Virus record (IMG/VR): IMGVR_UViG_3300031951_000259
Location: 1-49,047 of that record
Direction: 5' to 3' (one strand)
Source of the DNA: a virus
Length of the DNA stretch: 49,047 nt
The notes under the pieces are model-generated. The model worked only from the letters and a program-made list of their open reading frames with translations. It made no database searches and was not told where the DNA came from. Shown in pieces: positions 1 through 49,047 of this stretch. The position numbers and the translations under genes are program-made. Positions within the stretch are counted from its first letter, which is position 1; every line of letters starts with the position of its first letter.

Positions 1-1
1 T

Positions 2-622
2 TTTGGAAATGCTAAGACTGGCGAAACAATTACAGTAACAACACTTGGTGGTGCTACTGCTGGTTCAGTAACTGCTGATGCTCTAGTAGCAGGCAAGTAT
101 TCTGCTGACATTACACTTCCCGCAACTGCTGGAACTGTTGCTGTTGGCGCTTCAATTACTGCTCCAACCGCAGTCGCTACACTTGGAACAGCAACTGTAT
201 CTCAGACTGCTATCGTAACAGTTTCAGATCTTGCTTCTGCTCTCGCTGCTGCTAATGCTGCACTCGCTGCAGAGAAGGCTGCTGCTGCTACTGCTGCTGC
301 AACCGCTAAGGCTGCTGCAGATGCTGCACTCGCTGCAGAAAAGGCTGCTAGTGCTAAGGCTCTTGCTGATGCAAAGGCTGCTTCAGATGCAGAAATTATT
401 GCTCTTAAGGCAGAAGTTGTAACTCTAAAGGCTAATGCTGTAACTGCTAAACTTGCTGCAGATAAGGCTCTTTCAGATGCACAGGCTGCTGCTAAGGCAG
501 AACTAGATGCAGTAAAGGCAGAAAATGCTAAGGCAATTGCCGATATGAAGAAGGCATTCAATGCACTTGCTACAAAGTGGAACAAGGCTAATCCAAAGTC
601 TAAGGTCACACTTGTTAAGTAA
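2..622 (+). CDS. C-terminal part of an Ala-rich coiled-coil surface-type protein (5' truncated)
   Basis: The reading frame is open from the first bases of the window to TAA at 620-622, so the N-terminus lies outside. The visible 206 residues begin with a Thr/Gly/Val-rich stretch that looks like beta structure (about residues 1-75). An Ala/Lys/Glu/Asp helical segment with heptad-like repeats follows (75-190), then a short basic tail ending KVTLVK. Codons are strongly biased to GCT and the GC content is higher than in neighbouring genes. A rho-independent terminator follows directly. The make-up suits an exported or virion-surface protein with a coiled-coil stalk; I do not recognise the family. 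Confidence 0.8.
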   Translation, partial: FGNAKTGETITVTTLGGATAGSVTADALVAGKYSADITLPATAGTVAVGASITAPTAVATLGTATVSQTAIVTVSDLASALAAANAALAAEKAAAATAAATAKAAADAALAAEKAASAKALADAKAASDAEIIALKAEVVTLKANAVTAKLAADKALSDAQAAAKAELDAVKAENAKAIADMKKAFNALATKWNKANPKSKVTLVK

Positions 623-641
623 TTAACAAATAAAAGATTAG

Positions 642-669
642 GGCGCAGAGCAATCTGCGCCTTTTTCTT
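642..669 (+). terminator. Intrinsic terminator after the Ala-rich gene
   Basis: A perfect 7-bp stem GGCGCAG/CTGCGCC (642-648 with 655-661), a 6-nt loop and an immediate T-rich tract. It separates the left-edge gene from the promoter at 676-684. Confidence 0.9.
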
Positions 670-675
670 TTATCA

Positions 676-684
676 TGATATAAT
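676..684 (+). promoter_or_regulatory. Extended -10 promoter TGA-TATAAT
   Basis: Perfect TATAAT at 679-684 with TGA in front, just after the terminator. It would start an mRNA carrying the AGGAG ribosome binding site at 707-711. Confidence 0.75.
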
Positions 685-718
685 ATGTTTATCTATATAA
701 TTAAATAGGAGAGATAGT

Positions 719-2335
719 ATAAACAAATTCCTACGCATAATTGCAGTGGTGGGAATCCTATTTGGAACAAGTTTTGGTTTACCAGAAAATGCTTATGCTA
801 CTTGTGTAAACTATGTTCAGTCTCAAGCAATTGCAGCAGCGTATGAGGGTGACGCAACTCCAACAGTACATACAATGGACACCTGTGGCGGAGATGATAC
901 ATCTTATCAAATACCAATAGCAACAACAATTACTTTTGATGGTGTTCAATATTCTAATGTTTATGCTACAACAAATTCAGTAATTACATTTGGTAATCCA
1001 GATAATACATATTGGGATTACCCAAATACACCATCTATTTCTTTATACTCTATGGACTGGGTTTCAGGCTGGTATAACGCACCAGACACTCTAAACATTA
1101 TGTATTCTGAAGGTGGATTCCAATTAGATCTTGAAGTAATACCATTTGGACAATGGAATGCGCCAACTCCAAGTAATATTAATATCATTGTTGCAATAAC
1201 AAATACTGGCGGTATATCAGTAGCATATAGTTATCAAGGTCCAGAATATCCAAACCTTAGAACTGGTGTGAGATTACATAGTGGAGAAGTTGTTTCTTTA
1301 GAAGCATGGGGAGCAACACAGATACAGGCTGGAGACCCTACTCCAACATTGGCCCCAGAGCCAGTACCAGATCCAACAGCAAGTCCTGAGCCAACTCAAG
1401 AACCTTTGACTCCAGAAGAGGTTCAAGCAGAAGTTGTTGAAGCGGTAACACTAGCAAATGAAATTTCAGATCTTAATAATCTTATTGCAGCAATTAATGG
1501 CGATAATATAAATGAAACTACGCCAGAGCCTACGCCAGAGCCTACGCCAGAGCCTTCCGACGAGCCAACAAATGAACCAGATCTACCTGAACCTGATATT
1601 GAAGTTGATCCAGAAATAATCACACCAGAGGATCCACGATTCCCAGATGATGAACAAATTGAACCAGAAGACCCCACTCCTTCTCCAAGCCCTGATACCA
1701 CAAATGAGGAGAATGAAGAGACTGATCCAGCTCCAGAGCCTTCAGAAGAGCCGTCACCTCAGCCAACGGATATAGATCCAACTCAAGAGCCTGAACCTGA
1801 GCAACCTGTTGATGAAGAAGTTGTAAATCCAACACCAGATGATAGTAGCACAAATGACGGTAATGCAATATCTGAAGAAGAACTTAATAAATTAAATAAA
1901 TTAATTCAAGTAAATGATGCAAAATTAATGGCAGCAGTATCAGAATTTTTAACTGAGCTATCTCCAGATGCTAAAAAATCTTTTGCATCAGATCTTGGTA
2001 TTAAGGCAGAAGAGGTTGCTTTAATTGCAGAAGTAACAAAAGACAATGCTGCGGTAGCAGAAGCGGTAGTTCAATTTGCAGAATTATCAGCAATTAATGA
2101 AAATGCTCCTATGCCATATACCCTAGCAGATGCTGTTACAGAAATACAGGCAGAAAAACTCTTAGAAAATCCGCTAGCAGTATTAACAGATATAGACTTG
2201 TCACAGGTTCTTAATCCTTCAGAATGGGGTAAGGATATGACTGATGATCAAAGAGAAAAAGTTCAAGAGGTTATTATTCCAGTAATTCTGGTTTCTAACA
2301 TAGTTAGTTCTGTTATGTCATTAAGGAGGTTATAA
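719..2335 (+). CDS. Secreted Pro/Glu-rich protein with beta domain and C-terminal hydrophobic segment; possible AUA start
   Basis: AGGAGAG at 707-713 sits 7 nt before an in-frame ATA codon at 719. Starting there gives (M)NKFLRIIAVVGILFG, a normal signal peptide with a basic n-region, cleaved near ENAYA. The first standard start in frame is GTG 746, 34 nt from the ribosome binding site, and it removes the basic n-region. The mature protein has a Thr/Tyr/Asn-rich beta domain (about 30-210), a long linker with repeated PEPTPEP units (about 215-370, including a triple CCAGAGCCTACG-type repeat near 1527), a helical domain (about 380-500) and a hydrophobic tail. It resembles a surface or virion-anchored protein. 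Family not recognised. Confidence 0.75.
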   Translation: MNKFLRIIAVVGILFGTSFGLPENAYATCVNYVQSQAIAAAYEGDATPTVHTMDTCGGDDTSYQIPIATTITFDGVQYSNVYATTNSVITFGNPDNTYWDYPNTPSISLYSMDWVSGWYNAPDTLNIMYSEGGFQLDLEVIPFGQWNAPTPSNINIIVAITNTGGISVAYSYQGPEYPNLRTGVRLHSGEVVSLEAWGATQIQAGDPTPTLAPEPVPDPTASPEPTQEPLTPEEVQAEVVEAVTLANEISDLNNLIAAINGDNINETTPEPTPEPTPEPSDEPTNEPDLPEPDIEVDPEIITPEDPRFPDDEQIEPEDPTPSPSPDTTNEENEETDPAPEPSEEPSPQPTDIDPTQEPEPEQPVDEEVVNPTPDDSSTNDGNAISEEELNKLNKLIQVNDAKLMAAVSEFLTELSPDAKKSFASDLGIKAEEVALIAEVTKDNAAVAEAVVQFAELSAINENAPMPYTLADAVTEIQAEKLLENPLAVLTDIDLSQVLNPSEWGKDMTDDQREKVQEVIIPVILVSNIVSSVMSLRRL

Positions 2336-2336
2336 T

Positions 2337-2660
2337 ATGATAATGATGGATAAGTTAATTAGTCAAGCAAAAAACCTTATTGGCAAAATAAAACTGCCCA
2401 ATTTCAAAGCGGTATTGCCAAAGGTGTTGACTATGGTAGGTAAAGTACCTATGCTAGCTCTAAAGGCCCTTAAAGGCTTTCTGGTATGGCTTGGAAAGGC
2501 TATTAAGGAAAGCATTGCTCAGGTATGGACACTCCTAGGATTTTTTATTGCTTGGCTTACTTTGACTGGCACAGCCCAACAAATAGTAGGTATTGCTACT
2601 GTTTTAGCTACTATTTTATGGCTTGTTACGATCCCACTAAGGGAAGAAAAAGAAGAATAA
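2337..2660 (+). CDS. Small membrane protein with two C-terminal TM segments
   Basis: 107 residues. AAGGAGG at 2323-2329 lies inside the end of the previous gene, 7 nt before ATG 2337. The N-terminal half is basic and amphipathic (KLPNFKAVLPK, many Lys). The C-terminal half has two hydrophobic segments at about residues 60-78 and 80-98, followed by a charged REEKEE tail. It precedes a lipoprotein, another membrane protein and the endolysin, so a lysis role (holin or antiholin) is possible but is inference only. Confidence 0.75.
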   Translation: MIMMDKLISQAKNLIGKIKLPNFKAVLPKVLTMVGKVPMLALKALKGFLVWLGKAIKESIAQVWTLLGFFIAWLTLTGTAQQIVGIATVLATILWLVTIPLREEKEE

Positions 2661-2663
2661 ACT

Positions 2664-2672
2664 TGGTATAAT
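2664..2672 (+). promoter_or_regulatory. Leaderless promoter TGG-TATAAT
   Basis: TATAAT (2667-2672) preceded by TGG, with 7 nt to ATG 2680, so transcription should begin at or next to the start codon. It excludes the upstream in-frame ATG 2671, which lies inside the -10 box. Confidence 0.7.
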
Positions 2673-2679
2673 GGTGGGT

Positions 2680-2904
2680 ATGCTAAGGATAATCGGACTT
2701 GCCCTATTAGGGTTATTGCTAACAGGATGTGGCTATGATGGCCACTATCGTTATCCTTGCCAAGATCCAGCAAATTGGGAAAATGCAGAATGTAAGCCAC
2801 CAATTTGTACAACAAATGGAGCATGTCCAGAAGATTTAGTTGGAACAGACATTTTTAATGGAACAAGTACTGAGAGCACAGTGGAGGAAGTACCAAATGA
2901 GTAA
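2680..2904 (+). CDS. Small lipoprotein
   Basis: Starting at ATG 2680 gives MLRIIGLALLGLLLTGC, a type II signal peptide with lipobox LTGC, so Cys17 should be lipidated. The mature part is about 58 residues with several Cys (NAECKPPIC, NGACPEDL). It lies in the segment leading to the endolysin. Phage lipoproteins here can act as spanins or superinfection-exclusion proteins; neither role is shown. Its last codons overlap the next gene (ATGAGTAA). Confidence 0.8.
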   Translation: MLRIIGLALLGLLLTGCGYDGHYRYPCQDPANWENAECKPPICTTNGACPEDLVGTDIFNGTSTESTVEEVPNE

Positions 2905-3304
2905 GACAAGATATACATCAGCAGAATTAGATGCAAGATTAAAATTTGCATTAGGAATTATGTTAGGAGTTATTCTCCTTTCAACAACATTGGGCATTCT
3001 TTATGCTCTTATATTTGTAACACAGCCAGTAAATGCACAATCTGAGAATGATAAAATGTTCTTTAATGTGCTTGGTAGTGTTGCTACATTTATTACTGGT
3101 ACCCTCGCAGGTTTGTTAATTGGAAAGAGCGGGGCACAGGAAATGAAAGAGGCAATGGAGAATAATTCTACAGAAGAGCCAGAAGACTTAGGTGAAAACA
3201 GAGCACTACCACATAGCACAATGACGGAAGAGGCTCCTGCTGGCAAAGATAATTCACAAATGCCAGAAGAACAAGAAATTGATGAAGATTGGGATAAGGA
3301 TTAA
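2897..3304 (+). CDS. Holin-like membrane protein with acidic tail
   Basis: 135 residues. Start ATG 2897 is chosen because GGAGG at 2883-2887 is correctly spaced and the ATG overlaps the lipoprotein stop. TM1 lies at about 16-42, TM2 at about 58-80 (NVLGSVATFITGTLAGLLIG), and then a long acidic tail ends EIDEDWDKD. Two TM segments with a charged tail directly before a CHAP endolysin fit a holin; function is inferred from position. Confidence 0.75.
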   Translation: MSKTRYTSAELDARLKFALGIMLGVILLSTTLGILYALIFVTQPVNAQSENDKMFFNVLGSVATFITGTLAGLLIGKSGAQEMKEAMENNSTEEPEDLGENRALPHSTMTEEAPAGKDNSQMPEEQEIDEDWDKD

Positions 3305-3306
3305 TC

Positions 3307-3888
3307 ATGGCAGAAATGGGAACAGCAGCAAAGTTAATTGAAATTGCTAAAGAAGAAATTGGTTATATAGAAGGACCAAAGGATAACGAAACGAAATACG
3401 GAGCTTTCACCAAGGCAAACTTCCAGCCTTGGTGTGGAAGTTTTGTGATGTGGTGTGCAGATAAAGCAGGCGTTAAAGTCCCAAATACTGTTTACACTCC
3501 TGGTGGCGCTGCTGCTTTTAAAAAGTCTGGTCGTTGGTATGATGCACAAATATGCGATCCAGAACCTGGAGATATTGCGTACTTCGATTTTCCTGGAGAC
3601 GGTGTTGATAGAATTTCACACGTTGGAATCGTCATTAAAGATAACGAGGATGGAACTGTATGGTGCATTGAAGGCAACACTTCAGGAGACCCAAAGAAAT
3701 CTCAGCGTAATGGCGGGGAAGTCGTAAAGAAACTTCGTGCTTACAAAAAGAATAAAAAGGCTGTACAGGTATCTATAGTAGGATTTGGTCGTCCTAAGTT
3801 TAAGGGGGCTACTAAGGCCGAATCTGGGGCATCTGAGACGGTATCTGAGGCAAAGACCTGCCCAACCTGTGGTCAAAATATCAAATAA
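3307..3888 (+). CDS. CHAP-domain endolysin with C-terminal CxxC
   Basis: 193 residues. The CHAP (NlpC/P60-like amidase/endopeptidase) core covers about 8-165: catalytic Cys43 in PWCGSF, His105 in SHVGIV and Glu122/Asn124 in CIEGNT. These are the expected Cys-His-polar residues for cleaving peptidoglycan stem peptides or amide bonds. A Ser/Ala/Glu linker leads to a short CPTCGQ motif (Cys185, Cys188), half of a zinc ribbon. No signal peptide, so release needs a holin, and suitable membrane genes lie just upstream. Confidence 0.88.
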   Translation: MAEMGTAAKLIEIAKEEIGYIEGPKDNETKYGAFTKANFQPWCGSFVMWCADKAGVKVPNTVYTPGGAAAFKKSGRWYDAQICDPEPGDIAYFDFPGDGVDRISHVGIVIKDNEDGTVWCIEGNTSGDPKKSQRNGGEVVKKLRAYKKNKKAVQVSIVGFGRPKFKGATKAESGASETVSEAKTCPTCGQNIK

Positions 3889-3895
3889 ATCATAT

Positions 3896-3924
3896 TTGAC
3901 ATATTAAAATCTTCCTGATATACT
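3896..3924 (+). promoter_or_regulatory. Consensus promoter TTGACA-17-TATACT
   Basis: -35 TTGACA at 3896-3901, exactly 17 nt, -10 TATACT at 3919-3924 with TGA before it. The leader to ATG 3954 is about 23 nt and contains AGGGGTAGG as a ribosome binding site. Confidence 0.85.
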
Positions 3925-3953
3925 AGGCAGACAAGAGTAATCTAGGGGTAGGC

Positions 3954-4475
3954 ATGACTTGTATAGCAGCAATAATTAAAGATGGTAAGGCATACATGGC
4001 TGGAGAAAGAGCCATAGTTGATGAATCACAACAAATGAAATCAGATATTCCAAAAATATGGAAATCTGGAGATTATCTATTTGGATACTGTGGAACTCTT
4101 GAGGGACAACTAATTCAAAATAATTTCGTGCCGCCAAAACCAGAAGGAAATATTGATAAATTTATGCGTGGCAAATTTCTTGAATCATTAAAAGCATTTT
4201 ATGATAAATGGGGTATGCCAGCAGAAAAAGATTCTGACCTAACATTATTAATATGTGTAAAAGGAAGAATGTATGAACACGAATCATCTGCTTTGACTAT
4301 GATTTCCTATGACACACACTTTGCTGCCATAGGTTCAGGTTCAGCCTACGCTATGGGCTCTTTACATGCCACCCAAAACTATAAAGATCCAAAGCGTAGG
4401 TTGACTCAAGCTTTAGATGCTGCTATTTTGTATAGTCCACACTGTCTTTACCCAATTGACTTTTTAAGCAAGTAA
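3954..4475 (+). CDS. Proteasome/HslV-like Ntn hydrolase
   Basis: 173 residues. The N-terminus MTCIAAIIKDG is typical of phage Ntn-hydrolase proteins related to 20S beta subunits and HslV. If Met is removed, Thr2 becomes the nucleophile (Thr1). Counting from it, Glu falls at position 17 (AGER, Asp in most proteasomes) and Lys at 33 (PKIW), matching the catalytic Thr1-Asp17-Lys33 spacing. YLFGYCGT corresponds to the usual small-residue strand around the S1 pocket. No propeptide and no ATPase partner in the window. The substrate is unknown; prohead processing or host protein turnover are both possible. Confidence 0.75.
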   Translation: MTCIAAIIKDGKAYMAGERAIVDESQQMKSDIPKIWKSGDYLFGYCGTLEGQLIQNNFVPPKPEGNIDKFMRGKFLESLKAFYDKWGMPAEKDSDLTLLICVKGRMYEHESSALTMISYDTHFAAIGSGSAYAMGSLHATQNYKDPKRRLTQALDAAILYSPHCLYPIDFLSK

Positions 4476-4484
4476 GGGTATACT
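4456..4484 (+). promoter_or_regulatory. Leaderless promoter TTGACT-17-TATACT
   Basis: TTGACT at 4456-4461, 17 nt, TATACT at 4479-4484, then 6 nt to ATG 4491. Its -35 lies inside the end of the Ntn-hydrolase gene. No Shine-Dalgarno is present. Confidence 0.8.
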
Positions 4485-4490
4485 AAATAT

Positions 4491-4694
4491 ATGAATTATA
4501 TTCATGAGGAAGACTTGTCTCCAGACGAACAAGAATTTGGTGTCTGGTTAGAAAATGGTATTGAAAAAGGTTGGGTAACAGAACCATTCTGTTCTACACA
4601 CGATGGTGGTTATCAGTATATGAGTGAAGAAGAGTTAGAAGAATGGGAAGCAGGAGGCGACCCATGTCAACACGTCATTAGAATAATGATATAA
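4491..4694 (+). CDS. Acidic 67-residue protein, unknown
   Basis: Leaderless start at ATG 4491. The protein is very acidic (SPDEQEFGVWLENG, SEEELEEWE) with a Cys-Asp-His-rich centre (FCSTHDGG) and a CQHVIRI tail. It ends 10 nt before the subtilase gene. I do not recognise the family; its charge would suit a DNA mimic or chaperone-like role, but nothing shows that. Confidence 0.7.
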   Translation: MNYIHEEDLSPDEQEFGVWLENGIEKGWVTEPFCSTHDGGYQYMSEEELEEWEAGGDPCQHVIRIMI

Positions 4695-4704
4695 GAGGAG
4701 AAAA

Positions 4705-5604
4705 ATGAAAAAAATCGCAGTGGGGATTGCAGTAGTTCTTGGTTTTACACTATTGCAGCCAGTACAAGCACAAGCAGCAAATGAGTCAATTGTTATTATT
4801 GATACAGCAATTGATTCTACACGCCCAGAATTTAAGGGTAAAATTATTCAGGAAGTATGTCTAGTAGAGTCTGGTGTATGTCCTAATGGAACTATGTTTC
4901 AAGAGGGATCTGGTGCTGCAAGTTTGCCAGTAGCGCAAGCTTATAAAAATGGATTTGAGCATGGAACATTAATGTCTCTTATTGCTTTACAGGTTAATCC
5001 AAATGTTAATATTGTTTTTATTCGTGTTGCAGGAATGAATCCACGAACACAAAAAATGTATTCATTCTCAGATGTTTCAGTAACACGAGCACTTGATTGG
5101 ACTATTTCAAACAAATCTAAGTACAATATTGTGTCTGTTTCAGCATCTGCTGGACATAGTTCATATAATACAATAGGAAATTATTGCCCAATTAGAGCAT
5201 CACATAGTAAGTTAATTGCTAATATGGAATCTCTTATGAATGTGGGAGTAGCAACTATGTTTGCAGCAGGAAATGGTCGTGATCGTTCACGTATTAACTT
5301 CCCTGCATGTATTCCACAGGCAATTGCAGTTGGTGGCTCAAACCCACATAAAGCGGGAGAACTTCCAACTCTTTCTATTTTCTTTAATACTGCTCCAGAG
5401 GTAGACTTTTATGCTCTTGGAACATTCATGACACCAGTAAAAAATTCTGTAGGTACATCGGCATCTACGGTTGCTTTATCTGCATACTGGGCAAAAAATT
5501 ATAAGGGAAATTATCAAGCGACTTTTGATTATTTAAAATCTGTTGGTAAGACTACTAACAATCAATTTACATCAACTAATTCTTTTGTTGACGTACTAGG
5601 CTAA
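4705..5604 (+). CDS. Secreted subtilisin-like serine protease (S8 family)
   Basis: 299 residues; AGAGGAG ribosome binding site before ATG 4705. Signal peptide MKKIAVGIAVVLGFTLLQ..., cleaved near QAQA. The S8 catalytic triad is visible in order: Asp33 (VIIDTAID), His86 (FEHGTLMS) and Ser252 (VGTSAST), with oxyanion Asn190 in AAGNG. It is shorter than typical subtilases and has no obvious propeptide domain. A secreted protease in a phage segment could process surface proteins of host or virion; I cannot tell which. tRNA-Asn begins 8 nt after the stop. Confidence 0.85.
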   Translation: MKKIAVGIAVVLGFTLLQPVQAQAANESIVIIDTAIDSTRPEFKGKIIQEVCLVESGVCPNGTMFQEGSGAASLPVAQAYKNGFEHGTLMSLIALQVNPNVNIVFIRVAGMNPRTQKMYSFSDVSVTRALDWTISNKSKYNIVSVSASAGHSSYNTIGNYCPIRASHSKLIANMESLMNVGVATMFAAGNGRDRSRINFPACIPQAIAVGGSNPHKAGELPTLSIFFNTAPEVDFYALGTFMTPVKNSVGTSASTVALSAYWAKNYKGNYQATFDYLKSVGKTTNNQFTSTNSFVDVLG

Positions 5605-5611
5605 TTGGTTT

Positions 5612-5684
5612 TGGACTGTAGCTCAGTCGGCAGAGCGGGGAGCTGTTAACTCCTAGGTCGTAGGTTCGAATCCTACCAGTCCAG
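5612..5684 (+). tRNA. tRNA-Asn (GTT)
   Basis: Folded by hand: 7-bp acceptor TGGACTG/CAGTCCA, D-arm GCTC...GAGC, anticodon loop CTGTTAA (anticodon GTT), T-arm GTAGG-TTCGAAT-CCTAC, discriminator G. CCA is not encoded. Confidence 0.93.
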
Positions 5685-5721
5685 CAAATCCATAGAAAAA
5701 CCTATGGTAGAAAAGGAAAAA

Positions 5722-6084
5722 ATGGAAATCTTAGAAATTATTGGAAAAATTCTTTTTGGAATGTTATTTGTTGGTTCTGGCATTAGTCATTTTAAAAATA
5801 CTAGCGCCATGGCGGGGTATGCAAGATCAAAGGGTCTGTTGTTTGCAGACTTAAATGTATATTTATCAGGAATTCTTTTGGTAGTAGCACCAATTCTATA
5901 TCTATTTGGAATTTGGGAAACAGCTATGTTAATTTCATTAGCAGTATTTTTAACATTGACAGCATTTATTTTTCATCCATATTGGAAAGAAAATGATCCA
6001 ATGACAAAGATGAATGAACAAATTGCTTTTAATAAAGAAGTATCACTAATTGGTGCAATACTAATAGTATTATCACTTCTATAG
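5722..6084 (+). CDS. DoxX-family membrane protein
   Basis: 120 residues from ATG 5722, chosen over ATG 5704 because AAAAGGA lies at 5711-5717. It shows the DoxX pattern: TM1 with GKILFGMLFVGSGISHF, a segment AMAGYARSKGL, TM2 (LSGILLVVAPILYLFGIW), TM3 ending in FHPYW, and a last TM3/4-type segment (LIGAILIVLSLL). DoxX proteins are small quinone- or redox-linked membrane proteins of bacteria. Finding one between two phage tRNAs suggests an acquired host-type gene; physiological role unknown. Confidence 0.8.
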   Translation: MEILEIIGKILFGMLFVGSGISHFKNTSAMAGYARSKGLLFADLNVYLSGILLVVAPILYLFGIWETAMLISLAVFLTLTAFIFHPYWKENDPMTKMNEQIAFNKEVSLIGAILIVLSLL

Positions 6085-6107
6085 TATTTATATATAATAT
6101 AAATACC

Positions 6108-6179
6108 GCCTCTCTAGCTCAGTGGTAGAGCATCCGCCTTGTAAGCGGAAGGTCGTCAGTTCAATCCTGACGGGAGGCT
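6108..6179 (+). tRNA. tRNA-Thr (TGT)
   Basis: Acceptor GCCTCTC/GGGAGGC (one T-G pair), D-arm GCTC...GAGC, anticodon stem TCCGC/GCGGA with loop CTTGTAA (anticodon TGT), T-arm GTCAG-TTCAATC-CTGAC, discriminator T. An AT-rich TATATAATATAA box lies just upstream. Its 3' strand GGGAGGC ends 2 nt before the next start codon. Confidence 0.93.
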
Positions 6180-6180
6180 C

Positions 6181-6567
6181 ATGAAGACTTGTAGCAAATG
6201 TAAGGTTCATCTATCTGAAGCAGACTTTTCACCATCAAGCGGTGGTAAATATTTAAGACCTGAATGCAAATCATGTGCAAAAAAACTTGCTAAAGAAAGA
6301 GAAGAATTAAGAAAATTATACGGCTATCCACCAGAAAATTATATTTGTCCTATTTGTTTAAAAAATGAAATGGAACTAAAAGGTACTGGTGGAAATGCTA
6401 GTGTTTGGGTAGTGGACCATGATCATAAAACAAATAAGTTTAGAGGGCATATTTGCCATAACTGTAACAGAGGCCTTGGTGTTTTTGAAGATAGCCTAGA
6501 TAGATTATCTCGTGCTATTAAGTATTTATCTAGTGATATAATAAAATATATAAAAAAGGGAGAATAG
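6181..6567 (+). CDS. Recombination endonuclease VII-like HNH nuclease
   Basis: 128 residues. N-terminal zinc motif (Cys4, Cys7, Cys30, Cys33) in MKTCSKC...CKSC, then the endonuclease VII core: CPIC (56-59), the VVDHDH catalytic motif (His80, Asp81, His82), RGHICHNCNRGLG. T4 endonuclease VII (gp49) resolves branched DNA before packaging; homologous proteins in phages range from resolvases to homing-type nucleases. It starts 2 nt after tRNA-Thr, whose acceptor strand supplies the only purine-rich upstream sequence. Confidence 0.88.
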   Translation: MKTCSKCKVHLSEADFSPSSGGKYLRPECKSCAKKLAKEREELRKLYGYPPENYICPICLKNEMELKGTGGNASVWVVDHDHKTNKFRGHICHNCNRGLGVFEDSLDRLSRAIKYLSSDIIKYIKKGE

Positions 6568-6568
6568 T

Positions 6569-7165
6569 ATGGAAGATGCAGATTTTTTTAAAAAAAATAA
6601 ATATATTGTTGTTAAAAATGCTTTAACACCAAGGGAAGCAAACATATGTGCTAGGGCTATTATGTTTGATGAAATACAAAGACCAAATTCAACAGATGAT
6701 AGAATAGCTCCACTTACAAAGACTAGGTATGCAAGCCCAGTAACAGAATCCCTTATTGAAAACCTACAGCCATTGGTTGAACAAAAAACTGGACTATCTT
6801 TAATACCAACATACTCTTATTGCAGGATATATAAGCCTGGAGACTATTTATTAAAGCATAAAGATAGAGTGGCATGTGAAATTAGTCTTACTATTAATTT
6901 AGGATATGAATATATAACTGATGATCCAAACTATAGATGGAACATTTGGGTGGATAATAAAGAATTTATAACAGAGCCAGGCGATATGCTTATCTATCGT
7001 GGTATTGAATTGGAGCATTGGAGGGATAAGTTTGTTGCTAAAGATGGATCTTGGCAAGTACAAGCTTTTCTTCATTGGATCAATAAAGATGGTTTATTTT
7101 CAAGTAGCATAGATAAATTAGCTTTTGATGGAAGACCTGGACTTGGTTATTTATATAAAAAATAA
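6569..7165 (+). CDS. 2OG-Fe(II) oxygenase, PKHD-type
   Basis: 198 residues. Double-stranded beta-helix oxygenase with the iron ligands His97 and Asp99 (LLKHKDR) and distal His150 (ELEHWRD); TEPGDMLIYRG is the usual strand before the distal His. Known relatives hydroxylate protein side chains, nucleic-acid bases or small molecules using 2-oxoglutarate and O2. It overlaps the end of the endonuclease operon (TAG-TATG spacing of 1 nt) and precedes Hsp20. The substrate is not evident. Confidence 0.83.
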   Translation: MEDADFFKKNKYIVVKNALTPREANICARAIMFDEIQRPNSTDDRIAPLTKTRYASPVTESLIENLQPLVEQKTGLSLIPTYSYCRIYKPGDYLLKHKDRVACEISLTINLGYEYITDDPNYRWNIWVDNKEFITEPGDMLIYRGIELEHWRDKFVAKDGSWQVQAFLHWINKDGLFSSSIDKLAFDGRPGLGYLYKK

Positions 7166-7190
7166 TTAACCTAAATATATTTTATACTTA

Positions 7191-7199
7191 TGATATAAT
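7191..7199 (+). promoter_or_regulatory. Extended -10 promoter TGA-TATAAT before hsp20
   Basis: TGA at 7191-7193, TATAAT at 7194-7199. Predicted start of transcription is near 7206, inside the 5' arm of the hairpin at 7203-7229. Confidence 0.75.
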
Positions 7200-7202
7200 T
7201 TA

Positions 7203-7229
7203 TATGTGCTTGCCAAACGGAAGCACATA
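7203..7229 (+). promoter_or_regulatory. 5' leader hairpin before Hsp20 (possible RNA thermosensor)
   Basis: A 9-bp perfect stem TATGTGCTT (7203-7211) with AAGCACATA (7221-7229) and a further CC/GG pair inside. It lies between the promoter and the AAAGGAG site at 7245-7251. Heat-shock gene leaders often carry thermosensor hairpins, but this stem does not cover the ribosome binding site as drawn. Confidence 0.4.
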
Positions 7230-7257
7230 AATGAAGCTCGCTGAAAAGGAGAAAAAA

Positions 7258-7689
7258 ATGGTAAGTTCATTTGCATTGGATCTATTTAAAGATCCATTTT
7301 TTATTGGTTTCAACAGAGAGTTGGACCGTTTTTCAAATATCCATCGTGAGGCAACTCGTCAATCTTATCCACCATATGATGTGGTAAAACTTGATGATGA
7401 TACTTATAAGCTTTCTTTGGCTATTGCTGGATTCAGCAAAGATGAAGTAGAGGTTTCTGTGGATAATGGAAGTCTAATTATCAAGGGTGAGAAAACCGAA
7501 GAGTCCTCAAATGAGGTACTTCATAAGGGTATAGCAACCAGAAAATTCACACGTACCTTTGCTCTTGGAGAGTATATGGAAGTGGATCGTGCTGAAATGG
7601 CAGACGGTATTCTTAACATCTTTGTGGAAAGAAACATACCCGAAGAAAAGAAACCGAAAAAAATTAATATAAAACTTGCAAAGAGTTAA
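7258..7689 (+). CDS. Hsp20/alpha-crystallin small heat-shock protein
   Basis: 143 residues from ATG 7258; AAAAGGAG lies 6-7 nt before it, better than the in-frame ATG 7231. N-terminal arm (about 1-40), then the alpha-crystallin domain (about 40-135): PPYDVVKLDDDTYKLSLAIAGF, the GSLIIKGEK strand and GILNIFVER, with the basic tail KKPKKINIKLAKS. Small Hsps are ATP-independent holdases. Phages, notably cyanophages, carry related genes, where they are thought to stabilise virion or host proteins during infection. Confidence 0.92.
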   Translation: MVSSFALDLFKDPFFIGFNRELDRFSNIHREATRQSYPPYDVVKLDDDTYKLSLAIAGFSKDEVEVSVDNGSLIIKGEKTEESSNEVLHKGIATRKFTRTFALGEYMEVDRAEMADGILNIFVERNIPEEKKPKKINIKLAKS

Positions 7690-7698
7690 TGTATAGTA

Positions 7699-7704
7699 TA
7701 TAAT
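7699..7704 (+). promoter_or_regulatory. -10 box TATAAT before the P4H-like gene
   Basis: TATAAT in an AT-rich run after the hsp20 stop. The leader to ATG 7759 is about 48 nt and contains the TGAGCA/TGCTC hairpin. Confidence 0.55.
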
Positions 7705-7719
7705 AGTAATATAGAGACC

Positions 7720-7741
7720 TGAGCAAGTCTTAAAACTGCTC
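7720..7741 (+). repeat. TGAGCA hairpin element, plus-strand copy
   Basis: TGAGCA, 11-nt loop ending AAAAC, then TGCTC, in the leader of the oxygenase gene and 5 nt before AAGGGG. It matches six leftward copies between 24.3 and 32.6 kb in stem and loop ending, but has no T-run. Confidence 0.6.
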
Positions 7742-7758
7742 TATAAAAAGGGGAAAAA

Positions 7759-8421
7759 ATGCATTTAACGCCAAGACCATTGCATCCAGATCAAGTACAT
7801 GCTGGAGTAATAGCAGAATATAGAGATGTTTGGGATAAAGATAAAATTGATAATATTATTAATATTGTTGAGCAATTACATATGGATCCCAACTCTAACA
7901 TAAAGTTTAATAGAGCAACCGTTTTGAACTCGGCTGATGTTAAACAAGGAAATACTAGGGAGTCTTCCGAAAGAACAAATTCTCAAATATTTATTACAGA
8001 GAGTGCATTTAATGGTAATGAAGATATGAGAAAACTTAATAATGATTTTTTTGATTTAGTTGATTCTGCAGTAAAGTCATATGTTGGTATTTTTAATATT
8101 ATGGACAGAATATATTATAATGAGGGATTTAATTTATTAAGATACCAGGGCGGAGAATATTTTGACGCCCATTATGATGGTGGAACTGGAACTGGAAGAT
8201 GCATATCTCCAATTTTATATTTAAACGATGATTATGATGGAGGAGAAATAGATTTTATTAATTTTGGTCTTAAAATAAAGCCAAAAGCTGGCACACTATA
8301 TCTTTTTCCATCTAACTATGCTTACTCTCATATAGCACATCCAGTAAAATCTGGAACTAAATATGCAATAGTAACTTGGCTTCATGACAGAATGATACAG
8401 CAGCCTAATGCCAACCTATGA
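7759..8421 (+). CDS. Prolyl-4-hydroxylase-like 2OG-Fe(II) oxygenase
   Basis: 220 residues. The P4H-type core covers about 115-210: LLRYQGGEYFDAHYDGG gives iron ligands His138 and Asp140; SPILYLNDDYDGGEIDF is the jelly-roll strand; YSHIAHPVKSGTKYAIVTW gives the distal His194 (or His191) and a Lys201 position for the 2OG carboxylate. GRCISP...YLN and GGE are typical of P4H relatives. Substrates may be protein prolines/lysines or small molecules. Collagen-like fibre genes lie in this window. Ribosome binding site AAAAGGGG. Confidence 0.85.
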   Translation: MHLTPRPLHPDQVHAGVIAEYRDVWDKDKIDNIINIVEQLHMDPNSNIKFNRATVLNSADVKQGNTRESSERTNSQIFITESAFNGNEDMRKLNNDFFDLVDSAVKSYVGIFNIMDRIYYNEGFNLLRYQGGEYFDAHYDGGTGTGRCISPILYLNDDYDGGEIDFINFGLKIKPKAGTLYLFPSNYAYSHIAHPVKSGTKYAIVTWLHDRMIQQPNANL

Positions 8422-8581
8422 CTATAAATGTAAATCTTGTTATTCTGTATTAGAATTTCAAAGAGGAATGGGAGAAGATCGTGAACCAGTATGTTGTAAT
8501 AGCATAATGGAGAGGGTATGGACTCCAACTCCAGCAATATTTAACTCTAACGGATTTTATAAAACTGATAATAGAAAGTAG
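8408..8581 (+). CDS. FmdB-type zinc-ribbon protein
   Basis: 57 residues (MPTYDYKCKSC...), overlapping the oxygenase stop by 14 nt. It has Cys-x-x-Cys at residues 8-11 (CKSC), a CC pair at 29-30, and the ERVWTPTPAIFNSNGFYKTD tail seen in phage members of the FmdB/CxxC_CxxC_SSSS family. Zinc-binding small protein; function unknown, often called a regulator. Confidence 0.82.
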   Translation: MPTYDYKCKSCYSVLEFQRGMGEDREPVCCNSIMERVWTPTPAIFNSNGFYKTDNRK

Positions 8582-8582
8582 A

Positions 8583-8590
8583 TGTATAAT
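8583..8590 (+). promoter_or_regulatory. Leaderless promoter TG-TATAAT
   Basis: TATAAT at 8585-8590, 6 nt before ATG 8597. It favours that start over ATG 8582, which would lie upstream of the promoter. Confidence 0.6.
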
Positions 8591-8596
8591 AAAGGT

Positions 8597-8869
8597 ATGG
8601 CACGTCAAATAATCAAAGAACACCACAGTGTATCTAATACTAAACAAAAAGAGTGGATTCTTAATGCTAATGATCGTTGTGATAGATGTAGTGCACAGGC
8701 ATACGTTTTAGTAAAAGGATCCTCTGGAGATCTTTTATTTTGTGGGCATCACTATGACAAAATAATGAATAATTCAGATGCCTATATTAAAATGATGTCT
8801 TTTATGTTAGAAATAACTGATGAGCGAGAACGTTTAGTAGAAAATAAATTAGTTGGAAGTCATAACTAA
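8597..8869 (+). CDS. DUF7455-like zinc protein
   Basis: 90 residues (MARQIIKEHHSV...). CDRCSAQAYVLV near residue 29 and LLFCGHHYDK near 52 form the Cys-x-x-Cys...Cys-x-His zinc site of DUF7455, a small family common in actinobacteria and their phages. A helical tail follows. Function unknown; possibly a DNA- or RNA-polymerase-binding protein by analogy with other small zinc proteins, which is speculation. Overlaps the next ATG (TAATG). Confidence 0.75.
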   Translation: MARQIIKEHHSVSNTKQKEWILNANDRCDRCSAQAYVLVKGSSGDLLFCGHHYDKIMNNSDAYIKMMSFMLEITDERERLVENKLVGSHN

Positions 8870-9276
8870 TGTATCAGTATTATGTTAAAGATGTTAAGTC
8901 AATAGTTGATGGAGATACAATTGATGTTGTAATTGATTTAGGGTTTGATGTTTTATTTGCATCTCGTGTAAGACTTGCTGGCATTGATACGCCAGAGTCT
9001 CGCACAAAAGATCTCAAAGAAAAGGCTCTTGGCTTAGAATCCAAAGAGTACTTAAAAAAAATATTAAAGAATGCAAAGTCTATTGTAATAAAAACAGAAA
9101 AGATTAATTCTTCCGAAAAGTATGGTCGTATTCTTGGTTGGCTATATGTTGATGGAGATATTGTTTCAGTTAATGATCACATGATAAATGATGGTTATGC
9201 ATGGAGTTATCTTGGAGATACTAAGGTAAAAGATTTTACAATACTAGAAGCTAAGAGAAAAAGGATAAATAAATGA
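8869..9276 (+). CDS. Staphylococcal-nuclease-like (SNase) nuclease
   Basis: 135 residues. SNase OB-fold: VKSIVDGDTIDVVIDLG (Asp14), RLAGIDTPESR (Arg35, Asp40, Glu43) and YGRILGWLYVDG (Arg87). These match the calcium ligands and the Arg35/Glu43/Arg87 catalytic set of thermonuclease. No signal peptide, so it acts in the cell, perhaps in host DNA degradation or nucleotide recycling. Overlaps the thioredoxin gene by 4 nt. Confidence 0.88.
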   Translation: MYQYYVKDVKSIVDGDTIDVVIDLGFDVLFASRVRLAGIDTPESRTKDLKEKALGLESKEYLKKILKNAKSIVIKTEKINSSEKYGRILGWLYVDGDIVSVNDHMINDGYAWSYLGDTKVKDFTILEAKRKRINK

Positions 9277-9527
9277 AAACAGTATTTTATTTTACTGCAG
9301 AGTGGTGTCAGCCATGTAAGCAAGTTAAGCCAATTGTAGAAGAAATAGATCGTGATAACCCAGAACCTATTTTTCAAATTATAGATGTGGACGATAATAA
9401 AGAATTGGCAAATTCATTTCAGATTCAGGCTATACCTACTTTTATTTTGTTTATTGATAGGGTAGAAGTAAAAAGATATACTGGTGCTATAGGCAAAGCA
9501 GGTCTTTTGGATTTTGTTAATGGATAG
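9273..9527 (+). CDS. Thioredoxin-like protein
   Basis: 84 residues. Thioredoxin fold with active site WCQPC (Cys12, Cys15), Asp-Val-Asp strand and cis-Pro in AIPTFILF. The redox motif is intact. Phage thioredoxins/glutaredoxins usually reduce phage ribonucleotide reductase; none is seen here. Shorter than bacterial TrxA (about 105). Confidence 0.87.
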   Translation: MKTVFYFTAEWCQPCKQVKPIVEEIDRDNPEPIFQIIDVDDNKELANSFQIQAIPTFILFIDRVEVKRYTGAIGKAGLLDFVNG

Positions 9528-9867
9528 AGCACACGAAAATATAATGGAGCACCTTATATTATCGGGGGCTCTTGAGCCTGCAGGAATAGATTCTGAAACT
9601 GGAGAGTTTTTATATAACTTTACCCCTAAATTAAAAGAGGTATCCCCAATGCTGTACGAAGAGCATGTATCTCATGTTAATGGTGAATTAATGAGGCTAT
9701 GGGAAAATGGATTTTTAAACATTAATATGACAGAAAATAATCCTATAGTTCGCCTTACATCAAAGGCATTTGATGAGGTAGAAATCTCCAAACTATCTAA
9801 AGAAGATAGATGGGGAATAGAAGAAATAAAGAGAATTTTAAGGTCCAAGAACTCTGATATAATGTAG
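9520..9867 (+). CDS. Helical phage protein, unknown
   Basis: 115 residues from ATG 9520, overlapping the thioredoxin stop. Mostly alpha-helical with HVNGELMRLWENGFLNINMTENNPIVRLTSKA, which reads like a winged-helix segment (helix then beta hairpin). Might be a small transcription factor, but similarity is only to the general pattern. Confidence 0.7.
   Translation: MDRAHENIMEHLILSGALEPAGIDSETGEFLYNFTPKLKEVSPMLYEEHVSHVNGELMRLWENGFLNINMTENNPIVRLTSKAFDEVEISKLSKEDRWGIEEIKRILRSKNSDIM
9855..9863 (+). promoter_or_regulatory. Leaderless promoter TGA-TATAAT
   Basis: TATAAT at 9858-9863, inside the last codons of the previous gene, 6 nt before ATG 9870. No Shine-Dalgarno. Confidence 0.7.
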
Positions 9868-9869
9868 AT

Positions 9870-10943
9870 ATGCCATATCATGTAGGTGCAAAAGGGTCTT
9901 ATGGGTGCTCAGGCTACCCTGCCTTAAAAGACGGTACAAACGAAGTAATGGGCTGCCATCAAACTCGTGCTCAGGCAGCAGCGCAAATATATGCTATTAA
10001 TCGTTCTGAAGGAAAAATAGGTAAGGCCATGGTAAAAGAAGGCGATATGGTTATGGCTGGACATGATGATGAAATTCATGTTGGTCGTGTTGTTCATGTA
10101 ATGACTGAAGGAATGCTTGGATTTCCTGGTTCGGAATATTCTATTGTTGCATCTGCAGAAGATCCAGCAATACTAATGCAACTCTTTGAAATGGAAGAGG
10201 GTGGCCTAGAAGAAACAGAGTACTTCATGGGACACAAATCATCAGAGGTTATGGCAATGCCATCTCTTGAATCAAATGTTGGTATGGACAAGTCAATGGA
10301 CAATGTATCTTCTGATATGGAAGATGACGAAGAAGATGATGAAGAAATGGATAAGCAGTATGAAGGCTGTGGGTGTCCAACATGTAAAGAATTAAACGTA
10401 AGTTGTGAAAACTGCCCAGTGTGCCAAGCTGGTGCTATGAAAGGTCAATGCTGTTCAGATATGAATAAAGCAAAAAAACCAAATTATGGAGATATGATTA
10501 AGCCACGTCGTGGTGGTTCTACTCCATCTAATCCAAGATTATATGCAAGAATTGTTCAAGAGGCTAAAGATAAGTTTGATGTATATCCATCTGCGGTTGC
10601 AAATGGTTGGGTAGTTCAAGAGTATAAGCGCCGTGGAGGTACATACAAGATGGAAGATATGGATAAAAGAGAATTTTCTACAGCAGCACGTGAGAGAATG
10701 GCAGAGTCTGGAACAGCAATGCCAGATGGATCTTTTCCAATTGCTAGTCGTTCAGATTTAATGAATGCTATTCGATCAGTTGGTCGTGCAAAAAATTATG
10801 AAGCAGCAAAACAACATATTATTCGTCGTGCTCGTGCATTAAATGCTGTTGATATGTTGCCAGAAGATTGGCGAAATTCTGCAAAGAAAGGAATGACTGA
10901 GTGGGCGGGATCAATATTTGATCTCAATCCATTTATAAAATAA
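9870..10943 (+). CDS. Composite protein of capsid-protease-associated modules (DUF5872/DUF6582-like)
   Basis: 357 residues in three recognisable parts. The N-terminus has a small Cys motif, GAKGSYGCSGYPALKDGTNE...GCHQTRAQA. A central acidic region (DMEDDEEDDEE) is followed by a Cys cluster (CGCPTCKEL...CENCPVCQAG...CCSD). The C-terminal half has PRLYARIVQEAKDKFDVYPS...YKRRGGTYK (DUF5872-like) and SGTAMPDGSFPIASRSDL...RRARALNAVDMLPEDW (DUF6582-like). In actinophages these modules commonly hang on prohead proteases; here I see no protease catalytic domain. Leaderless start. Confidence 0.75.
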   Translation: MPYHVGAKGSYGCSGYPALKDGTNEVMGCHQTRAQAAAQIYAINRSEGKIGKAMVKEGDMVMAGHDDEIHVGRVVHVMTEGMLGFPGSEYSIVASAEDPAILMQLFEMEEGGLEETEYFMGHKSSEVMAMPSLESNVGMDKSMDNVSSDMEDDEEDDEEMDKQYEGCGCPTCKELNVSCENCPVCQAGAMKGQCCSDMNKAKKPNYGDMIKPRRGGSTPSNPRLYARIVQEAKDKFDVYPSAVANGWVVQEYKRRGGTYKMEDMDKREFSTAARERMAESGTAMPDGSFPIASRSDLMNAIRSVGRAKNYEAAKQHIIRRARALNAVDMLPEDWRNSAKKGMTEWAGSIFDLNPFIK

Positions 10944-11140
10944 TGGAATCTAATAAAAAAAGTTTAATAAAAACATTTAGTTGGGAGTCATTTCATCTTA
11001 TTGGTGTAACTGGAGTAATTTATTTATTTACTGGTGAATGGGAATATGCTAGTTTGGGCGCATTACTATATATTGGTTGGGAAGCGATTGGATACTATAT
11101 TCATGAAAGATTATGGTCTAAATTTGGTAGGAATCTATAA
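10943..11140 (+). CDS. DUF2061-family membrane protein
   Basis: 65 residues. KTFSWESFHLIGVTGVIYLFTGEW, one hydrophobic segment, and WEAIGYYIHERLWSKFG, the conserved DUF2061 ending (yyxHERxW). Two TM segments predicted. Overlaps the preceding stop (TAATGG). Function unknown in any organism. Confidence 0.82.
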   Translation: MESNKKSLIKTFSWESFHLIGVTGVIYLFTGEWEYASLGALLYIGWEAIGYYIHERLWSKFGRNL

Positions 11141-11142
11141 TT

Positions 11143-11286
11143 ATGTCATCAGGATCATATAAGCCACATCGTGGTTTTAATGCAGTTCAAATAAAAGATG
11201 GAATGATTGTTCGTCTTCGTAAAGATGGAACAATAAAAGCAGTATTAGGAAAATACGGAGAGTATAAAAAAGATGACAAGAAGTAA
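11143..11286 (+). CDS. Small basic protein (47 aa)
   Basis: ATG 11143 to TAA 11286, overlapping the next gene by 14 nt. MSSGSYKPHRGFNAVQIKDGMIVRLRKDGT... is basic with a beta-hairpin-like pattern (VRLRKDGTIKAVLG). Unknown; its place in a tightly packed run supports it. Confidence 0.7.
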   Translation: MSSGSYKPHRGFNAVQIKDGMIVRLRKDGTIKAVLGKYGEYKKDDKK

Positions 11287-11671
11287 TATAGTAAATCCAT
11301 CAGATTTTCATAAGTCAGAAACTTATTCTCCAACTTCTGGAATGAAAGCTGCTGCACGTCGTGCATTACGCTGGAAAGAAGAGGGTAAGGCTAATGGTGC
11401 TGGAACCCCAGTTGGATGGGGTAGAGCCACAGATATAGTTGCTGGACGTGGGCTATCTCTTGATACTGTTAAAAGAATGTATTCCTTCTTTTCTCGTCAC
11501 GAAGTTGACAAAAAGGGAAAAGACTTCTATAATACTAGTAACCCATCTAATGGAAGAATTATGTGGGATGCATGGGGTGGAGACGCTGGATTTTCTTGGT
11601 CACGGTCAATAGTAGAGCGTGAAAAAAAGAAAGCAAAAAAAATTTGGGAAGGCAGTGCTTTTAAAATATAA
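11273..11671 (+). CDS. Small protein of the type fused to phage prohead proteases
   Basis: 132 residues. PTSGMKAAARRALRWKEEGKANGAGTPVGWGRATDIVAGRGLSLDTVKRMYSFFSRHEVDKKGK and GRIMWDAWGGDAGFSWSR are strongly conserved motifs of a domain that I know as an appendage of phage S78-like/prohead protease proteins. Here it stands alone. It probably works in capsid assembly or maturation; inference from the family. Confidence 0.75.
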   Translation: MTRSNIVNPSDFHKSETYSPTSGMKAAARRALRWKEEGKANGAGTPVGWGRATDIVAGRGLSLDTVKRMYSFFSRHEVDKKGKDFYNTSNPSNGRIMWDAWGGDAGFSWSRSIVEREKKKAKKIWEGSAFKI

Positions 11672-11683
11672 AAGGGGGTAGTT

Positions 11684-11944
11684 ATGTCCGATCTTACACC
11701 ACAAGATTATTCTGAATTAATTAGATATTATAAAAATAAAGTTGCGGATTTAGAGCTGCAATATCTTGTTCTTCAAATAAATAATAAAAAAGATTTTGCA
11801 TCTAAAATTCAAGAACATGAAAAAAATCTAAATGATAAATTTCAAAAAGAATTGGGATTAGCACACACAAGAATAGAGTCTTTAGAAAAAACTATTATTA
11901 AATTAAATAAAATAGAATCTTCAAAAAATAAAAAGAAAAAATAA
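11684..11944 (+). CDS. Coiled-coil protein (86 aa)
   Basis: AAAGGGGG ribosome binding site before ATG 11684. Charged helix with heptads (YYKNKVADLELQYLVLQINN..., LAHTRIESLEKTIIKL) and a Lys-rich tail. Probably an oligomerising or scaffolding-type protein; family unknown. The stop is followed 1 nt later by the next ATG. Confidence 0.7.
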   Translation: MSDLTPQDYSELIRYYKNKVADLELQYLVLQINNKKDFASKIQEHEKNLNDKFQKELGLAHTRIESLEKTIIKLNKIESSKNKKKK

Positions 11945-12340
11945 ATGATTGAAATATTATTTTTTATATTTTTTTTGGTTTTTTTTATATATAAAAATAG
12001 TAAAAGTAAACCAAAAAATAATACTATTCATAGACAAAGCTATACGCACTCTATGATAAAAAATTTTTTAAATAATAAAAACAATAAGAAAAAAGCATCT
12101 CAATCTAAAAAAAGAAAAGAAAGCTTGGAGATAAAAATTTTAACACTTGACGATAAAGCATATTGGATATTAGATAATGTTTTTTATAGTTGTAAAATAA
12201 TTAACGGCAGTCCAGATTTTTCTAGTGGCGAGCCAGTAGACATATTTAATATGCCTAAAAAAGAACTTGACAAAATGCTCATTATATTGGATAATATAAC
12301 TAGGGGGTCAAAACATGATAGTAGTGGTTCAAGGGACTAA
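11945..12340 (+). CDS. Membrane-anchored protein, unknown
   Basis: 131 residues: an N-terminal TM helix (IEILFFIFFLVFFIY), a Lys/Asn-rich linker and a small globular domain from about residue 70 (LEIKILTLDDKAYWILDNVFYSCKII). Extremely AT-rich. It overlaps the next gene by 26 nt. No family recognised. Confidence 0.7.
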   Translation: MIEILFFIFFLVFFIYKNSKSKPKNNTIHRQSYTHSMIKNFLNNKNNKKKASQSKKRKESLEIKILTLDDKAYWILDNVFYSCKIINGSPDFSSGEPVDIFNMPKKELDKMLIILDNITRGSKHDSSGSRD

Positions 12341-12665
12341 AGAGTTTAACGACTACAATATTTTTTTGCGTGGTATGGGTGTAGCAATGTCTGGAATGAA
12401 AGACAGTGACAAAGAGTTTATTATTTATACGCTTGGACCTATAAAAATAAATTCAATGGTTATAGAGTTTTGCAACCTCTCTGAAAGAGGAATGAAGTCT
12501 CGTGGAATGAAGATTAAAAACTATAAAGTTTCGCCTGATTGGGTTTTAGAAAATATGGAATATGTAAACTATTTTGCATTTTTTAGTGGTCCAAAACAAC
12601 AAATCTCTAAAATAGTAGCAGAAGCTGAATTAAAAAATATTGAAGTTGGAATTTTTAGATATTAG
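12315..12665 (+). CDS. Small Rossmann-like protein, possibly SLOG-type
   Basis: 116 residues. Begins with a beta strand and GT (MIVVVQGTKEFNDYNIF), then alternating strands and helices: EFIIYTLGP, SMVIEFCNLSERGM, WVLENMEYVNYFAFFSGP. The opening resembles the SLOG/DUF2493 nucleotide-binding fold, but the similarity is weak. AGGGGG ribosome binding site. Confidence 0.65.
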   Translation: MIVVVQGTKEFNDYNIFLRGMGVAMSGMKDSDKEFIIYTLGPIKINSMVIEFCNLSERGMKSRGMKIKNYKVSPDWVLENMEYVNYFAFFSGPKQQISKIVAEAELKNIEVGIFRY

Positions 12666-12672
12666 GAGCAAA

Positions 12673-12882
12673 ATGATAGTAACAAGTTTAGAAAAAATGG
12701 AAAAAATTGTGGCCAAAAATAAAGAGCTATCTTGGGTTGGCTGGGATGTAAGAGATCTTAAACGATCTGAATCAGGTCGTACTGCCATTAATGGTGTTAG
12801 AGTTAATGGAGTCTGGTATTTACAGCGCATTTACTCGGTTACACGTAATGGATGGGATATACCAAACAAGTATAGGGGCTAA
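12673..12882 (+). CDS. Small protein, unknown (69 aa)
   Basis: Start ATG 12673 has TAGGAG at 12663-12668. Sequence has a helical N-terminus (SLEKMEKIVAKN) and a Trp/Arg-rich beta part (LSWVGWDVRDLKRSESGRT, VNGVWYLQRIYSVTRNGWD). No family recognised. Ends 2 nt before the WhiB gene. Confidence 0.7.
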   Translation: MIVTSLEKMEKIVAKNKELSWVGWDVRDLKRSESGRTAINGVRVNGVWYLQRIYSVTRNGWDIPNKYRG

Positions 12883-12884
12883 AC

Positions 12885-13169
12885 ATGAAACAGCATCTAT
12901 GGAAAGATGATGCTCTTTGTTTAGGATCAGATACTAATGTATTTTTTGATACATATGAGGAAATGGTAGAAACTAGAGAGTTTGTAGATTCTTTATGTAG
13001 AACATGTCCTGTTTCCAAAACATGCTTTGCCGTAGGCGTATCTGGTAAAGAATGGGGAGTTTGGGGCGGTATTTACTTAGAAAGTGGAGAAGTGTCTAAA
13101 GAATTCAATAATCATAAGACTAAAAAAGATTGGTCTTATACATGGCAAGCACTAACAATGGAGATATAG
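12885..13169 (+). CDS. WhiB-family iron-sulfur transcription factor
   Basis: 94 residues. Four Cys bind the [4Fe-4S] cluster: Cys12, Cys38, Cys41 and Cys47 (LCRTCPVSKTC), followed by the WhiB turn GVWGG (58-62) and a charged tail in place of the long basic helix of host WhiB proteins. WhiB proteins occur only in actinobacteria and their phages, which is the strongest host marker here. Phage WhiB proteins are known to alter host transcription through sigma region 4. Confidence 0.9.
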   Translation: MKQHLWKDDALCLGSDTNVFFDTYEEMVETREFVDSLCRTCPVSKTCFAVGVSGKEWGVWGGIYLESGEVSKEFNNHKTKKDWSYTWQALTMEI

Positions 13170-13170
13170 A

Positions 13171-13887
13171 ATGTATAAAAAAATAAAATTTCACCCAGAT
13201 GATTCTTTAATGGAGTCAGTAAAACATATTAATTCTTCTGTAAGTTCAATTCCGCAATGGTATAAAGACTCTCCGCAGTTTGTTTCAAATCAAAAAACCC
13301 CATCGCTGATTCCGAATTTTCCAACAGCAACTAATTCAACATATAAGAGATGTTCGCCATTTCTAGATGCACTTTCTTCTGGGTATACTATAACTCTTCC
13401 TGCAGACTTACAAATATTCCGCAGGCCAGACGGTAATCCATTTTTTGCTTGGAGATATGAAAATCTTAACATGGTGTCTCATCATAATGATGAACAGTTT
13501 GAGGGATTTGAAATTCCAGATAGGTTTAATAAAAAAGTTTTTAAATGGGAGTTTAGGTTTCAAGTTGAAACACCCCCTGGATATTCTTGTGTTTTTACAC
13601 ATCCAATGAATAGACTAGACCTACCATTTCAAACACTATCTGGTGTTGTTGATACTGATGGATACCCTCTTGCTGTTTTATTACCATTTGTTATAGAAAA
13701 AGATTTTGAGGGCATTATAGATGCGGGTACTCCTATAGCTCAAATAATTCCATTTAAAAGAGAAAACTGGAATAGTGAATACACAAAGTATAGTTCGGAG
13801 CAAAGTTCTTTAAGGCAACATAAACTATTATCTAAAATTGTTAGGTCGTATAAGTCCCAATGGTGGAAGAAAAAAATATATCAATAA
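13171..13887 (+). CDS. DUF6065-like protein, paralogue 1 of 4
   Basis: 238 residues. Motifs: SIPQWYKDSP (26-35), KRCSPFLDALSSGYTITL (59-76), TPPGYSCVFTHPMNRLDLPF (134-153), LSGVVDTDG (156-164) and AGTPIAQIIPFKRENW (185-200). The same motifs in the same order occur at 19963-20670, 40781-41518 and, more distantly, 39427-40185. The GVVDTD...GTPIAQ pattern resembles the dUTPase/dCTP-deaminase beta fold. Catalytic role unknown; inference only. Confidence 0.8.
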   Translation: MYKKIKFHPDDSLMESVKHINSSVSSIPQWYKDSPQFVSNQKTPSLIPNFPTATNSTYKRCSPFLDALSSGYTITLPADLQIFRRPDGNPFFAWRYENLNMVSHHNDEQFEGFEIPDRFNKKVFKWEFRFQVETPPGYSCVFTHPMNRLDLPFQTLSGVVDTDGYPLAVLLPFVIEKDFEGIIDAGTPIAQIIPFKRENWNSEYTKYSSEQSSLRQHKLLSKIVRSYKSQWWKKKIYQ

Positions 13888-13888
13888 A

Positions 13889-14119
13889 ATGTATACAGAC
13901 AATATGCGTAGGGCCTTTCATTCTATACAGGCGCCCAAAAATTTTGTAGTAAATCTTATTGACAATGATAGCTTTCTTACGATAAAATTAGATGAAAGAT
14001 CATTTGTTAATATGACTCATGATGAAAAATTAGAAGCCGTTAAATATGTTTCTATGTTAAAAAAAGCTTTAGAAATGGAAGGTGCTATAGTGTTAGTAAC
14101 TAGGGAGCCATTAAAGTAA
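13889..14119 (+). CDS. Small protein, unknown (76 aa)
   Basis: ATG 13889 follows the preceding stop by 1 nt. Beta strand and helix pattern: NFVVNLIDNDSFLTIKLDERSFVNM then a helix (HDEKLEAVKYVSMLKKALEMEGA) and strand IVLVTREP. Compact alpha/beta protein; family not recognised. Overlaps the next ATG. Confidence 0.7.
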   Translation: MYTDNMRRAFHSIQAPKNFVVNLIDNDSFLTIKLDERSFVNMTHDEKLEAVKYVSMLKKALEMEGAIVLVTREPLK

Positions 14120-14607
14120 TGCAAACATTTTTGCCACAGTCAGACTACGATACATCTGCAAAAATGCTAGATAGTAAACGACTTAATAAACAGATTCTAG
14201 AAGGCTATCAGATACTAAATGTTTTATCTGGTATGTCTAAAAGTGGTGGGTGGCGTAATCATCCAGCAGTACTGATGTGGAAAGGATATGAGCGTGGTCT
14301 GTGGCATTATATTCAGTCTATGGTTGCTGAAGCAAAACGCCGTGGTATTAAAACAGAAAATAACGAGGCAAACCTAAATAGACTTAAAGATCGGTGCTGG
14401 GAATACTGGGGAGAGCAAGCCCCTTTATATTTTCAAGATTCTAGTAAAATGATTAGAATTGTAACTACTCATCGTGCCAATCTTTTTAAGAAAGATCCTA
14501 TCTACTATGTACACTTTCAATACGCAGTTAATAGTATTAATAATGCCCCATGTTGTCCAAACCGCAAAGAACCATGTAAGTATTATTGGCCAACACACGT
14601 ATCATGA
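14119..14607 (+). CDS. Pyr_excise-family DNA glycosylase-like protein (MSMEG_6728 type)
   Basis: 162 residues. MQTFLPQSDYDTSAKMLDSKRLNKQILEGYQIL is the conserved N-terminus of the Pyr_excise/T4 DenV-related family as found in actinobacteria; GGWRNHPAVLMWKGYERGLWHYIQ is its second signature. DenV removes pyrimidine dimers using its N-terminal amine. Whether this branch acts the same way is not proven. A Cys-rich tail (CCPNRKEPCKYYW) is added. Overlaps the next gene (ATGA). Confidence 0.82.
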   Translation: MQTFLPQSDYDTSAKMLDSKRLNKQILEGYQILNVLSGMSKSGGWRNHPAVLMWKGYERGLWHYIQSMVAEAKRRGIKTENNEANLNRLKDRCWEYWGEQAPLYFQDSSKMIRIVTTHRANLFKKDPIYYVHFQYAVNSINNAPCCPNRKEPCKYYWPTHVS

Positions 14608-15512
14608 GTATATTTATATCAATAGCAAGTTATCGTGATCCAGAATTAGTCAGAACTATCAAATCTGCTATTGATAACGCTTTTAATCCAGATCAATTAG
14701 TTTTTTCTGTAATAATACAAGATTTAGAAAAAGATATTCCAGACTTGTCATGGGTAAAAAATTTAAAATTAATAACAATGCATCCAAGAGAAGCAAAAGG
14801 TGCAGGGTATGCCAGATCAATTGCAATGAGCCAGTATGCTGGCGAAGACTATTACTTACAGATAGATTCACATACTATATTTGAAAAAAATTGGGATATG
14901 GAGTGTATCAAACAACATAATTTAGCAAAGTCATTATCTAGAAATGAAAAAATAATACTATCTTACTTTCCAGCACCATTTCATGTTGAGCCAAACAGTT
15001 CAGTATATTTTATTAAAAATGACAAAACTAAACCACCATATTCAACAAGACAAGTGCCGTCTTTAAATAAACGAAACGAATGGACTGCTAAAAGATTAGA
15101 TTTTATAGATACCGAAAGAAAAAATCCAGAGCAGTCGTCCACAGTACTTGCTGGTTTTATTTTCACTTCTGGAAATATTGTAGAAGAGGTTCCATATGAT
15201 CCAGATATTAGTTTTTTTGGAGAAGAGGTTTGTTTTGCTATGAGATCTTGGACTAGAGGATGGGATATATATTCTCCATCAAAAAATATTGTGTATCATT
15301 TTTATAATCGTGCAAACTATAGTAAAATATGGAAAGACAAAAATATAAGAAAACTTTCTTGGAAAGAAATAGAGCAAAAATCAAAAGAAAGACAAAAGTT
15401 AATTTTATGTGGAATTGAGCAAGGTATTTTTGGTGCTGGCCAATATAGACATTTAAGGGCATATGAAAAATTTGCTGGAGTAGATTTCAAAAAAACATAT
15501 GGTTTGACATAA
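14604..15512 (+). CDS. GT-A glycosyltransferase, GlcNAc-transferase-like
   Basis: 302 residues from ATG 14604 (ATGA overlap). N-terminus SIFISIASYRDPELVRTIKSA is the signature of the Skp1-GlcNAc-transferase-like family (PF11397). Asp-x-His DSH in YYLQIDSHTIFE is the nucleotide-sugar/metal motif, and FGEEVCFAMRSWTRGWDIYSP the acceptor-side motif. It may decorate virion protein or surface glycans. The target is unknown. Confidence 0.82.
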   Translation: MSIFISIASYRDPELVRTIKSAIDNAFNPDQLVFSVIIQDLEKDIPDLSWVKNLKLITMHPREAKGAGYARSIAMSQYAGEDYYLQIDSHTIFEKNWDMECIKQHNLAKSLSRNEKIILSYFPAPFHVEPNSSVYFIKNDKTKPPYSTRQVPSLNKRNEWTAKRLDFIDTERKNPEQSSTVLAGFIFTSGNIVEEVPYDPDISFFGEEVCFAMRSWTRGWDIYSPSKNIVYHFYNRANYSKIWKDKNIRKLSWKEIEQKSKERQKLILCGIEQGIFGAGQYRHLRAYEKFAGVDFKKTYGLT

Positions 15513-15532
15513 ACATACAATAGTAGTACAAT
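15504..15532 (+). promoter_or_regulatory. Consensus promoter TTGACA-17-TACAAT
   Basis: TTGACA at 15504-15509, 17 nt, TACAAT at 15527-15532. It overlaps the glycosyltransferase stop and drives ATG 15552 with AAGAGGTG as ribosome binding site. Confidence 0.82.
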
Positions 15533-15551
15533 AGTATTGAAAGAGGTGTTT

Positions 15552-15965
15552 ATGGATATTGTTTATTTTGTTTTAGGAGCTACATCTCTTATATTTTTTT
15601 GGCTGTATATTAATACAAGAAAAAGATTGGTTATTCTTCGGGATGGTTTTCAAAAATTATATGAGTCAAACCAGATATTAAGATCTATTATTGATGAAAA
15701 ACCTACAAAAGAAGAAGAAGATATCCATAAAGAAAATTTTATTAAGTTTTTATCTGATTCTAGAGAGTGGGCCTATGACTATATTGAAAATGTTCAAAAT
15801 GGTATTGAAGGGTTTATAAAAAAAGTAGAGCCATCTATAAAACATTTTAATGAGTATGGATCTGTAGTAGAGGGATCACCTCATTATGGTAGTATGAAGA
15901 TTATTAGTTCCGAGTTTGAAAAGTTAAAGACTTTACTTCCAGAGGAATTTAGTGATAGACGCTAG
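15552..15965 (+). CDS. Membrane-anchored coiled-coil protein
   Basis: 137 residues. ATG 15552 has a good ribosome binding site, better than TTG 15537. One N-terminal TM (IVYFVLGATSLIFFWLYI), then a cytoplasmic helical, charged region (RKRLVILRDGFQKLYESN, EFEKLKTLLPEEFSDRR). Unknown; might be a lysis accessory or membrane-organising protein. Confidence 0.75.
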   Translation: MDIVYFVLGATSLIFFWLYINTRKRLVILRDGFQKLYESNQILRSIIDEKPTKEEEDIHKENFIKFLSDSREWAYDYIENVQNGIEGFIKKVEPSIKHFNEYGSVVEGSPHYGSMKIISSEFEKLKTLLPEEFSDRR

Positions 15966-16140
15966 GGGTATTCCTACATGCGAGTGTCCAAATTGTGGTG
16001 GAACACTATTTAGAGCACTAATTGCATTTGACCCAGAAACGTATACAATAGGGATGTATCATTTAGATATAGAGTGTCATGCTTGTGGTGCTTTTTGTAC
16101 CGCACCTACACCGTTAGATAATCCACAGGGGGAAAAATGA
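15952..16140 (+). CDS. Zinc-ribbon protein (62 aa), GTG start
   Basis: GTG 15952 with AGAGGA at 15941-15946. CECPNCGG and CHACGAF form a four-Cys zinc ribbon. The rest is short beta strands. It overlaps both neighbours. Function unknown. Confidence 0.75.
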   Translation: MIDARGIPTCECPNCGGTLFRALIAFDPETYTIGMYHLDIECHACGAFCTAPTPLDNPQGEK

Positions 16141-16295
16141 AAGAAATATTTTTATCAGTACTAACAGGTTTTGGATGTGGCGTAGTATTCGCAGCATTCA
16201 AATTGCCAGTTCCAGCACCGCCAGTATTTGCAGGGGTGGCAGGAATTATCGGATTATGGGCTGGCTATGCTATACTAATTAGGGTTCTATCCTAG
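16137..16295 (+). CDS. XapX/DUF1427-like membrane protein (52 aa)
   Basis: MKEIFLSVLTGFGCGVVFAAFKLPVPAPPVFAGVAGIIGLWAGY pattern: two TM segments with the LPxPAPP motif between them, the mark of XapX/DUF1427. Start overlaps the upstream stop (ATGA) and has GGGGGAAAAA in front. Role unknown; two-TM layout before another membrane protein would allow a holin role. Confidence 0.8.
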   Translation: MKEIFLSVLTGFGCGVVFAAFKLPVPAPPVFAGVAGIIGLWAGYAILIRVLS

Positions 16296-16304
16296 GAGGA
16301 CAAA

Positions 16305-16556
16305 ATGGAACTAAGTAAGAAAAATAAGGCAATGCTTGCATCATATGCTCGCTCAGTAGTAGGTGCAGCGTCAACTCTATACATTGCTGGAGTAACAGAT
16401 CCAAAGGATCTTTGGGCAGCACTAATTGGTGCTCTTATTCCAGTGGCGGCACGTGCAATTAATCCAAACGATCCAGCATTCGGTCGTTTGCCAAAGGCTT
16501 CTGATGTTGAAGAAGCATTAAAGTCTGCAAAGCCACGAAAGAAGAAGTCTGAGTAA
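16305..16556 (+). CDS. Holin-like small membrane protein
   Basis: 83 residues, AGGAGG ribosome binding site. Two moderately hydrophobic segments (SVVGAASTLYIAGV and LWAALIGALIPVAARAI) joined by DPKD, then NPNDPAFGRLP and a basic tail KPRKKKSE. This layout is common in actinophage proteins annotated as holins. A terminator follows. Confidence 0.72.
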   Translation: MELSKKNKAMLASYARSVVGAASTLYIAGVTDPKDLWAALIGALIPVAARAINPNDPAFGRLPKASDVEEALKSAKPRKKKSE

Positions 16557-16570
16557 ATAGCTCGGCGAAG

Positions 16571-16606
16571 ATAGGGCGTGATCCTTTTGGGTTGCGCCCT
16601 ATTTTA
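16571..16606 (+). terminator. Intrinsic terminator at the right end of the first rightward block
   Basis: 8-bp stem ATAGGGCG (16571-16578) with CGCCCTAT (16595-16602), then TTTAATATTT. It reaches into the end of the convergent glycosyltransferase gene. Confidence 0.85.
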
Positions 16607-17627
16607 ATATTTCAATATATTTATCTTTTAAAATATCAACAGAAAAATTATTATATCCAATATTAAATGCTTTTTGTTTTTGCTCAAATTTATTACTAAC
16701 AACATAATCATCAATTAATTTAGCAAGCATTTTAGGATTACCTTCATATACATCAATTAGAGTTCTTGCTCTAAATTGATCTATCTTGTTAGATTTAACC
16801 AACCATTCTTTTGGAAGCACCGTGTTGTTTGGTGATATATCTGTCATAAAAACTGGTAGTCCAGATAGCAAAGCCTCATTCATTGGAAGGCATAATCCTG
16901 CATACCTTCTTGGAAGAATCATGGCATCAAAACCAGAGTAAAGATCTTCTCTGTTTTCTGGACTTTTGGTATCTATAGACAAACGACTATCTTTTATATC
17001 AATATTAAGTTCAGACTGAGATTTTATTACAATTTCATAATCTGTTTTAGAATATTTAAGCATCTCAACTATTGTATTTGTTCCATTACGATCTAAATGT
17101 GCTGCTTTTCCACCTACATGCAATAATCTTTTATAGTCTTTACTTAAGTTATTAGCCTTTACCTTAGCAAAATTTTCATGGGTAGTTGGAGGTGGTAGGT
17201 GAATAACCCTAGACTTACTCCCAAAAGCCTCTGTAACGGCCTCAAAACCCCATAAACTGGGTGCTAGAAGAACGTCTGGAAGATCCAACTCTGGCCTCTG
17301 TAGATTGTCTAAAAACTCATAATTATATTGAAGTACTGTTTTGACATTTCTTTTTCTAGCTAAACTAATAAAGTCTTTATTATAAAATGTTTCACAAGAT
17401 AATACGACATCAAGACCACGAAGAAATATATTTATATCGCTAGGTTTTGGAAAACCACGAACATGTTGGCAATCATATTTCTCATACCACTCTGGATGTT
17501 GTTTATTTTTATTGAATGATGTAGAGTTTATAAGCATAACCTTTGTAGGGTTAAGCATGTCTACTAATTCTTTTGTTTGATTACCAAGACCAGTATTATC
17601 TGATCTAGCAATTATTCCTAACTTCAT
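16599..17627 (-). CDS. GT-B glycosyltransferase (family 4-type)
   Basis: 342 residues from ATG 17627 (MKLGIIARSDNTGLGNQTKEL). N-terminal Rossmann domain with GLGNQT loop; C-terminal domain with LLHVGGKAAH, and the nucleotide-sugar motif PRRYAGLCLPMNEALLSGLPVFMTD. Overlaps the FkbM gene by one base (TAATG), so they are translationally coupled. Likely modifies a surface or virion glycan. A longer start at 17666 would overlap the methyltransferase. Confidence 0.85.
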   Translation of the reverse strand: MKLGIIARSDNTGLGNQTKELVDMLNPTKVMLINSTSFNKNKQHPEWYEKYDCQHVRGFPKPSDINIFLRGLDVVLSCETFYNKDFISLARKRNVKTVLQYNYEFLDNLQRPELDLPDVLLAPSLWGFEAVTEAFGSKSRVIHLPPPTTHENFAKVKANNLSKDYKRLLHVGGKAAHLDRNGTNTIVEMLKYSKTDYEIVIKSQSELNIDIKDSRLSIDTKSPENREDLYSGFDAMILPRRYAGLCLPMNEALLSGLPVFMTDISPNNTVLPKEWLVKSNKIDQFRARTLIDVYEGNPKMLAKLIDDYVVSNKFEQKQKAFNIGYNNFSVDILKDKYIEILK

Positions 17628-18283
17628 TAATAGAGCCACGCCCAAATCATACCGCCACGTTCCCAAGATCCCATGGTGCGGACATGATGTGTTTCTGAAA
17701 GCTTTTGCACCATTTCACCCATTTGTCTACCAGAGCGAATGTCAAACTCCATAGTAATGTATTTACACTTGTTAAGGTTTTCTTTTGAGGCACCAAGAAT
17801 AATTTCTGTCTCTGCTCCCTCAACATCTATTTTTAATACATCAACTTCGTTAATATGATATAGCATAAAGAAATTATCAAGCGGCATAACTTCTACTTCT
17901 GCACCAAACATGCCATCATCTTTAATGCTTGATCCACCACCACTATCATGAATCACTGCAGTGCCTTTAAAATCACTAATAGCATATGGGCAAGTATATA
18001 TTTTATCTTCCATTTTATTTATTTCAATATTACGTTTTAAAGCTTCAAGATTATGTGGCTCAGGTTCAATAGCATAAACAGTAGCGCCATGATGAGCAGC
18101 ATATACAGAGAATGCACCGATATTTGCCCCAATATCAATAACTACACCACCCCTATTGAAATGAGTGTCTTTAACCTCATAAACATTTTCTTGCCAAATT
18201 TCTCTTACTACAATTTGATCTGTTTCATACTCATCTCTTAAATCAAATTTAACAAGGCTTGCAATTGGAACGGTATATATCAT
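17627..18283 (-). CDS. FkbM-family SAM-dependent methyltransferase
   Basis: 218 residues. Methyltransferase motif I VVIDIGANIGAFSVYAA, YAIEPEPHNLEALKRNI as motif II, and VDVLKIDVEGAETEIILGA, the FkbM signature. Family members O-methylate sugars, including LPS and glycopeptide sugars, so capping of a glycan made by the flanking glycosyltransferases is likely. Start overlaps the upstream gene. Confidence 0.88.
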   Translation of the reverse strand: MIYTVPIASLVKFDLRDEYETDQIVVREIWQENVYEVKDTHFNRGGVVIDIGANIGAFSVYAAHHGATVYAIEPEPHNLEALKRNIEINKMEDKIYTCPYAISDFKGTAVIHDSGGGSSIKDDGMFGAEVEVMPLDNFFMLYHINEVDVLKIDVEGAETEIILGASKENLNKCKYITMEFDIRSGRQMGEMVQKLSETHHVRTMGSWERGGMIWAWLY

Positions 18284-19221
18284 ATTTTTAACTCCTTAAG
18301 TATTTGTTCCCATCTATTTTTATATGTATATTTGCTTTTAACTAGTTCATGACCTGCTTTTCGTATTGTTTCACGCTCTTCATCATGCTTTAAGTAATAG
18401 TCAATAAGTTGTTTTAGTTGTTTAAAGTTTCCATATTCATAAAATACAAGATGTTTTTTATCTTCAAACTCTCTTTCCATACCTTTAACATATGGATGAA
18501 TTATAAAACCACCACGCCCCATTGTTTCATAAACACGATCAGACCAGTAATTTGGGTAATTAAAATTAATACATAGGGTATCCCCAACTACAACTTTTGA
18601 TGTTGCATACAATTTATTTAATACTGGTCCACGTATAGCTGGTTTTCCACCGCTTCCGTAGTGCTCAAATTTATCACCATAGGTTTCCTCTAACCAGTCA
18701 ATTAGCTTAGGTCTATATTCCCATTCTGGATGGTATCTTTTGCTACCAACAAAAACAACGTCATGTGTTTTAGGATATTCTTTTAAATAGCACTCTTTAT
18801 CATAAACCCCAGCAGGGACGTAGTGTCCAACTACTTTTGTTTTAGTATTAAACCAATCAGCCATCTTGCTATCAACAGTAAAAAAATGACCAATGTGTTT
18901 ATAAACAGGGTGTGTGTTTAAATCTTTTTGTCTTTGTAAACCAAACCAAAGGTCAAGATGATATGTCATTGTTGGAATACCATAATCAGATAGAGTTTTT
19001 AATACTCTGTCCATTTCAAATTTGCCAGGAGTTCTCCAACCATGGGTATGAACCCACACAAGAAGATCTGAGTCAATAGAATATTTTAGTATTTCTTCAC
19101 TTTTGGCTTCAGACTCTTGAAGTCTTATAACCTTATGACCCATAGATTCCAGGGTATTGGCATGATGTGTCTCACTAGTATAGTCAACACGAAAATTACC
19201 TAAGAATACTATTTTTGCCAA
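18280..19221 (-). CDS. GT-B glycosyltransferase (CgeB/Glyco_trans_1_2 type), TTG start
   Basis: 313 residues. TTG 19221 has AAAGGGGTAG 4-5 nt upstream. MAKIVFLGNFRVDYTSETHHANTL is a glycosyltransferase N-terminus with HH acceptor loop. The C-terminal motif SDRVYETMGRGGFIIHP...KHLVFYEYGNFKQLKQLIDYYL is characteristic of the CgeB/Glyco_trans_1_2 group. Overlaps the FkbM gene by 4 nt. Confidence 0.85.
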   Translation of the reverse strand: MAKIVFLGNFRVDYTSETHHANTLESMGHKVIRLQESEAKSEEILKYSIDSDLLVWVHTHGWRTPGKFEMDRVLKTLSDYGIPTMTYHLDLWFGLQRQKDLNTHPVYKHIGHFFTVDSKMADWFNTKTKVVGHYVPAGVYDKECYLKEYPKTHDVVFVGSKRYHPEWEYRPKLIDWLEETYGDKFEHYGSGGKPAIRGPVLNKLYATSKVVVGDTLCINFNYPNYWSDRVYETMGRGGFIIHPYVKGMEREFEDKKHLVFYEYGNFKQLKQLIDYYLKHDEERETIRKAGHELVKSKYTYKNRWEQILKELKI

Positions 19222-19223
19222 GA

Positions 19224-19373
19224 CTACCCCTTTTTATTGATAACATCAATTATAGCATTAACGTACTTATCGTAATCAATTTCAATGATTGAATTTTGAG
19301 AATCTATTTTGTGTATTTTAATATCTTTGCCAATTTGAAATAATATACTTTTAATTTCTTCTTCTAACGACAT
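19224..19373 (-). CDS. Small protein (49 aa), leaderless first gene of the glycosylation operon
   Basis: MSLEEEIKSILFQIGKDIKIHK... ends at TAG 2 nt upstream of the glycosyltransferase TTG. Acidic helix plus a strand (SIIEIDYDKYVNAIIDV). Family unknown. Its -10 is 6 nt from the ATG. Confidence 0.7.
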   Translation of the reverse strand: MSLEEEIKSILFQIGKDIKIHKIDSQNSIIEIDYDKYVNAIIDVINKKG

Positions 19374-19379
19374 GCAATG

Positions 19380-19388
19380 ATTATATCA
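19380..19388 (-). promoter_or_regulatory. Leaderless promoter TGA-TATAAT
   Basis: On the minus strand, TATAAT (19385-19380) lies 6 nt before ATG 19373. Drives the glycosylation operon and starts 5 nt from the tRNA-Glu 3' end. Confidence 0.75.
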
Positions 19389-19392
19389 TTGG

Positions 19393-19464
19393 CAGCACTA
19401 ACGGGAATCGAACCCGTCTTTCCGCCGTGAAAGGGCGATGTCCTAACCGATAGACGATAGTGCC
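19393..19464 (-). tRNA. tRNA-Glu (TTC)
   Basis: Minus strand: acceptor GGCACTA with TAGTGCT (first pair G-U), anticodon stem TCGCC/GGCGG (one mismatch-free stem), loop CTTTCAC giving TTC, T-arm ACGGG-TTCGATT-CCCGT, discriminator G. Confidence 0.92.
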
Positions 19465-19467
19465 ATG

Positions 19468-19541
19468 CGATCCATATCGGACTTGAACCGACGACCTCTA
19501 CCGTGACAGGGTAGCGCTCTAACCAACTGAGCTAATGGACC
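19468..19541 (-). tRNA. tRNA-Asp (GTC)
   Basis: Minus strand: acceptor GGTCCAT/ATGGATC, D-arm GCTC...GAGC, anticodon loop CTGTCAC (GTC), T-arm GTCGG-TTCAAGT-CCGAT, discriminator G. Separated from tRNA-Glu by 3 nt. Confidence 0.92.
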
Positions 19542-19707
19542 TTGTATGCCAGTCACGTTATCTGTTTTTACAGCGAATATAACTACTGGCTCTACTCCCT
19601 AGACAACGATTCCAGCGGACACTCTCGACAAGTGCAATCCACCATCTATGCCAGCGACATTTTCGGGGCAGTTGTATCTATCCTGAGTCGAATCTAGATA
19701 GACCTTG
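19542..19707 (-). other. 166-nt spacer between tRNAs, structured and unexplained
   Basis: No gene and no standard tRNA could be folded here. It is richer in GC than its surroundings and holds short inverted repeats such as TCTATC/GATAGA near 19677-19703. It is flanked by tRNA-Asp and tRNA-Met, so it would be part of the tRNA transcript. Confidence 0.4.
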
Positions 19708-19781
19708 TGGAACAAGTAGGACTTGAACCTACGACGACCCGATTATGAGTCGGGGGCTCTAACCAACTGAGCTATTGTTCC
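19708..19781 (-). tRNA. tRNA with CAT anticodon (Met, or Ile2)
   Basis: Minus strand: perfect acceptor GGAACAA/TTGTTCC, anticodon stem CCCGA/TCGGG, loop CTCATAA, T-arm GTAGG-TTCAAGT-CCTAC, discriminator A. It lacks the initiator GGG/CCC stem pairs next to the loop, so it is elongator Met or an Ile tRNA that needs lysidine. Confidence 0.9.
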
Positions 19782-19791
19782 TTAATTTATT

Positions 19792-19953
19792 TTAATTTGT
19801 CTTTATAGCTGAAATTCTTTTCCAGCATTTAACACATGTTACGTAAGTTAAACCAGTAAATGGACAAGAAGATTTATTGGTTTCTATATGCTTGCATACT
19901 TTTTGTTTAATTATCATTGGCATAGACTTAATTAAATATATAAAAAAACTCAT
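19792..19953 (-). CDS. Small Cys/His protein (53 aa)
   Basis: N-terminal hydrophobic basic stretch (SFFIYLIKSMPMIIKQ), then VCKHIE, SCPFTGLTYVTCVKCWKRI: Cys20, His22, Cys30, Cys40 and Cys43 could bind zinc. It lies 9 nt downstream of the DUF6065-like gene with AGGA in between, so they share a transcript. Unknown function. Confidence 0.65.
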   Translation of the reverse strand: MSFFIYLIKSMPMIIKQKVCKHIETNKSSCPFTGLTYVTCVKCWKRISAIKTN

Positions 19954-19962
19954 TTATTTTTC

Positions 19963-20670
19963 CTAATCATACGATTTTTTATTCCATATATTATTTTTGT
20001 ACCACCCAGATATCACTGAATTACTTTTTTTCAAATAAACCTGTGCAGACTCAACTAAGTTATTCTTTTTTTCTAAAATCCAGTTTTCATTTTTAAATGG
20101 AATAATTTGCATTATAGGTGTTCCCTTTGTTAATATTCCGTCAAAGTTATTTTGCAATATAAAGGGTGCCTGACCACCTGCTGGAATTATCCATCCACTA
20201 TCTATAATACCAGTAAGGGTAATAAATGGCAAATCAAATCTATTAAAAGGATGAGTAACTAAAACACTATATCCTTTTGGAATTTCTATTGCTAATGGAA
20301 AGTTCCATGCAAATTCATTTTTATAAAAACCATTTGGCTTTTGAACGTAACTCATTTCAATGTCTCTATTTAAAATTGCTGGATCACCATAATGGTTAGC
20401 TGTCAAAAATGGATTTCCCAACGAATCTTTTGTTATTACAACATCGTGTGCCAGAGTAACAATGTATCCAGAAATTAAAGCATCTAAAAATGGAATACAG
20501 TTTTTTAAAGTTTTTCTTAGTTTGGGGTTGGGCGGAGAAACTAATATACCATCCTGCCATTTTGGTATATCTTTATACCATTTTGGTATTAATTTTTTAG
20601 CAGGAACCAAGTTGTCTGGATATATATCTATTGCCGACTCAAAGTTAATTATATTTTTTTTCTTAAACAT
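19963..20670 (-). CDS. DUF6065-like protein, paralogue 2 of 4
   Basis: 235 residues. LIPKWYKDIPKW, NCIPFLDALISGYIVTL, IPKGYSVLVTHPFNRFDLPFITL, TGIIDSGW and KGTPIMQIIPFKNENW line up one to one with paralogue 1 (13171-13887) across the whole length. The conserved Cys, Pro-Phe-Leu-Asp, THPxNRxDLPF and GTPIxQIIPFK blocks are kept. Family function unknown. It heads a two-gene unit with 19792-19953. Confidence 0.8.
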   Translation of the reverse strand: MFKKKNIINFESAIDIYPDNLVPAKKLIPKWYKDIPKWQDGILVSPPNPKLRKTLKNCIPFLDALISGYIVTLAHDVVITKDSLGNPFLTANHYGDPAILNRDIEMSYVQKPNGFYKNEFAWNFPLAIEIPKGYSVLVTHPFNRFDLPFITLTGIIDSGWIIPAGGQAPFILQNNFDGILTKGTPIMQIIPFKNENWILEKKNNLVESAQVYLKKSNSVISGWYKNNIWNKKSYD

Positions 20671-20683
20671 TTTTACCTATATT

Positions 20684-21013
20684 CTAGTAGAAACTATCTC
20701 CACACGCACATCCTCCTTGTGCATTTGGATTATCGATAGTAAAACCTTGTTTTTCAATTGTATTAATAAAATCTAGTGTTGCTCCTTCTAAATAAGGCAA
20801 AGACATTTTGTCTATTCTTACATCAAATTTTTCAAATCTCAATAAATGATCTTCTAGTTTATTTTCATAGTCAAAGTAAGTTTGATATTTTAATCCTGAA
20901 CATCCGCCAGGCTGTACAGATATTCTTAAAAAAATAAATTGATGTGGATTTGTTATCTTATATTCATCAATGAGTTCTGATATTTTGTTTTTTGCATTTT
21001 CTGTAAAAGTCAT
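20684..21013 (-). CDS. IscA/ErpA/HesB-like A-type iron-sulfur carrier
   Basis: 109 residues from ATG 21013, overlapping the upstream stop (TGATG). MTFTENAKNKISELI start, VQPGGCSGLKY with Cys38, and GGCACGDSF with Cys102 and Cys104 give the three conserved cluster ligands. A-type carriers deliver Fe-S clusters to client proteins. Phage copies are known, mostly in cyano- and pelagiphages. Clients here could be WhiB (12885) and other Fe-S proteins. Confidence 0.9.
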   Translation of the reverse strand: MTFTENAKNKISELIDEYKITNPHQFIFLRISVQPGGCSGLKYQTYFDYENKLEDHLLRFEKFDVRIDKMSLPYLEGATLDFINTIEKQGFTIDNPNAQGGCACGDSFY

Positions 21014-21273
21014 CACATTACATCACCATCTTCTTCAATGTCTATTTCGTAAAAAGTTCCATATTTATCGTAGATAGGCCAAAAGGTATCCCATAAAAAT
21101 AGATTTACTTTATATTTCCAACCTGTATATCCTGCATCTTCCATATAGGATATATCAAGCAATCCTTTGGAGGCTATTGATCCTGCTATATTTGCAATCC
21201 ACCGAAGCGGAGGACGAGATTTATCTACCCTCGTCGTCCTCCACTCTCCGATGAAGTCATCTTCATGACGCAT
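21013..21273 (-). CDS. Unknown Trp/Asp-rich protein (86 aa)
   Basis: MRHEDDFIGEWRTTRVDKSRPPLRW..., with ISYMEDAGYTGWKYKVNLFLWDTFW and an acidic tail EIDIEEDGDVM. Lies in the SSB/IscA operon, 3 nt from SSB, coupled to IscA. No family recognised. Confidence 0.7.
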   Translation of the reverse strand: MRHEDDFIGEWRTTRVDKSRPPLRWIANIAGSIASKGLLDISYMEDAGYTGWKYKVNLFLWDTFWPIYDKYGTFYEIDIEEDGDVM

Positions 21274-21276
21274 ATT

Positions 21277-21657
21277 TTACTTCCACGGATCTTCAGTGGA
21301 TGCTGTCATTGCCATTGCTGGCGATACATTCTTTGAAAGGCTATAGGAAGTTACTCCAATAGATTCCCCCCGCACATCATATGAGCTACGTGTTGAGCCG
21401 TCTGTTTTGTCTGTCCAAGTATCTTGATAAATGGTTCCACGAATAATTACTTCCTGGCCCTTCTTCACCGTAGACATTGCCTGTTCAGCAGCTTTATTCC
21501 ACATCTTAACTGTCCACCAAGATGTGTCTTTATCTACCCACTCACCATTTGCATTCTTTACACGATCACTTGTAACAACACGGAAACGAACTCCCTTGTC
21601 ACCGATCTTTTCTGGATCTGTGCCTAGACGACCTACTAATGTAATTTCTGGATTCAT
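21277..21657 (-). CDS. ssb: Single-stranded DNA-binding protein
   Basis: 126 residues. OB-fold SSB core: MNPEITLVGRLGTDPE, KGVRFRVVTSDRVKNANGEWVDKDTSWWTVKMWNKAAEQA, KKGQEVIIRGTIYQDTWTDKTDGS and SSYDVRGESIGV. The Trp-rich strand fits DNA stacking. The tail is short and ends TEDPWK rather than DDDIPF, so it would not use the standard host acidic-tip contacts. Covers ssDNA at the phage replication fork. Confidence 0.9.
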   Translation of the reverse strand: MNPEITLVGRLGTDPEKIGDKGVRFRVVTSDRVKNANGEWVDKDTSWWTVKMWNKAAEQAMSTVKKGQEVIIRGTIYQDTWTDKTDGSTRSSYDVRGESIGVTSYSLSKNVSPAMAMTASTEDPWK

Positions 21658-21723
21658 GCTCTCTCTTTTCTCTATAGTTACGCTTTTCCAGCTTTATCAG
21701 TTTACCATAACAAAATGGCTATG

Positions 21724-21891
21724 TCAAGAAACAATAATACCAAGAAGAAATCCAATAATAAAAGGAGCTAAAATTATTACACCTATATATTTTCTTTCAA
21801 CATATTGTCTAATGACATCATTAGCAATATCTTGTTCTACTTCAACCCAATTATTATCAATATCTTTTGTAAAATATTTATATTTTTTCAC
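21724..21891 (-). CDS. Small membrane-tail protein (55 aa), GTG start
   Basis: GTG 21891 overlaps the previous stop (GTGA). Charged N-terminal part (KYKYFTKDIDNNWVEVEQDI) and a C-terminal TM (YIGVIILAPFIIGFLLGIIVS). Unknown. Confidence 0.6.
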   Translation of the reverse strand: MKKYKYFTKDIDNNWVEVEQDIANDVIRQYVERKYIGVIILAPFIIGFLLGIIVS

Positions 21892-22073
21892 TTCTTGCCT
21901 CTAGCAATATTAGCTGCCATCATTCTCATACCAAGTGCATTCGTAATACTTGTTTCAATCTCTATTGATTCAATTTCTCTAGCAATAGACTCTCGTACCT
22001 GCTTGACGACATTGTGAGTACCGTCACAATTTCCCTCCGTATCTCTTGTAAAACTACATTTACATTTTCCCAT
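21888..22073 (-). CDS. Small protein with a CDGSH-like Cys3His motif (61 aa)
   Basis: MGKCKCSFTRDTEGNCDGTHN: Cys4, Cys6, Cys16 and His20 in the order Cys-x-Cys-x9-Cys-Asp-Gly-Thr-His. mitoNEET-type CDGSH 2Fe-2S domains have Cys-x-Cys-x8-Cys-x3-His, so this is one residue longer and lacks the usual Pro. A helical tail follows (VVKQVRESIAREIESIE...ANIARGKK). Overlaps the zinc finger upstream. Could be a mini Fe-S or a zinc protein. Confidence 0.7.
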   Translation of the reverse strand: MGKCKCSFTRDTEGNCDGTHNVVKQVRESIAREIESIEIETSITNALGMRMMAANIARGKK

Positions 22074-22176
22074 TATGTTCCTTCTTGTGTCTACTTAAAG
22101 TGTCATGAGCAAATATACCCCAACGCACCTCAATTTCTTTTGAACAAATATAACATATAACAACTTTGTTACTCAT
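22060..22176 (-). CDS. C2H2-type zinc-finger microprotein, copy A (38 aa)
   Basis: VVICYICSKEIEVRWGIFAHDTLSRHKKEH: Cys-x-x-Cys with two His spaced like a C2H2 finger. It is nearly identical to the product of 23405-23521. Overlaps the next gene by 14 nt, just as the other copy overlaps its own neighbour. Confidence 0.72.
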   Translation of the reverse strand: MSNKVVICYICSKEIEVRWGIFAHDTLSRHKKEHNGKM

Positions 22177-22177
22177 G

Positions 22178-22312
22178 TTATCTTTCTATTTTTAATTTAT
22201 CATGCCATCTTACATGATCTGCCTGTTTATGGGGCGGTATGACTGAAAAACAAATAGTACATAAAAGCATTTCATGACCAGCTTTAAATATTTCAAATGA
22301 TACCTCTGCCAT
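22178..22312 (-). CDS. Zinc-finger-like microprotein (44 aa)
   Basis: MAEVSFEIFKAGHEMLLCTICFSVIPPHKQADHVRWHDKL: CTIC with His28 and the HVRWH pair, similar to the copy A and B fingers. Leaderless start (TATCAT 6 nt upstream). Ends 1 nt before copy A. Confidence 0.65.
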   Translation of the reverse strand: MAEVSFEIFKAGHEMLLCTICFSVIPPHKQADHVRWHDKLKIER

Positions 22313-22318
22313 ATCTTT

Positions 22319-22327
22319 ATGATACCA
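22319..22327 (-). promoter_or_regulatory. Leaderless promoter TGG-TATCAT
   Basis: Minus strand TATCAT (22324-22319) preceded by TGG, 6 nt before ATG 22312. Starts the zinc-finger cluster and lies back to back with the rightward promoter at 22356-22361. Confidence 0.65.
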
Positions 22328-22355
22328 GGTTTGAAGCGTTTTTGCAACTATAGTG

Positions 22356-22361
22356 TATAAT
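22356..22361 (+). promoter_or_regulatory. -10 box TATAAT before the rightward glycosyltransferase
   Basis: TATAAT 22 nt before ATG 22384, with GGGAGGA as ribosome binding site in the leader. No clear -35 at 17 nt. Confidence 0.55.
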
Positions 22362-22383
22362 TAAATGATCTGGGAGGATAAAA

Positions 22384-23196
22384 ATGGCAATAAAAAATAA
22401 TATAGATTTAAATATAGTGCGTGGTAAAAGCGTAATGGTTGGAACTCCAATGTATGGCGGTATGAACTTTGCTAACTATTTTGAATCAATGATGAGGCTA
22501 TCTATTTTTTGCGCTAAAGAAAATATAAAGCTTGGAATGACATATATAACATCAGAATCTCTGATTGCTCGTGGTAGAAATGAAATTGTTAAAAAGTTTT
22601 TAGATAGTGATTATGATTATTTATTTTTTATTGATGGTGATATTTCTTTTGATCATGTGGATTTTATTCATGCTGTGTATTTAGCTGCAACTAATGAAGA
22701 TAAGAAGATTATTGTTGGCCCATATCCACATAAAACTATTGTTTGGGATAGAATACAAAAAGCAAAAGATCTTGGGCTTATTAAAGAAGATTCAGACTAT
22801 ATGAAATATTCTGGACGGTATGGAATTAATTTTTATGGTGAGAAAAGAGAAATAACACTAACGGAACCTGTAGAAATTAAAGATGGAAGTACTGGTTTTA
22901 TGCTAATTTCAAGAGAAGTATTTGAAAAGTTTTATCAAGCATATCCAGAACAAAAATATGTAAATGCTAAAACAGAAGAACCAATGTTTGCATATTTTGA
23001 CTGTAAAATTGATGAAATTGACAATACATATTTATCGGAAGATTATTTCTTTACAAGATGGGCAAATAAAATTGGTTATAAAACATGGCTTATGCCATGG
23101 GTAAAACTACAGCATATGGGGAGCATGTTATTTACTGGATCTTTTATTGATTTTGCGGTATTAAATAAAGCTATTGATGATAGCTCTAATAAATAA
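22384..23196 (+). CDS. GT-A glycosyltransferase (Anp1/MNN9-like)
   Basis: 270 residues. VMVGTPMYGGMNFANYFESMM start, SLIARGRNEIVKKFLDSDYDYLFFIDGDISF gives the Asp-x-Asp metal motif (DGD), and YFFTRWANKIGYKTWLMPWVKLQHMGS is the acceptor side. Similar proteins in phages decorate phage or cell-surface polymers. It is the only rightward gene in this segment, placed between two copies of the zinc-finger module. Confidence 0.82.
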   Translation: MAIKNNIDLNIVRGKSVMVGTPMYGGMNFANYFESMMRLSIFCAKENIKLGMTYITSESLIARGRNEIVKKFLDSDYDYLFFIDGDISFDHVDFIHAVYLAATNEDKKIIVGPYPHKTIVWDRIQKAKDLGLIKEDSDYMKYSGRYGINFYGEKREITLTEPVEIKDGSTGFMLISREVFEKFYQAYPEQKYVNAKTEEPMFAYFDCKIDEIDNTYLSEDYFFTRWANKIGYKTWLMPWVKLQHMGSMLFTGSFIDFAVLNKAIDDSSNK

Positions 23197-23412
23197 CTAT
23201 ATATTTTCGTTTAATCCTCTTGCAATATCTGCACAAGCCATAAAAGCTTTTTTAGTTTGCCTGCTTTTAGCTTTTCCGTGTGTAGCCCAAACATCGTAGG
23301 TATATTCTATGTCTAAAGCAATCTGCTCTCTAATTTCTTTTACTGTAAAAACAATAAAATCCCAAATTTGTTCTTTTTGTTTATCCGTTAGCTCTTCTGT
23401 CCAATTATTCAT
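23197..23412 (-). CDS. Helical protein following zinc-finger copy B (71 aa)
   Basis: Mostly helical: WTEELTDKQKEQIWDFIVFTVKEIREQIALDIEY, ending CADIARGLNENI. Like the CDGSH-like gene after copy A, it contains EI/IA..IE and ends in x-IARG, so the second genes may be distant relatives, but the Cys motif is absent here. Overlaps zinc-finger copy B by 8 nt. Confidence 0.68.
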   Translation of the reverse strand: MNNWTEELTDKQKEQIWDFIVFTVKEIREQIALDIEYTYDVWATHGKAKSRQTKKAFMACADIARGLNENI

Positions 23413-23521
23413 CTCTATGCTCTCTTTTGTGTCTATTCAAAGTATCATGACCAAAGATACCCCAACGTACTTCAATTTCTTTTGAACAAATATTACAAAT
23501 TACAACTTTGCCTTTCTCCAT
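23405..23521 (-). CDS. C2H2-type zinc-finger microprotein, copy B (38 aa)
   Basis: GKVVICNICSKEIEVRWGIFGHDTLNRHKREH: near-identical to copy A at 22060-22176, with conservation at both protein and DNA level. Leaderless start. Possibly a nucleic-acid-binding regulator. Confidence 0.72.
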   Translation of the reverse strand: MEKGKVVICNICSKEIEVRWGIFGHDTLNRHKREHRDE

Positions 23522-23527
23522 ATATAG

Positions 23528-23535
23528 ATTATACA
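23528..23535 (-). promoter_or_regulatory. Leaderless promoter TG-TATAAT
   Basis: Minus strand TATAAT (23533-23528), 6 nt before ATG 23521 of zinc-finger copy B. Confidence 0.7.
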
Positions 23536-23604
23536 CCAATAACACCTATATGTCAATTACGCTTTTAAGTTCGGCGCAAAATAGAAATACAAAACCACCA
23601 TTTG

Positions 23605-23623
23605 CCCCTTTGCGGGGCAATAT
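23605..23623. terminator. Hairpin downstream of the HNH gene
   Basis: 7-bp stem TTGCCCC/GGGGCAA with a 5-nt loop just after the leftward HNH stop. There is no clear T-run, so it is a weak terminator or an mRNA 3' stabiliser. Confidence 0.5.
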
Positions 23624-23625
23624 GG

Positions 23626-24186
23626 TTAGGCATTCTCCCTTTGCTTTAACCAATATTTATATTCTGAATTAAGCTTTGTTTTTTTACTAGAATTACAAGA
23701 CTTACATAAAGGCTGTAAATTTCCAACAGAGTGATTTCCCGATCTAGATATGGGAATAATATGATCTATCGTAATCTTTTCTGTAGTCCCGCAAAATGAG
23801 CAGGGCATGGAGTAAAGCCTATCAATCTCCTTATTTAAAATCTTATAGGAAGATCCTCCATTATTCTTTACCTTTTTACCTGTACTAGAGTTATACACAT
23901 ATTTATAAAACTTATCCCTATTGGCTTCATTCCATGCTTTTGCTCTGGCTACACGGATAGCACTAGTATCTTTTCTATATTGCTTTTTCTTAAGCATATA
24001 TTCTTTATCTTGTTTTTGTCTAGGCCAACGCTCTTTATTGGCTTTCTTCCAATATTTCTTTACCTTTTCTGGATTGGCCTTACGCCATTGATTAGCATAT
24101 TTCTTAGCACATTCTTTACATTGTCCAGATTTATTATAAAAGCTTGATAATGGCAACTCAAGGCCACATTTTATACAAGTTTTCAT
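23626..24186 (-). CDS. HNH endonuclease with N-terminal zinc motif
   Basis: 186 residues. MKTCIKCGLELPLSSF...GQCKEC (Cys4, 7, 23, 26), a basic repetitive helical linker (KYWKKANKERWPRQKQDK...), then the HNH domain: CSFCGTTEKITIDHIIPISRSGNHSVGNLQPLCKSCNSSKK with Asp141-His142, Asn156 and zinc Cys. Same N-terminal layout as 6181-6567. Stand-alone HNH genes in phages are often homing endonucleases or packaging-linked nucleases. Confidence 0.87.
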   Translation of the reverse strand: MKTCIKCGLELPLSSFYNKSGQCKECAKKYANQWRKANPEKVKKYWKKANKERWPRQKQDKEYMLKKKQYRKDTSAIRVARAKAWNEANRDKFYKYVYNSSTGKKVKNNGGSSYKILNKEIDRLYSMPCSFCGTTEKITIDHIIPISRSGNHSVGNLQPLCKSCNSSKKTKLNSEYKYWLKQRENA

Positions 24187-24220
24187 ACTTCATTGTCCCA
24201 TAACTTAGGCGGTATGTCAA

Positions 24221-24304
24221 TTAAGTTAAGTCTAAAGATTTATCTATAGCGTCATCCATAGAATAGGGATGCTCTTTACTACAATTACCACATTCTTTAC
24301 ACAT
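24221..24304 (-). CDS. Cys-rich leaderless microprotein (27 aa)
   Basis: MCKECGNCSKEHPYSMDDAI...: Cys-x-x-Cys-x-x-Cys at the extreme N-terminus plus His12. A -10 box TATAAT is 6 nt upstream, which is the main support for so short a gene. Confidence 0.5.
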   Translation of the reverse strand: MCKECGNCSKEHPYSMDDAIDKSLDLT

Positions 24305-24310
24305 ATATCT

Positions 24311-24318
24311 ATTATACA
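24311..24318 (-). promoter_or_regulatory. Leaderless promoter TG-TATAAT
   Basis: Minus strand TATAAT (24316-24311), 6 nt before ATG 24304. Confidence 0.6.
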
Positions 24319-24324
24319 GAAAGG

Positions 24325-24350
24325 GAGCAGTTTAGGGCTCATGCTCAGGA
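24325..24350 (-). repeat. TGAGCA hairpin element
   Basis: Minus strand TCCTGAGCA, 12-nt loop ending TAAAC, TGCTC. Copy of the family described at 31796-31820. Three CAGAAAGGGAG repeats lie beside it (24318, 24359, 24390). Confidence 0.6.
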
Positions 24351-24481
24351 GCGCATCCCCAGAAAGGGAGGGACGACTTGCTCCCCCAGAAAGGGAGGGG
24401 AGAGAAGGGTTTCAAGGCCCTTCTATATCCAATTATACACAACTTTGGGCGGGTATGCAAATCAAGGCGGTATATAGGAGT

Positions 24482-24709
24482 ATGCTAAACTATCCTAGTA
24501 TGATAACCAACTGTATAAGATGTAAGACAAAACTAATCCCCATAGTCCATGGAAGAATAGATCCAGAAATGTTAGATATGCAGGATAAAGGATTATTGCT
24601 GATTAGTTTGGATGAGACCAGAACTGCTAATAGCTATTGCCCATTATGTGAAGAAGCCTATGGGGATTTTACTGATCTACCCCTGGATTTTGATCAGATT
24701 CATGATTAG
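24482..24709 (+). CDS. Zinc-ribbon protein (75 aa)
   Basis: MITNCIRCKTKLIPIVHGRID...NSYCPLCEEAYGDF: two Cys-x-x-Cys pairs about 45 residues apart form a zinc ribbon; acidic tail DLPLDFDQIHD. Start is either ATG 24482 (TATATA 5 nt upstream) or ATG 24500; an upstream in-frame ATG at 24269 would read through repeats and is unlikely. Function unknown. Confidence 0.68.
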   Translation: MLNYPSMITNCIRCKTKLIPIVHGRIDPEMLDMQDKGLLLISLDETRTANSYCPLCEEAYGDFTDLPLDFDQIHD

Positions 24710-24875
24710 AACAAACAGAAAATAGCTTTTCTTTTACCGCCTTTATTCCTGTGGACTTATTGCCACAAAAATAACAATAGGACATGAATCCCATATCTCT
24801 TTGGCGTATCTGGTCCAAAGCCTCTATTAGGCGAGAATCTTTATACCATTGTGTATGTTGGCTAGGCAATTTCAA
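24669..24875 (-). CDS. Zinc-finger-like protein (68 aa), TTG start
   Basis: TTG 24875 has AAAGGGGG 4 nt upstream and overlaps the end of the 24862-25035 gene. CYFCGNKSTGIK and CSNHE give a Cys-x-x-Cys...Cys-x-x-His site. Convergent with the plus-strand zinc ribbon, overlapping it by 41 nt. Unknown. Confidence 0.65.
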   Translation of the reverse strand: MKLPSQHTQWYKDSRLIEALDQIRQRDMGFMSYCYFCGNKSTGIKAVKEKLFSVCSNHESDQNPGVDQ

Positions 24876-25035
24876 CTACCCCCTTTGTATCTAAACAAAT
24901 CTTACAAGTTTCAAAGAAAGCATTTATTTCAGGAACTATCGCATAGTCCCAGTCACACTCATGTGGAGTCATTCTGGCTATGCGAATACGCTCAAAGAAC
25001 TCTTCTCTTTTGGCTAAAAAGTCATCCATATCCAT
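24862..25035 (-). CDS. Small protein (57 aa), leaderless
   Basis: MDMDDFLAKREEFFERIRIARMTPHECDWDYAIV..., with FETCKICLDTKG near the end. First gene left of the putative origin. TATAAT is 6 nt before ATG 25035. Family unknown. Confidence 0.7.
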   Translation of the reverse strand: MDMDDFLAKREEFFERIRIARMTPHECDWDYAIVPEINAFFETCKICLDTKGVVEIA

Positions 25036-25041
25036 TTAAAG

Positions 25042-25050
25042 ATTATAGCA
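25042..25050 (-). promoter_or_regulatory. Leaderless promoter TGC-TATAAT
   Basis: Minus strand TATAAT (25047-25042) with TGC before it, 6 nt from ATG 25035. Confidence 0.75.
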
Positions 25051-25051
25051 G

Positions 25052-25113
25052 ATATCCACATATTTGTCTAGTTATCCACAGGTTTATCCACATTTAAATC
25101 TTACTGTGGATAT
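25052..25113. promoter_or_regulatory. DnaA-box cluster
   Basis: Two perfect TTATCCACA boxes (25072-25080, 25084-25092) 12 nt apart, ATATCCACA at 25052-25060 and, in reverse, at 25105-25113. A further ATATCCACA lies at 25274-25282. DnaA binds TTATCCACA. Confidence 0.7.
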
Positions 25114-25235
25114 TTTTATATTCTATGAATGGAGGAAAGTGGAGGGAAGTGGGGAATGGACCACTTTTAAGAGGGGCGTTCGTAATGCTGCAGCGGCAAA
25201 ACCCCCTTTCCAAATTTTCAAATAGGAATTTCCCC

Positions 25236-25264
25236 CATATACCACATATCAAATTGTTTGTCAA
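25236..25264 (-). promoter_or_regulatory. Leftward promoter TTGACA-17-TATATG
   Basis: Minus strand TTGACA (25264-25259), 17 nt, TATATG (25241-25236) preceded by TGG. It points through the DnaA boxes. Confidence 0.6.
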
Positions 25265-25401
25265 GTATCATTTATATCCACAATATGAGCAAAACTGTCT
25301 CAATATTTGATATCAAAATGTTATAAAAATTGCTCAAAATTGTGGAAAACAATAACAAAATGTTATAAAACATATTGGAAATATTTGAAAAATCCAGGAA
25401 A

Positions 25402-25735
25402 AAATATTGTTTGTTCGTAATCTATTTTCCAGGATATATTGTTTGTATATAGGGTAATGATCGTAATCTTTTTTATACCGCCCGCCTTTTGCCGCCCCTT
25501 GACAAAACGCCCGCTGCACGGTATAATGCCCGTCAAAATGCTGGGCTTAAAAAACGGCGTTCGTAATCTTATTTTTTCAAAAATGGCGGGGTATATAAAG
25601 AGATACCAATTACTACTATAAGAGCTATACCTGATATAAGGATATAGATATGTTTGGATATAGGGGTTTGGGGAAAATATTGTTTGGATCGTAATCTAAA
25701 AAAATGGGAAAAATATTCGATGTTCGTAATCTAAT
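25402..25735 (-). repeat. Iteron-like repeats TAGATTACGAAC...AATATTTT
   Basis: On the minus strand, at least five copies of ATTACGA(A/T)C at 25413, 25459, 25559, 25687 and 25722; in three the box is followed within 3-5 nt by AATATTTT and Cs. The same TTACGAAC core appears beside leftward promoters elsewhere. Confidence 0.65.
25499..25527 (+). promoter_or_regulatory. Perfect-consensus rightward promoter TTGACA-17-TATAAT
   Basis: TTGACA at 25499-25504, exactly 17 nt, TATAAT at 25522-25527. No gene follows, only a 27-codon basic frame from ATG 25538, so it may make a non-coding RNA or a replication primer. Confidence 0.75.
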
Positions 25736-25763
25736 AAATTGCTATAAGGTTTGTCGAAAAATC

Positions 25764-26048
25764 TTATGGGTTTTGCTTCTTCTCCGCAAAGTCTAATAAA
25801 TTATCTAGAGTTGTCCCATCTTCAATTTCTTTTTCTTCAACACCAAGAGCAGTAATAAATAATAAAAATGTTTCATTAATATATATCTGTCCTGTTTCTG
25901 TTACTTCATTAATAAGACCTTCTTTTAACATATATGCCATCGGCAGCCCAAGATCATTATATTCAATAAAGTCAGTAAAAGCTTCCTCATCTCTATAGTT
26001 CTCCCATAGATCTGATAGGATATTACATTTTGTTCTATAGTCCAGCAT
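25764..26048 (-). CDS. Small acidic protein (94 aa), unknown
   Basis: MLDYRTKCNILSDLWENYRDEEAFTDFIEYNDLG..., start overlaps the upstream stop (TAATG). Its pattern (ILSxLW, then an aromatic/acidic helix, TExGxxxI, xALGV) also fits the next gene, so the two may be paralogues. Helical, possibly two winged-helix-like halves. Function unknown. Confidence 0.7.
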   Translation of the reverse strand: MLDYRTKCNILSDLWENYRDEEAFTDFIEYNDLGLPMAYMLKEGLINEVTETGQIYINETFLLFITALGVEEKEIEDGTTLDNLLDFAEKKQNP

Positions 26049-26374
26049 TACTTCTTACCCTTCTCAATTGGAATTACTTCAGCCTCTACCGCCTGAGCCT
26101 CCATAAACTCTACAACACTATTATACATAATGGCAGGGTCAAGTTCCCTGATTTCACAAAGGGTATCCCAAGTGACCTCAATACGAGCCTTACCTTCCTC
26201 AGTTAGTTTTGCCCAACCACCAAATACAAATAAGGCAAGTGTAAGTTCGTCCTCATACTCTTTCCAAAAATCTGACGGGAGAAAACCAACATTTTCTAAT
26301 TGTGTTGCTTCCTGCCAAATAAAGGATAGTATTTCTACTGTCTTACCATAGTCCATTTTGTATCCAACTTTCAT
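26048..26374 (-). CDS. Small protein related to the previous gene (up to 108 aa)
   Basis: VEILSFIWQEATQLENVGFLPSDFWKEYEDELTLALFVFGGWAKLTEEGKARIEVTW...: matches the ILSxLW...TExG layout of 25764-26048. Start may be ATG 26374 or ATG 26356 (MDYGKT); both overlap the upstream gene. Unknown function. Confidence 0.68.
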   Translation of the reverse strand: MKVGYKMDYGKTVEILSFIWQEATQLENVGFLPSDFWKEYEDELTLALFVFGGWAKLTEEGKARIEVTWDTLCEIRELDPAIMYNSVVEFMEAQAVEAEVIPIEKGKK

Positions 26375-26582
26375 GTCGCTTCTTAGGATTTAGAATAAAC
26401 TCTTTCTCCTCTTGTGCCGCTTCTATCATAGTGACTAATCGTGTATAAGTCAAATGAGGTAAAACTCTAGCAAGCATAACTCCTGTTTGTTCTAGGTCTA
26501 AATCTAAGTCTTCTACAATAGCCTTTAGTCTTTTGGCTACCCGTTCTTCGGGGGTAATCCCCCTACTAATCCTATAAGTCAT
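26343..26582 (-). CDS. Small helical protein (79 aa)
   Basis: TPEERVAKRLKAIVEDLDLDLEQTGVMLARVLPHLTYTRLVTMIEAAQEEK. Helical with a possible helix-turn-helix-like centre. Preceded by GAGAGGG. Family unknown. Confidence 0.68.
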   Translation of the reverse strand: MTYRISRGITPEERVAKRLKAIVEDLDLDLEQTGVMLARVLPHLTYTRLVTMIEAAQEEKEFILNPKKRHESWIQNGLW

Positions 26583-26599
26583 TATTTATACCCTCTCTC

Positions 26600-26628
26600 A
26601 TTGTATCAAATATGTTGGGGGAGCGCAA
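26600..26628 (-). promoter_or_regulatory. Promoter TTGCGC-17-TACAAT
   Basis: Minus strand, 17-nt spacer, TGA before TACAAT. Its -35 sits inside a GC-rich hairpin (see 26623-26720). Confidence 0.55.
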
Positions 26629-26720
26629 GCCCACCACAGCCTGCGCTCCACCCTTATTGTCGTGGGAGGACCCCTCGTCCCACGTATACAGTCCGTTCAC
26701 CACACGGACCCTCAGTCAAA
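26619..26720 (-). ncRNA. GC-rich three-hairpin element
   Basis: Between two leftward genes, three consecutive stems: GGAGCGC/GCGCTCC (about 26619-26652), CGTGGGA/TCCCACG (26660-26686) and GTCCGT/ACGGAC (26691-26709). Much higher GC than surroundings. May be a structured 3' UTR, an RNA element or a strong terminator; no T-run follows. Confidence 0.45.
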
Positions 26721-26722
26721 CC

Positions 26723-27070
26723 CTAAACCATGGCTGGAAGGTTATAATCAATGAATGATTGTATTGGATGAGACATGCCATGGTGCTTAACAATATTATT
26801 AACAAAGTCAACAGTGACGGGCTCATATGACTCTTCTCCACCCTCTGGCCCTACATGCAGGCCAAAGCCTGTCTCCTCATTCCAAGATTGTCCAATCAAC
26901 TGGCTCACAGTGATACGCAGCGCATATGGAATATCTCCCATAGCAATGCGTGGCATAGCAGCATTTAGGGCTGCAGCAAGGTCAGTAAATTTGCTGTCGC
27001 CTCCCCAATGGCTGTACAACGTTAGCTCCCCAGTTGGTGTTACAAATGTAAAATTAGTACGTGCTCCCAT
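26723..27070 (-). CDS. Conserved actinophage-type protein, unknown (115 aa)
   Basis: Start ATG 27070 (MGARTNFTFVTPTGELTLYSHWGG) with AAAGGAAAG before it. TNFTF...GxLTLYSHWGG, MPRIAMGDIPYALRITVSQLIGQSWNEETGFGLHVGPEGGEESYEPVTVDF is a pattern common in actinophage and actinobacterial plasmid small proteins. Function unknown. Confidence 0.75.
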   Translation of the reverse strand: MGARTNFTFVTPTGELTLYSHWGGDSKFTDLAAALNAAMPRIAMGDIPYALRITVSQLIGQSWNEETGFGLHVGPEGGEESYEPVTVDFVNNIVKHHGMSHPIQSFIDYNLPAMV

Positions 27071-27099
27071 TATCTTTCCTTTCTGTATAGTTTGCATTA

Positions 27100-27128
27100 A
27101 TCATATCAAATTCAAGCGGTAGTGTCAA
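27100..27128 (-). promoter_or_regulatory. Promoter TTGACA-17-TATGAT
   Basis: Minus strand TTGACA (27128-27123), 17 nt, TATGAT (27105-27100) with TGA before it. Drives 26723-27070. Confidence 0.82.
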
Positions 27129-27138
27129 TTGGATCCAA

Positions 27139-27510
27139 TCATTCATTATCTAACCACCCGTCCTCATCCAGGGATACAAGGAAGTTATTGTCTCTCATCC
27201 AATCACGGATTACTTCTTCTATGATATCTCCGCCTGAGTCCATGCTGAGGCCAAAGCCGTCTACATCTTGCCAGAACTTATCAAAGATTTGTTTTAATGT
27301 TATGCCTTCAGGCACAGCCTCATCAACATAATCATTTACAGCAAGGTCCTTCATCTGATAGTTCTCAAATATCTCTCTGATAACGTCAAAGGACCATACC
27401 CACATCAATGACGGGAAGACAGGAATCTTCTCTAACTTATCTATAATCTCATTTAGTTGATTATAAACATCATCTCTACGTGTTGCTTCTTGTAGGTCTA
27501 ACTCACTCAT
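27139..27510 (-). CDS. Acidic helical protein (123 aa), unknown
   Basis: MSELDLQEATRRDDVYNQLNEIIDKLEKI..., with WVWSFDVIREIFENY and an acidic end SLDEDGWLDNE. Overlaps the upstream gene by 8 nt. No family recognised. Confidence 0.72.
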   Translation of the reverse strand: MSELDLQEATRRDDVYNQLNEIIDKLEKIPVFPSLMWVWSFDVIREIFENYQMKDLAVNDYVDEAVPEGITLKQIFDKFWQDVDGFGLSMDSGGDIIEEVIRDWMRDNNFLVSLDEDGWLDNE

Positions 27511-27787
27511 TCACAGCCTCCTTAGCGGCAAGGGCAAATGACAAATCATATGTCAAACTATATAGATGAGAAAGTGCGTCTACCTGACCTTCCCAATATT
27601 TACGTTCCATAGATTCCATGGCGTCACTAAAGTCGTTCTCCTCTTCAATACGCTGTGCTTCTGTAAGTTCTTGTTCAGCCTCCAGCATTAATACTTTGAG
27701 GTGCCCATGCATGATATCAATACCACTGATACCATGGTCTACCTGCCTCTGCAGATATGGGTCTAGAGTTGTTGGCGTTATTTCCAT
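27503..27787 (-). CDS. Helical protein (94 aa), unknown
   Basis: MEITPTTLDPYLQRQVDHGISGIDIMHGHLKVLMLEAEQEL..., strongly helical, acidic. GAAGGATAATA ribosome binding site. Part of a five-gene leftward run with overlaps (28933 to 27139). Confidence 0.72.
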   Translation of the reverse strand: MEITPTTLDPYLQRQVDHGISGIDIMHGHLKVLMLEAEQELTEAQRIEEENDFSDAMESMERKYWEGQVDALSHLYSLTYDLSFALAAKEAVNE

Positions 27788-27789
27788 TA

Positions 27790-27987
27790 TTATCCTTCCT
27801 GTGCATTCTTAAGTATATAGTGCATACCTACTATTTGTCCATTTATAAAATTAAATTCAATATCTAAATCAGCAAAGTCTTTAGAGGCAGGGTCTAATGC
27901 TTCCATTTCTTTTGTTAATCCCTCTAAATCTTGCTCAAGACTAATAATAGTAATCTTGATAAATTCAATTAATGTTTCTAGATTCAT
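27790..27987 (-). CDS. Coiled-coil protein (65 aa)
   Basis: LETLIEFIKITIISLEQDLEGLTKEMEALDPAS...: heptad pattern, then a HYILKNAQEG end. TAATG overlap with the upstream gene. Function unknown; similar in style to its 57-aa neighbour. Confidence 0.7.
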   Translation of the reverse strand: MNLETLIEFIKITIISLEQDLEGLTKEMEALDPASKDFADLDIEFNFINGQIVGMHYILKNAQEG

Positions 27988-28160
27988 TAGAGCCCTTCCT
28001 CTATCTGATGTAGCATATCCTCATATGCTTCTAACTGCCCTTGATAAAATGAGGCCATGTCTTCTTCTGTAGTCATATCAAGGTCATCTTCATATAACTT
28101 GATTTGCTCTTTGATATATTCTATTAACTTGGCTTTACGTGCTATGTATTCTGATTCCAT
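27987..28160 (-). CDS. Coiled-coil protein (57 aa)
   Basis: MESEYIARKAKLIEYIKEQIKLYEDDLDMTTEEDMASFYQGQLEAYEDMLHQ: helix-turn-helix hairpin of charged heptads. Its ATG overlaps the DUF1281-like stop and its stop overlaps the next ATG, so it is well packed in the operon. Confidence 0.7.
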   Translation of the reverse strand: MESEYIARKAKLIEYIKEQIKLYEDDLDMTTEEDMASFYQGQLEAYEDMLHQIEEGL

Positions 28161-28933
28161 TATGCTTCTACCCTTCTGTATTCTGGAACATGCTCCTCAT
28201 CCAAGTATATCTTGTGGTCCTCACATTCCGCAACACAGTCAAGGTCTGCTTCGCCAAGATAATTACACTCACTGCAGATTTCTCCACAGTCATTCTCACA
28301 GTATTCCATGCAATCCTCTGCTTCGCAATCACGGCATTTGGATTCATACTCAGAGCCTTCTAGTTGTTCTCCACGCAGGAATTCACACTCTCCGCCCCAA
28401 CCTGTTTCTTCTTCATAAGATAAGGTAAATAGTAATGACGGATACTGTTCAGATAATTTTGCAATAGCAGGCATAGGTGGAGACCAAGCGGTATTAAAAT
28501 TATAATACACAACTAGATTCTCACCATTCTCAGTAGGACCCTCTATGTATGTATCAGGATATTTATCGTCTGCTTTTACTGCAACATCCCACTTGGTTCC
28601 CCAATTACGAACATTCCAGTTATACCAAGAGTTGTCTACTTGTGCTATGGCTAGTGTATCTGCCCACCATTTTTTATCTGTTACATCTAAACTAGATGAT
28701 TGTGGTTGCTTTACATATTCTAAATCATCAATACCTTCTTGACGGTGGTTAAAAATATTATGAAAAGCAAATACAGGATTAGGATAAGTAGTTTGAGATA
28801 CCTGCATTTCTTTTGTTTCCATATTCCATGAATCATGAATCATGACGAATGGCTTGTTCATTTGGCGAACAAGGTCTTTTACTAAATCAGGATTGCCTTC
28901 TATTGTTAATCCGTTATATACCCAATTTGGCAT
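28160..28933 (-). CDS. Api92/DUF1281-like ferredoxin-fold protein
   Basis: 257 residues. MPNWVYNGLTIEGNPDLVKDLV is the conserved start of the YubB/Api92 (DUF1281) family; WNVRNWGTKWD is the second family motif, and TAWSPPMPAIAKLSEQYP a third. A Cys-rich insertion follows (SKCRDCEAEDCMEYCENDCGEICSEC), likely metal binding, not typical of the family. Function unknown; widespread on phages and conjugative elements. Confidence 0.83.
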   Translation of the reverse strand: MPNWVYNGLTIEGNPDLVKDLVRQMNKPFVMIHDSWNMETKEMQVSQTTYPNPVFAFHNIFNHRQEGIDDLEYVKQPQSSSLDVTDKKWWADTLAIAQVDNSWYNWNVRNWGTKWDVAVKADDKYPDTYIEGPTENGENLVVYYNFNTAWSPPMPAIAKLSEQYPSLLFTLSYEEETGWGGECEFLRGEQLEGSEYESKCRDCEAEDCMEYCENDCGEICSECNYLGEADLDCVAECEDHKIYLDEEHVPEYRRVEA

Positions 28934-28961
28934 GGGGTTCCTTTCTGTTGGTCGTAATACG

Positions 28962-28991
28962 ATTATCCCAAAAAATGGGGGTTTTTGTCAA
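28962..28991 (-). promoter_or_regulatory. Promoter TTGACA-18-GATAAT with TTACGAAC boxes
   Basis: Minus strand TTGACA (28991-28986), 18 nt, GATAAT (28967-28962). TTACGAAC lies at 29001-28994, 2 nt upstream of the -35; ATTACGAC lies at 28958-28951, just below the -10. Drives the DUF1281-like operon. Confidence 0.78.
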
Positions 28992-29017
28992 GCGTTCGTA
29001 AAGGCTTTTGGTGTGAT

Positions 29018-29182
29018 TTAGGACACATGGCCCTCAGCCAGTAAGCCAAGCAGTAGATCCTCAAGCTCTCTTAGGACCTCTTTATCTTCATCAGCAAACT
29101 TAGTATCCTTTATATGATGATGAATAGAATAGTTAAGAGTAGTGTACATTTTTTCTACTTGTTCGGCGGTATACCCAAGCAT
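29018..29182 (-). CDS. Small helical protein (54 aa)
   Basis: MLGYTAEQVEKMYTTLNYSIHHHIKDTKFADEDKEVLRELEDLLLGLLAEGH. Overlaps its upstream neighbour (TAATG). Helical; family unknown. Confidence 0.68.
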   Translation of the reverse strand: MLGYTAEQVEKMYTTLNYSIHHHIKDTKFADEDKEVLRELEDLLLGLLAEGHVS

Positions 29183-29418
29183 TATTTCTCCTCATTCCAT
29201 TCTAAATAATACTGGTCTTCAGGGGTAAGATTATAAAACTGATTAAACCTACCCTTTATATAATTACTATCAGACATACTAGCAACCTGATAGTCTGCAT
29301 ATAATTGTCCTTCATCAAGATTATTATTAATCCATTCTTGAACTAGGTGGTCTGCGATATCTGAATAGATAGCGTCAATTACCATTTGGTTTTCATTGTT
29401 TAGAAATGATTCAGCCAT
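29182..29418 (-). CDS. Small acidic protein (78 aa), unknown
   Basis: MAESFLNNENQMVIDAIYSDIADHLVQEWINNNLDEGQLYADYQV...: helical and acidic. Overlaps 29411-29632 by 8 nt. No family recognised. Confidence 0.7.
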   Translation of the reverse strand: MAESFLNNENQMVIDAIYSDIADHLVQEWINNNLDEGQLYADYQVASMSDSNYIKGRFNQFYNLTPEDQYYLEWNEEK

Positions 29419-29632
29419 TGTTTATCCTTTCATAAGCAGGCAGTGAAGTTACTGTTAATTCTAGCATTTGGTCAGGGTATTGGTCAAGCACCCAATTAAG
29501 AGCATTTCCAGCGGTATCAAAATCAGATACACATCTACTATTACCATACTCCTGTATATTAACTTCCCAACAGTCAATACCGCCAGGGGAGCATGAGTAT
29601 TCCATTTCATATATTTCTACGTTTAGGGTCAT
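29411..29632 (-). CDS. Small protein (73 aa), leaderless
   Basis: MTLNVEIYEMEYSCSPGGIDCWEVNIQEYGNSRCVSDFDTAGNALNWVLDQYP: beta-rich then a helix. TAAAAT lies 6 nt before ATG, with a -35 at 17 nt and TTACGAAC beside it, so it is the clearest leaderless gene of the early region. Confidence 0.72.
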   Translation of the reverse strand: MTLNVEIYEMEYSCSPGGIDCWEVNIQEYGNSRCVSDFDTAGNALNWVLDQYPDQMLELTVTSLPAYERINNG

Positions 29633-29638
29633 AAATAA

Positions 29639-29667
29639 ATTTTAGCAAAAACTGGGGAAAAAATCAA
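29639..29667 (-). promoter_or_regulatory. Leaderless promoter TTGATT-17-TAAAAT with TTACGAAC box
   Basis: Minus strand TTGATT (29667-29662), 17 nt, TGC-TAAAAT (29644-29639), 6 nt to ATG 29632. TTACGAAC at 29678-29671 lies 3 nt from the -35. Confidence 0.82.
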
Positions 29668-29744
29668 GTCGTTCGTAATTAAACAATATAGAAAAATATC
29701 ATGGTTTCGAAAATTTTTAGCAGCTTTAGATCTAAATAAAAAAT

Positions 29745-29769
29745 GAGCAGTTTATACTCTTGCTCAGGA
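29745..29769 (-). terminator. TGAGCA hairpin acting as terminator after the DUF932 gene
   Basis: Minus strand TCCTGAGCA, 11-nt loop ending TAAAC, TGCTCA, then TTTTTTA. Lies 14 nt after the DUF932 stop. This copy has a proper T-run. Confidence 0.7.
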
Positions 29770-29782
29770 GTTGCGTATTTAT

Positions 29783-30799
29783 TTACGCTATCGCTAAAAC
29801 ATCTTTTACAACTTTTAGCAAACGATTTTTTTCTGCTGTAATTGTAGCATCAAAACCAGAAGCAGCAGCAAGTAGAGATTCGTTAGAACCACCACGAGCA
29901 GAGCGGTGCCAATCAAGGCGTTCAGTTAGAGCATTGAAAGCACCCCAAGCGGTGTTAGCAATCATGCCATTGAATTCACCTGTGTAAATATCGTTGATAA
30001 CATCAACTTTATTTTCCCACTTTTTGATTGAACCCTTAGAATCTTTCTCAGGCTTAGGATAAGCAGCGAGAATGATATTGTTGAAATCTTGCGCTGTGAT
30101 TTCTTTCTCAATCATAGCCTTAGCCATGATGTCAAAAGCGTCCATGTATTTGTTAGCAAGACCAAGAGTCTCACGAGCAATTTGAACTTTACCATTAGCG
30201 GTCTGAGTGTGGCGAATCTTGAAAGATTGCTTGATAGCATTCTTGCCACGCTTAGAACCTAGCGCAAGGTTTAGAGTATTAGCACACACAACACGAACAG
30301 GTGTAATGCTTGCTTGAATAGCAATAGAGCCGTCGTGTGATGTATTGATAAGAAGATAAGTCTTTACCTTATCAGCAACACCACTAGGGTCTAAAACTGT
30401 CTCACGCTCAAGAGCAAGAGAGCCAAATACAACACGACCACCACGAATGGAGCCAGCAGTTTCCCAACGACCTCCGCCGTCAAGAATATTATCACCGAAT
30501 GAGAATAAATCTTCATTCTGTAAAACATGATAACGCTCACCGACAACACCAAGAATATCTGTCTGAGTGCTATCTGTAGGATTGGTACGAACTACATATT
30601 GGTAGTTTTTATCTGATGATAAGTGAGATGGAATATTTACATCTTCAAGACGCACATTCCAATTTGATAAGTTAGCAGCAGCAAGCATTTCGCTTGTTGT
30701 TTTTTCTTCTGTGAAAACTGTGCCTAGACCATGCCAAGCAGGTTCTCTGAAAGAAGCAAAAGAAGCAACGCCATTTTGCGTTTCTAATTCATGAGCCAT
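29783..30799 (-). CDS. DUF932 (TIGR03299-type) phage/plasmid protein
   Basis: 338 residues. MAHELETQNGVASFASFREPAWHGLG is the family start; GVVGERYHVLQNEDLFSFGDNIL and VRVVCANTLNLAL...FKIRHTQ are the core motifs. Found on many phages and plasmids, with no settled function. GAAAGGAAAAATAA ribosome binding site; own promoter and terminator, so it is a monocistronic unit. Confidence 0.87.
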   Translation of the reverse strand: MAHELETQNGVASFASFREPAWHGLGTVFTEEKTTSEMLAAANLSNWNVRLEDVNIPSHLSSDKNYQYVVRTNPTDSTQTDILGVVGERYHVLQNEDLFSFGDNILDGGGRWETAGSIRGGRVVFGSLALERETVLDPSGVADKVKTYLLINTSHDGSIAIQASITPVRVVCANTLNLALGSKRGKNAIKQSFKIRHTQTANGKVQIARETLGLANKYMDAFDIMAKAMIEKEITAQDFNNIILAAYPKPEKDSKGSIKKWENKVDVINDIYTGEFNGMIANTAWGAFNALTERLDWHRSARGGSNESLLAAASGFDATITAEKNRLLKVVKDVLAIA

Positions 30800-30831
30800 T
30801 TATTTTTCCTTTCTATAGCCATTTAGAATCA

Positions 30832-30860
30832 ATCTTAGCAGACATGGCTGGGAATGTCAA
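30832..30860 (-). promoter_or_regulatory. Promoter TTGACA-17-TAAGAT
   Basis: Minus strand TTGACA (30860-30855), 17 nt, TGC-TAAGAT (30837-30832). Drives the DUF932 gene. A TTACGAAC box is 35 nt further upstream (30903-30896). Confidence 0.83.
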
Positions 30861-30941
30861 ATAGGGCTGTTAGAAATCGGGAGAAATCGGACATCGTTCG
30901 TAACTTGACAAAGCTGCCATGATCGTGTCGAAAATTTTGTG

Positions 30942-30965
30942 GAGCAGTTTTAGGACGTGCTCAGG
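30942..30965 (-). repeat. TGAGCA hairpin element
   Basis: Minus strand CCTGAGCA, 11-nt loop ending TAAAAC, TGCTC, followed by AAAATTTTCGAC. Lies 18 nt after the stop of 30984-31421. Confidence 0.65.
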
Positions 30966-30983
30966 TCCTGGATAGCCCCACTA

Positions 30984-31421
30984 TCACGCTTTATAGATGT
31001 TATCTACCTCAACATCTACTTCTCCGTCATGTAAGTTTAGTTCAGCATAAACATTTAAATCAATATCGCTAACATCAAAGTTAGCAACTTCATCCAAGGG
31101 AACCAATACTGTTCCTCTAATTGTGGCGGTAGCCTCAAATTCAATTTCCTTTGTAGGATTAAATCCAAAGATACTGCATATGTCAGCAACTATCTCCTCT
31201 GAATCCATATCAAGATAATCAGGAAGACGGTTTTCTAGCATATTTACATTAGAAATATACTGTGCAAGATTCTTAACATTACTGCGGTTTTGATGTAGTT
31301 CCCATTCAAGGTCTACAACTTTTACAGTAGGATAAGAAGCAACTCCATCCTCAATAACTTTGTAAGTAACCAATTGATTAGAGTTGTAGTGAGCAGGCAC
31401 TACGATTTCAGTTGTTTCCAT
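30984..31421 (-). CDS. Unknown acidic beta-rich protein (145 aa)
   Basis: METTEIVVPAHYNSNQLVTYKVIEDGVASYPTVKVVDLEWELHQNRSNVK..., with EFEATATIRGTVLVPLDE and a repeated acidic tail (LHDGEVDVEVDNIY). Looks like a helical middle between two beta halves. Overlaps 31408-31683 by 14 nt. No family recognised. Confidence 0.72.
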   Translation of the reverse strand: METTEIVVPAHYNSNQLVTYKVIEDGVASYPTVKVVDLEWELHQNRSNVKNLAQYISNVNMLENRLPDYLDMDSEEIVADICSIFGFNPTKEIEFEATATIRGTVLVPLDEVANFDVSDIDLNVYAELNLHDGEVDVEVDNIYKA

Positions 31422-31683
31422 TTGTTATGTCCTTTCCTAACTGGTCAAACTCTTTTATAGAACTCATCATCTCATCTAATTGAGATTCTGTCAAGGTCAC
31501 ATGGGTGACTAGGGTAGCGGTAAGTGAAGCAAGATGAGCAGAATAAATAAACATTGCTCTAGCGAATTCATCGCCAGTCATTTCACTTCTGTTATGGTAC
31601 AAGGCAGAAGCCATAGCCATAGTTTCTTCATCATGGACTGCTTCTTGTGTTGCCTGTTGTAATGCGATAGCGGTTGCTAACAT
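31408..31683 (-). CDS. Helical protein (91 aa), unknown
   Basis: LATAIALQQATQEAVHDEETMAMASALYHNRSEMTGDEFARAMFIYSAHLASL...: all-helical, Ala/Met-rich. Ribosome binding site GAAAGGAAA. First gene of a two-gene unit with its own promoter. Confidence 0.72.
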   Translation of the reverse strand: MLATAIALQQATQEAVHDEETMAMASALYHNRSEMTGDEFARAMFIYSAHLASLTATLVTHVTLTESQLDEMMSSIKEFDQLGKDITNGNN

Positions 31684-31712
31684 GGGGGTTTCCTTTCTTT
31701 TGGTATTTACTA

Positions 31713-31741
31713 AGTCTAGCAGAAATCAGGGAAAAATACAA
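31713..31741 (-). promoter_or_regulatory. Promoter TTGTAT-17-TAGACT
   Basis: Minus strand, spacer TTTTCCCTGATTTCTGC, almost the same as that of the promoter at 33875-33903. Drives 31408-31683. Confidence 0.72.
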
Positions 31742-31795
31742 ATCCCGTCTTAAAGCTCCCCTGTGAGAATGATCACATTTTGTCGAAAATTTTTT

Positions 31796-31820
31796 GAGCA
31801 GTTTTTTATCATGCTCAGGA
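31796..31820 (-). repeat. TGAGCA hairpin element
   Basis: Minus strand TCCTGAGCA, 11-nt loop ending AAAAAC, TGCTCA, then AAAAAATTTTCGACA. About 58 nt after the stop of 31878-32045. Confidence 0.65.
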
Positions 31821-31877
31821 TAATTGGGTTGTGGCGGGGCAATTGCGATTACACAGTTCAAACCGCCACAATTCTAA

Positions 31878-32045
31878 TTAGATAGTTTTTACCATAGCAA
31901 AACGCTGTTGTCCGTTTGCCAAGCGTAGCATTACCTTAGTTACATTTTTAGTTTGTGGAACAAACTTTTCAATGCGACCTGTAATACCTGTTTTAGAAGT
32001 AGTGAATAAATCTCCTACTTGATAAGTGTATCCGCCGAGTGTCAT
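31878..32045 (-). CDS. Small beta protein, copy A (55 aa)
   Basis: MTLGGYTYQVGDLFTTSKTGITGRIEKFVPQTKNVTKVMLRLANGQQRFAMVK. It aligns with 32638-32802 across its length (YxVGDxxTSxKxxxTGxIxxxVPxxKN). The VGD...TGxI layout looks like an SH3/KOW-type barrel. AGAAAGGAAAA ribosome binding site. Confidence 0.72.
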   Translation of the reverse strand: MTLGGYTYQVGDLFTTSKTGITGRIEKFVPQTKNVTKVMLRLANGQQRFAMVKTI

Positions 32046-32072
32046 TTATTTTCCTTTCTGTTGGTGTGTGTT

Positions 32073-32097
32073 GAGCAGTTTTATTTCATGCTCAGGA
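32073..32097 (-). repeat. TGAGCA hairpin element, intercistronic
   Basis: Minus strand TCCTGAGCA, 11-nt loop ending AAAAC, TGCTCA. It lies between 32108-32530 and 31878-32045 without a promoter, so it may tune read-through or mRNA processing. Confidence 0.65.
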
Positions 32098-32107
32098 AAG
32101 TATCTCA

Positions 32108-32530
32108 CTAGAGATAACGAGCGATAGAGTTGTAAGTAGAAGTGGAAACTGTTTCCTCATCTGTCATCTTGAGAATACGAATTGCGTTCTCAATTTCATC
32201 TACCATTTCTTTGTATTGCCACTCATGGTAAGTGTCAAAATCCTTCTGCGGTTCAGCAGGTAGGTCAATAGCACCTTTAGGTAGGTTGAAATCAACATTT
32301 ATCATGCCGTTGTAGCGGAGATTTGCTTGTAGATTTTCTGCTTTGTTGATAGCGTTGAGAGCGAGTTTGGCAACATCTTTAGACCACTTTTCGTGAGCCT
32401 TGTTGTATCGTTCCTCGTTTGTTGCTTGATTAGCCTTATCCTTTTGGATTTGTGCTAACTTAGTTTCTAATGCCTTGATTACCTTAGTGGTAGCAATTTT
32501 GACATTTATGGACTTATTGTTTCTAGCCAT
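32108..32530 (-). CDS. Unknown Lys/Ala-rich helical protein (140 aa)
   Basis: MARNNKSINVKIATTKVIKALETKLAQIQKDKANQATNEERYNKAHEKWSKDVAKLALNAINKAENLQANLRYN: coiled-coil helices, then a Pro/Asp-rich stretch (LPKGAIDLPAEPQKDFD) and a C-terminal helix. Possibly structural or DNA-binding; unknown family. Confidence 0.72.
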   Translation of the reverse strand: MARNNKSINVKIATTKVIKALETKLAQIQKDKANQATNEERYNKAHEKWSKDVAKLALNAINKAENLQANLRYNGMINVDFNLPKGAIDLPAEPQKDFDTYHEWQYKEMVDEIENAIRILKMTDEETVSTSTYNSIARYL

Positions 32531-32557
32531 TTGTTTTTCCTTTCTGTTGGGGTATCT

Positions 32558-32586
32558 ATCCTAGCATTTCTAGGTAGAAAAATCAA
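32558..32586 (-). promoter_or_regulatory. Promoter TTGATT-17-TAGGAT
   Basis: Minus strand, TGC before TAGGAT. It starts 3 nt downstream of a TGAGCA hairpin. Drives 32108-32530. Confidence 0.78.
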
Positions 32587-32589
32587 GTT

Positions 32590-32617
32590 GAGCAGTTTAT
32601 CCTTCTCATGCTCAGGA
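32590..32617 (-). repeat. TGAGCA hairpin element
   Basis: Minus strand TCCTGAGCA, 14-nt loop ending TAAAC, TGCTCA. Lies between copy B (32638) and the next promoter. A second small stem TTAGC/GCTAA precedes it. Confidence 0.62.
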
Positions 32618-32637
32618 GAGGTTAGCGTTTGCTAAGG

Positions 32638-32802
32638 TTAGTTTGCTTTCCAAGTTGTCCAGCGTGTCTGACCTTCAACATCAAGTTTGACCCGAACTGT
32701 GTTCTTGTTCGTTGGCACGATTTCCTTGATAACACCTGTCACCTTTGACTTCTGTGAGGTGTAGGTATCGCCCACCTTGTAAGTTGATACTGATACTGTC
32801 AT
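32638..32802 (-). CDS. Small beta protein, copy B (54 aa)
   Basis: STYKVGDTYTSQKSKVTGVIKEIVPTNKNTVRVKLDVEGQTRWTTWKAN: paralogue of 31878-32045. Its codons are clearly more GC-rich than its neighbours, so it may come from a different source. Likely small SH3/KOW-like barrel; function unknown. Confidence 0.7.
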   Translation of the reverse strand: MTVSVSTYKVGDTYTSQKSKVTGVIKEIVPTNKNTVRVKLDVEGQTRWTTWKAN

Positions 32803-32917
32803 TTGTTTCTCCTTTGTTAGTTGGTTATTGCTTTATGGTATTTATTATTTCATTTATTTTTGGCTTTGTCAAGTTATTCCCCCCAAAAATCTCATTATTT
32901 GAGATTTGTGAGATAAA

Positions 32918-32983
32918 TCACTTTCCGCCTGCCATTGTTAGTGTGATTAGCAGGGCTATGCCTAATAGGATTATTACTTCCAT
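32918..32983 (-). CDS. TM microprotein (21 aa)
   Basis: MEVIILLGIALLITLTMAGGK: a single hydrophobic helix with AGAAAGGGTAATA before the ATG. Small enough to be chance, but the ribosome binding site and TM pattern support it. Confidence 0.45.
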   Translation of the reverse strand: MEVIILLGIALLITLTMAGGK

Positions 32984-33006
32984 TATTACCCTTTCTGTTG
33001 CTATCT

Positions 33007-33723
33007 CTACTTCTTTTTAGCAGAGAATACTATGTCCGCCTTATTATAGACACACAGAGAACATTTTACACAAGCAGAGCCCGCTTTGTCAATTAGCGGA
33101 ATTGCTTTTTTATTTTCAGGACACTTTGCGCCTACCCGCCCAATCATCTCTTTCATGTCTGCCTGTCCTATTGCGAAAGTATCGGCTAAGTATGCTAATC
33201 TAATTCCACTTTGTGATAACTCTACGGCTTCCGCTTTGTTATCTGTATCAGTAGAAAAATAGAGAGATAGATTTTCAATACCCGTTAGGATACGGGCAGC
33301 TGAGGGTACACGGGTATAGACCCAAAATTGTATGTCTGTATTATTATTTATTACACTTTTCCATGCTAGTGTGTAAGTATCATTGAAGAAATCGCCGTCC
33401 CAGTGGATACGGAATAACTTTTGAGCATTGCGTTTATCACAATCTTTTCTAAACTCTTCAATCATTTCTGACAATAGAGTTTCCATTGTTTCTTGGTTAG
33501 CGTCTTTTAGTAAATTCCAATTATGGAGTAGAGTATCTCTTACTCCTTTGTAAATTCTTTCAAGTTTTCCTGCGTAGCATACCTTAGCGCATACAGAGGT
33601 TTGACTAGGACATGAATACTCTTTTCCAGCAGGTAATCCAAAAGTGTTGGCAATTGTTGGGGTTTTTCCATTTGGTGAGACGGCATTGGCGACTTTCCTA
33701 TCATTAGAGCGTTTTAGTTTCAT
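33007..33723 (-). CDS. Gp88-family phage protein
   Basis: 238 residues. KLKRSNDRKVANAVSPNGKTPTIANTFGLPAG, CPSQTSVCAKVCYAGKLERIYKGVRDTLLHNW, KLFRIHWDGDFFNDTYTLAWKSVINNN, FWVYTRVPSA and CVKCSLCVYNKADIVFSAK. The CxxxxxxCxxxCYA motif plus C-terminal CxxCxxC suggest an Fe-S or zinc cluster, as expected for the mycobacteriophage Gp88-type family. Biochemical function unknown. Confidence 0.85.
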   Translation of the reverse strand: MKLKRSNDRKVANAVSPNGKTPTIANTFGLPAGKEYSCPSQTSVCAKVCYAGKLERIYKGVRDTLLHNWNLLKDANQETMETLLSEMIEEFRKDCDKRNAQKLFRIHWDGDFFNDTYTLAWKSVINNNTDIQFWVYTRVPSAARILTGIENLSLYFSTDTDNKAEAVELSQSGIRLAYLADTFAIGQADMKEMIGRVGAKCPENKKAIPLIDKAGSACVKCSLCVYNKADIVFSAKKK

Positions 33724-33866
33724 TGGGGCCTTTCTTTCTTTTCTAAGTCTATCATTTTTTTGTTGCTTTGTCTAGTGTATTTTTTCTTATTGCGTAGCGG
33801 CGTGGCGGCATTAGATCTGCGGAGGTCCTGCAGCTGACGTAATTGTTCGTTAGTTTTCTTAAACAT
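33720..33866 (-). CDS. Small basic protein (48 aa), near-leaderless
   Basis: MFKKTNEQLRQLQDLRRSNAATPLRNKKKYTRQSNKK: strongly basic helix. TAGTAT is 8 nt upstream of ATG 33866, so there is almost no leader and no ribosome binding site. Stop overlaps the Gp88-like ATG. Confidence 0.65.
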   Translation of the reverse strand: MFKKTNEQLRQLQDLRRSNAATPLRNKKKYTRQSNKKMIDLEKKERPQ

Positions 33867-33874
33867 AATTAAAA

Positions 33875-33903
33875 ATACTACCAGAAATCAGGGGAAAAAT
33901 CAA
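33875..33903 (-). promoter_or_regulatory. Promoter TTGATT-17-TAGTAT with TTACGTAC box
   Basis: Minus strand. TGG precedes TAGTAT; box TTACGTAC (33914-33907) lies 3 nt upstream of the -35, the same distance as at 29671. 8 nt to ATG 33866. Confidence 0.78.
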
Positions 33904-33963
33904 ATCGTACGTAAAGGGCAAATCGGACAAATCGGGCGTGTCGAAATTTTTTTGCAGCTTTTT

Positions 33964-34176
33964 TTATTCTAAAATAAATAATTCAAATTGGTCTGCGTCA
34001 AGAATATTTATTAAATCTTTTTCGCCAAATTCATTTTCAATTACAAGTGAAAACCCGTCAGAAAGCGGGGAAATTGAAATAATTTTAACAATCTCATCCG
34101 CAATACCAATTAGATCGTCTACTTCTAATTGGTCTGCGTTGAGTACATCAACCATGCGATAGTCCATAGTTAGCAT
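33964..34176 (-). CDS. Acidic protein (70 aa) with LNADQ repeat
   Basis: MLTMDYRMVDVLNADQLEVDDLIGIADEIVKII... ending DLINILDADQFELFILE. NADQLE at the start and DADQFE at the end suggest an internal duplication. Beta-rich, acidic. Unknown. Confidence 0.7.
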   Translation of the reverse strand: MLTMDYRMVDVLNADQLEVDDLIGIADEIVKIISISPLSDGFSLVIENEFGEKDLINILDADQFELFILE

Positions 34177-34183
34177 TGTATAC

Positions 34184-34393
34184 CTATTTTATAACTACTT
34201 CGCCATTAGAATAAAAAGTTTTTGTATACATTTTACCCGTTAGGTCTGTTAGATTATAAGTTGCGTATTCTTTAGCATTTCCATAGTCCACGCATTTAGC
34301 CCAAGCCTCATGCGCTTCCATGAAGTCGCTAATTCGGTGGGTAGAAAATAACTCTCCGTCATACGAAGTAGTCAAGACATAGTTGTATTCCAT
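34184..34393 (-). CDS. Small protein (69 aa), unknown
   Basis: Start ATG 34393 (MEYNYVLTTSYDGELFSTHRISDFMEA) has GAGAGGAA upstream. Alpha/beta, with DLTGKMYTKTFYSNGEVV. Unknown family. Confidence 0.7.
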   Translation of the reverse strand: MEYNYVLTTSYDGELFSTHRISDFMEAHEAWAKCVDYGNAKEYATYNLTDLTGKMYTKTFYSNGEVVIK

Positions 34394-34394
34394 T

Positions 34395-34679
34395 TTAGTA
34401 TTCCTCTCTTTCAATAATCCACGCTTCTAAGTGGTGTTGGTCAATAATAGCGTGTGCTGGTGCGGTAGTCAAATTACCTTTATACAATACTCCTTCAGGC
34501 AGGGGTATTTCTAAGTGCCAAAGCCCTAAATCATTTACGGCGTCAATAGCCTCAATACAAGTTGGTATCATGAAATCAGGAACGGGCGGGTAGTGATTAG
34601 ACTTTAGGTGTATCCCTATCTGAGTTTCAATGTCAAGATTATCAGCAAGAGCCAAATCATTAGCAAAACTACTTCCCAT
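34395..34679 (-). CDS. Unknown protein (94 aa)
   Basis: MGSSFANDLALADNLDIETQIGIHLKSNHYPPVPDFMIPTCIEAIDAVNDLGLWHLEIPLPEGVLYKG.... The N-terminal SNHYPPVPxFM...EAI motif is familiar from actinophage small proteins. Function unknown. Confidence 0.7.
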   Translation of the reverse strand: MGSSFANDLALADNLDIETQIGIHLKSNHYPPVPDFMIPTCIEAIDAVNDLGLWHLEIPLPEGVLYKGNLTTAPAHAIIDQHHLEAWIIEREEY

Positions 34680-34681
34680 TA

Positions 34682-34894
34682 TTATCTAGCCTCCATGCTT
34701 GAAAACAATTCAGGCTCACTTAGCAAACCATTATCATAGATTACTGAGCCGTCTTCATCTAAAATAATTCCATAAGTATTACATTCGCAATCCTCAATGT
34801 CATAGTCCTCGCCATTAGCAAAGCCATGATAACCTTTTCCATAGCACAAATCGCAATTAGCGATAGTGCGTAGTGCGTATTCTAATTTATCCAT
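34682..34894 (-). CDS. DnaJ-type zinc motif protein (70 aa)
   Basis: NCDLCYGKGYHGFANGEDYDIEDCECN: one CxxCxGxG half plus CxC, like a single DnaJ cysteine-rich repeat. The acidic C-terminus follows. A shorter relative lies on the other strand at 38599-38709. Confidence 0.75.
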   Translation of the reverse strand: MDKLEYALRTIANCDLCYGKGYHGFANGEDYDIEDCECNTYGIILDEDGSVIYDNGLLSEPELFSSMEAR

Positions 34895-34910
34895 TTTTAT
34901 TTCCTTTCTT

Positions 34911-34940
34911 TCAATACTGAAATCCTATCATGTCGGGCTG
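34911..34940 (-). promoter_or_regulatory. Promoter TTGAAA-17-TAGGAT
   Basis: Minus strand. TGA before TAGGAT; spacer starts ATGTCAG, the same as the promoter at 35672-35700. Positions approximate to a few bases. A CGACACGCCC motif overlaps its upstream side. Confidence 0.68.
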
Positions 34941-34963
34941 ACATTTTCAACCCGACACGCCCT

Positions 34964-35461
34964 TTACCAAGAAGAAGTGTAGTAAAAGGACAATTTGGAC
35001 ATTTCGGGCAGAGCAAATACTCTGTCTAATTTAGCCTTAGTATTCTTTAGGTCTTTCCAATACCATTCATCAATATCAGTACCGCCAAAGAAAAATCCTG
35101 CCTGTGGCGGTATCAAATTAGGGTTGCGCTCTGCCAAAGCCCTATTCACTAGATCAAGTAAGGATTTCAATTTCTCATGCGATACATAGTATTCGCCACA
35201 GTCATCATTACCTTGTTGAACATTATTTACAAACCAAGCGTGTATCTGATTAGCCTTGCGCCAATAAGCACAAGTTACTTCAACATGAACGCCATAGATA
35301 TCAACAGCAACATCTTTCATTCCTGCTGTTTCAACAATATTATTCCACAAAGGGAATACTGCTTCAGGTGAGTCATAGGATAATTCATCATTATTCTGTA
35401 ACGCCTGCCAATTTACTTTTTCCACGTATTTCTTAGCGTGGAGATACATATCTAATCCCAT
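34964..35461 (-). CDS. MGLDMYL-type phage protein (165 aa)
   Basis: MGLDMYLHAKKYVEKVNWQ..., EVTCAYWRKANQIHAWFVNNVQQGNDDCGEYYVSHEKLKSLLDLV, and AGFFFGGTDIDEWYWKDLKNTKAKL. This signature start and the YWRKANxIHxWF and FFFGGTDIDEWYW blocks define a common phage family with no known function. 1 nt from the upstream gene. Confidence 0.78.
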   Translation of the reverse strand: MGLDMYLHAKKYVEKVNWQALQNNDELSYDSPEAVFPLWNNIVETAGMKDVAVDIYGVHVEVTCAYWRKANQIHAWFVNNVQQGNDDCGEYYVSHEKLKSLLDLVNRALAERNPNLIPPQAGFFFGGTDIDEWYWKDLKNTKAKLDRVFALPEMSKLSFYYTSSW

Positions 35462-35644
35462 TTAGATTTTCTCCTTCTGTATTTCTTTCTTTTCATTTTC
35501 TACAAAGCGTTGTAGGTCTTTTAGATTTTCATCTGTGAGGTAAGTTGAGATAACTCCAAAAGAATATGCGTATTCGCTATAACCTTTTGATTTTGCTACG
35601 GCAATAAGTTCATCAAGTATTTTTGTTCTGTCTAAACTATTCAT
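35462..35644 (-). CDS. Small protein (60 aa)
   Basis: Start ATG 35644 (MNSLDRTKILDELIAVAKSKGYSEYAYSFGVIST) with AAAGGAAAA upstream. Helical with a Lys/Glu-rich end. Coupled to the MGLDMYL gene. Unknown. Confidence 0.7.
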   Translation of the reverse strand: MNSLDRTKILDELIAVAKSKGYSEYAYSFGVISTYLTDENLKDLQRFVENEKKEIQKEKI

Positions 35645-35671
35645 TAGTTTTCCTTTCATTTTCAGGCTTCT

Positions 35672-35700
35672 AGCCTATCATTTTCTACTGACATTTTCAA
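35672..35700 (-). promoter_or_regulatory. Promoter TTGAAA-17-TAGGCT
   Basis: Minus strand TTGAAA (35700-35695), spacer ATGTCAGTAGAAAATGA, TAGGCT (35677-35672). A TTACGTAC box lies 60 nt upstream (35767-35760). Confidence 0.7.
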
Positions 35701-35861
35701 ATTAGACAGACATAAATCTCAAATAATAAGACGGCGTGTTTTGTGGGAAATCTCACATCGTACGTAAAGCGACACGCCCGACTGCGGGGGTCGAAAAGTT
35801 GTCGAAAAATTTAGTTGAAACTTCAACCGATTTAGTCAAAGTTTCAACCAATTTATTTAGA

Positions 35862-36008
35862 TCAGGGCTTTGTTTGTTTCCAAATCAGCTCTGTGTTTTC
35901 AATTCGCAATTCTCTGTTTTCAATTTCTAATCTGCGAAGATTTGTCATCATTCCAAAAACAAAAACGCCGAATGAAATTAGAGCAAAAATCAAAATAAAT
36001 TCTGTCAT
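35862..36008 (-). CDS. TM plus coiled-coil protein (48 aa)
   Basis: MTEFILIFALISFGVFVFGMMTNLRRLEIENRELRIENTELIWKQ: N-terminal TM then a leucine-zipper-like heptad (LRRLEIENRELRIENTEL). Overlaps the upstream stop (ATGA). A run of GTTGAAAC/GTTTCAAC inverted repeats follows the stop. Confidence 0.68.
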   Translation of the reverse strand: MTEFILIFALISFGVFVFGMMTNLRRLEIENRELRIENTELIWKQTKP

Positions 36009-36196
36009 GCTGGTATTAGTCCTAACTCATCAACGCCACACGCTTTCTCAAATCGTGCTTTGTCAAATCTATCGTTATCAGATAAAAAGAATTGAGCGAA
36101 TTCCTCTACCAAATCCTCAAATACCTGTGGGTGTATCTCGCCAGAAAATCCAGCGAGAATATTAGCAGTTTCAACATAGTCTTTTCTAGTCATCAT
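36005..36196 (-). CDS. Small phage protein (63 aa)
   Basis: MTRKDYVETANILAGFSGEIHPQVFEDLVEEFAQFFLSDNDRFDKARFEKACG: the RKDYVxxA...F..DNxRFDxxRFxxAC pattern is common among small phage proteins. Helical. AGGAG upstream. Function unknown. Confidence 0.75.
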   Translation of the reverse strand: MMTRKDYVETANILAGFSGEIHPQVFEDLVEEFAQFFLSDNDRFDKARFEKACGVDELGLIPA

Positions 36197-36197
36197 T

Positions 36198-36452
36198 TTA
36201 GTTATCTCCTAGCATGATAAACGCACCGCTACCGCCTGCGTTAATGTGAGTAAGTTCCTGAAGTAGTTCAGGGGTAGAAAGTAGCGAAGGGTCGCCAATT
36301 AGTTCAGAAACAGCGTCTTGATTTAGTTTAGCAAATATGCCTTCGGGCAGGTTAGCAATTACTTTTGCCATGTCTGAGTGAGAATAAACTCTTGAAATAA
36401 AATTCACGCCGTTAGCGGTGAAGGGATAGTCAATATAAGTTGAAGTAGTCAT
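36198..36452 (-). CDS. Unknown protein (84 aa)
   Basis: MTTSTYIDYPFTANGVNFISRVYSHSDMAKVIANLPEGIFAKLNQDAVSEL.... Ribosome binding site AAGAAAGG. Preceded by the 40-aa gene at 36454-36576. Family not recognised. Confidence 0.7.
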   Translation of the reverse strand: MTTSTYIDYPFTANGVNFISRVYSHSDMAKVIANLPEGIFAKLNQDAVSELIGDPSLLSTPELLQELTHINAGGSGAFIMLGDN

Positions 36453-36453
36453 T

Positions 36454-36576
36454 TTAGTTTTTACCTTTCTTGGGTGTGTTAGTTGTTATGACAATTTTAG
36501 CGATTTTCTCTAGGTTTGTCAAGCGAGTCGCTTCACGCTCTTTCTTGACTAATTCTTGGAATTCATGAAGTTTCAT
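36454..36576 (-). CDS. Basic helical microprotein (40 aa) overlapping a promoter
   Basis: MKLHEFQELVKKEREATRLTNLEKIAKIVITTNTPKKGKN. Overlaps the upstream stop (TAATG). The promoter at 36494-36522 lies within it, so the frame and the control site share DNA. Confidence 0.6.
   Translation of the reverse strand: MKLHEFQELVKKEREATRLTNLEKIAKIVITTNTPKKGKN
36494..36522 (-). promoter_or_regulatory. Promoter TTGACA-17-TAAAAT inside the 40-aa gene
   Basis: Minus strand TTGACA (36522-36517), 17 nt, TAAAAT (36499-36494). Drives 36198-36452. Confidence 0.72.
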
Positions 36577-36785
36577 TAGTCTGCCACCTTTACTGCGACA
36601 GTAGCCCAATTTTGTTTTATGGACTGTCCGACACGAAAACGGATAGCGTAGGCTTCATAGCCGTCTAGCCAAATATCCTCACGCTTTTCAGCGAAAGTGA
36701 TTTCGCCACCTTGAAAGCGGCGAGCAAGTGAGCGAGGGAAATAAGTTTGCCCAACGAGCAAATCTTCAATTGAATAAGTTTTCAT
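36576..36785 (-). CDS. Small protein, paralogue of 38398-38598 (69 aa)
   Basis: MKTYSIEDLLVGQTYFPRSLARRFQGGEITFAEKREDIWLDGYEAYAIRFR...ATVAVKVAD. It aligns with the plus-strand gene at 38398: ESLLIGKAYRSRSL..AEKRDDVWYDGADAYLVRVR..TIAVKVGE. Beta-rich; function unknown. Confidence 0.75.
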   Translation of the reverse strand: MKTYSIEDLLVGQTYFPRSLARRFQGGEITFAEKREDIWLDGYEAYAIRFRVGQSIKQNWATVAVKVAD

Positions 36786-36872
36786 AGTTTTTACCTTTCT
36801 TTATGTATCCTATTATTTCATTTTTTAGCGTGAAAGTCAAATTAGACACACACTCATTTTATGTGATTTACC

Positions 36873-37070
36873 TCACACGGGGAGTATGTCTAGCCCATAG
36901 TATTCTACGGCTTCCACGATCCCCATCATGCCTTTATAGTCTTGGCATGAGTAGCAGATAGCGTTCCAGCCGTCTGTTGTATGTGAGCAGAACACGCAGA
37001 TTTTATCTGTTAGGCAGAAGTCGTTTTCCGCTAGGTATTCCATTATTTCTGATTTTGTTAGTGTAGTCAT
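36873..37070 (-). CDS. Zinc-ribbon protein (65 aa)
   Basis: Start ATG 37070 with GAAAGGTAGG upstream. MTTLTKSEIMEYLAENDFCLTDKICVFCSHTTDGWNAICYSCQDYKG: CVFC and CYSC form a four-Cys zinc site. Unknown function. Confidence 0.72.
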   Translation of the reverse strand: MTTLTKSEIMEYLAENDFCLTDKICVFCSHTTDGWNAICYSCQDYKGMMGIVEAVEYYGLDILPV

Positions 37071-37093
37071 TTTTGACCTACCTTTCATTTTTC

Positions 37094-37122
37094 TTATAGG
37101 ATAAGTCTAGCAGGGGGGACTG
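37094..37122 (-). promoter_or_regulatory. Promoter TTGTCA-17-TATCCT
   Basis: Minus strand, upstream of 36873-37070. The sequence before it, CGACACGCCCGAAAAACAGG, recurs near 37859-37893. Positions approximate to a base or two. Confidence 0.6.
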
Positions 37123-37210
37123 ACAAAATAGCCTGTTTTTCGGGCGTGTCGGGAAATTATTTTTGTGAGGATTATCACACAGGGACAAATCGGACATTTC
37201 GGACTTGTCG

Positions 37211-37240
37211 AAAAAATTTGCCAGCTTTTTTACGGCTGGC
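37211..37240 (-). terminator. Intrinsic terminator
   Basis: Minus strand GCCAGC/GCTGGC stem (37240-37221), then AAATTTTTTCGACA. Directly follows 37247-37396. Confidence 0.83.
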
Positions 37241-37246
37241 ATTTAT

Positions 37247-37396
37247 TTATTCAACAACATCTAAAACTTCAAATGCGTCAAACTTTACAACATCAGATTC
37301 AGGTAATTTATACATTACTTTATTTAGAGCAAAGATCGCATCTAAATCTGTATCTGCTTCAGTAACGAAACTGATTAGAATATTTTTCTTAGTCAA
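37247..37396 (-). CDS. Small protein (49 aa), TTG start
   Basis: TTG 37396 has AAAGGAG 9 nt upstream. MTKKNILISFVTEADTDLDAIFALNKVMYKLPESDVVKFDAFEVLDVVE: alpha/beta, acidic end. Overlaps the upstream stop. Unknown. Confidence 0.65.
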   Translation of the reverse strand: MTKKNILISFVTEADTDLDAIFALNKVMYKLPESDVVKFDAFEVLDVVE

Positions 37397-37601
37397 AGTA
37401 AACCGCTCCTTTCACATCTTTATGATTTACACAAACATTACCACGAGGAATTTCTACATGGCATTTAAAGCAAAGCATTTTAACTTCTGCTTTAGTTAGT
37501 ATTGCTAATTCTAAATCTAATTTAGTATCAGCAGAAGCATTTTCTAATGATACCCAACCAGCACCATTAGAATTCATTTCAAAAATTTCTAGTGTAGCCA
37601 T
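37389..37601 (-). CDS. Small Cys/His protein (70 aa)
   Basis: MATLEIFEMNSNGAGWVSLENASADTKLDLELAILTKAEVKMLCFKCHVEIPRGNVCVNHKDVKG: CFKC plus CVNH form a zinc site. TAATG overlap with 37601-37810. Confidence 0.72.
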   Translation of the reverse strand: MATLEIFEMNSNGAGWVSLENASADTKLDLELAILTKAEVKMLCFKCHVEIPRGNVCVNHKDVKGAVYFD

Positions 37602-37810
37602 TACTTACGACCACCTTTCATGTAAGAAGAAAATCTTTTTTCTGAACCACACTTTTCGCAAGTGCGGATTATTGAGGTTTTACCATTTGAGAAGGTATAA
37701 CCTTGTTTATCTGCGAAACCGTCATGGTCGCAATTTAGATTAGTGTTATTGCTAATCTGAAAGTACCCATTTGGTACTGTGTAGAATTTGTTATTTAGTA
37801 AGTTAGTCAT
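37601..37810 (-). CDS. Small zinc-type protein (69 aa)
   Basis: MTNLLNNKFYTVPNGYFQISNNTNLNCDHDGFADKQGYTFSNGKTSIIRTCEKCGSEKRFSSY: NCDHDG, CEKCG; likely zinc. GAAAGGAGTT ribosome binding site. The leftmost-starting gene of the leftward early block. Confidence 0.72.
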   Translation of the reverse strand: MTNLLNNKFYTVPNGYFQISNNTNLNCDHDGFADKQGYTFSNGKTSIIRTCEKCGSEKRFSSYMKGGRK

Positions 37811-37842
37811 TTTCTAACTCCTTTCTTTTATCTTGATACTAG

Positions 37843-37854
37843 TATCCTAACATA
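37843..37854 (-). promoter_or_regulatory. -10 region TGT-TAGGAT of the leftward block
   Basis: Minus strand extended -10; no good -35 at 17 nt. Faces the rightward promoter at 38032 across a 180-nt GC-richer gap with several CGGGCGTGTCG copies. Confidence 0.5.
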
Positions 37855-38031
37855 GACCACTGACAAATTGACCTGTTTCTCGGGCGTGTCGCAAATCTTT
37901 TTTTGTGATAAGAGTCACAGAATCTCCCACCCACGAGGTCGGGCGTGTCGGTTTCGAAACTTTTTCGACATGTCCGTTTTGCCCCTTTTGCCTATGTGAC
38001 CAACACCACACACGACACGCCGAGACAGGAC

Positions 38032-38060
38032 TTGACTTTTGCGAGGGTATATGATAGGAT
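38032..38060 (+). promoter_or_regulatory. Promoter TTGACT-17-TAGGAT
   Basis: TTGACT at 38032-38037, 17 nt, TGA-TAGGAT at 38055-38060. First promoter of the rightward block. Confidence 0.78.
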
Positions 38061-38095
38061 ACTCCTATAACAATTAAGAAAGGTTGGTTCAACTA

Positions 38096-38212
38096 ATGGA
38101 CTATTTTGATTACTATGATGAGGTCTATACAGACATCTACCTAGAGTTTGGCGCTGATAGCGTTTCAGACCCTGCTCACGCTGAGGCTTTGTTAGGTAAA
38201 TCACAAAACTAA
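38096..38212 (+). CDS. Acidic microprotein (38 aa)
   Basis: MDYFDYYDEVYTDIYLEFGADSVSDPAHAEALLGKSQN, strongly acidic and aromatic. AGAAAGG upstream, its own promoter in front. Unknown. Confidence 0.65.
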   Translation: MDYFDYYDEVYTDIYLEFGADSVSDPAHAEALLGKSQN

Positions 38213-38226
38213 CACGGCGTGTCGCC

Positions 38227-38255
38227 TTGACTTTTAGGGCGGTATAGAGTAAAAT
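38227..38255 (+). promoter_or_regulatory. Promoter TTGACT-17-TAAAAT
   Basis: TTGACT at 38227-38232, 17 nt, TAAAAT at 38250-38255, GGCGGTAT within the spacer. The leader carries two TGAGCCTAGCAAATAA repeats (38290 and 38323). A further TGA-TAAAAT is near 38363. Confidence 0.75.
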
Positions 38256-38397
38256 ACTCAGTATAAATAAATAGAGACATCTAGGGTAGTGAGCCTAGCA
38301 AATAAGTGTGATACAAATCACAATGAGCCTAGCAAATAAATACCCAAAATGTCAGCCCCCAATGATAAAATGAAAGTATCTAAGAAAGGATAACTAA

Positions 38398-38598
38398 ATG
38401 TCAGCAAATGTCTATACAACAGAAAGCCTACTAATTGGAAAGGCTTATCGTTCTCGTTCCCTAGAGGGAATTATTCAAGACGCAGAAAAGCGTGATGATG
38501 TCTGGTATGACGGAGCAGACGCATACCTAGTGCGTGTTCGCCCTACTCATGGTCTATCAGATAAGTATCGCACTATCGCAGTAAAGGTTGGTGAGTAA
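38398..38598 (+). CDS. Small protein, paralogue of 36576-36785 (66 aa)
   Basis: MSANVYTTESLLIGKAYRSRSLEGIIQDAEKRDDVWYDGADAYLVRVRPTHG..YRTIAVKVGE. GAAAGGATAACTAA ribosome binding site. Same fold as its leftward paralogue 1.6 kb away on the other strand. Confidence 0.76.
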   Translation: MSANVYTTESLLIGKAYRSRSLEGIIQDAEKRDDVWYDGADAYLVRVRPTHGLSDKYRTIAVKVGE

Positions 38599-38709
38599 AT
38601 GATAAACTCAATAGAAAGAATAAATTGTGATGAGTGCTACGGGCACGGCGTTATTTTCTACGGAGATAACGATGATTACGCAGTAGAGCCATGCGAGTGC
38701 GTGGCATGA
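38599..38709 (+). CDS. DnaJ-type zinc microprotein (36 aa)
   Basis: MINSIERINCDECYGHGVIFYGDNDDYAVEPCECVA: CxxCxGxG plus CxC, a relative of 34682-34894. ATG lies next to the upstream stop. Confidence 0.7.
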   Translation: MINSIERINCDECYGHGVIFYGDNDDYAVEPCECVA

Positions 38710-38831
38710 CCTACTCAGATGAACAACTAAGGCGAAAGGCTCACCTAGAAAATGGTGGCACTCTCGCTAACTATGACCGCTCTCATTATCCACAGAAAGA
38801 AAAGGTAGAAAATGAAACTCAAGATAACTAG
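38706..38831 (+). CDS. Small protein (41 aa)
   Basis: MTYSDEQLRRKAHLENGGTLANYDRSHYPQKEKVENETQDN. Overlaps both neighbours (ATGA and ATGAAACTC). Charged, likely disordered. Confidence 0.62.
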   Translation: MTYSDEQLRRKAHLENGGTLANYDRSHYPQKEKVENETQDN

Positions 38832-38994
38832 CATGAACGGCAAAGAAATGGACATGGAATTGCCTACAAAAGAAAATGTCTATTACTTTATTGACTTGTA
38901 TAAGAAAAATCTCAAGAAAAATCAGCGAGTAAAAATTACTTGTGATTTACTTGGAATTGACGGATACCTACAAGGCACTGCCCCTCTGCGATAA
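38812..38994 (+). CDS. Small basic protein (60 aa)
   Basis: MKLKITSMNGKEMDMELPTKENVYYFIDLYKKNLKKNQRVKITCDLLGIDGYLQGTAPLR. Alpha/beta, AAAGGTAG upstream. Unknown. A terminator follows at 39032. Confidence 0.7.
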   Translation: MKLKITSMNGKEMDMELPTKENVYYFIDLYKKNLKKNQRVKITCDLLGIDGYLQGTAPLR

Positions 38995-39031
38995 GCTGGG
39001 GGCGGTAGTGATCAGAAAAGTAGGGGGCACC

Positions 39032-39056
39032 AGTAGTGTGCTCACTATTATTTTTT
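39032..39056 (+). terminator. Intrinsic terminator
   Basis: Stem AGTAGTG/CACTATT (one G-T pair), 4-nt loop TGCT, then ATTTTTTG. Confidence 0.7.
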
Positions 39057-39109
39057 GATTATTTTTTAAAATATATGTATCATACATCTTAAAAAAATTT
39101 TCAGATTTT

Positions 39110-39118
39110 TGGTATAAT
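39110..39118 (+). promoter_or_regulatory. Leaderless promoter TGG-TATAAT
   Basis: TATAAT at 39113-39118, 6 nt before ATG 39125. Confidence 0.72.
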
Positions 39119-39124
39119 GAAAGT

Positions 39125-39223
39125 ATGAATCCTAAAGAGCCAGAGAGCTTGGCACTAAAAATTTTTCAGGAAATGTGTTGCGACACATGCTCATGCAAAA
39201 ACAATAAAGAAGAATCAAAATAA
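39125..39223 (+). CDS. Leaderless Cys-rich microprotein (32 aa)
   Basis: MNPKEPESLALKIFQEMCCDTCSCKNNKEESK. CC-x-x-C-x-C cluster may bind metal. The promoter placement is the main support. Confidence 0.6.
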   Translation: MNPKEPESLALKIFQEMCCDTCSCKNNKEESK

Positions 39224-39227
39224 AAAA

Positions 39228-39413
39228 ATGTTTTGTAGGCATGTTTATGAGTACGTTTATTCTGATGTATGTCCTGATTGTGGGCGGTATACTCATGAAC
39301 CTGATAGAGAATTAGATATAAAATTATTTAAAGAATACTACGCTTCTGGAAAACACTTAGAGTATAAGTGTCCAATAGAAGGCGGTACAATAAGGGGTTG
39401 GTGGAGTATTTGA
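39228..39413 (+). CDS. Zinc-ribbon-like protein (61 aa)
   Basis: MFCRHVYEYVYSDVCPDCGRYTHEPDRELDIKLFKEYY...YKCPIEGGTIRGWWSI: Cys3-x-x-His, CPDCG and a late Cys. 4 nt from the previous stop. Similar style to other small zinc proteins here. Confidence 0.7.
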   Translation: MFCRHVYEYVYSDVCPDCGRYTHEPDRELDIKLFKEYYASGKHLEYKCPIEGGTIRGWWSI

Positions 39414-39426
39414 ATCTGGGGGTAAT

Positions 39427-40185
39427 ATGATAAACGATGGTATTAATGACATACCAAGTAATTCTATATCTATTTTTCCAAATAAACTTGAAAATGGCGA
39501 ATATGTTCCATTCGAATCTATAAGTAGGATTATAGAAAAACCATCTAAAAAAAGAGATTGGTTTACTCCGCATTTCTATAGATGCTTGCCATTAACAATA
39601 GCAAACTCCTATGGTTTTATTATAAAAACAGAATTTGATTTTGGATTTCAGTGGAATGGTGGGGAAGATATAAAAGATGTATCATTATATTTTAATAAAA
39701 GTCCTCAAGAAATGAATAATCTATACCCATCTATTGTTTCACATTTTGGTAGTGGAATAATAACTGTTAGTATGCCATTTAGCATAAGAACTCCACCTGG
39801 AGTTAATATTATGACTATCAATCCACCAAATTATATAATTCCAAATATTACTGTAATGAGCGGGGTAGTTGAAACAGATAACCTAAGAAGAGATTTTACA
39901 TTTAATTTAAAAATACAAACTCCTAATGTCATGACTTTTATAGACGCTGGTACACCAATTGCTGCCTTTATACCAGTACCTAGATACTTTTCTGATAGCT
40001 TTGAAATTGTAGAAGCAAAAAATTTGTTTTCTCAAGATCTTATAGAAGAAGAGTTTAAAGCACTTCAAAAGGCTGAAGAAATAAGAACTAATTTAAAAAA
40101 AGAGTCAAAAACGGCGGTAGATAGATTATATTTATCTGGAACAGATGTTTATGGAAATAAATTTAAAGATCATCAAGGACCATAA
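39427..40185 (+). CDS. DUF6065-like protein, paralogue 3 of 4
   Basis: 252 residues; the most divergent member and the closest to DUF6065 as I know it: FYRCLPLTIANSYGFII, FGFQWNGGEDIKD, SHFGSGIITVSMPFSIRTPPGVNIMTINPPNYIIPNIT, MSGVVETDNLRRDFTFNLKIQ and FIDAGTPIAAFIPVPRYF. The TPPGxxxxxxxPxN, SGVVxTD and AGTPIAxxIP blocks match the other three copies in order and spacing. Helical Lys/Glu tail. Function unknown. Confidence 0.82.
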   Translation: MINDGINDIPSNSISIFPNKLENGEYVPFESISRIIEKPSKKRDWFTPHFYRCLPLTIANSYGFIIKTEFDFGFQWNGGEDIKDVSLYFNKSPQEMNNLYPSIVSHFGSGIITVSMPFSIRTPPGVNIMTINPPNYIIPNITVMSGVVETDNLRRDFTFNLKIQTPNVMTFIDAGTPIAAFIPVPRYFSDSFEIVEAKNLFSQDLIEEEFKALQKAEEIRTNLKKESKTAVDRLYLSGTDVYGNKFKDHQGP

Positions 40186-40186
40186 A

Positions 40187-40399
40187 CTACCATTTACCAA
40201 TAGGACATTTTGCATCCTGCAATGATGTCTTAAGCTTCATGAAACAGCCGCATTTGCGGCATGTATTAGTTTTAGGACGGTATGCAGGACATGCATTACA
40301 TATTTCCAAACGGTATTCAGCCAATTCTTCTGAACTTCTAGCCTTATTAGGATTTAATAAATCCCATGGCTTTACATCCTTATTCTCTGAATCCGACAT
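40187..40399 (-). CDS. Cys-rich zinc protein with CPIGKW tail (70 aa)
   Basis: PWDLLNPNKA, LEICNACPAYRPKTNTCRKCGCFMKLKTSLQDAKCPIGKW: four to six Cys zinc site, with the CP(I/L)GKW tail shared with 47616-47861. Leaderless start (TATAAT 7 nt upstream). Convergent with paralogue 3 (1-nt gap). Confidence 0.78.
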   Translation of the reverse strand: MSDSENKDVKPWDLLNPNKARSSEELAEYRLEICNACPAYRPKTNTCRKCGCFMKLKTSLQDAKCPIGKW

Positions 40400-40406
40400 A
40401 TATTCT

Positions 40407-40412
40407 ATTATA
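40407..40412 (-). promoter_or_regulatory. Leaderless promoter TATAAT
   Basis: Minus strand TATAAT 7 nt before ATG 40399; no TG in front. Confidence 0.6.
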
Positions 40413-40539
40413 GCCTATAGCAGATATACTAACAAATGCCAGACATAGTGAATGTTTTCATTCATTGTTTGTCTATATGGTGGTTTAGTAACTCTATTTT
40501 CGGCTTCGCTTTATACCGCCGAATTTTTGTATCAAATAA

Positions 40540-40548
40540 TGATATAAT
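40540..40548 (+). promoter_or_regulatory. Leaderless promoter TGA-TATAAT
   Basis: TATAAT at 40543-40548, 7 nt before ATG 40556. Confidence 0.7.
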
Positions 40549-40555
40549 TTGTTTT

Positions 40556-40780
40556 ATGTCAGCGCAAGATTGGTCAGGATTAATTTTAACGGTTCTATCC
40601 ATTATTGGCATTGTCGGCGCTGGAGTTAGGTGGATCGTGAAAAAATACGTAGAAGATATTATGTCCGAATTAAAGCCAAATAGTGGATCTTCAATGAAAG
40701 ATCAAGTAACACGGCTTGAAGATAAAATGGATAAAATGTTTGATATGATGCTAAATCATTTAGAAAATCATAGCAAATAA
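40556..40780 (+). CDS. Membrane protein with coiled coil (74 aa), holin-like
   Basis: MSAQDWSGLILTVLSIIGIVGAGVRWIVKKYVEDIMSELK...DQVTRLEDKMDKMFDMMLNHLENH: one TM, basic flank, coiled coil. The promoter rules out a longer start. Similar to small phage membrane proteins called holins; role inferred. Confidence 0.72.
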   Translation: MSAQDWSGLILTVLSIIGIVGAGVRWIVKKYVEDIMSELKPNSGSSMKDQVTRLEDKMDKMFDMMLNHLENHSK

Positions 40781-41518
40781 TTACTTAAAATTTTTAGATT
40801 TCCAAACAAATTTTTTATAATAATCTTTTAGATAACTATTTCTAGTATTAATGTTTTTTCTAGCTTCCTCATGCATCATATTATTGTATTCTGATTTCCA
40901 ACTATCTCTTTTAAAGGGAATCAGTTGAAAAATTGGCGTATTTTTTGGAATTATTCCTTCCCAATTTTTCTTTAATAAAAATGGATGACTTCCAGCTTCT
41001 CCCCATCCGTCGGTATCTATAATTCCACCTAGCGTATAAAATGGAAGGTCTATTCTATTAATTGGATGTGTAACAAAACAGCTATAGCCTTTAGGTGTCT
41101 TAATTGACCAAGATGGAAACCAGTTAAATTCTAAATTAGAATATCCTTCTATATTATGCCACCCACACGTATCATCTTGAATCTGTCCATTAACTCTTCT
41201 ACTCATTATTGGTCCAGGAACACCAGGTTGATTAAAAGACCATCTTGCAATAGTGTTTCCATTTTCTATAGAAATCTGAACATCGCAATGAAGATTAAAC
41301 GTATAGCCAGAAGTAAATCCATCAACTACGGGCAAACATGATTTTACAGTCAAATTAGGGGCACCATTAAAAATAAATTTTGATGAATTATTGCTATATT
41401 TTGGCAAATCTTTAAACCATTTAGGTATATTATATTTAGATGCAGGAGATGGTGGATCTGTAAAATCCCCAGATTCTTTAGTTACTGGATAAAACAAAAT
41501 TTTTTTGTCTTTAATCAA
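40781..41518 (-). CDS. DUF6065-like protein, paralogue 4 of 4, TTG start
   Basis: 245 residues. TTG 41518 has ATAGGGGTAG 4-5 nt upstream. NIPKWFKDLPKY, SCLPVVDGFTSGYTFNL, KTPKGYSCFVTHPINRIDLPFYTL, GGIIDTDGWGEAG and KNTPIFQLIPFKRDSWKSEY line up with paralogues 1 and 2. The THPxNRxDLPF block is nearly identical. Convergent with the holin-like gene. Confidence 0.82.
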   Translation of the reverse strand: MIKDKKILFYPVTKESGDFTDPPSPASKYNIPKWFKDLPKYSNNSSKFIFNGAPNLTVKSCLPVVDGFTSGYTFNLHCDVQISIENGNTIARWSFNQPGVPGPIMSRRVNGQIQDDTCGWHNIEGYSNLEFNWFPSWSIKTPKGYSCFVTHPINRIDLPFYTLGGIIDTDGWGEAGSHPFLLKKNWEGIIPKNTPIFQLIPFKRDSWKSEYNNMMHEEARKNINTRNSYLKDYYKKFVWKSKNFK

Positions 41519-41713
41519 TTTAACTACCCCTATATATTATATATTAAAGATATTTAACTATTAAGATATATTCTTTTTTAATATATATTCAAGTATACAC
41601 CAGTTCTCTGGACTTTTTTGCTTTATACCGTTTTTCAATTATAACTCTTTTATAACTTTTAATAACACTGTCTGGTTTGATATAAAATGTCCGTTTTTAA
41701 TATAAACAAATGT

Positions 41714-41773
41714 TATAATCTATATGCTGTCCCGCTAGGTTGCTCTCTACCCACCCCCACTGCCCCTAGCGGG
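41714..41773 (+). ncRNA. Candidate structured RNA or leader (9-bp stem) with own promoter
   Basis: TGT-TATAAT at 41711-41719 should start transcription near 41726. CCCGCTAGG (41731-41739) pairs with CCTAGCGGG (41765-41773) around a C-rich 25-nt loop. No frame begins here. The next promoter (41789) lies just beyond, so this RNA could stop at the hairpin and TTATTT. Confidence 0.45.
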
Positions 41774-41788
41774 TTCAGCCTTATTTAA

Positions 41789-41797
41789 TGGTATAAT
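41789..41797 (+). promoter_or_regulatory. Leaderless promoter TGG-TATAAT
   Basis: TATAAT at 41792-41797, 6 nt before ATG 41804. Opens the tail-fibre region. Confidence 0.75.
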
Positions 41798-41803
41798 CTT
41801 GTT

Positions 41804-42202
41804 ATGTGTATTCCAATGGTAGAAAAATATGGCGCAAAACCAGCATATGTGCAATGGACAGTAGTCCGTGGAGATACTGCATTTTTACAAGTTCAATTTT
41901 ATGAAAGCGATGAATCTACGCCATTTGATACAGAAGGATGGACTTATCTTTCTACCGCATATGACCCAAATGGAAATGTTTTAGATAATTTAGAAGTTGT
42001 TGCAGAGGATGGGTATGCCACAATAAAAGCCTCACCAGACATTACTGAAAACTGGGGATCTAGATATACCACAGTTGTTGCAGAATTAAAATTTGATCTT
42101 CAAATTACTATTCCAGACCCAGATTCTGAAGATATTGTTTGGACTCCAGTAATTGGAACTATTTGTGTTTTAGGTAATGTAACTCCAAGCGGAGCATTAT
42201 GA
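41804..42202 (+). CDS. BppU-like tail/baseplate protein (132 aa)
   Basis: [41 protein letters not shown] and [11 protein letters not shown]...[17 protein letters not shown]: beta-rich, with the RGD-T start motif seen in baseplate-upper-protein-like phage proteins. 44873-45232 is a paralogue (YRGDTYQFKIR, LLTGTIAVTDHVSGATP). Probably a base or attachment domain for the fibres. Overlaps the next gene by 4 nt. Confidence 0.72.
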
Positions 42203-44097
42203 ATACACCAATTGTAAAAATAGTAAATACAAACGATGTAACAGCACAAGTAGTTAAGATTGTTCCTTACACTACCGCAGAAGCTGTCCAAGGACCTGCT
42301 GGACCACAAGGACCTGCGGGACCTAAAGGTGATACTGGAGATACTGGACCACAAGGACCACAGGGAGAAACAGGACCTGCTGGTGCAACTGGTGCACAAG
42401 GTATTCAAGGACCACAAGGTGAACAAGGTCTTAAGGGAGACAAAGGCGACACTGGTGATACAGGTCCACAAGGCATTCAAGGTATTCAAGGTATTCAGGG
42501 TGAACAAGGTATTCAGGGAGAACAAGGTTTACAAGGCGATAAAGGCGATAAGGGTGATACTGGAGAACAAGGACCTCAAGGAATTCAAGGAATTCAAGGA
42601 GAGCAAGGAATCCAAGGGATACAAGGAGAACAAGGTCCACAGGGAGATGCTGGTACATCTGTAAACATTATTGGATCTTATGCGGATTATGCCTCATTAA
42701 TTGCTGATCATCCAACTGGCAATCCTGGAGATGCTTATTTAATTAATGGTGATCTTTATGTATGGGATGATTTTAATTCAGAATGGGCAAATGTTGGAAA
42801 TATCCAAGGTCCACAAGGTTTACAGGGTGTTCAGGGCGAACAAGGAATTCAAGGAATTCAGGGAGAGCAAGGTATTCAAGGTATCCAGGGTATCCAAGGA
42901 GAAAAAGGTGACAAGGGAGATACTGGAGATCAAGGTCTTCAGGGCATACAGGGTGTTCAGGGCGAACAAGGAATTCAAGGTCCTGCAGGAGCGGATGGAG
43001 CAGATGCACTTTGGAATTTTACGGGACCATACAATTTAGGTGCCTCTTACGCAATTGGTGATGTTGCAACATATGAAGGGCAAACCTGGTATCGCATTGA
43101 TGCACATGGTGGAAATACTGGAGATACACCATCAGAAGGATTGTATTGGACATTAATTGCACAAAAGGGAGATACTGGTGCAACTGGTGCAACAGGAGAC
43201 ACTGGTCCACAAGGTCCTCAAGGTGAACCAGGAATATCTGGAACAACCGCAGTTGTGTCTCATGAAGTAAAGGCTGGAGAAGCACTAACTAAAGGTCAAG
43301 CGGTATATATAAGTTCTGCAGACGGAACTAATATGATTGTTTCTAAAGCATCAAATGTTTCAGAAGCAACATCATCAAAAACTTTAGGTTTAATTTCAGT
43401 TGATCTTGCTAATAATGGAATTGGTTATGTTATCACAGAAGGATTGTTAACAAATATAGATACTTCATCAGCAGTTGCTGGAGATCCAGTATGGCTTGGA
43501 ATAAATGGTAATTTAATTTATGGTTTAGCAAATAAGCCAGTTGCGCCAGCACACTTAGTTTTTATTGGTGTAGTTACTAGATCTAATGCAAATACTGGAG
43601 AAATATTTGTTCATATTCAAAATGGCTTTGAGTTAAACGAACTTCATACTGTATTACTTGAATCTAATGGTTCTATTGCAGATAATGAAGTTCTTGCTTT
43701 TGATACCATTTCAGGTTTGTGGCAAAACCAAACAAAGTCTGAAGCAGGATTTGCAACGGTAGCGTCAAGTGGATCTTATAATGATTTAACAAATCTACCA
43801 ACACTTGTAACTAACTTAAATAGTTTGTCAGATGTGACCATTACGGGAACTCCAACAAATCAACAATTAATTGTTTATGATACAGCAACTGGACAATGGA
43901 AAAACCAAGATCCAATTTCAGCAACAGGTATTGCTTATAAGTCAGGCTTTCCAGCATCAAAAACATCAACTGGAACAACTGGACAAATTGCTATTGATGG
44001 TGTAAATGGTGTTATGTATGTTTGCACATCAACTAATAACTGGCAGAAAGTCTCTTTAAACGGTGCAAACTTTTCAAATCCTGGCGGATTCGTTTAA
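42199..44097 (+). CDS. Collagen-like tail fibre protein
   Basis: 632 residues. Short N-terminal attachment segment ([19 protein letters not shown]), then long Gly-x-y stretches (about 34-152, 198-270, 318-345) such as [16 protein letters not shown] and [13 protein letters not shown]. Two globular inserts: [21 protein letters not shown] and [21 protein letters not shown] (carbohydrate-binding-module-like). The C-terminal domain (about 345-632, [19 protein letters not shown]...) is a trimer tip. Many y-position Lys (GDKGDT). Likely host-receptor binding. Confidence 0.88.
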
Positions 44098-44108
44098 CAA
44101 TAATTAGA

Positions 44109-44114
44109 TATAAT
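44109..44114 (+). promoter_or_regulatory. -10 box TATAAT
   Basis: TATAAT with a 20-nt gap to ATG 44135; AAGGAA as ribosome binding site. Confidence 0.55.
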
Positions 44115-44134
44115 ATCATAGTGGAAGGAATATT

Positions 44135-44848
44135 ATGCCATCTATGAATTTTCCAGAATCTTCTAAAAAAAAGAAGTACTCAGATAATGTAGATAACTCT
44201 CTTATTGTAGATCCTTCTATGTACATAGCAGTTCCTGGACCACAAGGAGAGCCAGGTCCAAGAGGTCCAAAGGGAGACCAAGGACCAACAGGATTACAAG
44301 GGCCTAAAGGAGATCCAGGTCCCGCAGGTAGAGACGGTATAAATGGAAAAGATGGTAAAAATATACTATCTCCTTCAGAACAAAATATAGGTTGGGCAAG
44401 ATATGATAATTTGGATAGAAAAGATATTCGCTGTGGAGCTGATAAAGGAAATGATGGATGGGTTAGATTTGGGGTAGATGGAAAAGGCGAATTTACAAAC
44501 GAATCTTATTTGCCAAAAGAATCAGTATCTTTGTGGAGTAATGAAATACAGAAGCTAAACTTTAAAACACTAAAAATAGGTTCAATTGTAACAATTCGTT
44601 ATGATGTAGAACTTGAGACTTTTAGCAATAATACTGAGGTTTGGTTTAGAACACACCTAGCTGGAGCAGATGATCACCCAACAACATACGTAGGTACTTT
44701 AAAATATCAGTTTGCATATGACCTATCTATGGAGCATACTATTTTTATAGAGGGAAAAGGTATTCAGGCAGCAGGCGGTATGCCACAAATAAGAACAGAC
44801 CACGACGCTATATTTAGAGTAAAATCAATATATATATCAGTTTCATAA
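44135..44848 (+). CDS. Second collagen-like fibre protein
   Basis: 237 residues. N-terminal basic stretch ([13 protein letters not shown]), a short collagen segment at about 32-70 ([31 protein letters not shown]), then a C-terminal beta domain ([32 protein letters not shown]...). Shorter stalk than 42199-44097. Probably a separate fibre or a fibre-tip partner. Confidence 0.85.
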
Positions 44849-44857
44849 TGGTATAAT
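44849..44857 (+). promoter_or_regulatory. Extended -10 promoter TGG-TATAAT
   Basis: TATAAT at 44852-44857; 15 nt to ATG 44873 with AGGAGG just before it. Confidence 0.65.
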
Positions 44858-44872
44858 AAAGCAGGAGGAATA

Positions 44873-45232
44873 ATGGCATTTCCAGGTACATATAATTTTA
44901 GCTACTATAGGGGCGACACCTATCAATTTAAGATTCGCCCAAAAAATTCTGATGGTAGTGTTTTTGATTTAGAAGCTTATGAAAATAATGCTGAGTTTAC
45001 TGTTGCTACTGCTCGTGGTGATGGTGCTACCCAAGTAGACTGTGATGCTGTTGTTGATATTGGTGAGAATGTGGTTACATGTACAATTCAGCCAACAGAG
45101 GGATTACTTTTAAACGCTGGAACTTCTTATGTTTATGACGTTCAAATAGATAACGGGGCAGGTGTTGTATATACCCTGCTTACTGGAACAATAGCAGTAA
45201 CTGATCACGTAAGTGGAGCAACACCAGCATGA
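44873..45232 (+). CDS. BppU-like tail protein, paralogue of 41804-42202 (119 aa)
   Basis: FSYYRGDTYQFKIRPKNSDGSVFDLEAYENNAEFTVATARGDGATQ, YVYDVQIDNGAGVVYTLLTGTIAVTDHVSGATPA. Same RGDT start and TGTI end. Each copy starts a fibre gene pair, so it may be the anchor domain. Overlaps the next ATG by 4 nt. Confidence 0.73.
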   Translation: MAFPGTYNFSYYRGDTYQFKIRPKNSDGSVFDLEAYENNAEFTVATARGDGATQVDCDAVVDIGENVVTCTIQPTEGLLLNAGTSYVYDVQIDNGAGVVYTLLTGTIAVTDHVSGATPA

Positions 45233-45825
45233 CAACTGAAATAGTAGTATCTACTGACGACTTAACAGTTTTAGCTCCACCAGATACAATAGAACTACTA
45301 TTAGATTTTGGTCCAACTGGCCAAAGAGGAAGTCAAATTTTTTCTGGTATAGGTGAACCAGCAGACTTCACCTCTGGCGGACAAATATTTGGACAAGATC
45401 TATACTTAAATGATTATTATATAAATGCAGCTCCAGGATCAGATTACTCATATTTATATCAGTATAGGACTGGAGCAGGCGGTAGTGCAAACGCATGGTT
45501 TAAATTAATTAAAATAAATCCAACTATATATTCAGCAATTAATGATGTTTATTTTACTAACGGGGACGGTACTATAGAAATTCCTATTTCTAATATAACT
45601 TCAATATCAGCAGCATCTTTATCTGCATCAAACTTTTCAGTTCAATATAATCTTGTAAACTCTAACCCTATTGCCTCCTCAATATCCTCTATATCTATTT
45701 CTGGCACCGATTTAGTTATTGATTTAAAAGCAGCAGAGTTTGATGGATCTTCTTGGTCCAACTTAGATAGTGGAGTTTCTCCAATACCTTTCTCTGCTCA
45801 TATGTTTATAACGGTTGTGATATAA
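45229..45825 (+). CDS. Tail-fibre-type protein (198 aa)
   Basis: ELLLDFGPTGQRGSQIFSGIGEPAD, then beta-rich Ser/Ile/Asn stretches (ISNITSISAASLSASNFSVQYN). One Gly-x-y vestige (GPTGQRG). Looks like a virion surface protein with a beta-helix-type repeat; partners with the BppU-like gene upstream. Confidence 0.72.
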   Translation: MTTEIVVSTDDLTVLAPPDTIELLLDFGPTGQRGSQIFSGIGEPADFTSGGQIFGQDLYLNDYYINAAPGSDYSYLYQYRTGAGGSANAWFKLIKINPTIYSAINDVYFTNGDGTIEIPISNITSISAASLSASNFSVQYNLVNSNPIASSISSISISGTDLVIDLKAAEFDGSSWSNLDSGVSPIPFSAHMFITVVI

Positions 45826-45826
45826 T
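45818..45826 (+). promoter_or_regulatory. Extended -10 promoter TGA-TATAAT
   Basis: TATAAT at 45821-45826, inside the end of the previous gene; 17 nt to ATG 45844 with AAAGGTG. Confidence 0.65.
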
Positions 45827-45843
45827 GACAAAGGTGATATATT

Positions 45844-46629
45844 ATGGCCTCTGAATCTATTGGTTTTCTTTACCCCACAGAAATTCCTGGGTACGCAGAC
45901 TCAGCTGATATTCAAGCAGCTTTTCGTCTTTATCATTATGGATCCCTTGCTTATGATCCAGAAAATGAAGAGCCAGGAGACTTAGTAAATCCATCAATAG
46001 CATATACACTAAATGATCTTCAAACACAAATTACAAATTTAGATCCTTCAGGATCAGTTTCTAAATCTATTATTGATGCAAAAGGTGATTTAATAGTTGG
46101 GCTTTCAGCGGACAACCCATCAAAACTATCTGTTGGTAGCAATAATTTTGTTCTTACTGCAGATAATTCTCAAACACTTGGAGTTAAATGGAGCGCACTG
46201 CCAACAGCATCTACAACTGGAGCAGGTATTGTTCAGCTTAATGATACATATTCAAGCACATCTTTGGTACAAGCTCCAACTGCCAATGCTTTAAAATCTG
46301 TTTATGATTTGAAAGAAGACAAAGCTTTAACAATAAATGATCAGTCTGGAACTTCTTATACGTTAGTTGCTTCAGATGCAAATAGTAAACTTATTAGATT
46401 TACTAATTCTTCACCAATTACTGTTACAGTACCACCTTCTGTTTTCACTGCTGGACAGCAAATTAATATAACTCAGTACGGTACTGGTCAAGTTTCTATC
46501 ACAGGCGGCGTAGGGGTTTTTGTAGGAGCTACGCCATCTCTTAATTTAAGAGCACAGTACTCTGCAGGTACCATAGTATGCATAGATTCAGCAACCTTTG
46601 TTTTTTATGGTGATTTGGCCTATCAATAA
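45844..46629 (+). CDS. Tail fibre protein with phage-fibre repeat
   Basis: 261 residues. SADIQAAFRLYHYGSLAYDPENEEPGD start, SIIDAKGDLIVGLSADNPSKLSVGSNNFVLTADNSQT (common tail-fibre linker), STTGAGIVQLNDTYSSTSLVQAPTANALKSVYDL (T4/lambda-type fibre repeat), and a beta-rich tip (VTVPPSVFTAGQQINITQYGTGQVSITGG). Likely side-fibre or host-recognition part. Confidence 0.85.
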   Translation: MASESIGFLYPTEIPGYADSADIQAAFRLYHYGSLAYDPENEEPGDLVNPSIAYTLNDLQTQITNLDPSGSVSKSIIDAKGDLIVGLSADNPSKLSVGSNNFVLTADNSQTLGVKWSALPTASTTGAGIVQLNDTYSSTSLVQAPTANALKSVYDLKEDKALTINDQSGTSYTLVASDANSKLIRFTNSSPITVTVPPSVFTAGQQINITQYGTGQVSITGGVGVFVGATPSLNLRAQYSAGTIVCIDSATFVFYGDLAYQ

Positions 46630-46635
46630 AATACA

Positions 46636-46644
46636 TGATATAAT
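46636..46644 (+). promoter_or_regulatory. Extended -10 promoter TGA-TATAAT
   Basis: TATAAT at 46639-46644; AAAGGAGA before ATG 46663. Confidence 0.68.
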
Positions 46645-46662
46645 AATGCTAAAGGAGACAAT

Positions 46663-47586
46663 ATGCCAATTATAGGAACCACTGGATCACAAAATACTAA
46701 AAGTTTTTTAAATCCAAATGCACCAACTATTGGAACTGCTACAGATGTAGGAACTGGCCGTGCCTATAATAATGGTGCAGCAACAGTTACTTTTACTCCC
46801 GCACCAACTGGTGCAGCAGCAACGTCTTTTACAGTAACATCTTCGCCAGGAGGATTTACTGGAACAGGTGCATCTTCTCCAATAACAGTCACTGGATTAC
46901 AGTCTAATACATCTTATACTTTTACTGTAGTTGCTACAAACTCGGTTGGACCATCTGCAGCATCTGCAGCATCTAATTCTATTACGGCAACAACTGTTCC
47001 ACAAGCACCAACAATTGGTACTGCTACAAAAAATACATCGGCTGTAGGACAAATAAATGTTGCCTTTACCGCTAATGCAAATGGTGGAAAATCAGTTACT
47101 ACATTTACTGCAAGCAGATCTGGAGGAACACATTCTGGTGCATCTTCTCCAATACTTGCAACAGGACTAACACCAGGAACTTCTTATACATTTACTGTTA
47201 CAGCCACTAATGCTAATGGAACTTCATCAGCATCTGCATCATCAAACTCTGTTGCTGCTTCCCAATATACATGTCCAAGCGGTGGATCTGTAAGTGGAAG
47301 TAGTTGCGTTCTTGGAGCATCAACAGCAACTGGATATCAATGTCCTAGTGGTGGACAGGTATTAATAGAAGGTTGCAGTGATGGTCCAGGTGATATAGTT
47401 TGGTATAGAGGTGATGCATATTACTGCTCTCGTGGAAGTTATGGAACAGTAAGATGTTGCTATGCACAATATCCACAAAATCCAGGAGGTTCATGGTCTC
47501 CAGACTGTACTACATACACATATTATTACTGTAATACTGGAACTTTAAGTGGAAGTCAATGTTTTTATCCAGCATCAATTGGATAA
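46663..47586 (+). CDS. Fibronectin type III protein with Cys-rich tail
   Basis: 307 residues. Two FN3 domains (about 20-110 and 112-200): APTIGTATDVG...VTFTPAPTGAAATSFTVTSSPGG...TVTGLQSNTSYTFTVVATNSVGPS, then APTIGTATKNT...TGLTPGTSYTFTVTATNANGTS. A Cys/Tyr-rich C-terminal domain of about 100 residues follows (CPSGGSVSGSSCVLG, CPSGGQVLIEGC, YCSRGSYGTVRCCYAQ). FN3 domains on phage tails aid weak surface binding. Confidence 0.87.
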   Translation: MPIIGTTGSQNTKSFLNPNAPTIGTATDVGTGRAYNNGAATVTFTPAPTGAAATSFTVTSSPGGFTGTGASSPITVTGLQSNTSYTFTVVATNSVGPSAASAASNSITATTVPQAPTIGTATKNTSAVGQINVAFTANANGGKSVTTFTASRSGGTHSGASSPILATGLTPGTSYTFTVTATNANGTSSASASSNSVAASQYTCPSGGSVSGSSCVLGASTATGYQCPSGGQVLIEGCSDGPGDIVWYRGDAYYCSRGSYGTVRCCYAQYPQNPGGSWSPDCTTYTYYYCNTGTLSGSQCFYPASIG

Positions 47587-47615
47587 AATAAAAAATACAT
47601 TTTGGGGGATTAAAA

Positions 47616-47861
47616 GTGTCAGAAGATAAGCCTTTACGTCCTTGGGATATTTTTAATAAAAATGTTGCAAAAATATTGCCAATAGAAAAAGAAAAAAGAC
47701 TATCGATTTGTTCTTCATGCCCAGAATTTATTTCTTTATCAAAAATGTGTAAGCAATGTGGGTGTTTTATGCCCTCAAAAGTTAAGTTAGCAGGAGCAGA
47801 ATGCCCATTAGGAAAATGGGGTCAAATGAATGTTAGTTTAGAAAAAGAGGCAGATATATAA
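47616..47861 (+). CDS. Cys-rich zinc protein with CPLGKW (81 aa), paralogue of 40187-40399
   Basis: RPWDIFNKNVAK, LSICSSCPEFISLSKMCKQCGCFMPSKVKLAGAECPLGKW, then a helical tail. Start at GTG 47616 with GGGGGATTAAAA before it. Known from many phage tail regions; unknown role, possibly a zinc-bound structural chaperone. Confidence 0.78.
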   Translation: MSEDKPLRPWDIFNKNVAKILPIEKEKRLSICSSCPEFISLSKMCKQCGCFMPSKVKLAGAECPLGKWGQMNVSLEKEADI

Positions 47862-47862
47862 A

Positions 47863-48165
47863 ATGTCTATAATAGGAAATGATGGAACTATTGTTAATGA
47901 ACAACAGTTTAATGAATTAGTAAAACAAGACCCATACCACTATCTTGCTTTTATTATTGATGGAAAAGTAGAATATGTCCTGGGAACTGATATAAAATTT
48001 GCTGCAATACTTTTAAGTAATCCAATAGTTAAAAATATAACAGATCTTACAGATAGGATGAGGATATCAGAAGGCGCAATATATAATGAACAGACCGATA
48101 CAATAACACCATTATGGGGCAATATAGATACAACACACTCTCAGATTGATTCAAATAGTGCTTAA
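47863..48165 (+). CDS. Unknown tail-region protein (100 aa)
   Basis: MSIIGNDGTIVNEQQFNELVKQDPYHYLAFIIDGKVEYVLGTDIKFAAILLSNPIVKN...: alpha/beta with LAFIIDGKVEYVL pair. 1 nt from the previous stop. No family recognised. Confidence 0.7.
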   Translation: MSIIGNDGTIVNEQQFNELVKQDPYHYLAFIIDGKVEYVLGTDIKFAAILLSNPIVKNITDLTDRMRISEGAIYNEQTDTITPLWGNIDTTHSQIDSNSA

Positions 48166-48182
48166 AATATATAAATATAATA

Positions 48183-48191
48183 TGATATAAT
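48183..48191 (+). promoter_or_regulatory. Extended -10 promoter TGA-TATAAT
   Basis: TATAAT at 48186-48191; leader carries AAAAGGAG before ATG 48224. Confidence 0.68.
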
Positions 48192-48223
48192 TTAACTATT
48201 CTACATTAGAAAAGGAGTTAATA

Positions 48224-48454
48224 ATGTCAGAAGAGACTAATTTTACAAAGAGAATTGCCTTTGTTGAAGATAACACTATTCTTCAAATATTAGATACAGA
48301 TGATGCTGTAGCAAGTCTAGTTTTGGGTAATATTCAAAAAGTAGATATTACAAATTCTACAAATAGCTCTGTAGCAAAAGTTAATGACATTTATGATTCT
48401 GCATCCGATACCATAATTAGTGTTGATTCAAGCAATAGCGAAGCACAGCAATAA
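48224..48454 (+). CDS. Small acidic protein (76 aa)
   Basis: ETNFTKRIAFVEDNTILQILDTDDAVASLVLGNIQKVDITNS...; similar in style to 47863-48165 (a VEDN/VLxT strand pair), acidic Ser/Asp-rich tail. Unknown. Terminator follows. Confidence 0.7.
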   Translation: MSEETNFTKRIAFVEDNTILQILDTDDAVASLVLGNIQKVDITNSTNSSVAKVNDIYDSASDTIISVDSSNSEAQQ

Positions 48455-48473
48455 TATTGTTTTAAAAAAAATA

Positions 48474-48505
48474 ACCCCCAGACCTTGAAGCCTGGGGGTA
48501 TTTTT
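48474..48505. terminator. Bidirectional intrinsic terminator
   Basis: 8-bp stem ACCCCCAG/CTGGGGGT (48474-48481 with 48492-48499), TATTTTT on the right and an A-run (T on the minus strand) on the left, so it serves both convergent genes. Confidence 0.9.
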
Positions 48506-48518
48506 ATGCCCTAAATTA

Positions 48519-49047
48519 TTAATCAGGGAATCTATTTAGCCATTTGTAATGAGCACCTTTATTATAAGATGACCATGAACTCCAATCAGTACCGCCTTTT
48601 GTCATATGGTAGACAATTTCGGCGTTCTTGACAGGGCTAAATAACTCAGCATTAAGATCTAACTCAAACTTATCTCGTCTGTCTGGACCAAGTGTGCCAA
48701 GCATATTAATCTGAAAGATTCCAAATGAGGAGTCTCCAGTCTTGGTGTTTCCATTAAAAGCAAATGGACGACCATTGGATTCAGCCTTTGCAACTGCCCA
48801 AGCAGTTTTAAGACCTTTTCCTTTGAACCCTACTGCCTTAAGTAATTCAACCAACTGGCTGTCAGTTAAACTATGAGCATTTTCATACTTAGTAAGTATT
48901 TTTTTATTTTTATCTTCAGAAAGCAGAAAAGCCACCTCTAGGGTGGCAAGAGCAGAAGCTTCCTGTTTTGATAAATTATTTTTGGTTGCATGAGACGGTA
49001 TAGCGCCTAAAATAGACACCAACAGAAACGTACTACCAATTACCCCT
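48519..49047 (-). CDS. Lysozyme-like transglycosylase with signal peptide (5' truncated at window edge)
   Basis: The frame stays open past 49022 to the window end, so the true start is outside; visible residues begin with a hydrophobic stretch (GVIGSTFLLVSILGAIPSHA), a signal peptide ending near SHA. The C-terminal half has the lysozyme/SLT core: AWAVAKAESNGRPFAFNGNTKTGDSSFGIFQINML (catalytic Glu in AKAESNG) and KNAEIVYHMTKGGTDWSSWSSYNKGAHYKWL. Such proteins cleave peptidoglycan, often on the tail for entry or as a secreted host enzyme. Convergent to the tail block. Confidence 0.83.
   Translation of the reverse strand, partial: GVIGSTFLLVSILGAIPSHATKNNLSKQEASALATLEVAFLLSEDKNKKILTKYENAHSLTDSQLVELLKAVGFKGKGLKTAWAVAKAESNGRPFAFNGNTKTGDSSFGIFQINMLGTLGPDRRDKFELDLNAELFSPVKNAEIVYHMTKGGTDWSSWSSYNKGAHYKWLNRFPD

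Follow-up and report, generated by a model that had tools for sequence, protein, structure and literature searches.

The window analysed here is the whole of virus record IMGVR_UViG_3300031951_000259 (49,047 bp), in which four genes encode proteins of the DUF6065 family (Table 1). All four open reading frames lie at the coordinates and on the strands proposed in a first-pass annotation, and an iterated HMM search over the record returned exactly these four copies, making the list complete. All four proteins are members of PF19541 (DUF6065)/PHROG 7084: each matches PHROG 7084 (E 1.3e-50, 1.6e-28, 4.6e-35 and 2e-15 for copies 1 to 4), while only copies 1 (3.9e-7) and 4 lie above the Pfam cut-off, with copy 3 sub-threshold and copy 2 giving no match. 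The TTG start of copy 3 is preceded by a plausible AGGGG ribosome site. Copies 1-3 form one subfamily (A) and copy 4 belongs to another (B). The first-pass annotation had credited all four with a single ordered set of motifs; inspection of the translations indicates that copy 1 has the set in full and copies 2 and 3 most of it (copy 2 has GIIDSG at the GxxDTD place), whereas copy 4 lacks several and carries KRDWF, CLPLTIANSYGF, NPPN, GVVETD and GTPIAAFIPVPR in their stead. Neither PF19541 nor PHROG 7084 has an assigned function in the Pfam and PHROG libraries, no mention of DUF6065 was found in the literature searched, and searches with PADLOC (anti-phage defence) and NCBIfam gave nothing credible.

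Table 1. DUF6065 copies and putative modification genes in the 49,047-bp window.
Feature	Position	Strand	Length or support
Second, divergent 2OG-Fe(II)-oxygenase-like protein	6569..7165	+	P4H-like HMM set (itself a seed)
P4H-type 2OG-Fe(II) oxygenase	7759..8421	+	PF13640 1.5e-15
Copy 1, DUF6065 subfamily A (phrog_7084)	13171..13887	+	238 aa; modelled protein
PF11397 glycosyltransferase (Skp1 hydroxyproline GlcNAc-transferase family)	14586..15512	+	Pfam 1.3e-59
GT1-like glycosyltransferase, FkbM methyltransferase, Glyco_trans_1_2 glycosyltransferase operon	16599..19221	-	Pfam
Copy 2, subfamily A	19963..20670	-	235 aa; phrog_7084 match, tree
Copy 4, subfamily B (DUF6065 proper)	39427..40185	+	252 aa; Pfam 1.6e-37
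Copy 3, subfamily A	40781..41518	-	245 aa; TTG start
Two collagen-like (Gly-X-Y) proteins	42199..44848	+	PF01391 5.3e-34, 1.7e-8

Inspection of the remaining genes reveals a set of putative modifying enzymes. The PF11397 glycosyltransferase gene lies 0.7 kb downstream of copy 1 and is its probable partner. Among solved structures, the P4H-type oxygenase comes closest to procollagen-proline dioxygenase, P4H and HIF prolyl hydroxylase. The second oxygenase-like protein has no Pfam match on its own and was recovered by an HMM set for which it had served as a seed. Downstream of copy 2, on the same strand, runs the operon of two glycosyltransferases and an FkbM methyltransferase, where the GT1 match (16599-17666) falls slightly under the Pfam cut-off. 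The two collagen-like genes adjoin copies 3 and 4, and their products are possible candidate substrates. Among the viral neighbour loci, collagen-like genes show no general enrichment near DUF6065; lacking such co-enrichment, collagen-like fibres were dropped as a general substrate.

The DUF6065 family is large and mostly viral, occurring on hundreds of viral contigs, often in multiple copies, with up to 8 divergent copies on one contig. Repeated duplication within the phage had been suggested to account for its four copies. In the tree these cluster with copies from other phages and not with one another, which rules out recent duplication within this phage. The four are ancient and only distantly related to one another.

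To address the fold, which the first-pass annotation had guessed to be dUTPase-like, AlphaFold (AF2) models were built independently for copy 1 (subfamily A, pLDDT 96.1) and copy 4 (subfamily B, pLDDT 83.6). For both models the top 50 PDB matches in Foldseek are dUTPase or dCTP-deaminase chains only, with no unrelated fold among them, at modest TM-scores of about 0.4-0.7 of target length; in a viral structure library, the matches that follow the DUF6065 family itself are mainly dUTP diphosphatases. The guess is thereby borne out at the level of predicted structure, and the models support a dUTPase-like beta fold for DUF6065. The proteins exceed the matched dUTPase chains by about 100 residues and have additional segments at their termini, and their likeness to dCTP deaminase is seen at the fold level only. 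The dUTPase enzyme is a homotrimer with shared active sites. DUF6065 has the same segment order (PxGY, G(V/I)(V/I)D, GxPIxQ) as the dUTPase/dCTP deaminase superfamily (PF00692), and the motif order noted earlier, PxGY ... GVVDTD ... GTPIAQ, does align with dUTPase motifs 2-4, although profile support for it is marginal. Profile-profile comparison with dUTPases gave E values of 0.004-0.011, and 1 of 76 unrelated control families scored better (0.0016; the next, 0.014). Searches of PDB sequences with DUF6065 returned no meaningful relative. Given the marginal profile scores and the better-scoring control, the fold assignment is not carried by sequence alone. That control is an unrelated-looking protein of 230 aa.

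The dUTPase motifs themselves have been lost. Patterns for the five motifs (AGYDL, PRSG, GVIDxxYxG, GxRIAQ and RGxxGFGSTG) were found in 8-18 of 20 controls; among 163 family sequences, motifs 1, 3, 4 and 5 were found in none and motif 2 in 4, and the four copies of this phage keep none of the five. Other residues are retained: W, C, N, D/E, D and R are conserved family-wide, in phage A, phage B and cellular members alike, and many Pro and Trp residues are invariant across DUF6065. At the position of the motif-III catalytic Asp, as assigned by the register of the marginal profile comparison, D/E is present in all aligned A and B members and in 46 of 49 cellular members (the remaining 3 are gaps), while the cyanophage S-RIM4 member has His.

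Gene association was assessed statistically over 138 non-redundant viral loci. Of the 104 genes immediately next to B copies, 21 (20%) encode P4H-type 2OG-Fe(II) oxygenases, versus 0.9% of genes at a distance of at least seven genes; Gnt1-like (Skp1-Gnt1-type) glycosyltransferase genes make up 14 of 224 (6%) adjoining A copies versus 0.6%. No within-locus permutation among 500 reached either count, a procedure that does not fully remove the clustering of accessory genes in these regions. Adjacent P4H genes share the strand of DUF6065 in 39 of 39 cases, mostly with small gaps or overlaps, and the cassettes DUF-DUF-GNT1-P4H-P4H and P4H-DUF-A-P4H-DUF-B recur; Trp halogenase genes also adjoin DUF6065 in tight cassettes. 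Pfam assigned 24 of 38 adjacent proteins to PF13640 and 8 to PF11397, and none in the phage neighbour set was HPAT-like. The partner oxygenases carry H.D...H iron ligands by pattern in 91 of 93 cases, the ligands are invariant across 19 aligned, and the nearest solved structures are prolyl 4-hydroxylases, HIF prolyl hydroxylase and prolyl 3-hydroxylase 1.

The coupling of DUF6065 to prolyl-hydroxylase-type enzymes recurs in Gammaproteobacteria, Planctomycetes and Verrucomicrobia, and in bacteria a 2OG oxygenase gene lies directly or one gene upstream of DUF6065 in at least 15 of 49 loci. In a Planctomycetaceae MAG, an HPAT-like (hydroxyproline arabinosyltransferase) domain is predicted to be fused to DUF6065 (3.7e-5, 2.5e-7), an arrangement seen in this one MAG/lineage. 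When 294 Planctomycetota genomes were searched for further fusions, DUF6065 was found in 11, and the long frames there looked like overrun open frames and not like fusions.

Taken with the loss of the dUTPase motifs, the placement of DUF6065 in cassettes alongside enzymes resembling prolyl hydroxylases and sugar transferases of the hydroxyproline type leads us to infer that DUF6065 probably helps to modify proteins, not nucleotides. Our leading reading, to which we give somewhat less than an even chance, is that a protein with the dUTPase fold was repurposed, away from nucleotide metabolism, as a partner in the hydroxyproline-type modification of proteins by phages. On this view the cassettes would alter amino-acid side chains in a protein or peptide, with DUF6065 acting either as one more enzyme or as a subunit that presents the substrate: the P4H-type oxygenase would hydroxylate proline or another residue, a glycosyltransferase of the Skp1-Gnt1 or HPAT type would then glycosylate the hydroxyl, and DUF6065 may bind that substrate too, using a cleft where the dUTPase active site once lay, lined by D/E161, D163, N147, R197 and C61 (copy 1 numbering). 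The several divergent copies per phage may serve several sites or substrates. The action on protein, a substrate common with the partners and any chemistry are inferred, and the cassette link is a guilt-by-association argument applied to regions where accessory genes accumulate. Weighing against this reading are the many loci and cellular members that lack a modifying neighbour, the missing enrichment of collagen-like genes, and the ribonucleotide reductase (RNR) genes near DUF6065 in haloviruses and S-RIM4. A comparable order of events is known from the protist Skp1 pathway, where a prolyl hydroxylase (PHYa) is followed by the hydroxyproline GlcNAc-transferase Gnt1 (PMC11570480); the phage likewise encodes a PF11397 enzyme, but that pathway belongs to other organisms, acts on another substrate and has no DUF6065 described. 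In the relevant passages of Iyer et al. 2021 (PMC7824862), which do not mention the DUF6065 family, cyanophage accessory clusters combine 2OG oxygenases with an amino-acid halogenase, a likeness to the halogenase-containing cassettes here, although the role proposed in those passages is secondary metabolite or capsule decoration.

Of the other explanations, the one that survives best, though we consider it unlikely, is that DUF6065 has lost catalysis altogether and serves as a scaffold or regulator, travelling with tail-adjacent accessory genes and having no direct link to hydroxylation. The herpesvirus dUTPase-related proteins (DURPs) are a precedent for viral redeployment of the dUTPase fold in several paralogues with loss of enzyme activity (PMC11599850), and a modifying gene lies within two genes of DUF6065 at only 56 of 137 loci. 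DURPs differ in occurring in other viruses, with a three-domain architecture and no link to prolyl hydroxylation, and the tight coupling found in phages and independently in three bacterial groups, together with the HPAT fusion, argues against a bystander. Slightly less likely still is that DUF6065 remains a working nucleotide enzyme (dUTPase-, dCTP-deaminase- or NTP-pyrophosphatase-like), with an acidic residue preserved at the catalytic Asp position, and acts on nucleotide pools or in base modification. The predicted fold, the D/E retained in nearly every member and RNR near the DUF6065 gene in HF1-group haloviruses and S-RIM4 are consistent with it. However, the canonical motifs, including the Tyr of motif 3, are missing from essentially all sequences, RNR is not enriched near DUF6065 (2 of 330 genes at distance 1 versus 3 of 637 at distances of at least 8), and the copy numbers seen on single contigs would be odd for a pool enzyme. 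With neighbours of the prolyl-hydroxylase and hydroxyproline-glycosylation type instead, the earlier suggestion of nucleotide, base or DNA modification lacks support. Least likely is that DUF6065 is itself the substrate, a Pro-/Trp-rich beta protein, perhaps virion-associated, decorated by the prolyl hydroxylase, hydroxyproline glycosyltransferase and tryptophan halogenase encoded beside it, much as Skp1 is by PHYa and Gnt1 (PMC11570480): the invariant Pro and Trp and the tight cassettes would suit it, but the region of the former active site also holds invariant Asp/Glu, Asn, Arg and Cys, a modifying neighbour is absent from many members, among them cellular ones (Hyphomonadaceae and others), and no virion evidence was found, HF2 virion mass spectrometry covering four major bands only (PMC7230728).

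A stronger form of the protein-modification reading, which we regard as doubtful, would make DUF6065 a new class of dUTPase-fold enzyme whose targets are hydroxylated or halogenated side chains in proteins of the phage or its host. A widespread viral system for hydroxyproline modification would then centre on it, with several divergent copies per phage and a prolyl hydroxylase for each. Hydroxyproline-type glycosylation is usually regarded as eukaryotic. Should the proposed role hold, the dUTPase fold would have been redirected in phages from nucleotides to protein modification, and hydroxyproline-type glycosylation would be a common viral trait, testable on defined operons.

The four open reading frames that the first-pass annotation described as DUF6065-like paralogues are all present, and copies 1, 2, 3 and 4 match PHROG 7084 at E-values of 1.3e-50, 1.6e-28, 4.6e-35 and 2e-15, respectively. 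An iterated HMM search across the 49,047-bp IMG/VR virus record returned no fifth copy. Copy 4 is the sole strong match among them to Pfam DUF6065 (1.6e-37). The motif set proposed as common to all four typifies subfamily A in full; subfamily B carries other versions (KRDWF, CLP..., NPPN, VVETDN and GTPIAAFIPVPR).

DUF6065 copies and surrounding features in the window
Feature	Position	Strand	Remarks
Copy 1, subfamily A	13171-13887	+	
Copy 2, subfamily A	19963-20670	-	
Copy 3, subfamily A	40781-41518	-	
Copy 4, subfamily B	39427-40185	+	
WhiB-like gene	12885-13169	+	Immediately upstream of copy 1
Pyrimidine dimer DNA glycosylase	14119-14607	+	PF03013, 7.9e-20; between copy 1 and Gnt1-type glycosyltransferase
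PF11397 glycosyltransferase	0.7 kb downstream of copy 1		1.3e-59
GT-FkbM-GT operon			Preceded by copy 2
Two collagen-like genes			Adjoining copies 3 and 4
Two prolyl-4-hydroxylase (P4H)-like genes	6569 and 7759		
Five tRNA genes (Asn, Thr, Glu, Asp, Met)	5612-6180 and 19390-19781		Last three just downstream of copy 2
Small cysteine-rich protein	40187-40399	-	CNACPAYRPKTNTCRKCGCFM; resembles the next
Small cysteine-rich protein	47616-47861	+	CSSCPEFISLSKMCKQCGCFM

Members of subfamily A are carried by haloviruses of the HF1/HF2 type and by hundreds of IMG/VR contigs (a single pattern gave at least 593), with a distant member in cyanophage S-RIM4; subfamily B has 448 viral and 58 bacterial matches; 11 of 294 sampled Planctomycetota genomes carry the family. 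Multiple copies are common, with two or more at 60 loci of the first locus set and up to eight A-profile matches in a single contig. The phylogenetic tree groups copy 3 with viral loci L067 and L099 (99%) and places copy 4 inside a 13-member clade (98%), copy 2 inside a 9-member clade (95%) and copy 1 beside a group of six (89%). Recent duplication within this phage is thereby rejected, and the repeated duplication earlier proposed is not supported: the window copies cluster with those of other phages and are therefore old paralogues or separate acquisitions. The HF1-group haloviruses L082 (7902-8738) and L081 (7836-8720) each have one subfamily-A gene, annotated "hypothetical protein", divergent from Rnr at the tail-module border.

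AlphaFold models from window-and-locus alignments (83 sequences for copy 1, 29 for copy 4) reached pLDDT values of 96.1 and 83.6, respectively. Foldseek against the PDB returned only dUTPases and dCTP deaminases among the top 50 matches of both (best E-values 7.6e-4 and 4.2e-4; probability 0.97-1.00; target-normalised TM about 0.4-0.7). In a viral structure library the top matches were mostly uncharacterised phage proteins, the best being clear DUF6065 members, followed mainly by dUTP diphosphatases. Sequence-profile alignment pairs TPPGY with PPGY, GVVDTD with GTIDADY and GTPIAQ with GDRIAQ at marginal E-values, so support comes mainly from structure prediction. The family thus very probably adopts the predicted dUTPase-like fold, as first suspected.

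Pattern matching found dUTPase motifs 1, 3, 4 and 5 in none of 163 family sequences and motif 2 in four, while each motif was recovered in 8-18 of 20 control dUTPases; by this criterion DUF6065 is not a dUTPase. Phage members of both subfamilies and the cellular members share (copy 1 numbering) W30, C61, P63, G71, W94, TPxG (134-137), P145, N147, D/E161, D163, G186, P194 and R197, and in the alignment register a conserved acidic residue falls at the dUTPase catalytic Asp position. This conservation suggests a retained but altered binding or active site. A neutral scaffold appears rather unlikely. An enzyme acting on nucleotides, close to the initial guess of nucleotide, base or DNA modification, shares the fold but must be set beside the lost motifs, and we consider it unlikely.

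Gene neighbourhoods were compared across 138 non-redundant viral loci holding 223 copies (155 A, 68 B). Of the genes immediately beside B copies 20% encode P4H-like 2OG-Fe(II) oxygenases, and beside A copies 8%; the share drops to about 1% at a distance of seven or more genes. Glycosyltransferases of the PF11397 type, the Skp1 GlcNAc-transferase family, account for 6% of genes next to A versus 0.6% far off. In 500 within-locus permutations, none reached the observed adjacencies for P4H-B (21; mean 7.1, maximum 15), P4H-A (18; mean 8.6, maximum 15) or GNT1-A (14; mean 4.7, maximum 12), and two reached that for tryptophan halogenase-A (7; mean 2.8). All 39 adjacent P4H genes lie on the strand of DUF6065, against a background of 85% for neighbouring gene pairs. 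Cassettes recur as DUF-DUF-GNT1-P4H-P4H (L285, L287, L288, L248) and P4H-DUF-A-P4H-DUF-B(-DUF-B) (L338, L360), and long runs of consecutive oxygenase paralogues are interleaved with DUF6065 (L283:4182-12394, L319:10261-15355, L339:9591-15169). A modifying gene lies within two genes of a copy at 56 of 137 loci. The adjacent oxygenases keep their iron ligands; among solved structures they come closest to prolyl 4-hydroxylases, procollagen-proline dioxygenase, HIF prolyl hydroxylase and prolyl 3-hydroxylase 1. The tie to prolyl-hydroxylase-type genes is well supported as a statistical association, and as that alone. That DUF6065 is itself the modified substrate seems improbable.

Tryptophan halogenase genes directly adjoin DUF6065 in viral contigs L051, L252, L286, L300 and L091. 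Singly or in pairs, RuvB-like, actin-like (Volactin/MreB) and adenylosuccinate-synthetase genes lie next to subfamily B; an adenylosuccinate synthetase there could be a sign of 2-aminoadenine in the phage DNA. The WhiB-like gene suggests an actinobacterial host, and Pfam WhiB stands beside subfamily-A copies in two further loci. The cysteine-rich family of 47616 is the second commonest DUF6065 neighbour (9 non-redundant loci) and may be part of the DUF6065 system; DUF6171 (PF19668) matches four genes next to subfamily A. Collagen-like genes show no general enrichment near the family, so collagen as substrate is a purely local suggestion.

In bacteria, at least 15 of 49 loci have a 2OG oxygenase gene immediately upstream of DUF6065 or, in some Verrucomicrobia, one gene further up; they span Gammaproteobacteria, Planctomycetes, Verrucomicrobia and Comamonadaceae. 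In one Planctomycetaceae MAG, two proteins fuse an N-terminal HPAT-like hydroxyproline arabinosyltransferase domain to DUF6065 (E-values 2.5e-7, above the cut-off, and 3.7e-5, just below it). The Gnt1 family acts on hydroxyproline in the Skp1 pathway (PMC11570480). Prolyl hydroxylase, Gnt1 family and HPAT, as neighbours or fusion partner, therefore converge on hydroxyproline modification, and we tentatively favour a reading in which DUF6065 would be a dUTPase fold put to new use, as a partner in phage modification of protein side chains.
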